Below, one piece after another: positions 1-64,000 of a DNA stretch of 64,000 nt. The notes beneath the pieces were generated by a model. That model had not been told where the DNA came from. It did not search any database and worked only from the letters and a program-made list of their open reading frames with translations. The number at the start of each line of letters is the position of its first letter. Position 1 is the stretch's first letter. The DNA is from Mytilus galloprovincialis. Taxonomy: Eukaryota; Mollusca; Bivalvia; Mytilida; Mytilidae. The position numbers were made by a program, and so were the translations under genes. The stretch is taken from positions 39,522,458 to 39,586,457 of the forward strand of contig NC_134842.1 in assembly GCF_965363235.1 (NCBI RefSeq), given 5' to 3'.

Positions 1-237
1 TTTTTCGACCCTTTTTCATAAGCAATCGGATATAATTTGGTGGTATTATAACTTTAATCGGGGATTTTTTAAAACAGTTATCAATTTACTTTGAATCATT
101 GATAATGTTTTTGTGTCTTTTAAGATAAGTTACGAGAAAAAAACTTCGGTTAAAACTCTTTTTTTTTCTATTTTCATATCTTGTAATGACTACATGTATA
201 TCATGTACATAGAAATAATGTCTTTTGTTTTATTTAG

Positions 238-629
238 ACACATATTATCATCACACTGACAAGGCATCAGCGAAAAAAATTCTGGAATCTGGAAAAATTT
301 TGAAGTCGGAAAAGAAAAATGGAGATGCAGTTGGAGGTGATGGCACCTATCTTACAAAAATGGGCCCATCACATCCAAAGGAAAAAATAGCAAAGAATAA
401 TTACGATGGGGCTACAGCAAGATTTTATGAAGATAAAGTTAATTCTGGCAAAACAGATGTCGCCATTGAATTTAAAATGGCAAAAGGAACCGTACATGAC
501 CATTCAAAGGACTTGAAACGTGATGTGCACAGATATCCCGATAATGTTGATCTCAAGAAAGTAACCGATCTCAAGTTTCATGTTCGCGGTGATAAAGGTT
601 TACACACATTTGAACCTAAAAAAAAATAA
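238..629 (+). CDS. Terminal exon encoding a probable HYD1-type ADP-ribosyltransferase (Tox-ART-HYD1-like) domain
   Basis: The last exon of a gene whose earlier exon or exons lie upstream of the window. A pyrimidine-rich tract ending TTTATTTAG (acceptor AG at 236-237) precedes the exon and there is no good ATG, so the reading frame enters from a splice (codon split G|AC). About 130 residues follow to a TAA at 627-629. Visible motifs are YHHTD near the start, KKILESGKI, and VGGDGTYLT, followed by a Lys-rich C-terminus. A leading H-x-T, an ILESG helix and a GDGxYLT strand are the pattern I know from the HYD1 class of ADP-ribosyltransferases, which use an H-Y-D triad to transfer ADP-ribose from NAD+ and are common as effector or toxin domains and in invertebrate immune-type genes. 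The target is unknown. A broken paralogue lies at 60013-60405. The domain call rests on motif memory; a related ART family is the main alternative. Confidence 0.65.
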
Positions 630-756
630 ACAACTTTTCAGTAAATTTTCCTCCTAATAACTTTTAATAGTTATAACTGCTGTGTCGTTGTTTCTGATGT
701 TTTCTTGTACTTGTAGTTTTCACCATTTACTTATTTACTGAGGCTTGTTAATGCAA

Positions 757-762
757 AATAAA
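757..762 (+). promoter_or_regulatory. Polyadenylation signal of the HYD1-type gene
   Basis: AATAAA lies 128 bases after the stop codon and is followed by further AATAAA-like hexamers to 776. The paralogous segment near 60530-60545 has diverged at this motif. Confidence 0.55.
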
Positions 763-799
763 GAATAAATAATAAAGGAAAAAGCCTATCTTTCATGAA

Positions 800-1848
800 A
801 GTCACCATCTTACGGTGTTTATATATATCTCAACTTGTACGATTTGCTCGTGTATGTAACAATGTTTTAGATTTTAACGAGTGACATTTATGTATTACTG
901 AAAAATTATTACACCAGGGTTTTCGATATCACAAACTAGTCAAAATATTTACTAAATTTCGTCATCGGTATAAGGACATCATTCGTAAATATAGCTCAAT
1001 ATGCAGACTTCTTATACGTTCAGGTATTTCACATCCAATTGTTTATGGAAATATTCTTCATAAAGTACAAACATATCAGTATTCACCTCAGAAACTAACA
1101 AAACCTTTAAATAGACTTATTAAGAAGGGATATAGTTACGATACTGTTGTCAGGTCATTATTTTGGCGTTAATATTGATTCACTTATAGGGTCTTTGCAT
1201 CGGAACTAAACACATTTTTTTCAAAACCAGTTGTTGGCATGACACGGGTTATGTTCTTCTCATATATGTTATGATAGTATGATACTTAACCCCTAACGGG
1301 AAGGATTGTGCCTGATATTCATATGATGAAATCATAATCTTTCAATCAGTTTAATTGAAGTCTGGAGCTGGCATGTCAGTTAACTGCTAGTAGTCTGTTG
1401 TTATTTATGTCTTATTGTCATTTTGTTTATTTTGTTTGGTTACATCTTATGACATCAGACTCAGACTTCTCTTGAACTGAACTTTAAATGTGCGTATAGT
1501 TATGCGTTTACTTTTATACATTGGCTAGAGGTAAAGGGGGAGGGTTGAGATCTCATAAACATGTTTAACCCCGCTGCATTTTTGCGCCTGTCCCAAGTCA
1601 GGAGCCTCTGGACTTTGTTAGTCTTGTATTATTTTAATTTTAGTTTCTTGTGTACAATTTGGAAATTAGTATGTCGTTCATTATCACTGAACTAGTATAT
1701 ATTTGTTTAGGGCCAGCTGAAGGACGTCTACGGGTGCGGGAATTTCTCGCTAGATTGAAGACCTGTTGGTGACCTTCTGCTGTTGTTTTTTCTATGGTCG
1801 GGTTGTTGTCTCTTTGACACATTCCCCATTTCCATACTCAATTTTACT
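800..1848 (+). mobile_element. 5'-truncated reverse-transcriptase element (family R1), copy A
   Basis: The left part (about 814-1171) translates as the C-terminal region of a reverse-transcriptase polyprotein: GVYISQLVRFARVC, then KFRHRYKDIIRKYSSIC, then RLIKKGYSYDTVVRSL. One in-frame TGA near 880 breaks it. A long non-coding tail follows, ending in the motif CCCCATTTCCATACTCAATT. Copy B (53696-54538) starts further 5' and includes the palm motif. Solo tails of the same family occur at 22090-22450, 24060-24525, 34498-34612, 34815-35165 and 51895-52050. 5' truncation with a fixed 3' end is what target-primed retroelements produce. The class (non-LTR or Penelope-like) is not resolved from this fragment. 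Confidence 0.8.
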
Positions 1849-1901
1849 ATAATAACTATGATTACAATTCAGTATATTACATTCGACGATAAATATGTAG
1901 A

Positions 1902-2947
1902 ACTCAAATCTATGGTGGGTTCCAAATCTAAGGCAAATTCCTAATCTATGGCAAATGTGACGTCATGCCATCCTTATTCTATGACAGATTTTTTAAAAAT
2001 CCTAATCTATGGCAAGTTTTGTAATTTCCTAAACAATGGCGGATTTTTATTGTTTCCAAATCTACGGCAAATTGTGCAAATGGAAAAGACTGCATTACAT
2101 ATACGAGAGATGACTTAAACAATTGAAAATGTTCGACAACGGGAGCATGTCTATAAAAATTTGTGAAATAAACATTCCGTAATGTTCAACCAAATCATGA
2201 TGGCAACTCAAAAACTTCGTAAAGTATGAATTCATATACCTTAATACAGACTTGAAAATAAGTGTCCCGTAAAATGATAATTATTTTCTAATCTGTGCAT
2301 GATACCTGTATCACAAATTCAACTACTAAGTCCAGTAACAAACAAGAAGGCAGTTTTTTTTTTATAAAAAAAATAATAAATAAAAATGAACAGTTTGAAT
2401 GTTTCAATAATATTTATTTCATCGTTAACACATCTTTTTTATTTGATGACGATCAAAATCAAATTGGTATCCGGCAATTTCATCTTTCTCTTTATAATCT
2501 GCACAGCCGTAGACAGCATAACAATTACTTTAACTTCTTTTTCTAAAATATCCGGTACAGAAATAGCGGTGCCGTTATTCATCGCGGGCTGCGGTCGGTA
2601 TTGGACATTTGTCCCTTTTCCGGATAATAGGTCACATCTCCCTTTAAACCATCCACAATTGTTGTCGAGGGACATACCTTCATCTGGAATGGTGTTCAAA
2701 TATATGTGTTCCGCCATCTTAAGTGGCGGCGACGATGTAGTATGGCGTTATTCAATTGTGACGCTATATGTCACTATTTCCTCCGAAAAATTACGCAATT
2801 TTAAGATCTGCCATAGATTTGGAGTAAACAAAAATCTGCAATAGATTTGATTTGTTTGACGTTTGTAATGTCATATTTTTCATGGATTAGGAATCTGCCA
2901 TAGATTTGGAACCTGCCATAGACTTGGAACCCGCCATAGATTTGAGT
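1902..2947. mobile_element. 1.05-kb TIR element with ATCTATGGCA subterminal repeats
   Basis: The left end begins ACTCAAATCTATGG and the right end is its complement, CCATAGATTTGAGT. Inside each end the short word AATCTATGGCA (or its complement) is repeated several times, always pointing outward-symmetrically (1905-2085 on the left, 2810-2945 on the right). This is the architecture of a non-autonomous DNA transposon with subterminal transposase-binding repeats. I could not define a convincing target-site duplication. The interior includes a reverse-strand open frame (2717-2439) that does not resemble any transposase I know. Confidence 0.75.
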
Positions 2948-3122
2948 CGTTGTAGAACATCTGTTTATTTCTGTTATACTTCACCCTCGCGTACATTTGA
3001 GGCCAAAGCATTTGGAAAGCAATACAATGTTTCTATATTTTTGTATTGTCCAGTAGGACTTATTAAAAAGACCTCGAGTCAAGTTAAAAAAATCTTTTAC
3101 ATACTAGTTCTTCGATGTCGTG

Positions 3123-3298
3123 AAAAGGCGCCAGATAATGGGAGGGTGCACTTAAGTAAAATTGAATGAATGCTACTATACAAAAGGCGCCAGATAGTTG
3201 GAGGGTGCACAAAAGTAAAATTGAATGGATGCTACTATACAAAAGGCGCCATAGAGTGGGAGAGTGCACAACAGTCAAATTGAATGAATGCTACTATA
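3123..3298. repeat. Tandem repeat, three units of 59 bp
   Basis: Units start at 3123, 3182 and 3241, each beginning AAAAGGCGCCA and ending GAATGCTACTATA. The units differ at only a few positions. Short open frames on both strands across it follow from the repetition and are not genes. Confidence 0.9.
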
Positions 3299-4020
3299 TT
3301 GGAACGTATGTCCACAGTTGCATTTCCGTCTGTGTAAAACAGGGACTTTTACACGCTTCGATGTAAGATTAATTAATTAATAGCGCTGCACAGCGAAAAG
3401 TGCATAGTATACACGGAACTCAATAGTAGTGGTATATATAATGCGAAGAAGCTTCAAACTGCTTGATAAGGACACACATATCAACGCCACGTCCTAGTGT
3501 TGTACAAATCCAACCTCGAAAGTGGACAATGTGAAGCCATACCGTAATATTTGACCACTCTACCCTCCAAGGTGGACGCGAATAGTGATTGCATTTTTGA
3601 GTGTTAAATAAATCGACCCTAGATGCGAAAAGTCACGTCGAAACCTAGTGCTGGACCCTTTAAGTTGGGTGGATACCTTTGGAAGTGGACGGCACACCCT
3701 TGCCTCACCTTAAATAATAGCATTAAAGGTACCATGTTAACTGCACTGGATGCGCATGTTCAAAAGCATTAAAAAAAACCATGAACATATAATGAATAAG
3801 AAATCTCAAGTACAAATATTTTTGATGATACCTTTAATGTCATGTTGTTAGTTTTCGATAGGAACAACGATTTAAACATTTATCTTGAAGAAGATACATT
3901 TTTTATTCCTCATTCTTTTCCAGTGTAAAAGCTCTATCCCCCAATAAAGCAAAATATAATACCAGAAAACACATTTGAACAAATATTGTTCTCTTTCAAC
4001 TTACAAGCCTTATTTAAGTT
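3299..4020. other. No gene seen
   Basis: AT-rich sequence without a coding frame, RNA gene or repeat structure that I can support. Confidence 0.5.
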
Positions 4021-4690
4021 ACTAAGATATTCCAGAGCTTGAATTTACCATCATAATTTCCAGCTTATCAGGAAGCCATTGATGATGATGATGGAAGTTT
4101 TTAACGACCTTGTTGACGGGCTATACAGTCCTTGTACGGTCGGAAGCTATTGAACCAAATGTTCCGAATGGTAAAGTAAATATCCTCCCTTCGAAATCCG
4201 TTTACTGTTCTGAAGTTAAAATGTACGTGGGGAAAATTATTTCACAAAGTTTTATCAATTCAGGTGACGATTCTACCACACTGTCCATCCATCTAACCCT
4301 TATAAAAGAAAATGTTTTAGATTCAGACAAAGGTAAACAATGCATTATCGAATCATGGATTTGATTACTAGTACCACTAACCACGTTAGATAAATACTAG
4401 TTTATTATGTTATAGATACGAACATCAATTAATCTAAACTGTAGAGCCCGTATATACAAATGAGTTATTATTTTACTGTAATAATGTTCATAGGGCTAAT
4501 AAATTGAATATATGGCCCATATAAACTCACTGAATAAAATCAACTTAAGGATTATTTAGTTAATACGGTATTCCATAGCTTGCGTTTACCATCACAATTT
4601 CCTGCTTATAAGGATGCTACTAAACCAAGTGTTCCGAATGGTTGATGTCATCCTTTCGAAATCCGAGTTCGTTGACTGCTATGAAATTAC
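4021..4690. repeat. Pair of diverged direct repeats (4021-4225 and 4563-4690)
   Basis: Both copies share TATTCCA-AGCTTG, TTTACCATCA, TGTTCCGAATGGT and CTTTCGAAATCCG in the same order. The second copy lacks about 60 bases in the middle. An open frame in copy 1 (to 4364) reads plausibly as protein and ends near a GT, but copy 2 does not keep the frame, so I do not call a gene. Confidence 0.65.
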
Positions 4691-4759
4691 TTTGTCCCTT
4701 TTCCCTGATTGAATCGAATGAGATGTATCATTAGATAAATAATAACCAGAAGCAACATG

Positions 4760-5790
4760 ATGTGTGCCACTAGCATACCCGTCTGCAGCATTTGAGATTA
4801 CCCTCAGTGTTTAGCTGGGTCATGAGGCCTAGTGTTTAGTTTACTATGTAATGTTTTGTAGACCTGTTTGCCTTTAGGCCCTCTTTTTCTCATCGGAGGT
4901 TGTCAATTTTTCGTCGATTTATGAGTTTTGAATGCCCCTTGGTATTATCGTACTGTTTTTAATAACATACTCGTTATCGATACTAACATCGATAGAATTT
5001 CAATACCTCATTACATAATTAAGAAGTAACCAGGATATTATCTTTTTGTCAAACGTCCTACCGATACTTGTTCTAAGACATTGTGCATGGGTATACAAAT
5101 CTTTTTATAAGTTGAAATTGGACTTCGTGCTAGCATGCAATATTTTTTTTCATATTTGTATTGTGCTATGTACCTTTATGAGGTCAAGCACTGTTCACCT
5201 GCTTTTAAAAGTTTGTTCTTATGTTAGATTGTCCAATCACTTCATCATGCTAATTGTTTTTTTTTTATTCCAACACTTTATTTTAAAGTGTATAACCCCT
5301 AATACGAATCTGTTTTTCTACAGTTTGCAGGTATTGTCTGCTAAACTCCGTTCGTTGGTGTAGTATGAATTATGTAGTTGGTTTTGCTTTCAATCAATTT
5401 GACATTTTTTCATACTAGGATTTTTAAAAATAACCATACGGTTTTGTTTTGTTCAGTGCTGAAAGCATGATAGTGATCATGTTATAATTAACATCCATGC
5501 ATTTTCGTCTATGGTTAGTTGACTCTTGATTATCATATTACGTCTCCTAATTTTCTCACCCATTTCAACAAGCATGGTATATATGGTATATTCAGCTTTT
5601 GTTATATCTTCTGCATTTTTACCCTTCCGGAGCACCTAAAATCAATCTTTGTGGAATTTGTGTTGTTCAGTCTTTTAGTTTTCTATGTTTTGTTTTGCAT
5701 ACTGTTGTTTTTGCTGCCATTATGTTGTCAGTTTATTATCTACCGTTGATTTTAAATTTCCCTTTGGCGTGTTTCGCCTTCTTTTTTAAT
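4760..5790 (+). repeat. Dispersed repeat family R5, two copies (4760-4960, 5600-5790)
   Basis: Copies share the order TAGTTT-CTATGT, a T-rich stretch, TTGTCAGTTTATT-like sequence and CCCTTTGGCG/CCCCTTGGTAT. The second is preceded by CTTCCGGAGCACCT. Other pieces of this family lie at 41100-41260 (reverse), 42955-43040 and 45165-45270. Short hydrophobic open frames across it are products of T-rich repeat sequence. Confidence 0.55.
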
Positions 5791-5799
5791 ATCAGACAA

Positions 5800-7740
5800 A
5801 CTCAACGAATGAGTTAACAATTAACTTGAACGGTAGTTACAGTTTTTGAAAACTTAAGTGTGAAACGTGTAGAATAAAACAAAGATATTATCAAAAGGGA
5901 AATATTTCCGACAACTATACGTCGCTGTCGTTTTCCTCGGGCGTTTTGTAAAATTCATGAATATTAAATCTTAAAGTATACACATTTATCTGTAAGGTAT
6001 TATACGTGTTATATATATTGCTTGCAATGGCAAATCTAGTTGTATATGCCTTTTTAGATGTATTGACAAAGGTGCGTTTTAAGGAATTTTCATTACAGAA
6101 CGCTTCACATACGTTTATGATTACCATCGTTGTGGTTTAAGATAAATATGAGAAACTGAGTTATTTTCATTTTTCCTTTTATTAATGGTTTATATCCTTT
6201 GAATATATTTAATATCAATAAACACGAACGTCAAGTATTTACGGATGGACATTTTATTTATCGAATTAATCTATTTTTAAATTCAAATATTCAACTATGT
6301 GAATATAATACTATGCAAAATATAAGCAAAGCTTCTAAATCCATACTAAAACAGTATAAAATATTCAACATTATGGTCGTAATTAAATTTTGTTTGATAA
6401 TTGTAAATGTTGTGAGCTGCATGGATTTAAAATCATGGTTTATGAATTGAAAACGCACAAGTATTTTTATTCACGACCGTTTGAAATTTGAATATTCAAT
6501 AAATTTATCTTACTTTCCGTTTAATGGATATATTTTAATACAAAAAAAAATACTTATAAAACCCAAATAACAAAATGGTATGAAATAATTAACGTACTAG
6601 GATTATTGTGTATTAACATTTTTTTTTGTAGAATGCAAGAATTTATTAAGATTTAATTTTAATGTTTCCTGTACAAATAAATATTTAAAAATACCAAAGC
6701 AGAGTATCTTGTCATACAAAATACTTATTTCTTAATTGCAACTCTGAAAACATTCTGATTTCAATTATTGTTAGTTTCTTTAGAAACATAAATACAGTTT
6801 ATGTTCTAAATTCACTCTGTTCAAACGAACATAAAGTATTTATGTGGTAAATCTCTCTGGATTTTTGCAAAGCATACATAGCTGAGCACATTCAGATATG
6901 TACCTTTATACGATAAAGGCATGATAGAAAACTAAATGCATATTTAGGTACTGTAAGGCGCAATGACCATCTCAATTTTAATTACTATAGATCCAGAGAT
7001 CACAATATTTCTAATATCAAACACCATTAACAGTTCATGATTTGAATACGGCAACCATGCATCTATGAAAACAAATCCCGGTTTATAAACATCACACAAT
7101 CAACAATACCGGTAAAAGACAGCAATCAAACATCTACAAAATATATACAAAACACATTAATTCTTTACATACAACTTCAATACATTAAAAAACAGATTTC
7201 TTAATGAAAATTAAACTTCAATACAAATGAAACGAACGATAATGGTCACTGCCCAAACCTCGATAGTTAAATCTCGTGCAAACTTTCATTATATACTGAC
7301 CACCAAAACCGGTTTACAACTATTGTGAAAACACAATAGAGTAAATTACATACTTCAATAATCATACGCGAACCGCACATAAATATATATATATTTTATA
7401 TTTATTTCTTTGATTCGGATTGAATTAAATAAATTTGATAAGAATATTATCTCATTGTTTTTCGATCTAAAATTAATATTTTAACCAGAATGTTCTCTCT
7501 CGTAATTCTATGACGAAACACATAGTATCCCGTGGTTCTATCTTCAAACATAACTAGTTTACATGTTATCAAGACAACAGACACTACCACGTTATAATTG
7601 ACCTAGATACACACAGTGTACCGTGGTCGTTTTAAAACAAATACAAGTTGCTTTCTTTAAAAAAAGAAATGCAATCGTAAACCCAAATGCTTGTTTGGCA
7701 TTCTATATTAGATAATTGTTCAATAAAGATGTATTGTTTT
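5800..7740. other. No supported gene; one small open frame at 5915-6127 (minus)
   Basis: Very AT-rich. The reverse-strand frame 6127-5915 is 70 residues, starts with ATG, has an upstream in-frame stop and ends in an acidic tail (PEENDSDV). Codon choice is not implausible, but no domain or splice context supports it, so it is recorded only as a weak candidate. Confidence 0.4.
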
Positions 7741-7916
7741 ATATTACTTTTGTCGTGCATAAGAATTAGAAACTGACATTGCCTGTTCACTTAATGTAAT
7801 ACCGGTTTCACACATCAACGTACGTATAGCTCCGACGTACGTCGGCCGTGGTAAAACAATTATGTACGCTACCAATACAATAGTAATTTTGATGCATTTA
7901 ACCTGTGAATCATATC

Positions 7917-8414
7917 CACAGTGTGGGAACGGAACTGTACGGTTTTCTAATAATTTGGTCATTCGGGAGACTGTCAAGCGGTGCTCCGACATTTGCAAAA
8001 TAACAAGTTGCTTGATGGAAACTTTGACGAACTCTTACCTTACTATATAACGTTTCTGCTTCAAAATTTGATAGCTAAAACATTTTTTATGTAAATATGA
8101 ACCAATATAATAAAAAGAAAGATATATGCATCAAAAACGTTTTCCCTTAGAATGGTGGAGCTCCGTGTAAAACGATCAAAATTGTCACACAACAGCGATC
8201 AAAAATGTCAAATAAACATTGAAAAATCAATGTTTGCTACCTGATTTCTCACATGTACCTTTTCTGATATATAGTCTTACCTGTCTGAAAGTTTCAAAGC
8301 CATTGTCCCAGTAGAAATCCCAATATAATAATTTTCTCCCTGTCGGATATTTTTATTGACTGTACAACCGCTCGCAAGTTTACTGTAATATCACTCGGAG
8401 CCTTCCTGGACAAT
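7917..8414 (-). pseudogene. Exon-like blocks of an unidentified gene, left arm of a long inverted repeat
   Basis: This block is an inverted copy of 12312-12857. Read on the minus strand it holds two coding-like pieces. The first (8414-8281) begins APSDITVNLRAVV and, after a 4-base length difference from the other arm, ends ISTGTMALKLSDR directly at a splice-donor-like CAG|GTAAGA (boundary 8281/8280). The second (8034-7917) reads EFVKVSIKQLVILQMSEHRL and ends VPFPHCG. Both pieces keep most residues in the other arm. I do not recognise the protein. The opposite strand of the second piece is also open with several cysteines, so strand is not fully certain. The relative frameshift means at least one arm is broken. 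Confidence 0.45.
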
Positions 8415-8533
8415 CTCTTGGAGCTATTCTTTTCATCGTTTGGCCAATTAGGCTACTCCGAAAGGAGGGTAACATACTTTACCTTGTAATGACTTTACGG
8501 TCCAGCTAGCAAGCAAGCTAGTCTAAGGTATAA

Positions 8534-8766
8534 GGGGGGGGGGGGGGGGGGGTGCTATGGATTTTTTTTCTGGTCAAATTGTTTTTTTCGCGACAAGTCG
8601 AAAACAATTTCTTCTTTCAATTTTAGTATTACATATAGTGGCAGCTGAGGGTGAAACAAACAATTTCTTTTTCAGAATCAAAAACACATTGTTTTCTCTC
8701 TCCCAAAACTGGAAACAAACTTTTTTTTCAAAAAAATACATAGCCCCCCCCCCCCCCCCCCCCCCC
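8534..8766. repeat. G19/C23 foldback element
   Basis: A run of 19 G (8534-8552) followed by TGCTATGGA, and 209 bases on TACATAGC followed by a run of 23 C (8744-8766), form inverted ends (GCTATG/CATAGC plus the homopolymers). The G-tract could also form quadruplex structures. Partial relatives occur at about 50360-50450, and other long G runs lie at 48937-48950 and 51257-51274. Confidence 0.7.
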
Positions 8767-8890
8767 AAGAAAATCAAATGGTTGATGCCTTACTGCAATC
8801 CAAATACCACATATGTCTGGCATGATTTTTCTCTCCTTTTTCGGTTACGATTTAATAACAGTTAGTTATTTGGTATTGTTATCATTTTTG

Positions 8891-9760
8891 TCGAGCCTTC
8901 GAATTTAGTCGGAAAATCGAGACATAGCGATCCTACATTCCGTCGGCGTCGGTGTCGTCGTCGGCGACGTCCACAAATATTCACTCTGTGGTTATTTTTT
9001 TTTGAAATTTTAATAACTTTCTTAAACCATACTGGATTTCTTCCAAACTTGGACAGTTTGAAGCTTGTTTGTGATCATTAGATAGTATCATGAAGTAAAT
9101 TTTGTAAAAATAAAATCCTATATTTTCCGAATGTTACTTATGAATGGACTTAGTTTTTCTGCCGGGAAACATTACATTCACTCTGTGGTTAAAGTTTTTC
9201 AAATTTTAATAAATTCCTTAAATTATCCTGGGTTTGTACCAAACTTGGACAGAAGCTTGTTTTTTTTTATCATAAGATACATTGTAGTATCCAGAAGTAA
9301 ATCTTGAAAAAAATTAAATCCATTTTTTTCTTATTTTCTTTTGAATGGACTTCGATTTTCTGCCAGGAAACAACCCATTCACTCTGTGGTTAAAGTTTTA
9401 AATTTTAATAACTTTCTTATACTATTTTTTATTTGTTCAAAACTTAGACAAAAGCTTGTTTATGATCAAAAGCTAGTATCTAGAAATACATTTTGTTAAG
9501 ACTTTGTACCTATGCATCTATATTTTACTTATAAATTGACTTATTTTTTCTTCCAGTTAACATTACATACAATCTGCAGTTAAAGTTTTTTTTAACATTT
9601 ATTAGATTCATAAACTATTCTGGACGGAAGCTTCTTATTTACAATCAAAAGATAGTATCAAGAGGAATATTTGTATTGATTTGTTTCCTCTTTTTTTGTT
9701 GAGCCTGCAATTAACAGCCAAAGTAGGCGAGACACTGGGTTCCGCGGAACCCTTACAACT
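8891..9760 (+). repeat. Tandem repeat, four ~195-bp units with GTCGAGCC-type border
   Basis: Opens with GTCGAGCCTTCGAATTTAGTC, a CG-rich GTCGTCGGCG stretch, then four diverged units, each starting with a (TT)CACTCTGTGGTT-like word at about 8981, 9179, 9379 and 9569. Each continues through AACTTTCTTAAA, CCAAACTTGGACAG, AGCTTGTTT and ATAGTATC. It closes with TTGAGCCTGCAATTAACAGC and GGGTTCCGCGGAACCC (a perfect palindrome at about 9739-9754). I know this as a widespread mollusc repeat type. Confidence 0.8.
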
Positions 9761-9769
9761 TTTTTAAAC

Positions 9770-10850
9770 CTAAATTACACACTCAAAAGTGTTAATGATG
9801 TTTGACGCTCAGTTTTATTTGAATGGATGCAGCCTGCATTAGCGGATCCGGTATGCGGCTAGAGGGAGTTTTGGTGGTTGAAACCCCATTTTTTCCGATT
9901 TTTTTTATATTGTGGACGTTTCATGGTGTTCCGTGGTTTGGGTCCCATTTTTTCAGAAAGGCTGGATATGCACTTGGTCTGATATCGTCAATGATAGTAT
10001 GATGATCCGATAATTCATCTGCTTTTTTATAGTTTGGTCTTATGCTGTGCTAGTTTTGGAGATAAATGAGCGCACACAGACATTTTTAACCCTGCCAAAT
10101 TCTTTATTTAGCTGTTTCAAGTCAAGAGTTGTTGGTTCATGTCTGTCTTATATGTTTTTGGTAAATTGTTTATTATGAAGTAGGCCGTCAGTTAAATTCG
10201 AAATGTATTGATTCTTATGTTTCATGTCGGGACCTTTTATAGCCGACTATAATTGCTTAAATTCATTTATTTTTTGAACTTTGACAATCATATCATATCT
10301 CCTTATTTTAATATTGAAGATATTAATGTGGTTTGATAAACCAACTGTTTCGTTCATTTTTCGGATGCTATAGTTGAGAATATTGAAAAGTTCCTTAATC
10401 GTGACATTGATATAAAAATAATTATGTTGAAGGATGTTGTGTTTACTCTGTATTTCAGATATCAAGTCCTCTCTCATCCTTGATAACATTTAATTTTACT
10501 GGAGCCTTTTCTACCAGTAGCTATAACTTGTAATAAACAGACATCTCATTTGAAATTATACCACATCTTCGTATTTTAATATCATGTTTATTGACATATA
10601 CGTGTCTTTTCAGTAGGATCAGTGGTTAGCTACCACCCTTCTACATTTTCCTTGTTACAATATCCCGATCCTGTGATGAAAAATTCTTTGTTGTATTGTT
10701 CAAACATGTATTTATTTATTTTTTTAAATTGCTGGTAAATAATATATTATGTAAAATTCAAAATATGATAATTACCCTTCAAGAGAATCTAGTCACCTTT
10801 TCGGAATACATAAATATTTATTTTGTACGATTATTATTTTACTTTTTATT
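9770..10850. other. No supported gene; degenerate R2 repeat at about 10040-10260
   Basis: 10040-10260 carries a worn copy of dispersed family R2 (GTTTCAAGTCAAGAG, GTAGGCCGTCAGTT, TTTTATAGCCGACTAT). A reverse-strand 80-residue frame (10489-10247) overlaps this repeat and is rejected as a gene. Confidence 0.5.
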
Positions 10851-10854
10851 TTAA

Positions 10855-11820
10855 GGTAGATGGGGTGTCTAAATTATAATCCATAGAACTTTTAAATAAT
10901 TTGCCAAAATAAAGTTTATATAATGCTTTATAAAAAAACATAATAAAAAGAATGGGTCACCAGGCTTAATTTTACGCTACACGGTGTTCAAAATTCACAA
11001 ATTTTGGTTAGATTATGCATGGAAAACCCAATTTTCTGCAATAAAGCATAAACTATACCATAGAATTTTGAGATAATATATGAGAAGATGGCTTTAATAT
11101 TATGCTTTCAGTTAAGAAAAAGAAAAAAATGGGGTCACCGGACCCGTTTTCTTGCTACATTATAAAATAGGTAAATTCCTAACACATTCTATAGTAAAAG
11201 TATCTTAATCTGAATTATCTGCCCTTGCATTTGAGTTGCCTCCCCTTAAGTGGCAAAGTTGGAAAAATTTTGATCAAACAAAAGTTTTCTGTTTTGTGTA
11301 AATACAACCATAAAAATGATAAAACATGTCATTTTCTATATCGATATAAAAGTTCTTAGTTTAAACATATTTATTTATAGTGGATTGGGAAACAAGTTTT
11401 GCAACTTATATTAATCCCTTTCCACTTTGCGGGTGCGAGTGCTGCCTTGTAGCGGCATTAGCCTACTCTTTTTCGAAATCTACAAGGGTGTCTTTAACGT
11501 GCAAGAGATATGGCTCTCTCTTAACACGGGTCAGCCATTTATCGTCCCCTTCCGACGGACTATCATCGTTTCCTTAAGACCATACTCGCAAATGGTGTCA
11601 AGGGAGAGCCGAAAATTGAGTTCCTGAAATTTTCATCCCGAACGGGAATCGAACCAGTAACCTTTGTGTTAGTAGTCCGATGCACTAACCACTACACCAC
11701 GGTAGAAGTTCTTACTCATGAATTACCCACTACTCTAAAAATTTGCACATTCTATTAAAGATCTGGACCTTGTTTTCTGGTATTTCCAAATCCAAGATGG
11801 AGGAAGACACCCTATCTACC
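10855..11820. mobile_element. TTAA-flanked TIR element (piggyBac-type target site), ~966 bp, with nested SINE
   Basis: TTAA at 10851-10854 is followed by GGTAGATGGGGTGTCT. The right end is AGACACCCTATCTACC followed by TTAA at 11821-11824. Sixteen-base TIRs with one mismatch and exact TTAA flanks are the signature of piggyBac-superfamily integration. There is no transposase frame, so it is non-autonomous. The interior holds a SINE at 11366-11706, so the SINE inserted into the element or was carried with it. Confidence 0.85.
11366..11706 (-). mobile_element. tRNA-derived SINE
   Basis: On the minus strand a tRNA-like head starts near 11706 with an A-box (TGGTGTAGTGG, 11699-11689) and a B-box (GGTTCGATTCC, 11655-11645). 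A body follows that includes GCCATATCTCTTGCACGTTA and GCGAGTATGGTC-type words, ending near GTGGATTGGGAAAC at about 11380-11395 on the plus strand as its complement partner region. Internal Pol III boxes plus a conserved non-tRNA body are diagnostic of a SINE. The family is one I recall as common in bivalves. Confidence 0.85.
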
Positions 11821-11834
11821 TTAAATTAGATTCT

Positions 11835-12118
11835 TAACATTTTTTGTACTGTCCTTTTATTTTTGTCTTGTATACTTATTCAGTGGTTGTTTGTTTATGT
11901 GTTACATATTTGTTTTTCGTTCATTTTTTTAACATAAATAAGCCGTTAGTTTTCTAGTTTTACATTGTTATTTCGGGGCATTTTATAGCTGACTATGCGG
12001 TTTTGATCATTGTTAACGACCGTACGGTGACCTAAAGTTGGTAATTTTTGTGTCATTTTAGTCTCTTGTAGAGAGTTGTCTCTTTGGCAATCATACCACA
12101 CCTTCTTTTTTATATCTA
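11835..12118 (+). repeat. Dispersed repeat family R2, copy
   Basis: Ordered motifs: TTCAGTGGTTGT, TTTTTCGTTCATTTTT, GCCGTTAGTTTTCT, ATAGCTGACTATGCGG, GACCGTACGGTGACCTA, GAGAGTTGTCTCTTTGGC, ATCATACCACACCTTCTTTT. The same order recurs at 50845-51110 and, in part, at 62722-62858, with reverse copies at 32020-32115, 48990-49215 and 58635-58690. Probably the 3' end of a retroelement, given its repeated truncation on one side. Confidence 0.8.
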
Positions 12119-12311
12119 TTGTACACATTTTGTTTTTGTCTCTGATATAGTCACCTTAAAAGGGTTCCTTCATAGAATCTTAATTGTCAAAATAACTGGT
12201 TATATGCTTATTTTAACTTTAAATACCATATTTGAATATAATAGGACGGCAAGAAACAACCAATGCAATGCATATGCAATGAATTTAATAAATTTGGCCA
12301 AACAATTCTAC

Positions 12312-12857
12312 AGGAAGGCTCCGAGTGAGTGTACAGGAAGGCTCCGAGTGATATTACAATAAACTTGCGAGCGATTGTACTAACAATCAATAAAAATATC
12401 CGACATGGGGAAAATGAATATATTTGGATTTCTACTGGGACAATGGCTTTTAAACTTTCAGACAGGTCAGACTATATATCAGAAAAGGTACATGTGAAAA
12501 ATCAGGTAGCAAACATTTATTTTTCGATGTTTATGTGACATTTTTGATCGCTGTTGGGTGACAATTTTGATCGTTTTACACGGAGCTCCACCATTCTAAG
12601 GAAAACTTTTTGATGCATGTATCTTTTTTATTATTATATTGGTTCATATTTACCTAAATAGTTATCAAAAGTACCAGGATTATAAAGAATGTTTTAGCTA
12701 TCAAATTTTGAAGCAGAAACATTATATAGTAAGATAAGAGTTCGTCAAAGTTTCCATCAAGCAACTTGTTATTTTGCAAATGTCGGAGCACCGCTTGACA
12801 GTCTCCCGAATGACCAAATTATTAGAAAACCGTACAGTTCCGTTCCCACACTGTGTT
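12312..12857 (+). pseudogene. Exon-like blocks of an unidentified gene, right arm of a long inverted repeat
   Basis: The inverse of 7917-8414, 3.9 kb away. The first block (12312-12475) begins with a 20-base duplication (AGGAAGGCTCCGAGTGA repeated), reads KAPSDITINLRAIV and ends ISTGTMAFKLSDR at CAG|GTCAGA (boundary 12475/12476), a weakened donor compared with GTAAGA in the left arm. The second block (12738-12857) reads EFVKVSIKQLVILQMSEHRL onward to VPFPHC. A ~35-base insertion at 12658-12690 matches the end of dispersed family R4 (GTTATCAAAAGTACCAGGAT). The protein is not recognised. Conservation of the reading frame between the arms is the evidence for former coding function. Confidence 0.45.
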
Positions 12858-12869
12858 ATCTGTATCGTG

Positions 12870-13960
12870 TACACAACGAGCTTAAAGCGTGTATTGTGTG
12901 TGCATGAAGCGTACATTAGCGTTCCCCCTAGTCTTTCTATATTCCCAACTGCAGGACTGTCTATATGTGAATGTATGTCAAAAAGTTTGTCACATTCACA
13001 CGTCTGTTTACATGTTTATCAGTCCGTCTATTTCCACTGGTTCGTCTACATTTTCACCAGCTTTGAAATAGCTTTCGGTAAGTGCGAGTACTTTTATATC
13101 AGTGATTTGTGTTTATTGTTTTTATGTAAGTGATTATTGTGTACCGTACCAATTTTTTTAGGGACGCGAATTGCAACTGATATTTTACAGTTTTTTCTTG
13201 CGATGTGTTGTCCTAGGTTTGGTTCATTTGGGAGGGTTAAGTTTATGGCCACCACATTGTTTATGTGCCAATGCCCATTCTAAAGCCAGGAACATATGCA
13301 TGATATAGTACAGTGGTTGTTGTTCTTAGTTCATGTCGGTCAAGTTTTGTTTCGTAAATTATTTTGTTATCAATAAGGCTGTTTAATTTTGTTTGATTTT
13401 TGTTTTTCAACATGTTCAAATACATGGCTTTGCGCAATAGCTTCTATGAACACCTTCCAAATACATGCGCAATGCGGCTTACTAATCTGTTGAATAAGCA
13501 TTAACATCTTAAGTTGCTATTGAGATATTTTACGTATGATCTATAATTTATTATGATGTAATATTTCCTTGCACACGATTACAAGCTGTTTGAAACCAGT
13601 TGTGTTTAGATATGAGATAAGATTTCATGTTAACAATGCGATCTATATTCTGAACGAGAATAATTAAAAATAAAATCTTTAAAAAAAGTCATTAGCACTT
13701 TCTTGAAATTTTACGTCTAGGATAGACCAAGGACGTGGAAACATAATCATAAATACGTGCCTCAAATAGGTGTAAAAACGAGGATTTTTCAAAAATAAAT
13801 ATCGTTTATTGAATATAACGTTAAAATTAATTATGAAAGTATATGTCCGTATTTATTTTCATTGATACTGCAAATTTAAAGTTATTTTCTTTGTTTAAAT
13901 ATTGCAACATTATTTACTTTTTTTTTTTAAACAAGGAGGTTACATGATAACCTCTGAATC
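12870..13960. other. No gene seen; degenerate R2 fragment at about 13310-13400
   Basis: AT-rich. Short open frames at 12889-13133 run out of the inverted-repeat arm into unrelated sequence and show no domain. Near 13942-13960 the palindrome GAGGTTA-CATGA-TAACCTC precedes the LINE. Confidence 0.5.
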
Positions 13961-14148
13961 CTTTTCGTTTGACGTAAGCGGCAAGATGGCTACGCCCAGT
14001 AAAATTGAGTGAACAAACGATGAAAAATGTGGTCTGACATGATGACAAAGACAATAAAACAAAAATAAGATACATATTACTTCGAAGGTATTGATATTAA
14101 CTACCACGAACCAAATATTTAAACAAAACAACTAAGGAAACCATATAA

Positions 14149-16369
14149 ATGGCGTCAAATTCAACATCAAATCGTCCGTCTGTCAAAAATAATGGCGGGC
14201 TCCCCCGAGTAAAACATGAGGTAGGAGCCAACCAGGCCACTTTCTCCCTCAATGAAGAGACAGTCCTGATATGGAGACGGGCTCTCCTTATCAAATATTT
14301 TCAAGAATTAGGAAACAATGATAATACCAATGTAAAATGGGGCGATTTCGACAGCAAAAGTAGCTCGATCACCATCAATGATGAATCCAAAAAAAATCAG
14401 TGGAAAGTCCCTGATAAAAAACTAAACAAAACAGCCATCCATATCCATATGAATAAAAAGAAAAAGATTGTGTTGACATTATATTATTTTAAGTCCCCAT
14501 CCATGTTTATCCAAGGTCAAATGATAGATACATGGCTACAAACTGACTTTAAACAAATTGCCATGGCAGCAAATGATATTTTACAATTACGCAGAAAGGG
14601 GACAACCTAGCAAACATTGACAGCAAACTCAAAGAAATTCAACTTTGCGACGAGTTTAGCCCGATAGTATATGAAACACCAGAAGTAAACACCGAAAACT
14701 GTGAAAACAAATTGGATAATCCAAAAAACTTGCAAGATGATACAAGTAAATTACATGTTAATGTACAACCTCCTGATGAAAGCCCTGTTAAAGAAAAGAA
14801 TAAAAACAATACACATCAATCAGAGGAAGAAAATATTTGTGAAACTAATTCTGTGACAAAAGACCTCGAACAACAAAAAACTGACATAAATAGATTAAAA
14901 TCCACCCTTCATACACTAGAAAGTGATTGTGTAACAAAAGTCAAAAGATGAAATCATGAAAAGTATACTGTCTTTATGTACATTAATGCTTGAAAAAGTG
15001 TCAACTGTAGAAACAAAGGTAAATGAAATGCAACTGAAACTGATTAATGATTTCAAACTAGTGCATACAAGTATTGAAAAAGAAAACTCCAAGGAAACAA
15101 ACAAATACAACCCCATATTAGAAAAAAATAGCCGGAATGGATACAAAAGTAACAGAAATGCAACTGAAAATAGCTAATGATCTCAAGCTAGTGCATCAAA
15201 GTATTGAAAATGAAAACTTCAAGGAAACAAGCAAAAACAACCCTATGCTAGAAAAAATAACAGGAGTGGAAACAAAAATAAGTGAGATTCAATTGAAAAT
15301 GAACAATGACCTCAAGCAAGCGCATCGAAATGAAAGTGAAAAAGAAAGTTTCAAGGAAACACGCAACAACAAAACTGGAGGAAGCCAAACAAATCTCAAT
15401 GAAAATGAAATGAGCGAGAACAGAAACTCACAAGATGAGATGAAATATGACGTTCACATAATAGGCTCATCAATAGTAAAAGGACTTGTACCAAACAGAA
15501 TTTATAGAAATACAAGAGTAACAACATTGAATGACAAAACTATTCAAGGAGCTATAGACTTTGCCAACAGTGGGAAACTCCAAGGAAAACATATTGTTTA
15601 CCAAATTGGCTCAAACGAATTAGATGAAAAAAGCCCTGATAAAGTACTAGAAGAAATGGAAGCCTTGGTAGATGTCACTAACAATGTGCTAAAACATCCA
15701 AGCATTACAATTGGAGAGATACTCCCTCGCTTCCATCATAACAGTGATAAATCAAAATGTTTTAATGAAAAAATGCAAATGTATAATATACTATTGAAAG
15801 ACTATTGTAAAGAAAAGGGTATTAATGTTATAAGATATAATATGCACTTTTCAAATATGTATGATGGGATTCATTTGAATGAATCAGGTATAAAACACTT
15901 TGTACGGTGTATGAAAGAGGTTATGAACCCTATTTTAGGTATAGTGTATGTAGATAAAACAGATACAAATATTAGAAAAAATACCCCAATGTACTCAAAA
16001 AATTTTGGTCAACAAAAATTTGTTTATAATGATACTAGAGAGCAACAAAGCTCAGGTTATAAAGAAAATAGAGGTCAATATAATGAAAATAGAGGTCATT
16101 ATAATGAAAATAGAGGTCAATATAACACAGGGTACAATAATAATAGAGGTCAGCAAAGTTCAGGTTATAACAACAATACAGGGTATTATGAAAATAGAAA
16201 TACTCAAAACTATGGATACAATGGCAATAAGCAGTATCAATCACCAGAGTTTAATAAGAACTCAAACATGTATAGTGGTCAAGGTAGCACACATAGTCAA
16301 GGTATGGCTGAAAGAGATTTTATATATATGATGGAAACAATGCTCCAAAATGTAAGAGGAAGGTTCTGA
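14149..16369 (+). pseudogene. LINE ORF1: coiled-coil plus SGNH/GDSL esterase protein, frameshifted
   Basis: Starts at ATG 14149 (MASNSTSNRPSV). An N-terminal globular part (14149-14600, with WRRALLIKYFQEL and an IHIHMNKKKKIVLTLYYF strand) is followed by an acidic linker. Three coiled-coil units of about 40 residues come next, each containing a VETKVNEMQLKL-like core. The SGNH esterase (about 15450-15940) shows GSSIVKG (nucleophile Ser), QIGSNEL (block III) and DGIHLN (catalytic Asp/His). The C-terminal part (about 16000-16260) is rich in Gly, Asn and Tyr with ENRGQYNENRG repeats. Frame changes occur near 14598 (G-run), 14944 (A-run) and 15125 (A-run). In living elements ORF1p binds element RNA, and the esterase is typical of CR1/L2-type ORF1. 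The regular 40-residue duplication is unusual. The breaks are all in homopolymers and could be assembly errors. Confidence 0.9.
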
Positions 16370-16809
16370 TTTTATTATTAAGTATATATATTCTATGTAA
16401 AAATATAACTGATTATTTTGATTTTGTCAGACTCAAAATTTGTTACTCTTTAAAATGTCTGAAATAGAAATGTACTTTGATCTTTAAACAAGGATTGTTT
16501 ATCATGTTTATACTAAAATGAAAAGAAATGATTCTCTTTACTACAACAATTATTTTATGGATAAAATAAGACATATATTATTAATCCACATGTTGTGTTA
16601 TCACATGTTTGTTTACTAATAAGATAATATTGATACTCAGAAGATTTAAATTTGAATATGTACTCAACTGTTTGACTTTCTTCAATTGTGTAATATATTT
16701 TAAACTACTTGAGGTCTAAAGATAAAATAGAGTTACCTCCCTTTGAACACTTAACTATTAAGAAATAACATGTCACATATTGTCAGACCATATTTCATGA
16801 TAAATAACG

Positions 16810-19800
16810 ATGAATTTTGAAAATACTAAGAAAAAGATTAGTATTTCCTCGTGGAACGTGCACGGTCTTGGTGATAAATTCAATGACAACTACTTTATAG
16901 AATTCTTGAAGAATGATATAAACATACTCCTAGAAACATGGAAAGGGGAAAATAAAAACTTTACACTCTCAGGTTTTAACCTTATTAATAAAATAAGAAA
17001 GAAAAACAAGAGAGCTAAAAGACATAGTGGGGGGATTATTATATTAAATAAGAAAAACATTGAAAAGGGAATAACATATATAGAAAAAGGCACTACTTCC
17101 CAAAACAGACTCTGGCTAAAATTAGATAAGAACTTCTTTGGATTTGATTTTGACCTATATTTATGTGCATTATATATGCCACCAGAGGGGTCTACACAAA
17201 CTGAAAATGATTTTCACAGACTAGAGAATGAAATAAGTACTTTTGCGTCGAGAGGAAAAATCCTATTAATGGGAGACTTTAATGCAAGGACTGCTGAATT
17301 GGAAGATTTTATAAAACATGACTCTAGTGATCTAAACAAATATAGAGATACAAATATATAACAAGAAAATTATAATATAGATACTTGTCTAGATCGTAAT
17401 AACCAAGAACTTGCACGTAACACATACGGAAACAACTTAATTGATTTATGTATATCTTCTAGACTCCGAATTTTGAACGGTAGATATATTGGGGACTCCC
17501 AAGGTTATTATACATGTATTACTCCAAACGGTTATAGCAGTGTGGATTATGCTGTAACTAGTGTGGCTCTCTTGTCCTCAGTTCAATACTTTAAAAAATG
17601 TCCATTCAATTATCTATCAGACCATGCTCAGATAGAAGTTCATTTAAAATGTAACATTAAATTGAAACATACAAATAATTTTGACTCATGGAAAACAACT
17701 AAAAGATTCTTATGGGAAGAAAATTCAAAACAAAAATTAATAGAAGTACTAGCTTCAAACGAAATAAAAGAAAATATTATAAATTTTGAACTTGAACATT
17801 TTTCAAAAAATCTGTCTGGTATAAATGAAGCATCAGAAAAACTGACTTCTATATTGGGTAAAATTTCAGAAAAAGTATGTAAAGTAAAAGATAAAGTACT
17901 TAAAAGAAAGCATAACAAAAAATATAAACAGCCATGGTCAGACCATACTATTTATTTACACAAAAGACAAATAAATAACATTGGAAACCTTCTTCGGAAG
18001 AATCCAAGCGACAAAGTGAATAAAACTAAATATTATAACCTGAAGAAACAGTTGAAAATAATGGTCAACCAGAAAAAGAAATTATTTAAACAAAACATAT
18101 ATAACAAACTAACTATGAATTTTGGTAACAATTCACAGGAATACTGGAAAACATTAAAGTCAATAAAACCTAAAGACAATGAAGATAGAGATGTGGGGTA
18201 TATTTATGAATATACTAAAAATGCTGAAAATCACTTTAAAAACCAAGGCGCTTGTAAAAATGTTAACTTGGGTTTCCAAACAAACATAGAAAAATCCTTA
18301 AAAGAAGCTGAAAATAACTTGACCCAAAATGAGAATACAGACTCCCCTATAAAATATTCTGAAGTTAAAAAGATATTAATAAAAAATTAAAAAAGGAAAA
18401 TCAGCTGGGCCTGATGCAATTCCTAATGAAATATTCAAGTACAGTAGTTGCGTAACCTTAAAAGCTATAACAAAACTTTTCATTTTAATACTTTCGTCTG
18501 GATGCTACCCTACGAACTGGAACCTATCTTTTTTGATACCGGTTCATCGAACAGGGGACAAATCAGACCCAAATAACTATAGGGGTATAGTGCTAAATAA
18601 CTCCATAGCAAAATTATTTAGTGCCATTTTAAATAACAGAATAACAAATATTTTAGAAGATAAACTCAACAAATCCCAATTTGGATTTAGAGAAAAACAT
18701 AGGACCACAGATAGTATTTTTATACTGAAATCTTTGATAAATAAATATATACACAAAAAGAAGCAAAAACTATATCTTTGTTTCATTGATTTAAAGAAAG
18801 CCTTTGACTCCATATGGAGAAATGGGTTATTATATAAATTAACAAATATGGGTGTTGGTAAAAAATTATATAACCTATTAAAAAACCAACTTAACCAGAC
18901 TAGAATTTGCTTTAAACATAAAAATTTACAATCAGATCCATTCCATATTCAAAGAGGAGTACCACAAGGAGATTCACTAAGCCCCACCTTCTTAAAGATA
19001 TTTATAAATGATATTAGTGATCTCTTTGATAGCCAAGACTCAAACCCAGTCTCCCTTATTGAATCAAAAATAGGAAGCCTTCTATTTGCTGATGATCTGG
19101 TCATTATCTCAGAAAGTCAAGAAGGACTTCAAAACAGTTTAAATAAATTAAATGATTACTGTGAAAACTGGCAACTTACAGTAAATACTAAAAAAAGTAA
19201 AATTATGACAGTAGGGCAATCAAAATGCAAAAAAAAAGACAACTTCTTTAAAGATAAATGGAGAAACATTAGAGGATGTTTCTGAATATAAATTTTTAGG
19301 TAATGTTATAAAATGTAATGGTTCATTTATACAAAGTACACTAGACTTGTCACAAAAAGCTAGAAAAGTACTATTTTCTTTAAAGTCCTATACATCCTCT
19401 CTTGGAGAGCTACCTATAAATGTTTCATGTAATCTTTTTGAAACAATGGTAAAACCAGTTTTAACATACAACTCTGAAGTATGTTATATGGATACATATA
19501 TGACCTATTATAGAGCTAAAGAGAGAGCAAAGAAAACTAATCAGACAGTTGATAAGTTATCTTTTATTGACAAAAGTCCCACTGAAAAAGTCCACCTTTC
19601 ATTCTGTAAACATATACTTGGGACAAGAAAATCCTCTTCAAATATAGCAACACGAACAGAGCTTGGTCAACTCCCTATTGAAGAGTATATACTCTCTCAA
19701 ACTTTGCTATATTTTTCCCGTCTGGAAACCGAAAATGTAAACCCCTTATTAAAAGAGGCGTCTGAAATGTGTAAAAAAATGCACTCAGAAGGAATATATA

Positions 19801-20387
19801 CATGGTATACTTACCTTACTGACATTTTAACAGAATTAGATAATAATCCAGAAATAATAACAACTGTACAAAATACAGGTACAGCAATAAATAACATAAA
19901 AAAGCAAATTAAATCTTATTGCAATGTCTTTTTCAATAATCTACTGGGAAAAAAGATAGAGGACTTAAATGAAAATAATAAAATTTTTCTATACAAAAAT
20001 ATTAAGATTAACTTGAAACAAGAATTTTACCTAAAACATAACCATTCTGACTCCAGAAAACTATTAACAAAATTCAGAATTAGCGAACACACTCTTTTAA
20101 TAGAAAAGGGTAGACATCTTAAGATCCCTAGAGATCAGATATATTGCAAATTTTGTAATGAGATAGAGGACGAAAAACACTTCTTTCTCAAATGCCCTAA
20201 ATATAAATTTTATAGAGACAATTATTTTAACTTAATAAAAACCAATTCAGAGTGGAAAGATGATGTTAAAGATGACATGCTCAAACTTAAAATAATACTA
20301 AACCCCACATCTCACAGTCAAATTAAAAATACAGTTTCCTTTATAAAACAGTCATTAGAACTGAGGATGGGAGACCCAACAAAGTAA
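16810..20387 (+). pseudogene. LINE ORF2: endonuclease-reverse transcriptase with CCHC knuckle, broken
   Basis: About 1190 codons from ATG 16810. The EEP-type endonuclease shows SSWNVHGL, LLETWKG, GDFNAR (about 17275) and LSDHAQIEVH (about 17620). An Arg/Lys-rich linker follows. The reverse transcriptase shows FLIPVHRTGDKSDPNNYRG, FIDLKKAFDS, RGVPQGDSLSP and the catalytic LLFADDLV (about 19085). A thumb region follows, then a C-terminal knuckle CKFCNEIEDEKHFFLKC (about 20145-20200). Together these nick the target and reverse transcribe from it. Breaks: an in-frame TAA at 17359-17361 after which the same frame continues, a frameshift in the A-run at about 18380, and another at about 19225-19255. 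All catalytic motifs are intact, so inactivation appears recent. Confidence 0.93.
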
Positions 20388-20504
20388 TTTGATCTGATAC
20401 ATTTTGTATTCTAATATTGTATTGTGTATTTTTGTATATAAGTTATGTTTGTCACAGATCATGTTTTTGATTTATATGGCAATAAAATTATTTGATTTGA
20501 TTAA

Positions 20505-21522
20505 AATGCGACTGACAAGTATAGAATGATATTCAATATGAAGGGGAAAAACAACAAAACTCATACACAATTACATGCACTAAAGCTGTGTTCTTTATAT
20601 GTACAAGTCAGAGCAAAAGCAAATACATGTGCATTATACGTCATGTTTGAATTTGACCAATGAAGAATTTTAAAGATCAAACGAACGAAATTAAAGAATA
20701 AAAAAAATCAACTTGTCACATGCGTCAGGAAAAGGATGAATGATTGGATAAGAATTCAAGAAATATAGACTCTTCCACAACATCGAGTGTGATCTGATAG
20801 TAATTCTTTAACTTTTCAAAGTTAAAACGCGAGGCACGTTTTAGATATTTAAAAATATAAATTACTGTCGAGTGTGGATAAATATCGTATTGCATGGACT
20901 ATGGTGGTACAATCTATTGATTAGACACTATGCAGACACACTTAATGTTTCGTTTCGAATAATCATTTATATTATGTGGTATAACGATTAATGAGTAATG
21001 TTGCATGCAATAAGCAAGACTTTATCAATAAAACAACTACTTTATTAAACAACAAAAATGAAAACCAGAACACAGTGTGGAATAAGTAAACAATAATGTT
21101 TAAAATAAAGACAGATTATGTAATGCAAACTATCTTCTGATATCTATGTTTTATAAAAATAGTTTGTCTAAAATTTGATCCATTGTTATGTCCGAGTTTG
21201 GGTTGAATCAGCCTAGGTTAGATACGAATAACGTTTTAGATGCTGCGTCAGAAGTGTTACTAGTATTTAAGATATATTTGAATTTTTACTATGTTCTAAG
21301 AAAGAGAAGTGTAAATGTGTATGATTTTTGTGGTTGAGTTGCTGACTGAAGGAATCGTACCACACTCACGTTTTATTTAAAAAGAAGTATTATATTAAAA
21401 AGAAGAACGTATTTTTCAACGCGGTAGAATTAAAAAAAAAAAACTTAACATGTACTCTTAACATAGCATAAAGTATTTATTTTATATATATCGAACTTTT
21501 CCTTTTGCAAAATAATTTGAGA
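20505..21522. other. No gene seen
   Basis: AT-rich flank of the LINE with no coding frame or repeat that I can support. Confidence 0.5.
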
Positions 21523-21526
21523 TTAA

Positions 21527-21799
21527 GGTGGTACCCAACACTTTCACTAAAATTAATTTGGCTCGTTTAATTTTCATAAAATTTGGACAATGTACTTACT
21601 TTGACCCTTTAACAAAAATATATGAATTTCAAAAATTTTGAACCAACCGTTTTGTCAGAAAAATTACACTGTTTATATAGCAGTTTGACAAACACCAATT
21701 TTGATCTTTGAGAAGCTTAATATTCCCTTAACAACACAACGCAATTGAAACGTTTAGCTGATTTTACAGAGTTATCTCTCTGTAGTGTTAGGTACCACC
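21527..21799. mobile_element. 273-bp TTAA-flanked MITE
   Basis: TTAA (21523-21526) is followed by GGTGGTACCCAACAC. The other end is GTGTTAGGTACCACC followed by TTAA (21800-21803). Matching TIRs with exact TTAA flanks point to piggyBac-type mobilisation. The TIR sequence differs from that of the element at 10855-11820 but shares the GGT start. I recall this MITE as abundant in mussel sequence. Confidence 0.9.
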
Positions 21800-22089
21800 T
21801 TAATATACTTATTGTGTTCGATAAACTGGTGTTATTTTCACTTTTTCTTATGATTTGTAACAATTTGTTCCTAATAATTCAAAGCAAAACGGAGATAATA
21901 TTGTCACTAAGTCATTTTAGTAGACAACTTTTCGACGCATCAAAATTCGATACAAATCGATAATAATATAATTGAATGCAGATTATATTTTCTTTTTAAT
22001 TTGGGATTTATCAAACTAACTGGATTCATTTATCCTTTCATATATAATTACGTTTAACATATACTTAAGTCATTACAAACCGTTGTAAA

Positions 22090-22450
22090 ATTAAGAATGG
22101 AAATGGGGAATGTGTCAAAGAGACAACTAGCCGACTATAGAACAGACAACAGCCGAAAGCCACCAATGGGTCTTCATGTAGCGAGAAACTCCCGTCTATG
22201 TTTTAATCAAATGCAACATATAATTTTATTAATTCTAATACAAACATTGGTATTTCTAACATATATTAGGGTCTGAACATAGTATACATAATAGAGACTA
22301 ATGGGCCAATACTACAGAAAAACCAAAACAAATAAATATATAGGGTCTTAAAACAGCGAGAAAATGACGCAACCGGAGACGGGTTTAAGCTGCTCCCTTA
22401 ACAACGTATACTAATTCAATGATGATTGACGTCGTACTAATAAACTCCGA
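22090..22450 (-). mobile_element. Solo tail of reverse-transcriptase family R1
   Basis: The reverse complement of the family's tail: GAATGGAAATGGGGAATGTG, TCAAAGAGACAAC, then GCGAGAAACTCCCG. An interruption at about 22200-22350 separates this from the rest (GGAGACGGGTTTAAGCTGC ... TACTAATTCA). Confidence 0.7.
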
Positions 22451-22504
22451 TTTATTGTAGTATGAATAATTTAATAACCGTGATTTAAATAAGTTAAAAT
22501 ATCT

Positions 22505-22980
22505 TTAAGGTCTTAAATCATATGACTTCTGTTTACTGAAACATTTGTTCTTCTTTTCGGGGCGCTGATGAGGATTAGATTGCACTCTTAATTTGTTTTC
22601 ACGTCGTACCATTCTAGGACTAAATGATTCATCTACATCATAATGCGATGTTGATTGATTCGAATTCGAACACACTTCTTTCGGAGGCAGACAATATATT
22701 TTATCATTGCTTTTCATTACTTTCCATGCTGTTTTATGATAAGTATCATAATAGACATTCTCAGATGAAATTATCACTTCATTGTTCAGTTTTGCAAATT
22801 CATCACCAGTCGTGCACATTGATGTTTTGATTCGTCGCACGGAATGAAATGGGAAAACATACAAACTATAAATCTATCATGGTCAAAAGTTCTGACAAAA
22901 TGTTTCGTCAATATTTGCAGGAAATTCATAATATTATTTTCCTCATCAATACTGTTACAGGATCTCAAATGATATTATGT
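22505..22980 (-). pseudogene. Deaminase-like family copy C: 5'-truncated and frameshifted
   Basis: Homologous to the copies at 37100-38025 and 46098-46945. From the 5' side (22968 downward) it reads FLQILTKHFVRTF, then IVCMFSHFIPCDESKHQC (the PC-x6-C zinc half-site), then ARLV. A frame change near 22810 follows, and it continues EVIISSENVYYDTYHKTAWK, IYCLPP and a basic tail to a stop at 22505. The part with the HGE half-site is missing, so it cannot form a complete active site as it stands. No nearby fragment upstream supplies it. The function call (zinc-dependent deaminase fold) is inferred from the shared motif layout described for the other copies. Confidence 0.6.
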
Positions 22981-24055
22981 TTACATTATCTGCAAGTTTG
23001 TACAATGGTTGTAAAAAAAAGTATTTAAAAAAAAAGCAATTGGACCTATTATAATTTCAAAATTATTTGATAGTAACAAGATTCAATATCATTGACAACG
23101 GGACAACATGAGTTAGATGTAACGAATTATTGGTTACAGTTTGTCATTTTACATCGAACAAACAATCAACTATGCATCTATTTATATATATTTGACAAAA
23201 TGTCTGTAAAAAGCAACACATTACATATAAATTAATAATAGCATAGATTATTGAGTTTAAAGGTTATGTGATTACGCCAAAAAATAGGGACGTGATATGG
23301 AGATTAAAAAAGACATCAAGAAGCCATACAAATTCATAATAACAAATCACCGCTACTCGTTCAAGATATGAACGACACCCTAGACGCTGTGTTCAAAACG
23401 TTTAGACTTGTGTGTACGATTTTAGCCTTATCCATCAATTATTAAGAAAGAAACAGATGGATTTGTCGATGTTTTTATATCAAATATACTGGAATAGGAT
23501 CCCAGTTAGGACAACCAGTCCGGTACCCACGAATGCAGTTCTTAAAAAAATATGTAACTTTTGTTATACATTGTGTAGTGTTATTATTTCACTAGTTCTG
23601 TAACTGAATGTAGATTTATTTGAAATGGGAGGCTTTCTAGTTTGAATTTCTGTAAAAATTTTGATTGATTTAAATGTAATCTGGCGGCAGTACATATAGT
23701 AAATTGCCTAAATTCTAGCCTTTATTCTTCCCCGGAAGTAGACAGACCGACCCTGTTGTCAATACAAACAAAATTTTGCAAAGGAATGCTGGTCATGAGG
23801 CACTGAGATTGTTCTAAGACACTTCAAAATGAATGCCTAACATGAACCAGAAGTCCCAAGGTGGCTATAAAATAAAATAAAATAATTTATTAAACAAGAC
23901 CCTATGTATTTACTATTATTTTCACAATGCGTTCCAATTGGGGCCAATAATTGGGTCCCCCTTCTTACTCATTCTGCATGTGCAATGAACTCATAATACG
24001 TTTTTCCATAGACTTTTATTTCGACAATTCCTTTAAGATCAAAATTCTAATTTAT
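22981..24055. other. No gene seen
   Basis: AT-rich sequence. A 63-residue frame at 23412-23603 has no domain or splice context and is not supported. Confidence 0.5.
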
Positions 24056-24059
24056 TCCT

Positions 24060-24525
24060 ACCTCATAATGTGAACTGGAGCTAACATCTTAGTAAAGCTT
24101 ATAGTCCTTTCTTTATTTATGTATCAATGTCATTTTGATTAATTTTTACTGTTACATGTTCTGACAAAAATCGAACTCGGACTTCTTATGAACTGAGTTT
24201 TACTGTATGTTAGTATATTCTACATTGGCCAGAGGTATATGGGGAGGGTTGGGATCTCACAAAACATGTTTTACCCGACGACTTTTATTCCCTTGTTCCA
24301 ATTTAGAAACCTTTGACCTTTGTCAGTTTTAAATAAATAGTGTGTGACGTCTATTTTCGGTGAACTAGTACACATTTATGTCTAGGGGTTAGTTGATGCT
24401 GCCTCTTTTTTACGCTATGTTGACGACCCTTCAGAGGCCTTGTATCATGTTTTGGTCCTCGGCCGGCTTGATGTCTCTTTTACACATTGTCCTTTTCCAT
24501 TCTTGATTTTATTTGAAGGCGAGTG
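24060..24525 (+). mobile_element. Solo tail of reverse-transcriptase family R1 (diverged)
   Basis: The same order as the tail in copy A (800-1848): GAACTGGAGCT, CTACATTGGCCAGAGGTATA, GGGGAGGGTTGGGATCTCA, CATGTTTTACCC, ending ATGTCTCTTTTACACATTGTCC then CCATTCTTGATTTT. No coding part is attached. Confidence 0.75.
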
Positions 24526-24529
24526 ATGA

Positions 24530-25710
24530 ATAAGAAATGAGAAATGCTTTCCCTGTAGATGCACAAGTATCGCTTCTGGTAGAGTGTTTGCAATTCACTC
24601 AGGTTGTTTTGATTATTCTTATGTGTCTTCTCAATCCATTTATTTGAACTGAACATAAGTCATGTCAGTTAACTTCTGTCTCAATTTCGACCTATGCAAC
24701 ATTGTTTATCACAGTAAGAGTAACTCATTGCATAGTTTGTAAAAATGGTGTTGTAAATTCAAGTTCCTTTTTATTTGCTTACCTAATTCCTTTTGGGGAT
24801 GAAAAACATTGTACTAGTACAATATAAAATAAGAAGATGTGGTCGATAGCAGAAAGAAAAAATATCTTCACTAGAGACCAAAACGAGGTTTGGCTTAAAC
24901 GAGTGTATTGGATAGTTTTTTACTTCTTTGAAATTGGATTTTCTCCTTTTTGTTTTTCATTGTTGGTTTACCTCTTGTTTTAATTTCCATTAACTGAAGC
25001 AATGCATAAAAGTGTTTTATTGACAGAACTATCACCATAAAAGCGTATAAAAGCGTTGTGCTAAACGCTTCTGAATATTGACACATTTGATATTGACCTG
25101 TTCTGAAGATTCACTTATTTTGATGTGACGTAATGTTGTAACTTAAAGTGTATTTTTTTATTCAACCAGTCTACCTCTAAAACAATTCCAACAACAACAA
25201 GGAAAAAACCCCAACAAAATCCCGATTATTGGTAATGCCTTGTATTTATGATCCAACGGATTAATTGTCCCATATAAAATAATATATCAGGGCACATACT
25301 TTTAATTAGATATCTTTTGATAAAAGATTTTGAATAATATCAAGATTGTTTTAATCATACTGCTGTTCCCCTTTTTTCCCATTATGCATCCTAGGCTTTC
25401 AAATATTCGGATTTGAACGTTCATCATACATCTCAATCCATAAAAGCGCTGAGGATGCATTATATCAATAATACGTTGTGTATACTTCTGCAGGTGAGCA
25501 GTCCCCGGTGTTTCATCAGCTAAATTGTCAGTAGTTTGTTACTGACATGGTTTATAACAAACCTTTCTCAAGCGTTTCTGATGAAGGTACATTAAAAAAA
25601 GCGCGTTTGACACATGAACATCTATAACGTGTTGTTCCATCTTTTCACGTGACTTTCAGTAGTCAGTCATTGGCTTTAGATAAATTCAGCTACTTTGTGT
25701 TTGCCCTTTT
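24530..25710. other. No supported gene
   Basis: Contains a short R2-like border (AAGAAGATGTGG at about 24831) and a degenerate dispersed repeat at about 25495-25680. The 63-residue reverse frame at 25086-24895 has no supporting context. Confidence 0.45.
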
Positions 25711-25714
25711 TGGT

Positions 25715-25885
25715 TTTATAGCTCTTTGGCTAGGTCGTATTTGGCACAACATTTTGGAATTTTGGGTCCTCAATGCTCTTCAACTTTGTACTCGTTTGGC
25801 TTTATAACTATTTTGATCTGAGCATCACTGATTAGTAATGGGTATCTGGCGTATCAAATTATCAGCCTAGTACCTTTGATGACTA
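25715..25885 (+). repeat. Dispersed repeat family R4 (~350-bp unit), partial copy
   Basis: Ordered motifs: GTATTTGGCACAACATTTTG, GAATTTTGGGTCCTCAATGC, TCTTCAACTTTGTACTCGTT, ATAACTATTTTGATCTGAGC, ATCACTGATTAGT, ATTATCAGCCTAGTACCTTT. Fuller copies lie at 38968-39335 and 44206-44905. Confidence 0.75.
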
Positions 25886-26559
25886 TTTTACTGTTTCGGT
25901 TTTTGTACATCCTTTGTTTTCAAATATTTGGTTTTTATCTTTCCCGTTAGAAGTAAATCAAGAACTCAGGACCCTAGATATTGAAAACGTGTTGTTTTTT
26001 ATTTTTTGTTTTCAATTTATTGAGCATTATAATTACATTTGAAAGGAGTTTATAAGATTGAAATACATTTTGTATTATCCAGCATGTCAAATTGGATAAA
26101 AAACCTGTTCGATCATTGCAAAACTATTTTGATTTAACAACAAAAGCTTAAACCATCTTCATTTCATCTTGGTAAAAGTACTCTTTTTTTTACCGCAGCT
26201 CTTGAGGGGTGCTCCGTACACATACATTTAAAAACTAAGTGTGCTATCTTATATACAATTTTACCAAACAACTAAAAATATATAACCATAGTTTGTGTCT
26301 TTTATAACTTTCATGTATCATTTTATATAATATCTCAGCTATGTTTATATTGTTTAAATGAAAAATTTGATTTTTTTTTTGTTATTCAAAAAGAATTATT
26401 ATTTGATATAATAAGAACATATCATTATGACTTTTACATTTTGTGCAGACTTCAAGCACTAGACGCATGCGACAGTTCTGTTGAAGAACTTCTGTTTTAT
26501 TTTTTATTTTTGTAAAAAATTGATCCAAGATGTATTTAAATAGACCAGATAATTACACA
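25886..26559. other. No gene seen
   Basis: AT-rich sequence with no coding frame or repeat that I can support. Confidence 0.45.
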
Positions 26560-29500
26560 TGTGTTAATTGTGCTTCCTCTATAATGCTTTACTTTTCTTC
26601 GAAAGCAAGTGCTTACACTTTGATTTTCATAAATCATTAATCTCAAAATCAAAAATATTCATTCATGCCAAATACATACCTTCTCAGAAAAGGATGGTGT
26701 CTAATGAGTATCTTTCTACAGTTGTTACTGGTTTCTCGAAAATACTACTTTAACAACAGGTTAAATTTTCTGTTAAAGAAAAACGACAAAGAGGATGTTA
26801 ATATTTTCTATCTAAACCAGATCTAGTAACAATTTTAAAAGAACATAGCTGTAAAAAATTAAAATTAAAAAAAAGGAAGACCAGAACGTAGCATCATCTG
26901 GTTCAAATATCCCTTTTTTGTGTCAGATTATAGCTTTCTTAAATTCTGAAAATGTATGATTTATATAACTTCTGCTTGATATAAATGAAAATCACCTGAT
27001 CTGTCTGATATTTATATTGCTTGCACATTTATTAAAAGTTAAGCAAAAGGACATTTTTTTATCAATAGCATATGACTAAATTCAAAATATTCATGCATCT
27101 AAATTAGCTGTTTTATTCATTTTCTCTCAATAATCTTAGATAACTAGAATCTATTCAAATACATACCCTATCAAATAAAGGTGTTGTCCAATGTTTACTA
27201 AAAAAAAATGAATAATGCACTGATGGATTTCCGAAAATACTATTTTTAACAGCAGCTAAAATTTTCTATTAGAATAACCTATCAAGGACGTAGATGTTTC
27301 CTTTCAAAACCTGATCTCGTAAGACGCTATTTTTAACAACAGTTAATTCTCTTCATTTGAAGTGACATGAAACCGAAACTGAAATTACATAAAACTATTT
27401 TTTCCTCCGTATCTTTAAAGATATAAAACTACAGCTGTATAGATTTTAAATTGGAACAAAAAAATTATAGACACTGTATGTTTAATGTAACCTGTGATCC
27501 GAAATATACATGTAGTACGAAAAAAACAACCAATAGTCAATTCATCTTTCAATTTGAATCAACATTTGAAGTTCAGATTGATTCAATAAAAGAGGTCGAA
27601 GATACACAAGAGGGATTACAACATAAGTCGTAGAAAAACCAAACAATAAAATCGCATAACTTTACTATTAGCTGTACTATTCATTTTCTCTAAATAATCT
27701 TAGATTTGGAAAACTAGAATCTATTCAAATACATATCTTATCAAATAAAGGTGTTGTTCAATGTATACTTTTTAAAAACGAATAATGCACGTAATGGAAT
27801 TCCGAAAATAGTATTTTTAACAACAGCTAAAATTTTCTACAAGAAAAACCCATCACGGATGTTGATGTTTTCTTTCAAACCTGATCTCGAAAGACGCTAT
27901 TTTTAACAACAGCTACGTTTTTTATTGGAATTGACATAAAACCTAAACTGAAATTACATAAAACTATTTTTTCCGGCATATCTATAATTTAAGAAATAAA
28001 ACTTCGCAGTTGTATAGATTTCAAATTGGAATTCAAAAATCATAGACACTGTATCTTTAATAAAAAAAGTATGAAAAAAAATCATCATTTGTCAATTCGT
28101 CTTACAATTTGAATCACCTTTTTGTGAAGCTTTAACTGATGCAAGAAAAAAGGTCGAAGATACACATCAGGGGGACTACAACATAAGTCGTCGAAAAACC
28201 AAACAATGAAATCGCATAACAGAAAAACAGCAGTCTACAATATTTTATATAGAAAACTTTACACTAAGCCAGAAAAAACAGTGTTAATCTAGGTAGCTTT
28301 GGAAGAGCGAGTAAATGCTGATGATGCATAAAAGTCAAGCAAATTATGAAAGGGTGACTTAATTTTTTCATGCCGTTTACATAATTTACTTCATATGTTA
28401 TGTTCGTGTAATTTCATCATATACGTCCTTGATAGTTTCATAAAAACTGCTTCAAAAGAGCTTTGAGGACGAACGGTCACCATCACAAATCAATTAAACG
28501 ATACGACACGATGTGCTTCAATTTCCCAGCGACATCTTTTTCAATTTCAGTTCTAAAGATACTAGAGAAGTCATCTTATTTGTAATTTGACCAATTGTAT
28601 CCTATTCTAGATCTTGATATTTTTACTGAGAATAGCGTACGATGTATGCATAGCAGGAGACATTTACCACATCGACGCATCAAATCTCGGTCCTTCTGAA
28701 GGTCATGTGATTTCATCAGATTTTGTGTGTTTCTTTATTTTCTTATTTGTTTTGTGAGATTTTAAAATCAAACAATAAGTATTAATGGCTATAATAATCG
28801 ATATTTAAAAAACACATAAAATTGATTTCTATGCCATATATCCCTTTCTTCCGTATGCTACTCAAAAGTGTTTTTCCCTTTGCGTGACAATCACAATACC
28901 AATAATAAAAATTAAAACTATAAGTTTTGTTCTTTTTTGTGTGTGAAAAATTAATAATGATAGAAGAAGGGGACAATAGGGTGTCCGTTAACATATTAAC
29001 AACACCTCGATGTTGGCAAAAACAGTTAACAATAAATTCAAAAATGCTGATAACAGTTAACACAGTGGGTTGAAAACAGTTTACAGTTTTAATTTATCGC
29101 AGATACTAGTAACAGTTAACCACACCCTGAAAAAAACCAAAACAGGTTCACATAAAAAGGTATTGCCTCCCCCCCTCATAATGTTCCCAGAACGAAGGTG
29201 ATACAATTACTCATTGTTCTTTGCTAGCACTCATATTATTCAAATATAGAAATTTGATACTGATCATAACCAATAATCAATAACTTTATAGACTTTCATT
29301 TATTATTGAATTATTTGCTCCCATTTTTGCTTCATGCTCGTTTTTTAACTGTAAAGTTGAAGGAGATTTAAATATTGTTACAATCGTGTAGATAACTATT
29401 GTTTCGTGTTAAAAGTCATTTTCTTATCTTGAGTTCACGAGGCTAACTATGTCAATCAAATATGTTATTTATTTAGACACTAAATTAAATGTAAATCCTT

Positions 29501-31529
29501 TCTTCGAACTCTATAATTTGTTTCTTACAAACTTGTTTTTTAAAGGTTTAAATTGAACAAGGGAAACACATAAGGAAACCAGTTTGAAATCTACTTTGAA
29601 CATGTTGCTTGCATTATTATTTAAGTTATTCAAGGAACAATTCGTGAAATGTGAAGTACAATGATCAAATATTCGATTACTAGCTTATAATGAAATTCAA
29701 AATAGTTGACAGTATTCATTTTTTTTTTCTGAATAACCTTAGATATAGAAAACAAAATTTATTCAAATACACACCTTACCAAATAAAGCTGTTGACTTAT
29801 GAATATCTTTCATAAACTGATAATGGTTATCCCAAAAAATACTGTTTTTAATAACAGCTTAAATTGACATTTGAAAAGAAAAAACAATATAAGTATGCAA
29901 ATGATTTTGTCTGTGTTTCTTTTTTTAAAATCTAAACCAATCTCTATAGGATGCTATTTTAACAACAACTAAACTTTCCTTTTGATGTGTAAATAATGCC
30001 AGAAATTTGTATTCATTGTATGAACGTTTACACACTTATTTAATGGATAATTTATCAAATTGTAAGTTCAATGGAAATCATTTGATTAATAGCTTATAAT
30101 TTTATTAAACAGTCATGTTTGTAAACTATTTACAGTGTTCATTTTTCCCAATAATTTTGATATATACTTTTTTGAATACAGGTAATGTCGTATGAATTTC
30201 TTCAAAAACTAATAATGATTTTCCAAAAAATTCTATTTTTACCCGGAGCTAAAATTTCTATTTAGAATATTAAGCACGCTAATGTTCTTTATCTGTTTCT
30301 TTTAGTTTTTATCAAAACCGGATTTTATAAGGTGTATTTTGACAACAGCTACATTTTCATTTGATGTGACAACAATATAAGATCAAAGATTTTTTTTTCA
30401 AAGAACAATGGAAACACATATTTTATCTTTTAACTGTCAAATAGTTATTTTCATAATCTAAACGGCATGTACAAATCACACTTCTGGATTGTAAAGTGAC
30501 AAAATACAAGTACGCGATGAATAAATAACTTTTAACTAAAGATATTATATTGGATAAATGATATTCAAATCTATTTAGAATATTCAATCATACGAAGACA
30601 CATAGAAATGGATACTTATTTACAGAAAAGTGCATTTAATGTTCATTTAATGAGTATTTGTCATTATTTCTATAGTGTTAATTGTGACAAGTTAAAACTT
30701 CTTTAACGGATATCAAGTAGATACCAGCAGGATTGATGATTCCCCATTCGTCAATGATTTTGGTATTGTGCTCGGTCATTTCATTCAATACTTCTGTCAT
30801 TACACTAAATTCGTCCAGAAAGGTTTATTTGATATTTCAGTCTTTATATTTGTTTTTATTGCAAATAATCATAGATCATAACACTGAATGTATTAATGTT
30901 ATGCAAATCTTAAAAAGAATTCAATATAAAGGAACGGTTCAAGGGTTGTCCTTCGACATATGCAAATAACTCTTACTTAAAGGATGTCGTGATTAAAATT
31001 TATCATTAAAAGTCAAAGCCAACGTTTATGTTAACTTTCATTCATAATAAAAACTACAACATAAGTTTAAATACGTTGTAGTTCAATACGGCCGTCTTTC
31101 TTAGAATTAAATTACACGAACAAAGAAACAGACAAACATCTCAAACATTAAATTGAAGTAAAAAAAATGTTAAATTAAGTTGAAAGAGAAATAATAGACA
31201 AAGCCATGACAAAAATACCTACAACCAAAGGAAAATGTCCTGGAAAAGTGCAATCAAATTCAGAATTTCACAAGAACAATAAACAAATAAGAATAAGAAT
31301 AGGTGAAAGAAAGGATCCGACAGAAAATATTGCAGAAACATAGATGTGTTTCTAAATTATTTGGAATATTCATTGTTTTCTCAATGACTTATATTTGGGA
31401 AAAAATAAAATATATTCACTTACCGTCTCAAATACAAGCGTTGTCTAAGGATTTAAAAAAAAACTGATAATGGTTTTCCAAAAGTACTATTTATAACAAC
31501 AGCTTAAATTGCCATTTAAAAAGAATAAT

Positions 31530-31672
31530 AAGCATATTCATAATATAAGGGATAAGACAATCCTTAGTATTTCGAAATAATTTTGTAAACAGGAAATTTA
31601 TAAATAATGACCATACAATTGATATTCATGTCAACACCAAGTGCTGACTACTGGGCTGGTGATAACCTTTTT
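31530..31672 (-). repeat. R4 repeat fragment inside the duplicated array
   Basis: Plus-strand words AAGGGATAAGACAATCCTTA, GACCATACAATTGATATTCA, TGTCAACACCAAGTGCTGAC and TACTGGGCTGGTGATA match the reverse of the R4 unit at 44206-44553 and the unit at 38968-39335. Confidence 0.75.
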
Positions 31673-32019
31673 ACAAACATTTTATAAAACTATGAAACAG
31701 TAATTTGTAAAAACTTTGTATACAAGTATGTGTCGTGGTTAAGTCGTTACACATTTAGGAGTTCTTCTTTAAACAACTACTTTATCTTAAAGGTGATCTT
31801 AACACCGGGTTTGAACTACAAGAATATTCCTATTTGTCTTTTGGATTAAATTCGCCTGTTTAACGTATTCTTAATCAAATAGAAAATAAAGTCATTAGGG
31901 GTAAGATTTGTTAAGAAAAGGAAGTACACAAAGTGATAAAGACATTCCTATCTAGAACCATACCGTTTAAATTGACATTGTGAATATCAACGGTGCATTT
32001 TCCCACTATATATAAAAAA

Positions 32020-32115
32020 GAAGATGTGGTATGATTGTCAATGAGACAAATCTCCACAAGAGAACAAAATGACGCAGAAATTAACTGTTGACAGTCACCA
32101 TCAATAATAAGTAGA
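32020..32115 (-). repeat. R2 repeat end, reverse orientation
   Basis: AAAAAGAAGATGTGGTATGA, TTGTCAATGAGACAAATCTC and GAAATTAACTGTTGACAGTC match the reverse complement of the R2 3' end at 12020-12118. Confidence 0.8.
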
Positions 32116-34497
32116 ACGATACAATGTGTCTGTGTCTCAAATCACCACCGTCATATATTCACTGTCTTGTAACTTTATTTACTGAGAATGGATGTCGATG
32201 CATTAATAGAGGTAATCATTTACCCTGGTGACGCACCCGGTCTCGATCATTTAGTAGGTCAAGCTATTCCTTCAAATGTGTTTGTTATTTTGATACATAA
32301 GATTTGAACATCGGTGAAATATTGTTGCCTATATGTATATATACATTTATATAAGAACGTCTGAACCAGTGACAAATGTACGTCATATTTTATCAATCGG
32401 AATACCAATGGTAGTGATACAAATCTGAAAACACATTCTGTATATTTAATTCGTCTTAATATCAACCCCAAAAAGTAATATCTCTAAATTTGGCGGAAGA
32501 AAATGTTTTGTAGAGGATCTTACAAATTATTGTAGGATGCAGTCACAGAATTTATCATATTGTATGTACGTCTGATGCATAAAATAATTCACATCTAATT
32601 AAAATCTGCTTCTTAAGATGTACAGAATTTCATATATTCTCAATAGTCTTAGATATGGAAAAAAATATATTCAAATACAAACCTTCTCAGAGGTATTATC
32701 TTAAGGATATGTTTTTGTTTATTGTTGTCTAAGTATACGCATCGGTTTGATACCTACAAGGCAGGGAAAATAATTTACAACTATTCAATCGATTAATTAT
32801 TAAAAATACCTAGTAGATTGGAAAACAATAGTTGAATAGCTTTTAATCTAATTCGAAAGTTGTGTTTATTATTTGTTTACAGTATAGATGTTTCATTAAA
32901 ATATCTTAGATACAGAAACATAAATTATAGACAAAAATACATACCTTCTAAAAATGATGTTATCTTGTGAATTATTTTTCAAAAACAAACTACGGTTTTC
33001 TAAAAGTACTATTTATAACAACAGCTGAAATTTCCTTTAAAAAGGAGGAACAATACGCTTAGGTTTTTACCGATTACGTAAGAAGCTATTTTGAATTACT
33101 TTATATATGTGCATATAATTTTTACTTAAAGGATGTCGTGATGAAAACGAAACCTTAATAGTAAAAGCCAACGTTTCTGCCGCTTTGCCATACATTTATC
33201 CCGTTCTTAAATCTACAATGGTTTACTTTTACCAAGTTTGAGGTAGTTGGAGAGTTGTGTCATTGGTACTTATATCACACTTCTTATATTTATATTATAA
33301 AAACCACAAGAGAAGTTGTAATACGTTTCGGTCATTATGGCCGTCTTTATTGGATTTTACTAATACTAACAAAGCTTCAAATAAATATCTCAGTCAGAAA
33401 AATGAAAATAAAGTGAAAAAAAACTCTATCAAAATTAGGTGAATGAAATAAAAAACAAAGATATGAAAAATATCTACTGCGAAAATAATAAGTCTTGGAA
33501 AAGTATGAGCAGATTCAACATTCAAGAAACATCATCCAGTAAGTACAATAATTGATGAGCGAAATCATTCGAACGAAAACATTGCGACAAAGGAGCTCTC
33601 AAACAACCCACAATTTTTTTCTAACGTCTGCAGCATATAATAAATTACATTGATTTAGTCGATAAATCATTGACAGAAAGTACTAGGATCAGATTCGATT
33701 AAAAGCTTCAATTTAAAAAAACAAATATATGTTTCAAAATATATACAGTATTCATGTATTCTCAATAGTCTTAGATATTGAAAAAAAAAATATTCAAATA
33801 CAAACCTTCTCAATTGTATTATCTTATGGATATGCTCTTGTTTGCTGTTGTCAAAGTATACGCATCGGTTTGATATCTACAACATGTACAAGGCAGGGAT
33901 GATAATTTACATCTTTTCAATCGATTAATTATTAAATACTTAGTAGATTGGAAAACAATCGTTGAATATCTTTTAATCTAATTCAAAAATTGTGTTTATT
34001 ATTTGTTTACAGTATAGATGTTTTCTTAAAATATCTTAGATACAGAACAACAAAATATAGAAAAAATGCATACTTTCTAAAAATCTCTTATGAATTATTT
34101 TCAAAAACTGATAACGGTTTTCCAAAAGTGCTATTTATAACAACCGCTGAATTTTCCATTTAAAAAGAAGCAACACAAACGTAGGTTTTTAAAGATTACG
34201 TAAGAACTTGTTTTAAATTACAGCTACATTTTTTCATTTGAACCAGGCAAAATTAAAGTTTTGCGAAAACAAATTTTGAAAGGTTTTAATGATAATAATG
34301 GAAGCATATAAATAAGTCTTACACTGTCAAAAGCTTAGTTTTCACTGGTCTAGAGGGAATGTAAAAATCAATCGTCTTGTTTGCAAAATTACATTTTTTT
34401 CGATAATCAAAACCTTTTCTCTCTACTATTTGATTAATATAATTTTAAAGCTAATGCAAATATTGAATGATACAATTACAAATAAAAATGTTTAAAT

Positions 34498-34612
34498 TAG
34501 TGTGCGAGAATTTCTCGTTACATTGAAGACCTGTTGGTGAACTTCTGCTGTTTTTTTTTCGATGTTCGGGTTATTGTCTCTTTTATACATTCCCCATTTC
34601 CATTCTCAATTT
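34498..34612 (+). mobile_element. Solo tail end of R1, plus strand
   Basis: GTGCGAGAATTTCTCGTTAC, GAAGACCTGTTGGTGAACTT and CCCCATTTCCATTCTCAATT. It faces the reverse-oriented tail at 34815 across about 200 bp. Confidence 0.85.
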
Positions 34613-34814
34613 TATTGTTCTAATATACGCGCAAAGTAACAACATTTAGAATAGTTTTTTTTTTATTGAATTCTTTTATCTCTTAAATACCAAGGTACGG
34701 ATTGTTAATATTATTTTAACGTACCTTATTCTTTCCACAACAATAATACATATATATTTTGTAAGGGAATACTTATGTAACTATTTTATTATGCAAGGTG
34801 GATACTAATTCACA

Positions 34815-35165
34815 GACAATAAAATTGAGAATGGAAATGGGGAATGTGTCAAAGAGACAACAACCCGACCAAATAAAAAACAACAGCAGAAGGTCACCAA
34901 CAGGTCTTCAATGTAGCGAGAAATTCCCGCACCCGGAGGCGTCCTTCAGCTGGCCCCTAAACAAATATATACTAGTTAAGTGATAATGAACGCCATACTA
35001 ATTTCAAAATTGTACACATAAACTAATATAAAAATAATACAAGACTAACAAAGACCAGAGGCTCCTGACTTGGGACAGGCGCAAAAATGCGGCGGGGTTA
35101 AACATGTTTGTGAGATTTCAACCCTCCCCCTATACCTCTAACCAATGTAGAAAAATAAACGCATA
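34815..35165 (-). mobile_element. Solo tail of R1, minus strand
   Basis: Starts AAAATTGAGAATGGAAATGG and runs through CACCAACAGGTCTTCAATGT, GGAGGCGTCCTTCAGCTGGC, GACTTGGGACAGGCGCAAAA and ATTTCAACCCTCCCCC. It is less diverged than the copy at 24060 and is tail-to-tail with 34498-34612. Confidence 0.85.
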
Positions 35166-35404
35166 ACAATACGCACATTAAAATTCAGTTCAAGAGTTTT
35201 CAAGTTCATATGATTGTTTTGAGTACATGCATATTGATCAATATTTCTGTAATGTTTATTATAACAAAGTAATTTAATTAACAGTGAAAGGGCCTTCTGT
35301 AAAACATAATACATACACGTCAAGAAGATAACACAAAGAGTAATGATTGTTTGGTATTAGACATGGCCGTTTTATTTAATACTGTTGTATTAAGTCTTTC
35401 ATTT

Positions 35405-35512
35405 GTATTTGTTTGGTTTATAACTATTTTGATATGAGCGTCACTGATGAGTCTTATGTAGACGAAACGCGCGTCTGGCGTACTAAATTATAATCCTGGT
35501 ACCTTTGATAAC
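35405..35512 (+). repeat. R4 repeat fragment
   Basis: ATAACTATTTTGATATGAGC, GTCACTGATGAGTCTTATGT, AGACGAAACGCGCGTCTGGC, GTACTAAATTATAATCCTGG, ending TACCTTTGATAACTATTTA. Confidence 0.85.
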
Positions 35513-37099
35513 TATTTACACAAAACTTTGTCTCGAACGTACTAATCGTATGATAACATTGGTTGGAAACCATAGAAAATAATAAATTGACAATATTTGT
35601 GATTCAACAGGTAAAACTGTGTATTTTAGTTTTAGAAATTTTCTAAAAATTTATGACGTAGAACAAAGATAAAGTAGCAGCTGATTGATCTTAAATATCA
35701 TAAGAACAAAAAAACATACGCACTTGACGCTAGCGTTTTGAGACACCGACACATCGTATTGGTCAACAATTAAAGCTCTATTGTAAGGATAACACACAAA
35801 CCTAAGGGAAATGTTTGAACTCTAAAGGTGAGAGACTAGAAAAGTATAAACGTTCCACGTCTTTTTATATGCATTCATCACTCGTATGTGATGCAAATGT
35901 GGTCAAAATATCAGAAGTTAACAGTCTGGGATTACAAAAAACATCGGTAATATTAACCATACAGATTAACGCTTAAGATGGTATATAAAGGTGAAAACTC
36001 TGATAACATATATTAATAATATCGTTCAGATTACCTATGATGATAGTGTCATCAGGCATCTTGGTGTTATATAAATGGGTAAATTATATGAACTTAATAA
36101 TGGTTGGTAACATATCTATACTATTTAGCATGTTAAATGAGAAGACCTCATTATGTCTCTTCTCTTCCTTCCACAATAAATAAATCCTGAAGTTTTTTTT
36201 ATGTCCCATAAGAATTATGCATAGTTGCATTTGTAATCCTTTTTTTGACTATTCTGATTGGGAGGAAAACAAAAATAAAGTCGTCCGAATGGTTCCGTCA
36301 TCGGACAGACTTATAAGTTATAAAAAAGTTTTCCGTTAAGGGCGACTAAAATTACAAATTATTTTCATTGTTACTTTTATGTTTTCTATAACAAATTCGA
36401 ATATGCATGGTATTTATAGGACACAAATATATGATGAATAATCAATTGGCGAAGAAAGAAAAGCGACATTTACTATCAAAGGCAGAATTGTTTACATACT
36501 TTTAGCCACGCTCTCAATGTCCGAGATTTTTCGGGTGAATTCTACTAAATATTTATCTGACTGTATATGACTTTATTAGATATAAAAGTAGTTTTGTTGG
36601 AGGCAATGCTTTATCACGTACACGTTGTGTGTAGTAAAGAAGGACAACAATTCATAATACACGATGTTTTTTTAACGAACAATTTCAAAAGAAAATGTAG
36701 TTCATTATTGAAATATGAGGAAGTCATTTTTAGAATACAGTCACTGCGTATTCGTGACTATATACATCATAATAGTTGTCATTACACCTGCGAATTATAC
36801 CTTATCAACAATTACCTAATATCGGGCATATGAAGTATTATAAATTGGCCTTCAATTTCAATATGTATGCTGTTATGTTTATAATGAATACATTTATAAA
36901 TTTTTCTATTTTAATTTTGTAATCAAATGTAACAACTATAAATATACCAGATGTAAGATATATTACGAAACTGTTTTGAAAATCCCCACTCTAAACATTT
37001 TTTTTTAATTGGTGTTTTGTAAAATTAATAACCGAGAGAAATATCTTTAACTTTTAGTAAGTTTGTATTCCTGTTTTATTTGAACGACTATGGAAACAG
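35513..37099. other. No supported gene
   Basis: AT-rich. An 88-residue frame at 36567-36833 has no known domain. It lies just upstream of the deaminase-like exon and could be an earlier exon, but nothing in the sequence ties the two together. Confidence 0.4.
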
Positions 37100-38025
37100 G
37101 TATAAATAGACAAAGGATATTCAAACTTCCGTATGGTCACTTTGATGCAAAATCAATTTCGATCTTTCCATACCTTCTTACAGGACTTGGATTGCGTATT
37201 ATGAAAAAACTAAATAGTCACTGACGGAACAAAGAGAGCAGTTTATTATTTCTGCTATAGTGTCATACAAGGAAATAGCATGTAGGGATACAGAAGTAAT
37301 AAGAGAAGCCAATGAAGAATGGGAATGTCTCAATACGTATTCATTAAGGTTTGATCATTATTCATTTTCCTTTAATAGATTAGTGTTCATATTGAACAGT
37401 TCCAACCCATCCATACACGGAGAGGCAAGACTTTTAGACCCAGACGGTAAAACCCGTAGACAAATATTCGACCGTCCATACCAGAAACAAATTGGCAGGG
37501 AGTCATCAAACAATTTTCTAGCTGTAATGAAAGAACAGTTTTTCGAGCAATTTGAAGAAAATGAAAAATACGTATTAATTATGTTTTCCCACTATATTCC
37601 TTGCACACTACCTGGACACATGTGTTCTGAACTACTCAGCGAATATGCTACACGATACGATGAACAAATACTTATTGGATACACAAATGTTTACCAGAAT
37701 ACAGATAAAAATTTTGCTTTGAGATTGATGAACAAAAGTGACAATATTCACTGTTTAAAAGAAAAAAGACTTAAAGCTGAATTGTCGTAAATATGCAAAA
37801 GAAACAAGACACGAAGCTGATGAAGAATCAGACACGTTAGAAACCTATATATTTGACGACGAGGACTATCCCGAATTCAAAAGAATGGTTAAACGTTTTA
37901 GAAACCGTTCCTCAAAATTAAAAAATCGGAATAGAGAAACGAAAAAGAGAATCTCTAAATATTTTGACAGGAGAGATTTCTCTGGAGACAAGGATGACGA
38001 CATTGATGAAAATATAATTTTGTAA
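37100..38025 (+). pseudogene. Deaminase-like family copy A (most complete; two frameshifts)
   Basis: An exon starts after AAACAG (acceptor at 37098-37099) in the same phase as copy B. In order: GHFDAKSISIFPYLL and MKKLNS; a frame change near 37225; EQFIISAIVSYKEI; the strand FNRLVFILNSSNPS; IHGEARLLD (HGE half-site, codons at about 37416-37424); a variable segment; YVLIMFSHYIPCTLPGHMC (PC-x6-C half-site, about 37569-37625); SELLSEYA; and QILIGYTNVY. A second frame change in an A-rich run near 37760 then leads into a long Lys/Arg and Asp/Glu-rich tail (ETYIFDDEDYPEF, KRISKYFDRRDF) to a stop at 38025. Alternating hydrophobic strands with H-x-E before P-C-x(n)-C are the core of the cytidine-deaminase fold, in which His and two Cys bind zinc and Glu shuttles protons. 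AID/APOBEC-like clades are known in molluscs. The substrate is unknown. With both frameshifts it is a pseudogene, unless they are sequencing errors. Confidence 0.6.
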
Positions 38026-38965
38026 ATTTTTGATAAAGCGTATGCTGTTTTCCGTCTGCTTTTATTATTCCATGTATGTAACCAATAGTGGTAATGAAAA
38101 TAGACAAATTTCTTAAAATATATCAGTCACTAACGCTTGTTTTGACACATTATATAAAACAATGATAAATTATCCATGTTCATCTCACACCTACATGTAT
38201 ATAATGCGGACCTTAATAAAGGTATGTCCTCCTTGTTTTGAATTAGGCATAAAACGTTTTTTTTCTGGGAATCAAGACGTCGGATCATGTAAAACTATCA
38301 TCATACTGTTATTGTTAGTTTAAAACTAACTTATTTTTTCTTTTCGTATAACTCTTCAACCAAAATATATTTAAATATCAGAACTTGAAAATGAAAGTAC
38401 GTTTTCCGAAAGCTATTATTGTGATATTAATAGAACAGTACATTATGAATGAAATTATATTCTATCGGTATAGATTAATAGTTACACCTTTTGCAATGGT
38501 CCTTATACGGGAATTTATCGGGTCAATAAAATTTTAACGGGTAAGGCGAAGCCGTTCTTGATATGAATTACTTTCACAACATATATTCAACATCAGAACA
38601 ATTGCACACTGTGTAACGAGTTTATCCTGATTTATATAAAGTCCATGGCATAAGGGAGATAACGCAAATTGGCTCAATAAAAGTTGCACTGAAATTAATC
38701 ACGACAGTATCGGCCAATCAAGTTACGAGACATTTCTCTAGACTAGGATAACTGAAATTATCTTGTATAATAAGAAGTCTTATTATTTTTTTGATTATGA
38801 ATGATATGTAGCAACAAGGACAGTATTTAACGCAAATTATACTTTTGCGTAATATGTAATTTATTTTCCAGATTATGTTATCGTCAAATTCATCACAAAG
38901 ATATACAAATTAGAAAAAAAACCCAAACTAAAGTTTATTGAATAAAAGCATACTGTGGATGTATT
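38026..38965. other. No gene seen
   Basis: AT-rich sequence following the deaminase-like exon. No clear AATAAA-type signal close to the stop at 38025. Confidence 0.45.
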
Positions 38966-38967
38966 TG

Positions 38968-39335
38968 ATAGTTTCGTCTACATAAGACTTATCAGTGACG
39001 CTCATATTCAAATAATTATATAGCCAAACAAGTACAAAGTTGAAGTGCATTGAGGATCCAAATTTCGCAAAAATTGTGTCGAATACGACAAAGGTAATAT
39101 ATGCAAGGGATAAGAAAATCATTAGTATTTTGAAAGAATCAACCTTTTGTAATTAGAAAATTTATAAAAATGACCACATTATTGAGTTTCATGTCAACAC
39201 CAACGTGTGGCTGGTGAAACCCTTGGGGACGAAACGTCCATCAGCAGTGGCATCGACCCAGTGGTGTTAATAGTTATCAAAGGTACCAGGTTTATAATTT
39301 AGTACGCCAGTCGCGTGTATGTCTGATTCATGTAC
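38968..39335 (-). repeat. R4 repeat, one full ~350-bp unit plus the start of a second
   Basis: On the plus strand it runs GTTTCGTCTACATAAGAC, AGTGACGCTCATATTCAAAT, CAAAGTTGAAGTGCATTGAG, GGATAAGAAAATCATTAGTA, TCATGTCAACACCAACGTGT, GACGAAACGTCCATCAGCAG, GTTATCAAAGGTACCAGGTT, and ends with TTTAGTACGCCAGTCGCGTG, the next unit's first part. This circular order implies an ancestral tandem arrangement. Confidence 0.85.
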
Positions 39336-42300
39336 TGACTTAATTATAGTAAAGAGATGTAATAGGTAGGCTGTAGAGATCTGTATAGCGATGGGACGCA
39401 TTACATGTAAATGTTCAATTAAAAGACATCTTTAACATCACTAGATTTATACATGTGTTAAACATGCTATTCAGGACCAATTCAACTAGGTAACGATTCC
39501 TTGAAAAGATGATTCAATCAAATTGTTGCAAACACAGCTATATGCAGTTTTCTGATTGACCAAACCTTTTCTTAGTGAAATTACAAACCAAATTAAATCA
39601 AATTGAGTATGTATCCGTTTTGCAATAGTCTGCAAAATAAACAATATCATTTGTTTGGTAATAAAAAGAAAATCCAAAGTTTCTATTAAAGAGATGATTT
39701 AACGAATGATATTTTCAAAATCAAATATAGTTGATTTGGATAAAAGTGAAATCCAGTTTTTGCTTGTGTTTATAAATGCAAATTAAATGATGACGTAATT
39801 TTAAATTGTTCAAACATTTTCTATTAAGTAATTAGTTCTGTATTGTGTTCTTCGTAAATATGATCAAAATAATTTCATACATGTTTTTGGTACATATGTT
39901 TGTTATTTTTATACTAATACTTTCCTCTCATTAAAAAACAACACATTTCGATATTACACGTGTGACCTAACAAACTAGTCATTCAACCGGTACTATTCAA
40001 TTGAATAATAGCAAAGGGCTATGATCATTTGTAGCTTTTTAATAAACCATATTGCACGGCACAGATAACATATTCGAAATTTACCTTTGATAACAATATT
40101 TGTGTACTTTTATAAACATATATGTATTTATTTTTATTTTAAAAACATAGATTAGATTCTTGACGATTGAAATAATATAATTGTTGAATTTTAAGTGTGT
40201 TTCAAAATGGCAAAAATTAAAATCATCTCCCGATTGTACAATCCGTGGCATATGCAAATATATGTACTAGCATGGACTCTAAGCATGTGATTGAAGAAGG
40301 CAATGTTTTCAGATTGATTTAAAGGTATTGAACTGATACGGACATAGGTATTAATAAACTGTAATAAGAGTCTTCTATTATCTTAAATGGCAAACGATAG
40401 CAAATTGGTGTTTACTCATTTTAAGAAGCCACTTAATGTTGCATCAGACGTTTGTTGTATACCTTGGTATTTGCCAGAGATACATATATAAACTATAACT
40501 GTTTGATTCGAAATTATACATCCAGGGAAAATTATTCAAAGGATTAGGCTTTATAATAGTAATTATAGTTGTCACACAGTGTCAAATGTTTGCTCAAAAT
40601 GTTATCTGAATGTTACTTTATACAACAAAAAAAACCATCAACAATGTATAAACAAAATCATAGAGTAATTTGTTTGTTTATCTTTTCCGTGGCTAGCTTG
40701 TCTTAACAATAAACTATTTATCAAGAAACAACAGGTACATTTGACTAAATGCAAAAAACAAGAACACAGCGTGAGAAATGTGGATGGTCATTGAAAAACA
40801 ATCATGTCGCATAGGAAAAGAAATTTCGCTTTGTAAAACCCTACGCACGGACCCCACATGGAGTTGTTGCAAAGCTTCTTGTTACGATGAGTGAGCACGG
40901 CACTTTCGTCACATATGTCGTCAGTTTGAATCTCCTTCTTGACCAGACGCGGTCATGCATTTAAACATCTGTAACGTCTAAACGATCAGAAGAAGGTAAT
41001 CTTTCTCTCAGTTAACCTTGGTGTATCTATAAGGTGCTCACTGATATTTTTAGTCCCAAAGTAAGAATATCGGAATTGCCTTGAAAACAAATTAACAATA
41101 ACATAGTATAAAGGTAAAGTATAAAAGTATAGTACAAATGTATAATAAACAAAAATCAAGACGAACTACTATCAACAAAACACAACATAGAAAAACGAAA
41201 GACTGATCAAGACGAATCCCACTAAAAACCTCCAAATGAGAGTTGTACTTGAACCCGTAATTTTTTTTTACCACTGTAAATGTGTACTTACATTAAACAA
41301 TTCGATAAATTTGGGTTATTTTTTTAGAAAAAATGTTTTGTAAATCTACCATTGAAATAAAGATTTCAAATTAAATCGGATGATACTCTTTTCAATAACT
41401 TCAAGTAAGTTTGAATTAACCAACTTTCTGATAATGAGTGAGAAAAAATAGTGTGTTACTGGTGGTGAAATTATCTCCGCAATCAATTGTCTTACAATAT
41501 AAAATAGGGTTTATATCTATCCTAGGCTTCTTGAACGCAATGTTAAGTCGTTTAAATTTCAGACGTCATCTTCTCTAAGATGTTTAAACAACTATTTTAT
41601 CTTTAAAATTGTTTAAATTTTCTTATATCAGCTTATTTGTCAAAAATATTCAATTTCCCTGTTTCACAAGTACGTAAACAGATAAAAATAATCGTTAGAT
41701 AATAAAATCGATTTAAAATTTCCGTGTTCATAAGATGTTGATGATACATAATTAGAAGGAATTTGTACAAATAGGACCGAAAAATCATTAATCAAATATC
41801 TTATTCAATAGAAACTGAACGAAATGTTTGATGAAACTATATAGCATATACCATGGTATGAAAGTAGTCAATATATTCGGTTAATACACCAGTTTATATT
41901 TCAGAATTTATTATTGCTAGTCAATAATTTAACCTACTGTAAATCCGTATTCGTGTGACCATCATTTCTATATTTAGATGGATATTGATCAGGGTTTGTT
42001 CAACAATTTATAGAAAAAAATGTTGTCAACACTGAATGTGAATCCTTTTATTGACGGATTTGATCTACATTAAATTATTTCTAAGGATACTGAAATTTCG
42101 AAAGTCAACGCAGAGAGAAAACGCTGCATTAGAGTTTTCCGCCCGTCTACATGTCTTGCTTTGTCTGCATCAGACATTGTCACATTGATTTATACACAAA
42201 TGAGTTCTTGAAAGGAATTTGAAATTGTTGCAATCCAAAATGTTATTCTTATTATGAACGCTTCATCATCCGGATTTATTTGTAACGGGATTATACTGGA

Positions 42301-42625
42301 TGATTATTAAGGTTATCTGATATCTGTTTTTATCATATGTTTAGTAGTAAATACAGTAGTTTTGCATATTTGATAAATAGCCTGCTGTTTAATCCATATC
42401 GTGCAACGTTGATGCGCACCCTTTATCGCACACCCTTTATCACACCCCTACAAAATATTTGTAAAACAACAGCGCGCAAATTGTAAGGTAACCCAGGTGC
42501 TTCGGATAAGTTATTGAGCAGTTCTTTTGAGGCCTTTGAAACAAGACAAAATTAGAACTGAAGGTAACCCAGTACTATGGCTCAGAAAAAGTTCATATAA
42601 TATAAAACTCTTCTGTTGAAATATA
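39336..42625. other. No supported gene; reverse R5 fragment at about 41100-41260
   Basis: AT-rich intergenic or intronic sequence. The reverse frame 41274-41092 overlaps an R5 repeat fragment (CAAGACGAACTACTATCAAC, GAAAGACTGATCAAGACGAA) and is rejected. Confidence 0.45.
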
Positions 42626-42629
42626 TGAT

Positions 42630-42775
42630 ACAGCGTATAATACATGGCAAAATCCGTATAACATGCCGTATCACACTCGACTTATATCATCCCTCGTGCC
42701 TAAAGGCCCTTGGGCTGATATTTTGGGATGATACGACATATGAAACGGATTTTGCCATGTATTATTCTCTATAGA
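42630..42775. repeat. Foldback element, imperfect inverted repeat
   Basis: The left arm AATACATGGCAAAATCCGT and right arm ACGGATTTTGCCATGTATT are exact complements of about 18-19 bases. Weaker pairing continues inward through GCCGTATCA and GATACGAC around a centre containing GTGCCTAAAGGCCCTTGGGC. Confidence 0.75.
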
Positions 42776-42954
42776 GGGAAGGGTTTCAAAGTGGTCAAAT
42801 TGATATCACAACTTTGAAATGTGAAATCAATATGAACCCTTTCACAATTAATGTTAGATCATTGAAGAGATCGATCCTGAAAGGTATTTGAATGTAAAGG
42901 GAGATTTGTGTTTTAAATCTCATATAACATGTATAATATTAACACAAACGATAG

Positions 42955-43040
42955 AGTATCTTAGTCTTTTGTTCTATATAGGTGTTTTGTGTAGTGCAGT
43001 TTGTCCTTTCGGCGTTTTTTTTTTTGTTATTTTGCACTTG
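42955..43040 (+). repeat. R5 repeat fragment
   Basis: TAGTGCAGTTTGTCCTTTCG followed by a T-rich stretch and CTTTGTCAGTTTTTTTTT. The 80-residue frame across it is a T-rich artefact. Confidence 0.4.
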
Positions 43041-43206
43041 CTTTGTCAGTTTTTTTTTTTTGTGTTAAAATATCCCATTGTTATATTTCACATCTCTTTG
43101 ATATATCTTCAACATGTCTTATATAAATAACATGGATTGCATATTTCATTTCTAGGAATATGATTGGTTAAAAGCGTACGCGTGGAGGCTGTGTATACTT
43201 CATATT

Positions 43207-43340
43207 AGGTTAGTAGGGAGGCGGGGCTTATTCTATAAACTGTTAGTAATGGGGTTACGTTCCTTTATATTCTATATAAGGTTAGAAGGGAGGCGAGGTT
43301 TATTTCATACACGGTTAATAGTGCTGTTACGTCCCTTTAT
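43207..43340. repeat. Tandem duplication, two ~70-bp units
   Basis: Units at 43207 and 43278 share AGGTTAG-AGGGAGGCG, then GGTTAATAGTG/CTGTTAGTAATG, then GTTACGT-CCTTTATA. Confidence 0.75.
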
Positions 43341-44205
43341 AAAAACAAAACGATAATGAGAAAAAAATTTAAAGGTTTCAACAGACAAAGAAATTGATGA
43401 TTAAAATTTAAATATATTAAAAAAATACATTTAAACCTAACAAGTTGTTATTGTTGGCATCTGTTTTGGTAGGATCAATGGAGGTAGTTTCTTAATGCTA
43501 CCAGTATTGAAGACATGCTTATTTTGCTGGTCTAAACTTTACACGTTAAGATAGTCGGTAAGATTCATTCAAGCTTCGCTTTCATCCCATACGGAATTTA
43601 CTGACCCTATATATACCGTATTAGGTCACTAGCTCACTATGTAACTTATAATATTGTTTTGATACTCTTTAAATTAAAGATCTAAACAATATTGCCAAAC
43701 ACTCTTCATACCAGGCATGTAATCTTTGAACATGTGATGTTATCAAAAATGTGGATTGAAAATGTCTGCGTTTTCTTGTATGACGTGAGGGTTCAATTGT
43801 TATCCTGTATTATTCATGTTATTCATTGGTTGATTTTATGACACATGGCATGTTTAATATCATATTTTAATACTTCCCTAGTACTTTTTTACTTTTCTGT
43901 GACCATAAAAATCGTTTTGCTTTATAGGATGGACTATATGTAAATTGACTATCGAAATTTTCAAAGTAAGATTTTAAAAAGATTTCAATTTGTATATTTT
44001 TAATGCGTTATGAGTGAGAGTGTAAATGCTAAAGTTATTGTGACTTAAAAAGCAGTTAACTGATCAATTACTATATTTGTGATGTCTCAAAGCCATGACT
44101 GTCAAACATTACTTTAATCCAGGATGCAAGATATTGCTGTCACAAAATATTAGAAATTAGATTTGGCTATATTTTTTTGACCTTTTGGATTATAGCTCTT
44201 CAAAG
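43341..44205. other. No gene seen
   Basis: AT-rich sequence with no coding frame or repeat that I can support. Confidence 0.45.
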
Positions 44206-44905
44206 AAAATCAAGAAAATTGGTACCGTTAATTTCATTACTACCACTGGGTCGATGCCTCTGCTGGGGGACTATTAGTCCCGGAGGGTATCACCAGCCCA
44301 GTAGCCAGAACTTCGGTACTGGCATGAAAATACGTATTTTTGTGTTTTTAAAATTTGCTGTCACAAAATATAAGAAATTGTTATAAATTAAGGAATGTAT
44401 CTCCGTCATGCAAAGCTCTGATTCCTTTCACGGATTTGGCTATACTTTTTGGACCTGTGGATTATAACTCTTCATCTTTTATATAAGCTTTGGATTTCAA
44501 ACATTTTGGCCACGAGCATCACTGAAGAGACATGTATTGTCGAACTGCGCCTCTTGAGCAAGAAAATTGGTACCGTTAATTTTATTACTACCACTGGGTC
44601 GATGCCTCTGCTGGTGGACTATTAGTCCCCGAGGGTATCATTAGCCCAGTAGCCAGTACTTCGGTACTTGCATGAAAATACGGATTTTTTTTGTTATTAA
44701 AATTTGCTGTCACAAAATATTATAAATTATTATAAATCAAGGAATGTATCTCCCTCATGCAAAGCTCTGATTCCTTTCACAGATTTAGCTATACTTTATA
44801 TAAGCTTTGAATTTCAAACATTTTGGCCACGAGCATCACTGAAGAGACATGTATTGTCGAAATGTGCATCTGGTGCAAGAAAATTGGTACCGTTAATTTT
44901 ATTAC
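44206..44905 (+). repeat. R4 repeat, two ~320-350-bp tandem units plus a partial third
   Basis: The word AAGAAAATTGGTACCGTTAA starts units at about 44206, 44555 and 44876. Each full unit continues CTACCACTGGGTCGATGCCT, CTATTAGTCCC-GAGGGTATCA, GCCCAGTAGCCAG, ACTTCGGTACT, CTGTCACAAAATAT and CTCTGATTCCTTTCAC. Short frames here (44177-44386, 44704-44949) are repeat-derived. Confidence 0.85.
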
Positions 44906-46097
44906 AGGTTAACAGTAGAAATAGAAGTTTATTTAAGACACATAGTTAATGTATCGTGCTATTTACAATGGAGTCTTATATCTAATATAATTATTAATTA
45001 TTAATTATCAAAAGTTGCTAAGTCAGGGCTATGAATCAATCAAATTTATGTCATCACTCAAGAAATTTTATGCTTGCCATCATGAGCTGATTGGCCATTA
45101 TGACAAAAGTGTACCAGAAATCATATCTGATATTCTTCCTCAATCAAAATAACCTTCCATCATTACCGAACTGAACAAAGAAATAACACGACGGGTGCCG
45201 TATACGGTGCAGGAAATGCTTAACCTTCCGCAGCACACTCCCGGTTTTAAGTGGAGTTCATGTTGTTTCTTATTTTTTATTTATAACTGTTGATGTAAAT
45301 GTCTTTTTGTTTTGTGAGTCTTTTTTACTCCTTGGTTTTGATGGTTATTGTCTTATATGCCAATGGAATGGAGATCATGGATACTTTTCTTATATATATA
45401 TTTCATGTTTCGTATGGAATTAGGGTTCAGTAGCAGATTTGGTAGTCTCTTTATCAATTCATTTAGAACATCTGAAGAACATTTAGAGCGGTATATATGA
45501 TGTTTGCACTGGACAATTGGTGAAGACCGTGTGTCGACATCTTGATGTCGTTTGATTGTTGTAGATATGTCTAGTCACAGTTTTAAAATTTGTATATCAA
45601 CCGTAATGAATTTGATTCTTCAACAACATAAAAACTTAATAAATTACAAATGTTTTCTTGCTTTAGATTTTTATTAACAATTGAAACCTGCTCTTTGTAT
45701 TTCTGAGTTTAGACGTTGTAATTATTCATTAATCGTACATTATATTTTACCAAAATATCCATTAATAACATTTACAGAAGGAATTTTATTATATTTCAAC
45801 AACGTTAATTATGAAATGTTAATAATATATTCATCATATCATATACGTTATTTTATAATCATACCAAAAAGTAATTTATTATTATTTAAAAAAAACCATT
45901 TGAATTATTCACTTATTATACATTTAATGGAATGATTCACCAAAGTTCATTATTGGTAATACAATATTATTAAACATATACTTTAATTATACAGAATATT
46001 AATATAACATCTTTTACTCAACCAGGACATGGTATCTAATGTTTCAACTCGTACATATAGGGTTGATTTTTATTTTGTTAATCTTTTCTAAACCGAT
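44906..46097. other. No supported gene; R5 fragment at 45165-45270
   Basis: 45165-45270 carries AACACGACGGGTGCCGTATA, CGGTGCAGGAAATGCTTAAC and GGAGTTCATGTTGTTTC-like words of a dispersed repeat. The 84-residue frame at 45681-45935 is Ile/Tyr-rich AT sequence without a domain. Confidence 0.45.
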
Positions 46098-46945
46098 TCA
46101 TAAACGATATTTTTTTAAACATCGAGCATTCTTCCTTGACCCGTTATGATCCATTGAATCAAGGAAATAATTGATAACAGATTTAGATGATTTACCAAAT
46201 TTTTTACGTCCTTGTCCTTTAATCGTAATCATGCGAATTCCATTAATAAATTCATGTTCATGTCTGTAATATGCAGGCGGTACACAAAAAACATTATTGT
46301 TAGCTTTCATAATTTTACGAGCCAATTTTAAGTTAGTGCTCCTATAAGCACGATCATAGGAAATTATAATTTGCTTTCGATGAATTTCTGAATACTTCTG
46401 TATAAGTTCTGCACACTTGTGTCCTGGGATTGTACACGGAATATAATGTGAAAACATGCATATAATATATTGTTCTTTGTCTCCAAATTCATCGACAAAT
46501 TGATTCTCCATTTGTAGAAAAATGTTTGGATTGTTTTCATGCCCAAAATTGTTGTGATTGCATATTTCCTGACGCAGTTGTGAATCAGAGTCCAATAATC
46601 TGGCTTCTCCGTGGACACTTGTATTGGCAACTGGAAGATTTATCAACAGAACAAATCTATTAAATAATATGTAATTATTTTGAATATTGTCATTACATAG
46701 ATCAGGAAAACGTAACTGTTCCCTTGCCTTTGTAATTACGTTTATGTTCCAATTTTCCATTTCCCTTTAAGAAACGAAGGCTGCACATACAAACTGGTTA
46801 GGCATATTAGGAAACAATTGCATTGCTTCTCGCCCAAAATCTCCTAAAAGCTTTGGCAAATATGCTTTTGTTTTTATATCGAATCTTTCAATATTCGTCC
46901 CTATTTCGCCAAAATAATTGATCAGGCCCGTATACTGATTGCTGG
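46098..46945 (-). pseudogene. Deaminase-like family copy B (uninterrupted catalytic core, one upstream stop)
   Basis: On the minus strand the exon begins after a T-rich tract and ACATAAG (acceptor at 46947-46946), in the same phase as copy A. In order: LINYFGEIGTNIERFD, KAYLPKLLGDFGREAMQLF, NQFVCAAFVS, a TAA (46769-46767) where copies A and D have TAC (Tyr), then an uninterrupted 220-codon frame from ATG 46760. Within that frame are FNRFVLLINLPVA, SVHGEARLLD (His50, Glu52), YIICMFSHYIPCTIPGHKC (Cys109, Cys116), KQIIISYDRAYRST and VFCVPP, then a basic tail ending KKYRL. This is the motif order of a zinc-dependent deaminase core (H-x-E ... P-C-x6-C). If translation starts at Met 46760 the core would still be intact, though it lacks the conserved N-terminal part. 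The superfamily is inferred from motifs; the substrate is unknown. Confidence 0.6.
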
Positions 46946-47026
46946 CTTATGTAAAAAAACAAAAGTGAGTCTTATTTTATATGAACAATGATGGTTAAAA
47001 TTTGTTGTGTAATAACAATAAGATTG

Positions 47027-47915
47027 TTCTAGTATGGAACGCCAAAACTGTCTTGTTATGACCATTTTTCATTATATGATGTTCATTTACCTTTATATGA
47101 TGTGCACTTGTCATTATATGATGCGCACTTACCTTTATATGATGTGCACTTGGAATTATATGATGTGCAAACACCTTTATATGACGTGCAAATATGCTTA
47201 TATTATGTGCAAGTATCTTTATATGATGTCCAAAAATCTTTATATGATGTCCAAACATCTTTGTACGATGTGCAACTACACTTATATGATGTGCATACAT
47301 ACTTATATGATGTGCATACATGCTTATATGATTTGCATACATACTTATATGATGTACTAATGTACTTATACGATGTGCAAATGTACATATATGATGTGCA
47401 AATGTACTTATATGATGTGCAAATGTACTTATATGATGTGCAAATGTCCTTATATGATGTGCAAATATCCTTATACGATGTGCATTTTCCCTTATATTAT
47501 GTGCAAACATCTTGATATGATGTGGTTGTGTCATTATATTATGTGCTTGTAATCTTATATCATGTGGTTCGGTTAACTTCATTATATTATGTCGAAACGT
47601 CATTATATGATGTGCTTTCATCGTCGTTATGGTCAATGAACATGATTACGATTAGAATGATTACTGTCTACGTCATAACTGATTCCGATCTGCTTCTGCA
47701 GAATTAATATAAACCCGGATCAAATCTGTAGCTATCGTTTGGAAAATGGTTGAGATGTAAAAAATAAAAAAAAAACCTTGACATGTTTGTTCCTCGATTT
47801 AAGATGAAAAAACCACACCAGATATTATTGGAAAATTGTGAATTGCAAAGTTTAGACAATGGGTCTACAATAATGAATATACCAGGTCTGCAATAACGGG
47901 CATACACTTAACTAA
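47027..47915. repeat. Left arm of a 6-kb inverted repeat (partner 52120-52988)
   Basis: The outer end TATGGAACGCCAAAACTGTC, the 21-bp minisatellite, GATTACTGTCTACGTCATAA, CTGATTCCGATCTGCTTCTG, ACATGTTTGTTCCTCGATTT and TTCATTATTGTAGACCCAT-type words all reappear in reverse complement and reverse order at 52120-52988. The arms are about 0.87-0.89 kb each and 4.2 kb apart. They could be long TIRs of a DNA transposon. No target-site duplication or transposase was found. Confidence 0.85.
47072..47620. repeat. Minisatellite, about 26 units of 21 bp
   Basis: The commonest unit is TTATATGATGTGCAAATGTAC, with most variation in the last seven bases. Because 21 is a multiple of three and the unit lacks stops in several frames, long frames stay open on both strands (HHI heptads on minus, LYDV heptads on plus). 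I regard these as artefacts of the repeat rather than proteins. Confidence 0.95.
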
Positions 47916-48985
47916 AGTTATTAAATTAAAGAAATGATTCTTTTATGCCATGCTCTATGCTCATTGTACTAGGCTTATATTTGGCAATATCTTTATATCT
48001 TGCGTTAGCGTTTTTTTTTTTTTAAAGAACTAAGTACATGAATTTCCAGTATGTTCATTGTTTTGTAAAGTTTGCTTTGCTGATCATTTTAGCTGTGGAA
48101 GTTTGTCTTTATATATCACTTTTCTGAAGAAAGACACAAAAATGGGTAATGACCAATATAATGGACCGATCATTTGCCACCCCCAGAAAGAGGGGATAGG
48201 AAGAAATTAAGGGAGCCTTTAATTTTGATTTTTTTTTTTAAATAAAATGATGGTATTCAATTGTTTATATTTATAGATTTGACGAGGTATAATGTTTTTG
48301 CGATGTGTTCGTTGTCCGTAAATACTTTGTTACCAGACGAAAACTTTTTAGAAATAAGGGGCCAAAACGGCACTTAAAACAAGCAATTCTTAGGGTTCTT
48401 TGATATGTTGAATCTAGCAATATATTTAGATTTCGGATATTGGACAATATAACAGGTAATGTGTCACAAACCTATGATGCGTAAGATATTGAATAATGAA
48501 TAAATTAAAATTCAGACCTGTATAAAGCTGGAGTGGTTATGTCCATACTTGCCTCAACTGTTTAGGGTTCGACCCTCATCGTAAAAATTAATAGTTTTGA
48601 CTCGAAAGACGTCAATTTTACGCATAGCTCCGCTAGCCTCGTCTGTTAAAATCTAAATCCTTATTTTTCCAACAAATAATTTCTTCCAGCAGAGTATGTT
48701 TAATCTGAAGCTAGTAATATTAAATGAAGGTGTGATAAATATCAATGAGACCATAACCGGCATATCCAAATTAAATTCCAAGTCGCAAACAACTTCCACA
48801 CTTGAAGTTTTAGATCCACTATTGACGTGCTATTTCAAACTTATATAATGCAAACGGAATTTAATGCGCTTTTTTGGTTATTACGAACAAATGTATTGAA
48901 AAAGGTGTGTGTAATTGTTCTCTGGTGGTTTTTTTAGGGGGGGGGGGGGGAGTGTAAAGTATAATAATTATAATTTACTTATTTT
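47916..48985. other. No gene seen
   Basis: AT-rich interior of the inverted-repeat structure, with a G14 run at 48937-48950 next to an R2 repeat. Confidence 0.45.
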
Positions 48986-48989
48986 TAAA

Positions 48990-49215
48990 TCTGTTTTTAT
49001 AATATAAAAAAAGAAGATGTGATATGTTTGCCAATGAGACAACTCTCCACAAGAGACCAAATTGACACAGAAATTAACTACTAGGTAACCGTAAGTCCCT
49101 CAACAATGAGCAAAGCCCATACCGCATAGTCAGTATAAAAGGCCCCATGATGACAATGTAAAACAATTCAAACGAGAAAACTATTTTGCTAAGACAAGGT
49201 TTCTCGATAAATAAG
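48990..49215 (-). repeat. R2 repeat, reverse orientation
   Basis: AAAAAAGAAGATGTGATATG, TGCCAATGAGACAACTCTCC, GAAATTAACTACTAGGTAAC, AATGAGCAAAGCCCATACCG, CATAGTCAGTATAAAAGGCC and AATTCAAACGAGAAAAC match the reverse complement of 50930-51110. Confidence 0.85.
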
Positions 49216-50540
49216 TATCAAGATAATATGCAATAAAACAATAAAACTCATAAGAGCCAAAGTGGGCCAAACTTATACTTAGAAAAATTAAAAACACAAC
49301 TCTCTATCTGCCAGGGACCACCAGGCCTCAGTAAACAAAAAATAAATACAGTGTGTTTATGTTCATTCAGACACAAATCTAATTAAATTCCATTTTCTGT
49401 TTAAAGACCATTGGGATTCTCGGTTTTGTCGGATTTATATACACCTTCAAAAATGTGAAGGCCGAATTTCATTGGCTGATGTAATATTTACTAGAACAAA
49501 CTGTATCAAAGGACTGAAGTACTGAACATCAGATGACCGCAAGTTCTCGTCCGGGATGGTCAGAAGCACTTGTCTTAAAGAAAATCACATCTCAATACCT
49601 GAAAGTGAGGTTAACTTACGGAGATATATTATTTTTTAGACAAGTTCGTGCTTGGATGATGAATAAACAACAGGGAATTCAACCTCACCGTATTCACAAT
49701 TATATTGTAGTGATACAAATCAGTATACTCTGGTTTGTTGTTATATATTAAATTAATATTTGTATATAACAGTTACATGTATACATAATTTTGATCCAAA
49801 TGCTATTCTACTATTCTAATAATAGTGCAGTGCAAGTGCATAGTGAAAACTCTTCTGAAATAATTCGGATTTTCTAATAGTTTGGATTTATGTAGGCATT
49901 CATTTTCCCAGCATAAACGTTCTGGAGATATTATTTCCGCATGCGATAACACAATTGTTCTGTACGTGTGCATATATATTACTTACAAATGTATAAATAC
50001 ATTTCTAACGACACAACATTTTCATATTATTATATGTTCTAAAAAAAATGTTTTTATGAGTATTACTTGAAGCGACAAATAATGTTATTTTGCACTCGAT
50101 TATGTCTGCGTTTTTATACGATCAATTACATGTACCAGTCAAAATCGAAAGTCAAATCTCTGTTGCGACAATACATCGGAATGCCCTCACGGTCAACGTG
50201 ATGTAAACATGAAGTGTGGGCATGAGGACGTGTACTTCCTTGTTCCAGGACAAACATATTTTTAGACTTTAATGAAAAAACTCTTTTTTTAAAATAATAT
50301 AGTTTTTTTCTTAATTTCATTATTGTTTTATTTTTTCTCTCATTTTCAATGGAAACAATTATTTTGATTCCCCCCTGAAAAAGATAAAATATCTTTCAAG
50401 AAACTTGGAATCAAACATTTACAAAAAAAAACATGCCCCCATTTCCCCTGCAATCACCCAAAAAAAATCAATGGTCAGTATGTTAGCCCTGTTTACGCAG
50501 TTGTATATCTGAACGGCTTTCCTTTTATTTTACGGGTAAC
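49216..50540. other. No supported gene
   Basis: AT-rich. A 72-residue frame at 49533-49751 (starting MTASSRPGWSEALVL) reads plausibly at its start but has no domain or splice context. A partial relative of the G/C foldback lies at about 50360-50450. Confidence 0.4.
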
Positions 50541-50830
50541 CGTCTAGTGGCGGTGCTTTCATGGTAGCATGTTAGTTAGCCTCTAGTGTTGCTGGTCGTA
50601 GGTTCGAATTCCGGCCGGTTCAAAACCAAAGAATTTAAAATTGGTATTTGCTGCTTCCCTGCTAAATCAAGGAGTAAAATCAAAGACTTGTTCGGCTCGG
50701 AATCAGAATAATCTGTCCGGGTAACACCGTAAGGTGAAATGGATTTCTGCGAAGTAGCATGTTAAAAATCCGACTCAGGGTGCCGGTCTAATACAAAACA
50801 GGGTTAATATTCATTTCACATTAATATGTT
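50541..50830 (+). mobile_element. tRNA-derived SINE
   Basis: A tRNA-like head with TTTCATGGTAGCATGTTAG (degenerate A-box) and GGTTCGAATTCC (B-box, 50601-50612), followed by a body with GTATTTGCTGCTTCCC, GGTGAAATGGATTTCTGCGA and CTAATACAAAACAGGGTTAA. It resembles a SINE type I recall in molluscs. It sits directly before an R2 repeat. Confidence 0.75.
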
Positions 50831-50844
50831 CTCGTACGAATATG

Positions 50845-51110
50845 CACCTGTCCCAAGTCAGGAGCCTGTAATTCAGTGGTCGTCTGTTGATGTGTTACAT
50901 ACCGGTAATTTCGTTCATTTTTTGTACATAAATTATGCCGTTAGTTTTCTCGTTTGAATTGTTTAACATTTGTCATTTCGGGGCCTTTTATAGCTGATTA
51001 TGCGGTATGGGCTTTGCTCATTGTTGAAGGCCGTACGGGGACCTATAGTTGTTAATTTCTGTGTCATTTGGTGTCTTGTCGAGAGTGGTATCATACCACA
51101 CAGTCTTTTA
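50845..51110 (+). repeat. R2 repeat, near-complete copy
   Basis: CCTGTCCCAAGTCAGGAGCC, ATTCAGTGGTCGTCTGTTGA, GCCGTTAGTTTTCTCGTTTG, TTTATAGCTGATTATGCGG, ATTGTTGAAGGCCGTACGGG and GAGAGTGGTATCATACCACA. The clearest copy in the window. Confidence 0.85.
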
Positions 51111-51272
51111 TTTATCAATTTTCCGCTGGACGTCAAGCATACATTCATAATCATGTAAGTGTGCAATAAATGCATGAATAAAAATAAAAAGATGCAAGCA
51201 AATGTCATGCAACGAGTTGAAGGTCATCCCATATCTCCTTTCATTCCCTTTTTTTTGGGGGGGGGGGGGGGG

Positions 51273-51510
51273 GGCTCGGTTTCCGAGGGGTCCAAGTGTC
51301 TAGCATGTCAACACTTAAATGTAGGTTGTGAGTTCGAATCCCACACGTGGCAGGTAAGCTCGACTCCAATCACAATTGAATAGAATTATTAGTTTTTCGT
51401 ACCGAAAGTCGGTGTTTCTTTCCGGGGACTTCGGCTTCCTCCATCAATATAAACTCACCACCACGAATTAGCATGATAGTGTTAAAAGTGGCGTTAAAAA
51501 GCAATCAATC
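51273..51510 (+). mobile_element. tRNA-derived SINE next to a G18 run
   Basis: A G18 run (51257-51274) leads into a tRNA-like head with GTGTCTAGCATG (A-box-like) and AGTTCGAATCC (B-box, 51331-51341), then CACACGTGGCAGGTAAGCTC. A body with GTACCGAAAGTCGGTGTTTC, GGGGACTTCGGCTTCCTCCA and CCACCACGAATTAGCATGAT follows. The tail is short AATCAATCAACA-type repeats, typical of SINE 3' ends. Confidence 0.75.
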
Positions 51511-51639
51511 AACAAATTAATCAACCAATCATCCATACCGGTATAATTCTATATGCAAGAGAGGATAATATTGTAGCTATCGTTATAAAATATTTTTGAA
51601 ATTGACTTTGAGTTCATTGGTGTCTTTTGAAATGAATAG

Positions 51640-51790
51640 AAATAGGAAGATATGATATGAGTGCCAATGAGACAACTCTACATCTAAGTCATAATGTGTA
51701 AAAAGTAAACAATTATAGGTTTAACTACGGCCTTCAAGACGGAGCTTTTGCTTAAACCGAACAGCAAGCTATAAACAAGAGCCACACAGT
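51640..51790. repeat. Dispersed repeat family R3, copy
   Basis: AGGAAGATATGATATGAGTG, CCAATGAGACAACTCTACAT, AAGTAAACAATTATAGGTTT, ACGGCCTTCAAGACGGAGC and CCGAACAGCAAGCTATAAAC. Related copies are at 59275-59475 and 61505-61640. Confidence 0.8.
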
Positions 51791-51894
51791 TTGTTTTATT
51801 TTATTTTCGCCGCTGCCGGGAAATACTTCAACTAGTTCCTGCATTAATTGATCTTTATCTTCCGCCGAAATGTTTGAAACTTTAATTTTTGTTA

Positions 51895-52050
51895 AAATGC
51901 ACTTTGTTTAGGGGCCAGCTGAAGAACGCCTCCGGGTGCGAGAATTCTCGTTGCATTGAAGACCTGTTGGTGACCTTCTGCTGTTGTCTGCTCTATGGTC
52001 GGGTTGTTGTCTCTTTGGCACATTCCCCATTTCCATTCTCAATTTTACTG
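51895..52050 (+). mobile_element. Solo tail end of R1
   Basis: TTTAGGGGCCAGCTGAAGAA, CCTCCGGGTGCGAGAATTCT, GAAGACCTGTTGGTGACCTT, TGTTGTCTCTTTGGCACATT and CCCCATTTCCATTCTCAATT. It has few differences from the other R1 tail ends. Confidence 0.9.
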
Positions 52051-52119
52051 TCTCACTTTATCTTAAAAATGCACTTTCGCTTAAAAGATTAAAGATTTAT
52101 TTCTAAAACGTAATAAGTT

Positions 52120-52988
52120 AACTGTATGCTCATTATTGTAGATCCCGTATATTCATTATTGTAGACCCATCGATAAAAATTCATAATTTGACAATTTTCC
52201 ATCAATATTTGGTGTGCTTTTTTTCATCTTGAAAATCGAGGAACAAACATGTCAAGGTTTTCCTCTTTTTAAATAACCTCCAATTTGATCCGGGTTTATA
52301 TCAATTCTGCAGAAGCAGATCGGAATCAGTTATGACGTAGACAGTAATCATTCTAATCGTAATCATGTTCATTGACCATAACGACGATGAAAGCACATCA
52401 TATAATGACGTTTCGACATCATATAATGAAGTTAACCGAATCACATGATATAAGATTACAAGCACATAATATAATGACACAACCACATCATATAAAGATG
52501 TTTGCACATTATATAAGGGAAAATGCACATCGTATAAGGATATTTGCACATCATATAAGGACAATTGCACATCATATAAGTACATTTGCACATCATATAA
52601 GTACATTTGCACATCATATATGTACATTTGCACATCGTATAAGTACATTAGCACATCATATAAGTATGTATGCACATCATATAAGCATGTATGCACATCA
52701 TATAAGTATGTATGCACATCATATAAGTGTAGTTGCACATCATATAAAGATGTTTGGACATCATATAAAGATGTTTGGACATCATATAAAGATACTTGCA
52801 CATAATATAAGCATATTTGCACGTCATATAAAGGTGTTTGCACATCATATAAGTCCAAGTGCACATCATATAAAGGTAAGTGCGCATCATATAATGACAA
52901 GTGCACATCATATAAAGTTAAATGTACATCATATAATGAAAAATGGTCATAACAAGACAGTTTTGGCGTTCCATATTCTAGAGCGATT
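52120..52988. repeat. Right arm of the 6-kb inverted repeat (partner 47027-47915)
   Basis: Reads as the reverse complement of the left arm: GAGGAACAAACATGTCAAGG, CTGCAGAAGCAGATCGGAAT, CAGTTATGACGTAGACAGTA, the minisatellite, then GACAGTTTTGGCGTTCCATA. Small indels near 47760 and 52270 separate the arms. Confidence 0.85.
52385..52945. repeat. Minisatellite, about 26 units of 21 bp, inverted relative to 47072-47620
   Basis: Unit GTACATTTGCACATCATATAA or close variants. Unit order and variants run in register with the left arm (for example the block with ATGTATGCACATC units is in the corresponding place), which shows that the arms share one origin rather than two independent expansions. Confidence 0.95.
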
Positions 52989-53520
52989 AAAAATGGTTAT
53001 CTGTTGTTGTTTAAAAATACAAATAAGGTCAGGACTGATAAGTCTAAAAAACAAGTAAAATGACAATAATAAGATATAAAAAAACCAATACAGATAAATA
53101 AGTCAAGCCCATTTTCAATAAACTAAAAACAAATGACCTCATATCTATTTGTATTCTTTTGACAATAAAAAAATCTAAATTCACGGCACATTTCTTTGGG
53201 CCATTTATGATTTACTTTCAAATACCGATATCCATGACTGATACAGAAAAGAAAAATCAAATCCCAATTCATGTTAAAAGTGTGGATTAAATATCAGTGT
53301 TTGTAAAATAAGGCACAGGCTTAAATCTTTGCAAACTGTTTGTTTCCCAATGACAATTTTACTCCAGAACATTTTTTCTCTAAAAATTACTGGATTCAGC
53401 TAGGACTTTGTCAGCAAGTTTTTTTTCTCTGGTTGCTTTAACTAGAAAAATAATTAAGACGATTTTGTATGATTGCCATTTCAAGAACTATCCACCTGAC
53501 TAAAATAAGGTAAATTAATA
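52989..53520. other. No gene seen
   Basis: AT-rich. The reverse 121-residue frame at 53803-53438 spans a tandem repeat and reverse-transcriptase sequence on the wrong strand and is rejected. Confidence 0.5.
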
Positions 53521-53690
53521 GACGCGAACGGGCTACCGCGGGGTTGTCGACCGTCGAAGCCGGCAAACTATACCCTCGGTAAATTTTTTTTGTGGGTGAA
53601 ATTTTCATCGAGGTGTCGCACGTTAGACGCGGACGGACTACAGCGGGTTTCTCGACCGTCAAAGCCGGCAAACTATACCCTCGGTAAATT
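53521..53690. repeat. GC-rich tandem repeat, unit 105 bp, about 1.6 copies
   Basis: GACGCG-ACGG-CTAC-GCGG, TCGACCGTCAAAGCCGGCAA and ACTATACCCTCGGTAAATT recur 105 bases apart (53521 and 53626). It is markedly more GC-rich than its surroundings and ends where the reverse-transcriptase fragment begins. Confidence 0.85.
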
Positions 53691-53695
53691 CCATA

Positions 53696-54538
53696 ATATT
53701 TGGATGATATATTGGCTCTCAACAAGGACGACGTCAGTATGTATACTAAAGAAATGTATCCTGTTGAACTTACTTTAAAAAAGCTAATACTAACAATGAC
53801 CACTGCCCTTTCCTCGATTTTGATATTGATATCATTATCGGGAAGCTTAATACAAAAATTTATGACAAAAGAGATGATTTTTCATTTCCTATCAATAATT
53901 ATCCATTTTTAGATGATGACGTTCCCTTGTCACCACCAACTAATGGTGTTTATATATCTCAACTTGTACGTTTCGCTCGTGTATGTAACAAAGTATTAGA
54001 TTTTAGCGAGAGAAATTTATGTATTACTGAAAAATTATTAAACCCGGGTTTTTGATATCACACACTAGTAAAAACATTTTCAAATTTAATCATCGGTATA
54101 AGGAAATAATTCGTAAATATAACTCCATATGCAGACATCTTATACGTTTAGGTATTCTTCATCAAATCTTTTATCACGGTAATATTTTTTACAAAGCACA
54201 AAAAATGTCAGTATTCACCTCAAAAGTTTACAAAACCTTTAAACAGATTTATTAAGAAGGGACATAGTTACGATACTGTTGTCAGGTCATTTAAGATGCA
54301 TATATTTGCTTTACTATTGATTCACTTATATGTTTTTTTGCATCGGAACTAAACACATTTATTAAAAAAACAGTTGTTGGCATGACACGGGTTATGTTTT
54401 TCTCATATATTTTATAGTATGATACTAAACCCCTAACGAGACGGACTGTGCCTGATATTAATATGATGAAGACATAATCTTTCAATCAGTTTAATTGAAG
54501 TCTGCAGCTGGCATGTCAGTTAACTGCTAGAAGTCTGT
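53696..54538 (+). mobile_element. Reverse-transcriptase element family R1, copy B (broken)
   Basis: Begins at the palm motif (LDDILALNKDDVSMYTKEMY, where a Y/LxDD core is expected). A frame change near 53775 leads to NNDHCPFLDFDIDI, GKLNTKIYDKRDDFSFP, NGVYISQLVRFARVC and CITEKLLNPGF, then a TGA at 54053-54055 with further damage. The tail with AAACACATTTATTAAAAAAA, GTTGTTGGCATGACACGGGT and TTAATTGAAGTCTGCAGCTG stops abruptly at 54538 against a deaminase-like fossil. Class unresolved; it is broken and not active. Confidence 0.8.
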
Positions 54539-54539
54539 T

Positions 54540-54880
54540 CTCGTCTTGATGAATATATTGAATATTAACATAGTTATCTCTAAAATCGTCACGACATCGA
54601 CGAGGAAAACGTAACTGTGTCCTTGCCTCTGTAATTACGTGTATGTCCCGATTTTCTATTTCCCTGTACGAAACGAAGACAGTGCATACCAACTGGTTAG
54701 GCATGTTAGGAACCAATTTCATTGCGTCTCGGCCAATAATCTCCTTAAAGCTTTGGAAAGTACGCTTTTGTGTGTATATTGATTCTTTAAATATCTAGCG
54801 TCATTGAGCGAAAGTTATTGACCATATCTTGTGCTGAAATTGATTTTGTAGAAAAGTGAGCCTAATTATATGGTCTATAT
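54540..54880 (-). pseudogene. Deaminase-like family copy D: N-terminal fossil only
   Basis: On the minus strand, with stops and a frame change, it reads MVNNFRSM, THKAYFPKL, then IGRDAMKLVPNMPNQ, LVCTVFVSYREIENRDIHV, ITEARTQLRFPRRC and DDFRDNYV, and ends at the junction with the R1 element. It corresponds to the region of copy B upstream of the HGE half-site. It keeps Tyr where copy B has a stop. No zinc-binding part remains, so it is non-functional. Confidence 0.65.
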
Positions 54881-56810
54881 GATGGCCTTAATTTGTGGTT
54901 GAATTACAACAAGAATTTTCGAGATCGATAACAAACGTTTATTTGATGTTGTGTAATTAATTTTCTCGTCAATAGGATGGGCACCTTTATAAGTAATCTA
55001 ATTATTCTATGTGAGTAATCTTTTCTATGATCGTTTAAAATAAATCTTCTGAAGGATAAACGTTTATAATAAGACAAATGTATATGCATGCAAAATCGAC
55101 ATAGAAAAGTAATGTTAATTTTGTAGGAAGAAAAGGATTACAACAAAATGCATGCATTAGAAATGAATTAGTATGATAGTCTCAGGTCATTGAATAAATT
55201 CAATTATAATCATTTTGTTAACCCAGTTGACCTTACTATAAAAAAAGGGTCTGTACTGTCGCAATTGCATGTGTTTTGATGATTGTACACTGACGTTGGT
55301 CAATATATTTTAACAATATATACGTACAGACGGATTCAGTTTATTTCAAAGAGGTCAAAGTGGACGTAATTCGAACAGATTTTACATACCGCTGAGCGTA
55401 GAGAGTCGAACATTATTATCAATATATTTTGCTTTAAAAAATCGTTAAATATATGAATCAATATAGTTTTGGCAATCAAAGGTGGGATCCGGGTCGTGCA
55501 ACCTAAACGTCTTATAGATTATAAAGTGTATATTGAAACTGAAATATTGTAAAAAATAAGAGAACAGGGACACCCGCGAAATCGGATTTTGTGAGTTTGA
55601 TCATTTGATTATGTTTATGATATTTATTCTCATTAATATTTTTTAAACAAGCAAGACCGGGTGATTCGAATGCGTAGCGTTTTGAACTATTTGTATAAAG
55701 CTGCATATGTCAAACGTTAGAAGGTTTGACTGCAACATATACAAGTATGGAACACAGATCTAATGATTTTTTTCTATTTGCCATATGTCTATTGCCCTTG
55801 GCCTTGACCTCGATTCTATATTTTTTTCTTTTGGGGACATGACGATTTATGTCACAATGAACTTTTTTTCTTGATTAATTGATAAATGTTAAGGGTTTGT
55901 GTTGTTGGTTTTAATAATTAGAATTTGTTCATGTCCGTCTGGCAGGACTCATAAGACCTCGACTTAGATGGTTCCATAAACAATCGGTTAAGTTTCTGTG
56001 ACCATTTGTTTTTATCTTACAGAACTTCAAAATGAATTAAATTGCGATCATTTAATCATGTGTGACATTTCAGTGCGTACACTTAAGTATAAATAATATG
56101 TCTTTTTCATTTGAAAATAAAACGCCAGTGAAATTGTTTGCTATGTCCGATTAAGTTTTCTCGTTCGTGAGATTTGTTACACAATTTTTTTTCAAGAACG
56201 GTTCAATTCTTTTTTTCATCACTTCGCACCGGCTGACCGTCGTTCATTTAATATCTTGCAATACAATTTTGTACATAAAGTTTCGCATCTAAAATTACTA
56301 GGCTGCATTTAACAAACCTTATCTAAAATCATATGTCTCTTTCAAATTATAATAAGGTCAATAGGATATCTGAAAATTTTTCTGTGACCCCACTGTCAAC
56401 CAAGATTGCCGTCATGGCTAAAAAACAACAAAAGGGGACATGCCAGTGCATGATGTCAATTATTTAAAAACAGCCGTAAACATAGAAAATTCGAAAGGGC
56501 CAGATGATTATCTTCAATATGTTGAGCTCTACCATTTGTCCATTTACTTTCACATTACTTCTTAAAGGAGTTATTGCATTGCCCTTACATGACGAATTTA
56601 AAGTTCTTTTTATCAATTTCTATCTATTATGTTCAAACATGTAAAAGTAATATAGCAAAAATGATATAGGAATACAAGATATACTAATAAGTCGACTCGG
56701 CCGATATCCTTATAAAACTTATTGACCTTTAACATGTTTAATTGAGATTTTTTATCATTTCTTTGCGTTTAGTCACGCCCGTCACAATTTTTACAGGACG
56801 TATTATCGTA
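54881..56810. other. No gene seen
   Basis: AT-rich. The 61- and 64-residue reverse frames at 55089-54904 and 55706-55512 have no domain or context. Confidence 0.45.
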
Positions 56811-56814
56811 TACA

Positions 56815-56930
56815 CCCGTCCGTCCGTCTGTCCATCCCTTAATCCGTTCGTCCTTTCCTCCATCTATCAGTCATTATGACCGTCCGTTAGTCTATCTATC
56901 CATCTATCCTTCTGTTCAGCGTAAACATGT
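56815..56930. repeat. Pyrimidine-rich simple repeat (GTCCGTCC / CTATCCAT type)
   Basis: CCGTCCGTCCGTCTGTCCAT, then TCGTCCTTTCCTCCATCTAT, then CTATCTATCCATCTATCCTT. Imperfect tetranucleotide repeats. Confidence 0.75.
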
Positions 56931-57269
56931 CACACCGTAACTTGAGAACAGCTTATCTAATTTTTATGTAACTTAACAAAGTTATTTCTTATAATGGTCA
57001 AACGTTTTGTTAACCTGTTAGTGAAAATGAAATTAAATCTTTTTGAGTTACAGAACTTTGTAGGCTGTGAAGCAGGAGTGTGTTTTTTTTTACATGTCGC
57101 GCCATATCTCAAAAACGATTTATCCTTATTGCATCAATTTTTTCACACATCTTTGTTATATAAATCTTAATTTCTGCATTCTTTTTGGTGATGCTTTAAA
57201 TTGTGTTTAAGCGTTATTTAGTTTTTTGCAAAAAAAAGGGGGAGTCACTTATTGTGATGTATCTCAAAA

Positions 57270-58610
57270 CCTATATAAAAAAATATCATAATTAATTCGT
57301 TTAACTTATGAGGGAAGGTATGTTTTTTCCCTGAAAACAAATATGATTCCCAATTTAATGAAGAAAACAATTACCATGGTCTAACATACCAACAATATAT
57401 TTTAAACTCAGGTTTTCACTACACGTTATAGTGTTAAATTATGAAAAAAATTATTGATTAAACAAAGTCATTAAAATTAATGTTCGAGAGAAAAAGTCTT
57501 CTGACTCCGACAAAATACCATATCCTCCCCAACTCCTTTTTGGAAGTTCAAAGGTTGCGCTTTAAACGCTTCTCAATATGACGATGTTAGTACACGTGGA
57601 ACTACATCTATGTGACAAAAATCTTCACACATCCTAATTGAGTATTTCAAATAAAGAGATAAAGATTGGAGAACAAATATCATTAAAATAAACGGAATAA
57701 TATGCATGTAGTAATCATCAATTTGGTAAAAGTCATCATTATCAATTTCTTCTCTAGAATGTCTTAAATATTTTTGTGAATTTAAAAATAACAACAAGTT
57801 ATTAATACTTTCAAGGATTTTCCGTTTTTAAAAATATCTAGGATGTCAAGATTTTAATTATAGGAACTGGAGATGTTTTAAAATGGAAAGTCCAGGTTAA
57901 GTTTTTTCAGATATTCACTTTTATTTCATTTTACATCCAGGCTGTATAGAGATCTCTTGATATTTGTGAGTGATTAGTTATGGTTAAGTTATCTAAAAAT
58001 ATTAAGCTTTAAAAATATTCTTTTATCAACCACAGTCGCTTGAATATTAGTGAAATGTGTATGAAACAAAAAATAAATAAATACTGTTATAAACATATAA
58101 CATGATTAAAAAAAATCATATATATTTTAATGAAATTCAAGTGACTGTGAACCAACTATTTTTTCCGTTTGAAACGTTTTGGATTGAATTTAAATTTTAA
58201 GCACTTTCACTTTAATAATCTTAAGATAATCGAACAAATTGCCGCTTATAAAATTGAACTTATTTTTGAACTTCTTGTGTTAGAAAATAATGAGTCTTCT
58301 TTTGTAAAACACTTGTGTGCTTATTTTGCCATCCGCCTTTTATCTCGTATGTTGCTTGGTATTTCTTGGAACAGGTCAACTCAAATCATGATGTCACAGT
58401 TTCTCATGTTTATTTTAAAAACAAGACTTGAACTGGATTTCGGAACTACTGAATTCGAGAATACACCACATGCATGTTATTGAATTTTGTCTAAACTTAG
58501 AAGCATACATATTAAAACCATGATAGAATAGATGAAAATAAGAAGAGGTGTGTTTGGGACAAATGATACAAATGTACATTTTTCCACTAAAGATCAAATG
58601 ACATAAAAGT
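57270..58610. repeat. Diverged segmental duplication, copy 1 (partner 61170-63420)
   Basis: Shared landmarks in the same order and orientation: GACTCCGACAAAA with CCCC-ACTCC, AACGGAATAATAT, TTAAAAATATCTAG-ATGTCA, GATGTTTTAAAATGGAAA, TTTACAT-CAGGCTG, AATATTTGTGAGT, TTTGAAACGTTTT, TTGGTATTT-TTGGAACAGG and ATCATGATGTCACAGTTTCT. Frames at 58169-58483 are not maintained in the second copy, so I see no gene here. Confidence 0.75.
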
Positions 58611-58634
58611 TTACATCTATAGGTAATCGTACGA

Positions 58635-58690
58635 CCTTCAAAAATGAGAAAAACCCATACTGCATATAGTCAGCTATAAAATTCCTCGAA
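58635..58690 (-). repeat. R2 repeat fragment, reverse
   Basis: GACCTTCAAAAATGAG, AACCCATACTGCATATAGTC and AGCTATAAAATTCC match the reverse of the R2 core. Confidence 0.6.
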
Positions 58691-59274
58691 AGGCCAAGAC
58701 ACTATTAACGGTAATATTTATACATGAATATGTTGTCCTAGTGGCGTTGACTCATATATTGAATCACATTCATAAAATAGAAACATTCCATGTCGTTACA
58801 ATTTTTCTATTTATAGGTAATCGAGCTTAGTCACACTAAGGAAGAATAGATTTTACATTTCTTTACCAGGATATGGGTATGTGCATTATAAATTGTATAT
58901 GAATTATAAATCTTTGTTTAATATAAATAGAAAATAATAATAAAAAACCAATCACAATTTAAATATTAACGCAATTTCAAATAGGAAAATTTAAAACTTT
59001 TGAAAAACAAAAACAAGCAGCCAGCGGTAAAAATAAACCAAATCCAACAGCCAGTTACATCATATGACCAATTAGACTAGGATTGTCTTGTTTTTGTATT
59101 CAATGTTTATTAATATGCCAATTATTAGAAATTAAATGCTCAAATCATAATTATAATTATAACGAACTTTTTTTTTCTTAAAATGGCTTCCAGTTGTTTC
59201 TCTCATATTTTTTTTTCTTTTTTTTTCGTTTCTTTAATGAGGATATTGTCATTTTCAATTCGACTCTTAGGTAT

Positions 59275-59475
59275 ACAATAGATATAACAGAAGAATATGT
59301 GAAATGAATGCAAATGAGGCAACTCTTCATCCTAGTCACAATTTCTAAAAGAAAAACAATCATATATCTAAAAACGGTCAACACGTAGCTTTGGCTCACA
59401 CCGAAAAGCTAGCTACAAATGGACACACAAATGACTAGTATTAAAACATTCAAACGGGAAAAACCACTGTTAAAT
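59275..59475. repeat. R3 repeat, copy
   Basis: AATGCAAATGAGGCAACTCT, TCATCCTAGTCACAATTTCT, AACGGTCAACACGTAGCTTT, GGCTCACACCGAAAAGCTAG and TTCAAACGGGAAAAACCACT. Confidence 0.75.
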
Positions 59476-59805
59476 CTATGTAAAAATGGGAAAAGAGAAA
59501 CACTTATGAACAATCAACAAACATCAATCAACTACTGAACATCAGGTTACAGACGTATGATAGGTTCAAACAAAATTGCACCTCGTTTTGACTTGTGTGC
59601 AAGCTTAAGTAACCATGTAGTCTTAAGTTTCTAAAATATTCTATAGAAACAACACATAGAAAAATTAATTGTGCTTAGATACACCTATGATATATGTTTA
59701 TGACCCAGAATATTTTAACTGCAATGAAATGAAGGATTTATTTCCTTTTGCATCTGTCAAATTTAGGGGAATATTTATTTCGATCTTCTTTCGTAACTTA
59801 GAAAC

Positions 59806-60575
59806 CGGATACTATTTGGTTTTATTACAACTTTGACCGGGGATTTTTAAAACGGTTATCAGTTTACTTTTAATCAGTGATAACGTTTTTGTGTCTTTTA
59901 AGATAAGTTACGAGAAAAGAACTTCGGCAAAAACTATTTTTTCTATTTACATATCTTGAAATGACTACATGTATATCATGTAAATAGAAGTACGTTCTTT
60001 TGTTTTATATAGACACATATTTTCATCACACTGACAGGGAGTCAATGAAAAAAATACTGGAATCTGGAAAAATTTTGAAGTCGGAAAAGAAAAAATGAAG
60101 ATGCAGTTGGAGGTGATGGCACTTATCTTACAAAAATAGGCCCCTCACATTCAAAGGAAAAAATAGCAAAAAATAATTACGATGGGGCTACAGCAAGATT
60201 TTATGAAGACAAAGTTAAGACCGGCAAAACAGATGTCGCCATTTAATTTAAAATGGCAAAAGGAACCGTACATGACCATTCAAAGGATTTAAAACGTGAT
60301 GTGCACAGATATCCTGATAATGTTGATCTTAAGAAAGTTACCGATCTCAAAGTTCATGTTCGCGGTGATAAAGGTTTACAAACATTTGAAGCTAAAAAGA
60401 AATAAGCAACTTTTCAATAAATATTCCTCCTAACATCTTTTAATAGTTATAACAATTGTTTCGTTGTTTATGATGTTTTGCTTTACTTGTAGTTTTCAAC
60501 ATTTATTATTTACTGAGGCTTGTTCATGAAATATAAAGAATTATTAATATAGGAACAAGTCTATTTTTCATGAAA
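59806..60575 (+). repeat. Segmental duplication, copy 2 (partner 1-805)
   Basis: Matches copy 1 from intron to 3' untranslated region: GTGTCTTTTAAGATAAGTTA, CGAGAAAAGAACTTCGG, ACTACATGTATATCATGTA, the exon, and CTTTTAATAGTTATAAC. It continues past the point where copy 1 is interrupted by the R1 insertion at 800. Confidence 0.85.
60013..60405 (+). pseudogene. Second HYD1-type ADP-ribosyltransferase exon, inactivated
   Basis: A paralogue of 238-629. The acceptor (TTTTATATAG, AG at 60011-60012) and the beginning FHHTD and KKILESGKILKS are kept. A one-base expansion of an A-run near 60092-60097 shifts the frame, and a G-to-T change makes a TAA at 60244-60246. The remaining codons to the stop at 60403-60405 are otherwise well conserved, so inactivation seems recent relative to the duplication. 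The stop is not a homopolymer artefact, which argues that this copy is truly dead. Confidence 0.75.
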
Positions 60576-61169
60576 TATTTATAGATTATGGTTGAGATGA
60601 CCAATGATAATCTGTTATTCGCTGTTTTATCTATGACGACGTTGTCAGTTTCATGTCAATTTCATTAACAACGCCTCGTGTCTCCTTTGTTTCCAGCGAT
60701 AAGTATCCATCTCAAGCGAGTAGTATGATATGAAAAATTATCACGAAAAAAGATCAAAGGAGAAATGCACAAAATAGCGATAAACTGTAGAAACTATGAT
60801 TACAATTTCAGTATATTAAATTCCACGACCAATGTATAAAATAATAATTATTATCAAAATGGTGAGAAATTAAAAGCTACTTCGGTTCATGTTGGTTCAA
60901 TTGCAAAACCGAAACCAAGTTACTATTTTATTGAGATGTGTGTATTATTCAGCTGAATGTAAAAATACCATCAGACATATTATAGATAAAACCATATCGA
61001 TCGTTTTGATTTTAATTGACAAATATAAGCATTGTACTTTTCATGTATTTTTATTGTATAATGTTTTATAAATCATTTGCATACTCATTACCAGACACGT
61101 AATTGTGTCAGCTTTCGTTGTGAAGAAAAAAATATAAAAAATTGGAAACCCACATGTTGACATACAAGG
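60576..61169. other. No gene seen
   Basis: AT-rich. The part at about 60785-60830 matches 1850-1895 and so belongs to the segmental duplication. Confidence 0.5.
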
Positions 61170-61504
61170 AAACAATAGAGGGTTATGGTTTTTTTTTACC
61201 TAAGAAAAAATATTCTGATCCACAAATTGATGAAAAAAAAATCCAATGGTCATGTAGGCAAGGACAAAACACATTTTAAATGTTTTCTCCACACTTTAAA
61301 GTGTTAAATTATGAAACAAATAATTGTCTTTTAATTAACTCCGACAAAAAAAAAACAACATAATCCACCGACCCCCTTTGTATATATGTACCAAAAATCC
61401 TCAATCATCTAAATTAAGTATTACAAATAAAGAAAAAACGGTTGAAGAAAAAATATCATAAAGATAAACGGAATAATATTTGTAATCATACAAAAATTCT
61501 ATTT

Positions 61505-61640
61505 AGATATAGGAAGATGTGGATTGAGTGCCCATGAGACAACTCTCCATCCAAATAAAAATTATAAAGTAAACCATTATAGGTCAATGTACTGCCTCAA
61601 CACGGAGCCTTGGCTAACACCGAACAACAAGCTATAAAGG
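61505..61640. repeat. R3 repeat, copy
   Basis: TAGGAAGATGTGGATTGAGT, GCCCATGAGACAACTCTCCA, AAACCATTATAGGTCAATGT, CAACACGGAGCCTTGGCTAA and CACCGAACAACAAGCTATAA. Confidence 0.85.
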
Positions 61641-62515
61641 ATATTGGTTTTCCTCGGATAAATTTGGTAAATTTTATAGAAATAAGAAGATTCACAATAA
61701 TACTGAACTCAGAGGATATTCCAATCGGAAAGTCCATTTCCACATGGCAAAATCAAATAACAAAACACATAATAAACGAATGGACAAGAACTGTCATATT
61801 CCGGACTTGGTATAGGCATTTTCAAATAAAGAAAATGGTGAATTAAACCTGGTTTTATAGCGCTAAACCACTCCTTTTGGTGACAGTCTCATCAAACTCC
61901 GTTATATTTACAATGAAGCGTGAGCTAAACAGACATAATAAATAAAATAGTAAAAATATGGGTACATCATCGTTTAACAATTGTAAAAGGAACTATTTAA
62001 CAGGTCACAAAAACATTTATCTACAAATACATTCATTGATTCGCGTGTCTGACGTCAGAAAATTTTATACGTCACATATATTTGGCGTTCAATGTATATA
62101 TAAACATATGAAACATTTCATACGGGCAATGTTATCATACAGGGTTAAAAGGTTATCATTATCATTTTCTTTGTGAATGATCTACTTTTAAACAATAATA
62201 ACAAGTTATAAATACTTTCATGAATTTTCCCTTTTTAAAAATATCTAGAATGTCAAGATTTTGATTTAAGGAAATCGTGATGTTTTAAAATGGAAAAACC
62301 AAACTAAGTTCTTTCAGATATTCATTTATATACTGCAACTAGTTGTGTTTATTTCCTAAATATAGTAACATGACTACATGTTGTACCAACTTAATTTCAT
62401 CATGGAACACTTTCTTCACAATCAGGGGTTCATTAAAGGATGCAAATAAGTTTGAAATTTGTGTTACAATTTAGATAGGTATTAAGTTATTTAGTTAAGT
62501 TGCAGTATAAAATAC

Positions 62516-62660
62516 TATATAAGGTCAATGTCAGGAATATATCAACAATTTTGTACTCGGCACAAAACTGGGAAACGGCTCGGTACAACTTTGCCCTTTC
62601 CCAGTTTCTCAGCCTCATACAAAAAAGTTAATATTTTCTGACATTGACCTTATATTGTAT
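62516..62660. mobile_element. ~145-bp foldback/MITE-like element
   Basis: The ends TATAAGGTCAATGTCAG and CTGACATTGACCTTATA are complementary. Inside, AAACTGGGAAA and TTTCCCAGTTT form a second inverted pair. The element is absent from the paralogous segment at 57.9 kb, which supports its being an insertion. Confidence 0.8.
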
Positions 62661-62721
62661 ATGTATTTCACTTTACATTCAGGCTGGAAAAGATCCGTTA
62701 ATATTTGTGAGTAAGTAGTTG

Positions 62722-62858
62722 TAGCTGACTATGCGGTATGGGCTTTGCTCATTGCTGAAGGCCGTACGGTGACCTATAGTTGTTAATGTTTGTGTCATTT
62801 TGGTCTTTTGTGGTTAGTTGTCTCATTGGCGATCATACCACATCTTCTTTTTTATAGT
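62722..62858 (+). repeat. R2 repeat 3' end
   Basis: TAGCTGACTATGCGGTATGG, GCTTTGCTCATTGCTGAAGG, CCGTACGGTGACCTATAGTT and GATCATACCACATCTTCTTT. Confidence 0.9.
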
Positions 62859-63420
62859 AATGATATTTAGAAATAATAAGCTTTAAAATACTCTATAATC
62901 AACAAATTTTTTTCAGTTTGAAACGTTTTTTATTTGAAAAGAAATTTATATTACTTTCATTTATAAGTAACTTAAATACAATGCCTGCTTACAATTTAAA
63001 CTTATTTTTGAACAACCTGAATATTGTGTGTTCATTTTGCATAAACCATACTGGTGACCAAAAGATAATACGAATCGTGGTGTAGAATAAAAATTACAAC
63101 ACCACGAACAGAAAAACAGACTTAAACCGTTACACGAAAAACTGAAGATCTTGAATTTTAATCTGCTTTTTTACATCCGTTCTTTATTCTCGTATGTTAC
63201 TTGGTATTTTTTGGAACAGGTCAAATTAAATCATGATGTCACAGTTTCTCTCATTCATTTTAACAACAGGACTGGCACTGGCTTTCGGAACTACTGAACT
63301 TGGGATTACACTACGCTGTACGAATAACTAAATATTTATCTAAACCTATAAGCATACACATTCAAACCATAATAGATGATATAAAATAAGACGAGGTGCT
63401 ATGGTTGTAAATAATACAAA

Positions 63421-64000
63421 TAGTCCAGTCATAAATTTGACCCTTATTATACCTTGAAGTTATCGCAAAAGAAGATTTTTAAGTTATAATCTTTAGCATA
63501 ATACCCCAAATATACACAGAAAAAGTACCGTAAAATCTAACTTGAGGAAACTAAAAAATGATAATTTAAAATTCCTGCATTGATATGGTAACTCTGCAAA
63601 AAAGGCAGAAATATCAATAAACATTGATGCAAAATTATAACTTTACCGATTTTATTCAACAGAATGGATAAAGTGTTGATATGTGTGCCGTCTTGAAAGT
63701 ACAACAAACAACGCTAAAGATTTTTCCATATCTTTCATCAAACAAGAACCTAGAATTCATAATTCAAAAGTTCACCATTTAATTGCAATACTCATAGAAG
63801 AATACTATATATTAATACTGAACGAAAAACAATGAGATGCAGAACAACGATCAAGAGTTGTTGACGTATTTTCTATGTTAAAGTCCTTCCTTTAATCGAA
63901 CAGAGATTAAAAATTAATTTAGAGTTGTCTGTGCTTAATTGTAATTCACAAATACCAAATACCAAAATTAAAATACTACAGACTTTCTGTATATTATACT
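63421..64000. other. No gene seen
   Basis: AT-rich sequence to the window end with no coding frame or repeat that I can support. Confidence 0.5.

Follow-up and report, generated by a model that had tools for sequence, protein, structure and literature searches.

The survey of animal AID/APOBEC-like deaminases by Krishnan et al. in 2018 reportedly lists lophotrochozoan members and lineage-specific expansions in its abstract, and the mussel family analyzed here may already have been glimpsed in it. A helix between strands β4 and β5 is a criterion for AID/APOBEC proteins. Excerpts of published accounts give their active site as H[AVS]E-x24-36-PCxxC (PMC5956068) or HxEx25-30PCx2-4C (PMC11004436), the motif of human APOBEC4 as HxEx30PCx6C (PMC4889046) and the coding part of APOBEC4 as intronless (PMC8201067). 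According to these accounts, SNAD4 is known only from sponges (PMC11004436), and the tables of PMC5956068 include two uncharacterised Crassostrea proteins similar to Lingula AID-like proteins. LaAIDL (Lingula) and SpAIDL (sea urchin) are, like the mussel family, invertebrate deaminases with AID/APOBEC resemblance (PMC5956068, in excerpt), but they have the classical HxE-PCxxC site and a pfam08210 match, and their better counterpart in the mussel is the locus L031 discussed below. Among the matches listed, we found by title or abstract opening no description of a cluster such as the present one in Mytilus, which is no proof of absence.

The 64 kb of DNA analyzed here (the window; C5:39522458-39586457) lie within a gene cluster of roughly 1 Mb on contig C5 of Mytilus galloprovincialis. 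Overall, we think it probable that this cluster, with its intronless coding parts, encodes divergent proteins of cytidine-deaminase fold with the chemistry, turnover and mutator role proposed below. Four copies of the family lie in the window (Table 1). Copies A and B are 40% identical over 131 columns (E = 1e-37) and chance likeness of the two is therefore excluded; they differ by codon position at 0.49/0.33/0.61 (168 codons), the pattern of once-coding sequence. Copy A has an ATG at 37090, frame shifts near 37217 and near 37780, and a stop at 38025, while copy B has no ATG at the position where intact relatives begin. Copy C begins downstream of the HGE helix and runs in two frames with a change near 22804; copy D is only an N-terminal piece, with 83% DNA identity over 213 bp to the N-terminal part of copy B, and B and D are the only close duplicates among the four. 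All four are disrupted in this assembly, where single-base breaks could be sequencing error. Copy A matches M. galloprovincialis P0009 at 83% over 196 aa, copy B matches M. coruscus P0004 at 77% over 266 aa, and copy C matches P0016, of the C-type clade, at 83% and 86% in two pieces. A tblastn search of A and B across the window recovered copy C at 22956-22682 (two frames) and copy D at 54659-54567, and no place beyond A-D at E < 1; a protein search of the mussel's own genome independently found all four places (the copy A match is C5:39559547-39560473). The preliminary description had ascribed one layout to all four copies, and this holds in full for A and B, copy C being without HGE and copy D without either motif. 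It was right in reading H-x-E and PC-x6-C as conserved between A and B and PC-x6-C as present in copy C, and in numbering the copy B residues H50, E52, C109 and C116; the local amplification that it proposed reaches far outside the window.

Table 1. Family copies in the window (window positions), neighboring plus/minus pairs in the core of the cluster (C5, Mb), and intact loci.
Feature	Position	Strand	Remarks
Copy A	37090..38025	+	full-length A-type member, two frame changes
Copy A ORF	37218-37790	+	holds HGEARLLD, FSHYIPC and PC-x6-C
Copy A HGEARLLD	37416..37439	+	read from sequence
Copy A PC-x6-C	37599..37625	+	PCTLPGHMC, read from sequence
Copy B	46098..46907	-	full-length B-type member, in-frame TAA 46769-46767, no start ATG
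Copy B ORF	46766-46098	-	holds HGEARLLD, FSHYIPC and PC-x6-C
Copy B HGEARLLD	46590..46613	-	read from sequence
Copy B PC-x6-C	46413..46439	-	PCTIPGHKC, read from sequence
Copy C	about 22511..22956	-	C-type remnant without HGE part; PC-x6-C (PCDESKHQC) retained
Copy D	about 54567..54804	-	broken N-terminal fragment of B-type member
Pair	39.447/39.458	+/-	
Pair	39.559/39.568	+/-	copies A and B
Pair	39.622/39.627	+/-	
Pair	40.012/40.021	+/-	
Pair	40.092/40.102	+/-	
Pair	40.125/40.135	+/-	
Intact loci			L002, L003, L008, L009, L014, L015, L017, L018, L019, L020, L021, L022

The own-genome search (1,384,861,812 bases, 331 contigs) used the proteins P0001 and P0009 as queries, and the locus counts from both are lower bounds. 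With P0001, at least 41 matches reached E <= 1: 39 fell on C5, one on C12 (E 0.003) and one on C14 (E 0.03). With P0009 there were at least 51 at E <= 0.01, none of them off C5. Once merged, the matches from both queries mark at least 35 C5 loci of at least 37 places genome-wide. The core, at 39,428,916-40,395,406 (966,490 bp), holds at least 33 of the C5 loci, and the other two are at 37.02 and 41.16 Mb. A strand rule applies within the core: all 14 plus-strand loci have a best row of at least 53% to P0009 (A-type), and 18 of the 19 minus-strand loci are matched by P0009 at 28-44%, copy D not being matched by it. The rule breaks outside the core: the gene at 37.02 Mb lies on the plus strand but matches P0009 at 35%. 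Six of the 14 plus loci are followed within about 4-10 kb by a locus on the minus strand (Table 1), and the remaining eight have no minus-strand partner within that distance. Part of the cluster's growth may be due to duplication of gene pairs in convergent orientation, with A-type members on the plus strand and other types on the minus strand.

Twelve of the 30 loci from the P0001 search (in which two pairs overlap one place) have a single ORF of 260-308 aa from the first Met with both motifs; ten are inside the core, and L014 and L017 are outside it. Since these intact genes are single reading frames, the coding part is without an intron. L021 and L022 have identical coding sequences 10 kb apart. 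L008 shares 98.7% identity with P0014 of M. edulis, which probably places the genome in the M. edulis complex. Among 13 hand-chosen gene pairs, which include the identical L021/L022, dN/dS (Nei-Gojobori) is 0.22-0.59 in the eight non-identical intact pairs; the four pairs that include the disrupted L001 or L006 gave 0.50-0.85 and are set aside in judging constraint on intact genes. The intact cluster paralogues are under constraint.

Database searches returned 44 related proteins (P0003-P0046), none of them with a precomputed Pfam domain. In the largest search, 37 of 3,915 candidates had E <= 1, and 14 of the 37 have a source name: seven Mytilus coruscus, four M. edulis, and one each from M. 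galloprovincialis, Mercenaria mercenaria and a Candidatus Thiodiazotropha MAG, the last of which we infer to be host DNA that was binned with a clam symbiont. Our alignment has 43 rows, three of the 44 returned proteins being omitted as short pieces (P0008, P0020, P0038), and the tree has 39, with four rows of <140 core residues dropped (P0033, P0035, P0039, P0046). Copy A falls in a 7-row clade with support 100/100, copy B in another 7-row clade with 99/97, and the C-type relatives form a third (97/95); subfamilies are common to more than one species. A recent burst limited to the window was considered and rejected, as A and B belong to separate supported clades common to other Mytilus species, and the 83-86% match of copy C to a member of the third clade also speaks against it. 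In a 57-row alignment the H is present in 57 rows and the E in 56, and P, C and C in all 53 ungapped rows; paralogue P0019 has K in place of the catalytic E. An E-to-P spacing of x51-61 together with PC-x6-C occurs in 38 of the 46 proteins scored for both motifs. Variation does not peak in the active-site loops of the protein, so that no sign of an arms race appears there.

A confident AlphaFold model of P0004 predicts a β-sheet flanked by helices in CDA order, with H, E and both C at the starts of helices α2 and α3 and with a helix between β4 and β5 (E178-185, H192-200, E205-208). The HxE/PC motifs may in part have guided AlphaFold. In each of two Foldseek searches, 49 of the 50 PDB matches listed were AID/APOBEC, with a best E of 3.2e-3 and none at or below 1e-3 among the matches listed. 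The cluster proteins very probably have a deaminase fold, and in predicted structure they appear nearest to AID/APOBEC.

No scanned cluster protein reached a cut-off in our Pfam scans, and the AID/APOBEC models gave no cluster-family match above theirs. The family-core consensus matched only SNAD4 (2.1e-4, 21.8 bits against a cut-off of 27) and APOBEC4_like (7.1e-3), and an enlarged consensus with the new genes added matched SNAD4 (5.1e-4, 20.5 bits) and DUF483 (0.048). Among 32 members scanned at E <= 1, XOO_2897-deam was matched by eight, DUF483 by five, SNAD4 by four, and APOBEC4, APOBEC_N and APOBEC2 by one each, along with unrelated families. Such sub-cut-off matches are suggestive only, since E-values down to 0.0024 occur for unrelated families and of 0.023 for a shuffled control. 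With hhalign the family had no significant match to APOBEC3A, AID, APOBEC4 or L031; APOBEC3A did no better than shuffles, and at least five of 60 shuffles scored higher than APOBEC4, in whose alignment H, E, C and C are in register. The deaminase-type fold suggested in the preliminary description is supported by the model, by its PDB matches and by the nearly invariant H, E, P and both C; its assignment to the AID/APOBEC superfamily agrees with the predicted-fold matches, but the sequence profiles do not assign the family to the classical AID/APOBEC clade.

The mussel proteins are like AID/APOBEC (APOBEC3A/B/G, AID) in predicted fold, in element order with the β4-β5 helix, and in H-x-E and P-C...C, and unlike them in the long E-to-P gap with PC-x6-C, in extra helices and in giving no significant profile match. 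The cluster family lies outside the spacing HxE-x24-36-PC-x2-4-C, and APOBEC4 itself has x6. PC-x6-C and the intronless coding part are common to APOBEC4 and the mussel family, whereas the E-to-P gap is 51-61 in mussel and about 30 in APOBEC4, PF18774 and PF18775 stay below cut-off, and P0004 reaches 15.8 bits against 27.2 for the APOBEC4 profile. The XOO_2897-type bacterial toxin deaminases (PF14440) match eight of the 32 members weakly, over PC-x6-C and the helix after it in the members viewed, but the best match is 19.9 bits against a cut-off of 27, and the mussel genes are host genes on an animal chromosome.

More distant relatives lie elsewhere in the same genome. L032 (C12; ORF of 352 aa) and L033 (C14; 406 aa) have HGE, FSWYIPC or YSHYIPC, a longer C-terminal part than the cluster proteins and an N-terminus that is hydrophobic and signal-like by eye; the family profile matches them with E 9.6e-12 and 2.7e-14, respectively, and none of 25 shuffles did as well. 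Their E-to-P gaps of 37 and 36 fall at the limit of the spacing reported for AID/APOBEC (24-36 in the excerpt of PMC5956068), which suggests that the cluster family acquired its extra α2-β3 segment as an insert. The ancestor of the cluster may have been a secreted deaminase, with later loss of the signal and gain of helical inserts. L031 (C14), an ORF with HAE ... SPCSNC that served as a positive control, scores above the cut-off for eight AID/APOBEC-type Pfam models and was the one place found by a genome search with PF18774, which left the C5 cluster unmatched. Judged by its sequence, L031 is a classical AID/APOBEC-like exon, which makes the cluster family a different branch.

By analogy with the deaminase superfamily, H98, C157 and C164 (P0004 numbering) would hold one zinc, E100 would move a proton, and a zinc-activated water would replace the base amino group, the base most likely being cytosine in single-stranded DNA or RNA. 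The cluster proteins are probably catalytic deaminases, and we lean toward a polynucleotide as substrate; an antiviral or anti-retroelement role has somewhat less than an even chance. A nucleic-acid substrate and such a role are the likeliest because the proteins resemble AID/APOBEC, their genes are born and lost in a cluster, and the catalytic residues are intact. The enzymes may mutate foreign or mobile nucleic acid, and turnover may have left pseudogenes such as copies A-D. More tentatively, a secreted ancestor like L032/L033 could have become cytosolic, acquired a PC-x6-C zinc loop like that of APOBEC4 as well as helical inserts in the β1-β2 and α2-β3 loops, and been amplified, partly as convergent pairs, into a 1-Mb birth-and-death cluster of polynucleotide deaminases that edit viral or retroelement nucleic acid, a bivalve mutator-type defense parallel to the primate APOBEC3 expansion. 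The odds of this reading, and of the antiviral or anti-retroelement role, are lowered slightly by the finding that other parts of the protein vary more than the active-site loops.

The retention of H, E, C and C in almost all rows while the remaining protein diverges argues against the view that the family has lost catalysis and survives as deaminase-fold binding proteins, a role proposed for some APOBECs; we regard this view as unlikely, even with the unusual HGE and PC-x6-C spacing, a P0019 without the Glu, and a human APOBEC4, also PC-x6-C, that showed no deamination in reported assays (PMC4889046, in excerpt). It is similarly improbable that these are divergent secreted (SNAD-like) deaminases that target an extracellular nucleotide or an invading cell, their cytosolic location being secondary. 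SNAD4 is the best Pfam match of the family consensus, and L032 and L033, its sole strong relatives by profile, appear by eye to be secreted, L032 also weakly matching SNAD1; the SNAD4 match is, however, below cut-off, and the named Mytilus members have, on hydropathy only, no clear signal peptide (-0.58 to 1.41 over the N-terminal 35 residues, as against up to 1.97-2.05 in some others). The window also holds dispersed repeats and a non-LTR retrotransposon, which together with intronless coding parts and many broken copies would suit ORFs of a mobile element spread by transposition rather than host genes. Against this, at least 35 of 37 places are on one contig, 33 of them within 966 kb, the subfamilies are shared among species, the intact pairs are constrained, and scans of genome contigs and viral contigs confirmed no relative, so we consider a mobile element very improbable.

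The cluster is invisible to routine annotation, as no Pfam cut-off is reached and the named database matches are titled unnamed, hypothetical or uncharacterised. If its proteins are active deaminases, it would be a large, closely packed group of deaminase-fold genes, carried by an invertebrate that filter-feeds in virus-rich seawater; with intact genes at hand, it would then offer a direct test of whether mutation-based innate immunity has expanded independently outside the vertebrates. The cluster could be part of an unstudied shellfish defense system.

Relatives of the deaminase-like cluster family are also found on other contigs of the same genome, L032 on C12 and L033 on C14. Both look secreted from their sequences, have a long C-terminal part, and have a shorter spacing between the Glu of HGE and the Pro of PC than the cluster family; in L033, PC-x9-C replaces PC-x6-C. 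The Mytilus coruscus member P0019 reads HGKARLLD, with Lys at the catalytic Glu position, and is possibly an inactive paralogue or an annotation error. The intact genes L021 and L022 lie 10 kb apart and have identical coding sequences: either the gene was duplicated very recently, or the assembly represents it twice.

Coordinates of the features discussed (plain numbers are window positions)
Feature	Position	Strand	Basis
L021 and L022, intact genes	C5:40.364 and 40.374 Mb
L031, AID/APOBEC-like exon	C14:15466798-15469932		HAE ... SPCSNC; Pfam matches
Inverted pair, 885 bp	47033-47913 and 52116-52975	inverted	window repeat comparison
Non-LTR retrotransposon	14149-20387	+	RVT_1 match, upstream ORF
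Tox-ART-HYD1-like ORF, two copies	222-626; 59997-60402	+; +	Pfam match, repeat comparison

In the window itself, the Pfam scan found a reverse transcriptase (RVT_1, 135.6 bits) in the retrotransposon, with a sub-threshold GDSL/SGNH match in the ORF upstream of it; the element's second ORF is broken into several pieces. The arms of the inverted pair are 92% identical, and the 21-bp minisatellite inside it accounts for long repetitive ORFs on both strands. The Pfam match to Tox-ART-HYD1 (ADP-ribosyltransferase) is weak (E 7.7e-5, 23.7 bits, below the cut-off of 25). This ORF sits within a repeat of about 780 bp (21-800 and 59800-60575, 89.5% identity between copies), and its second copy is disrupted by a frame change and a stop.

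L031 scores above the cut-off of eight Pfam models, and by its sequence is a classical AID/APOBEC-like exon in the same mussel genome as the cluster family.
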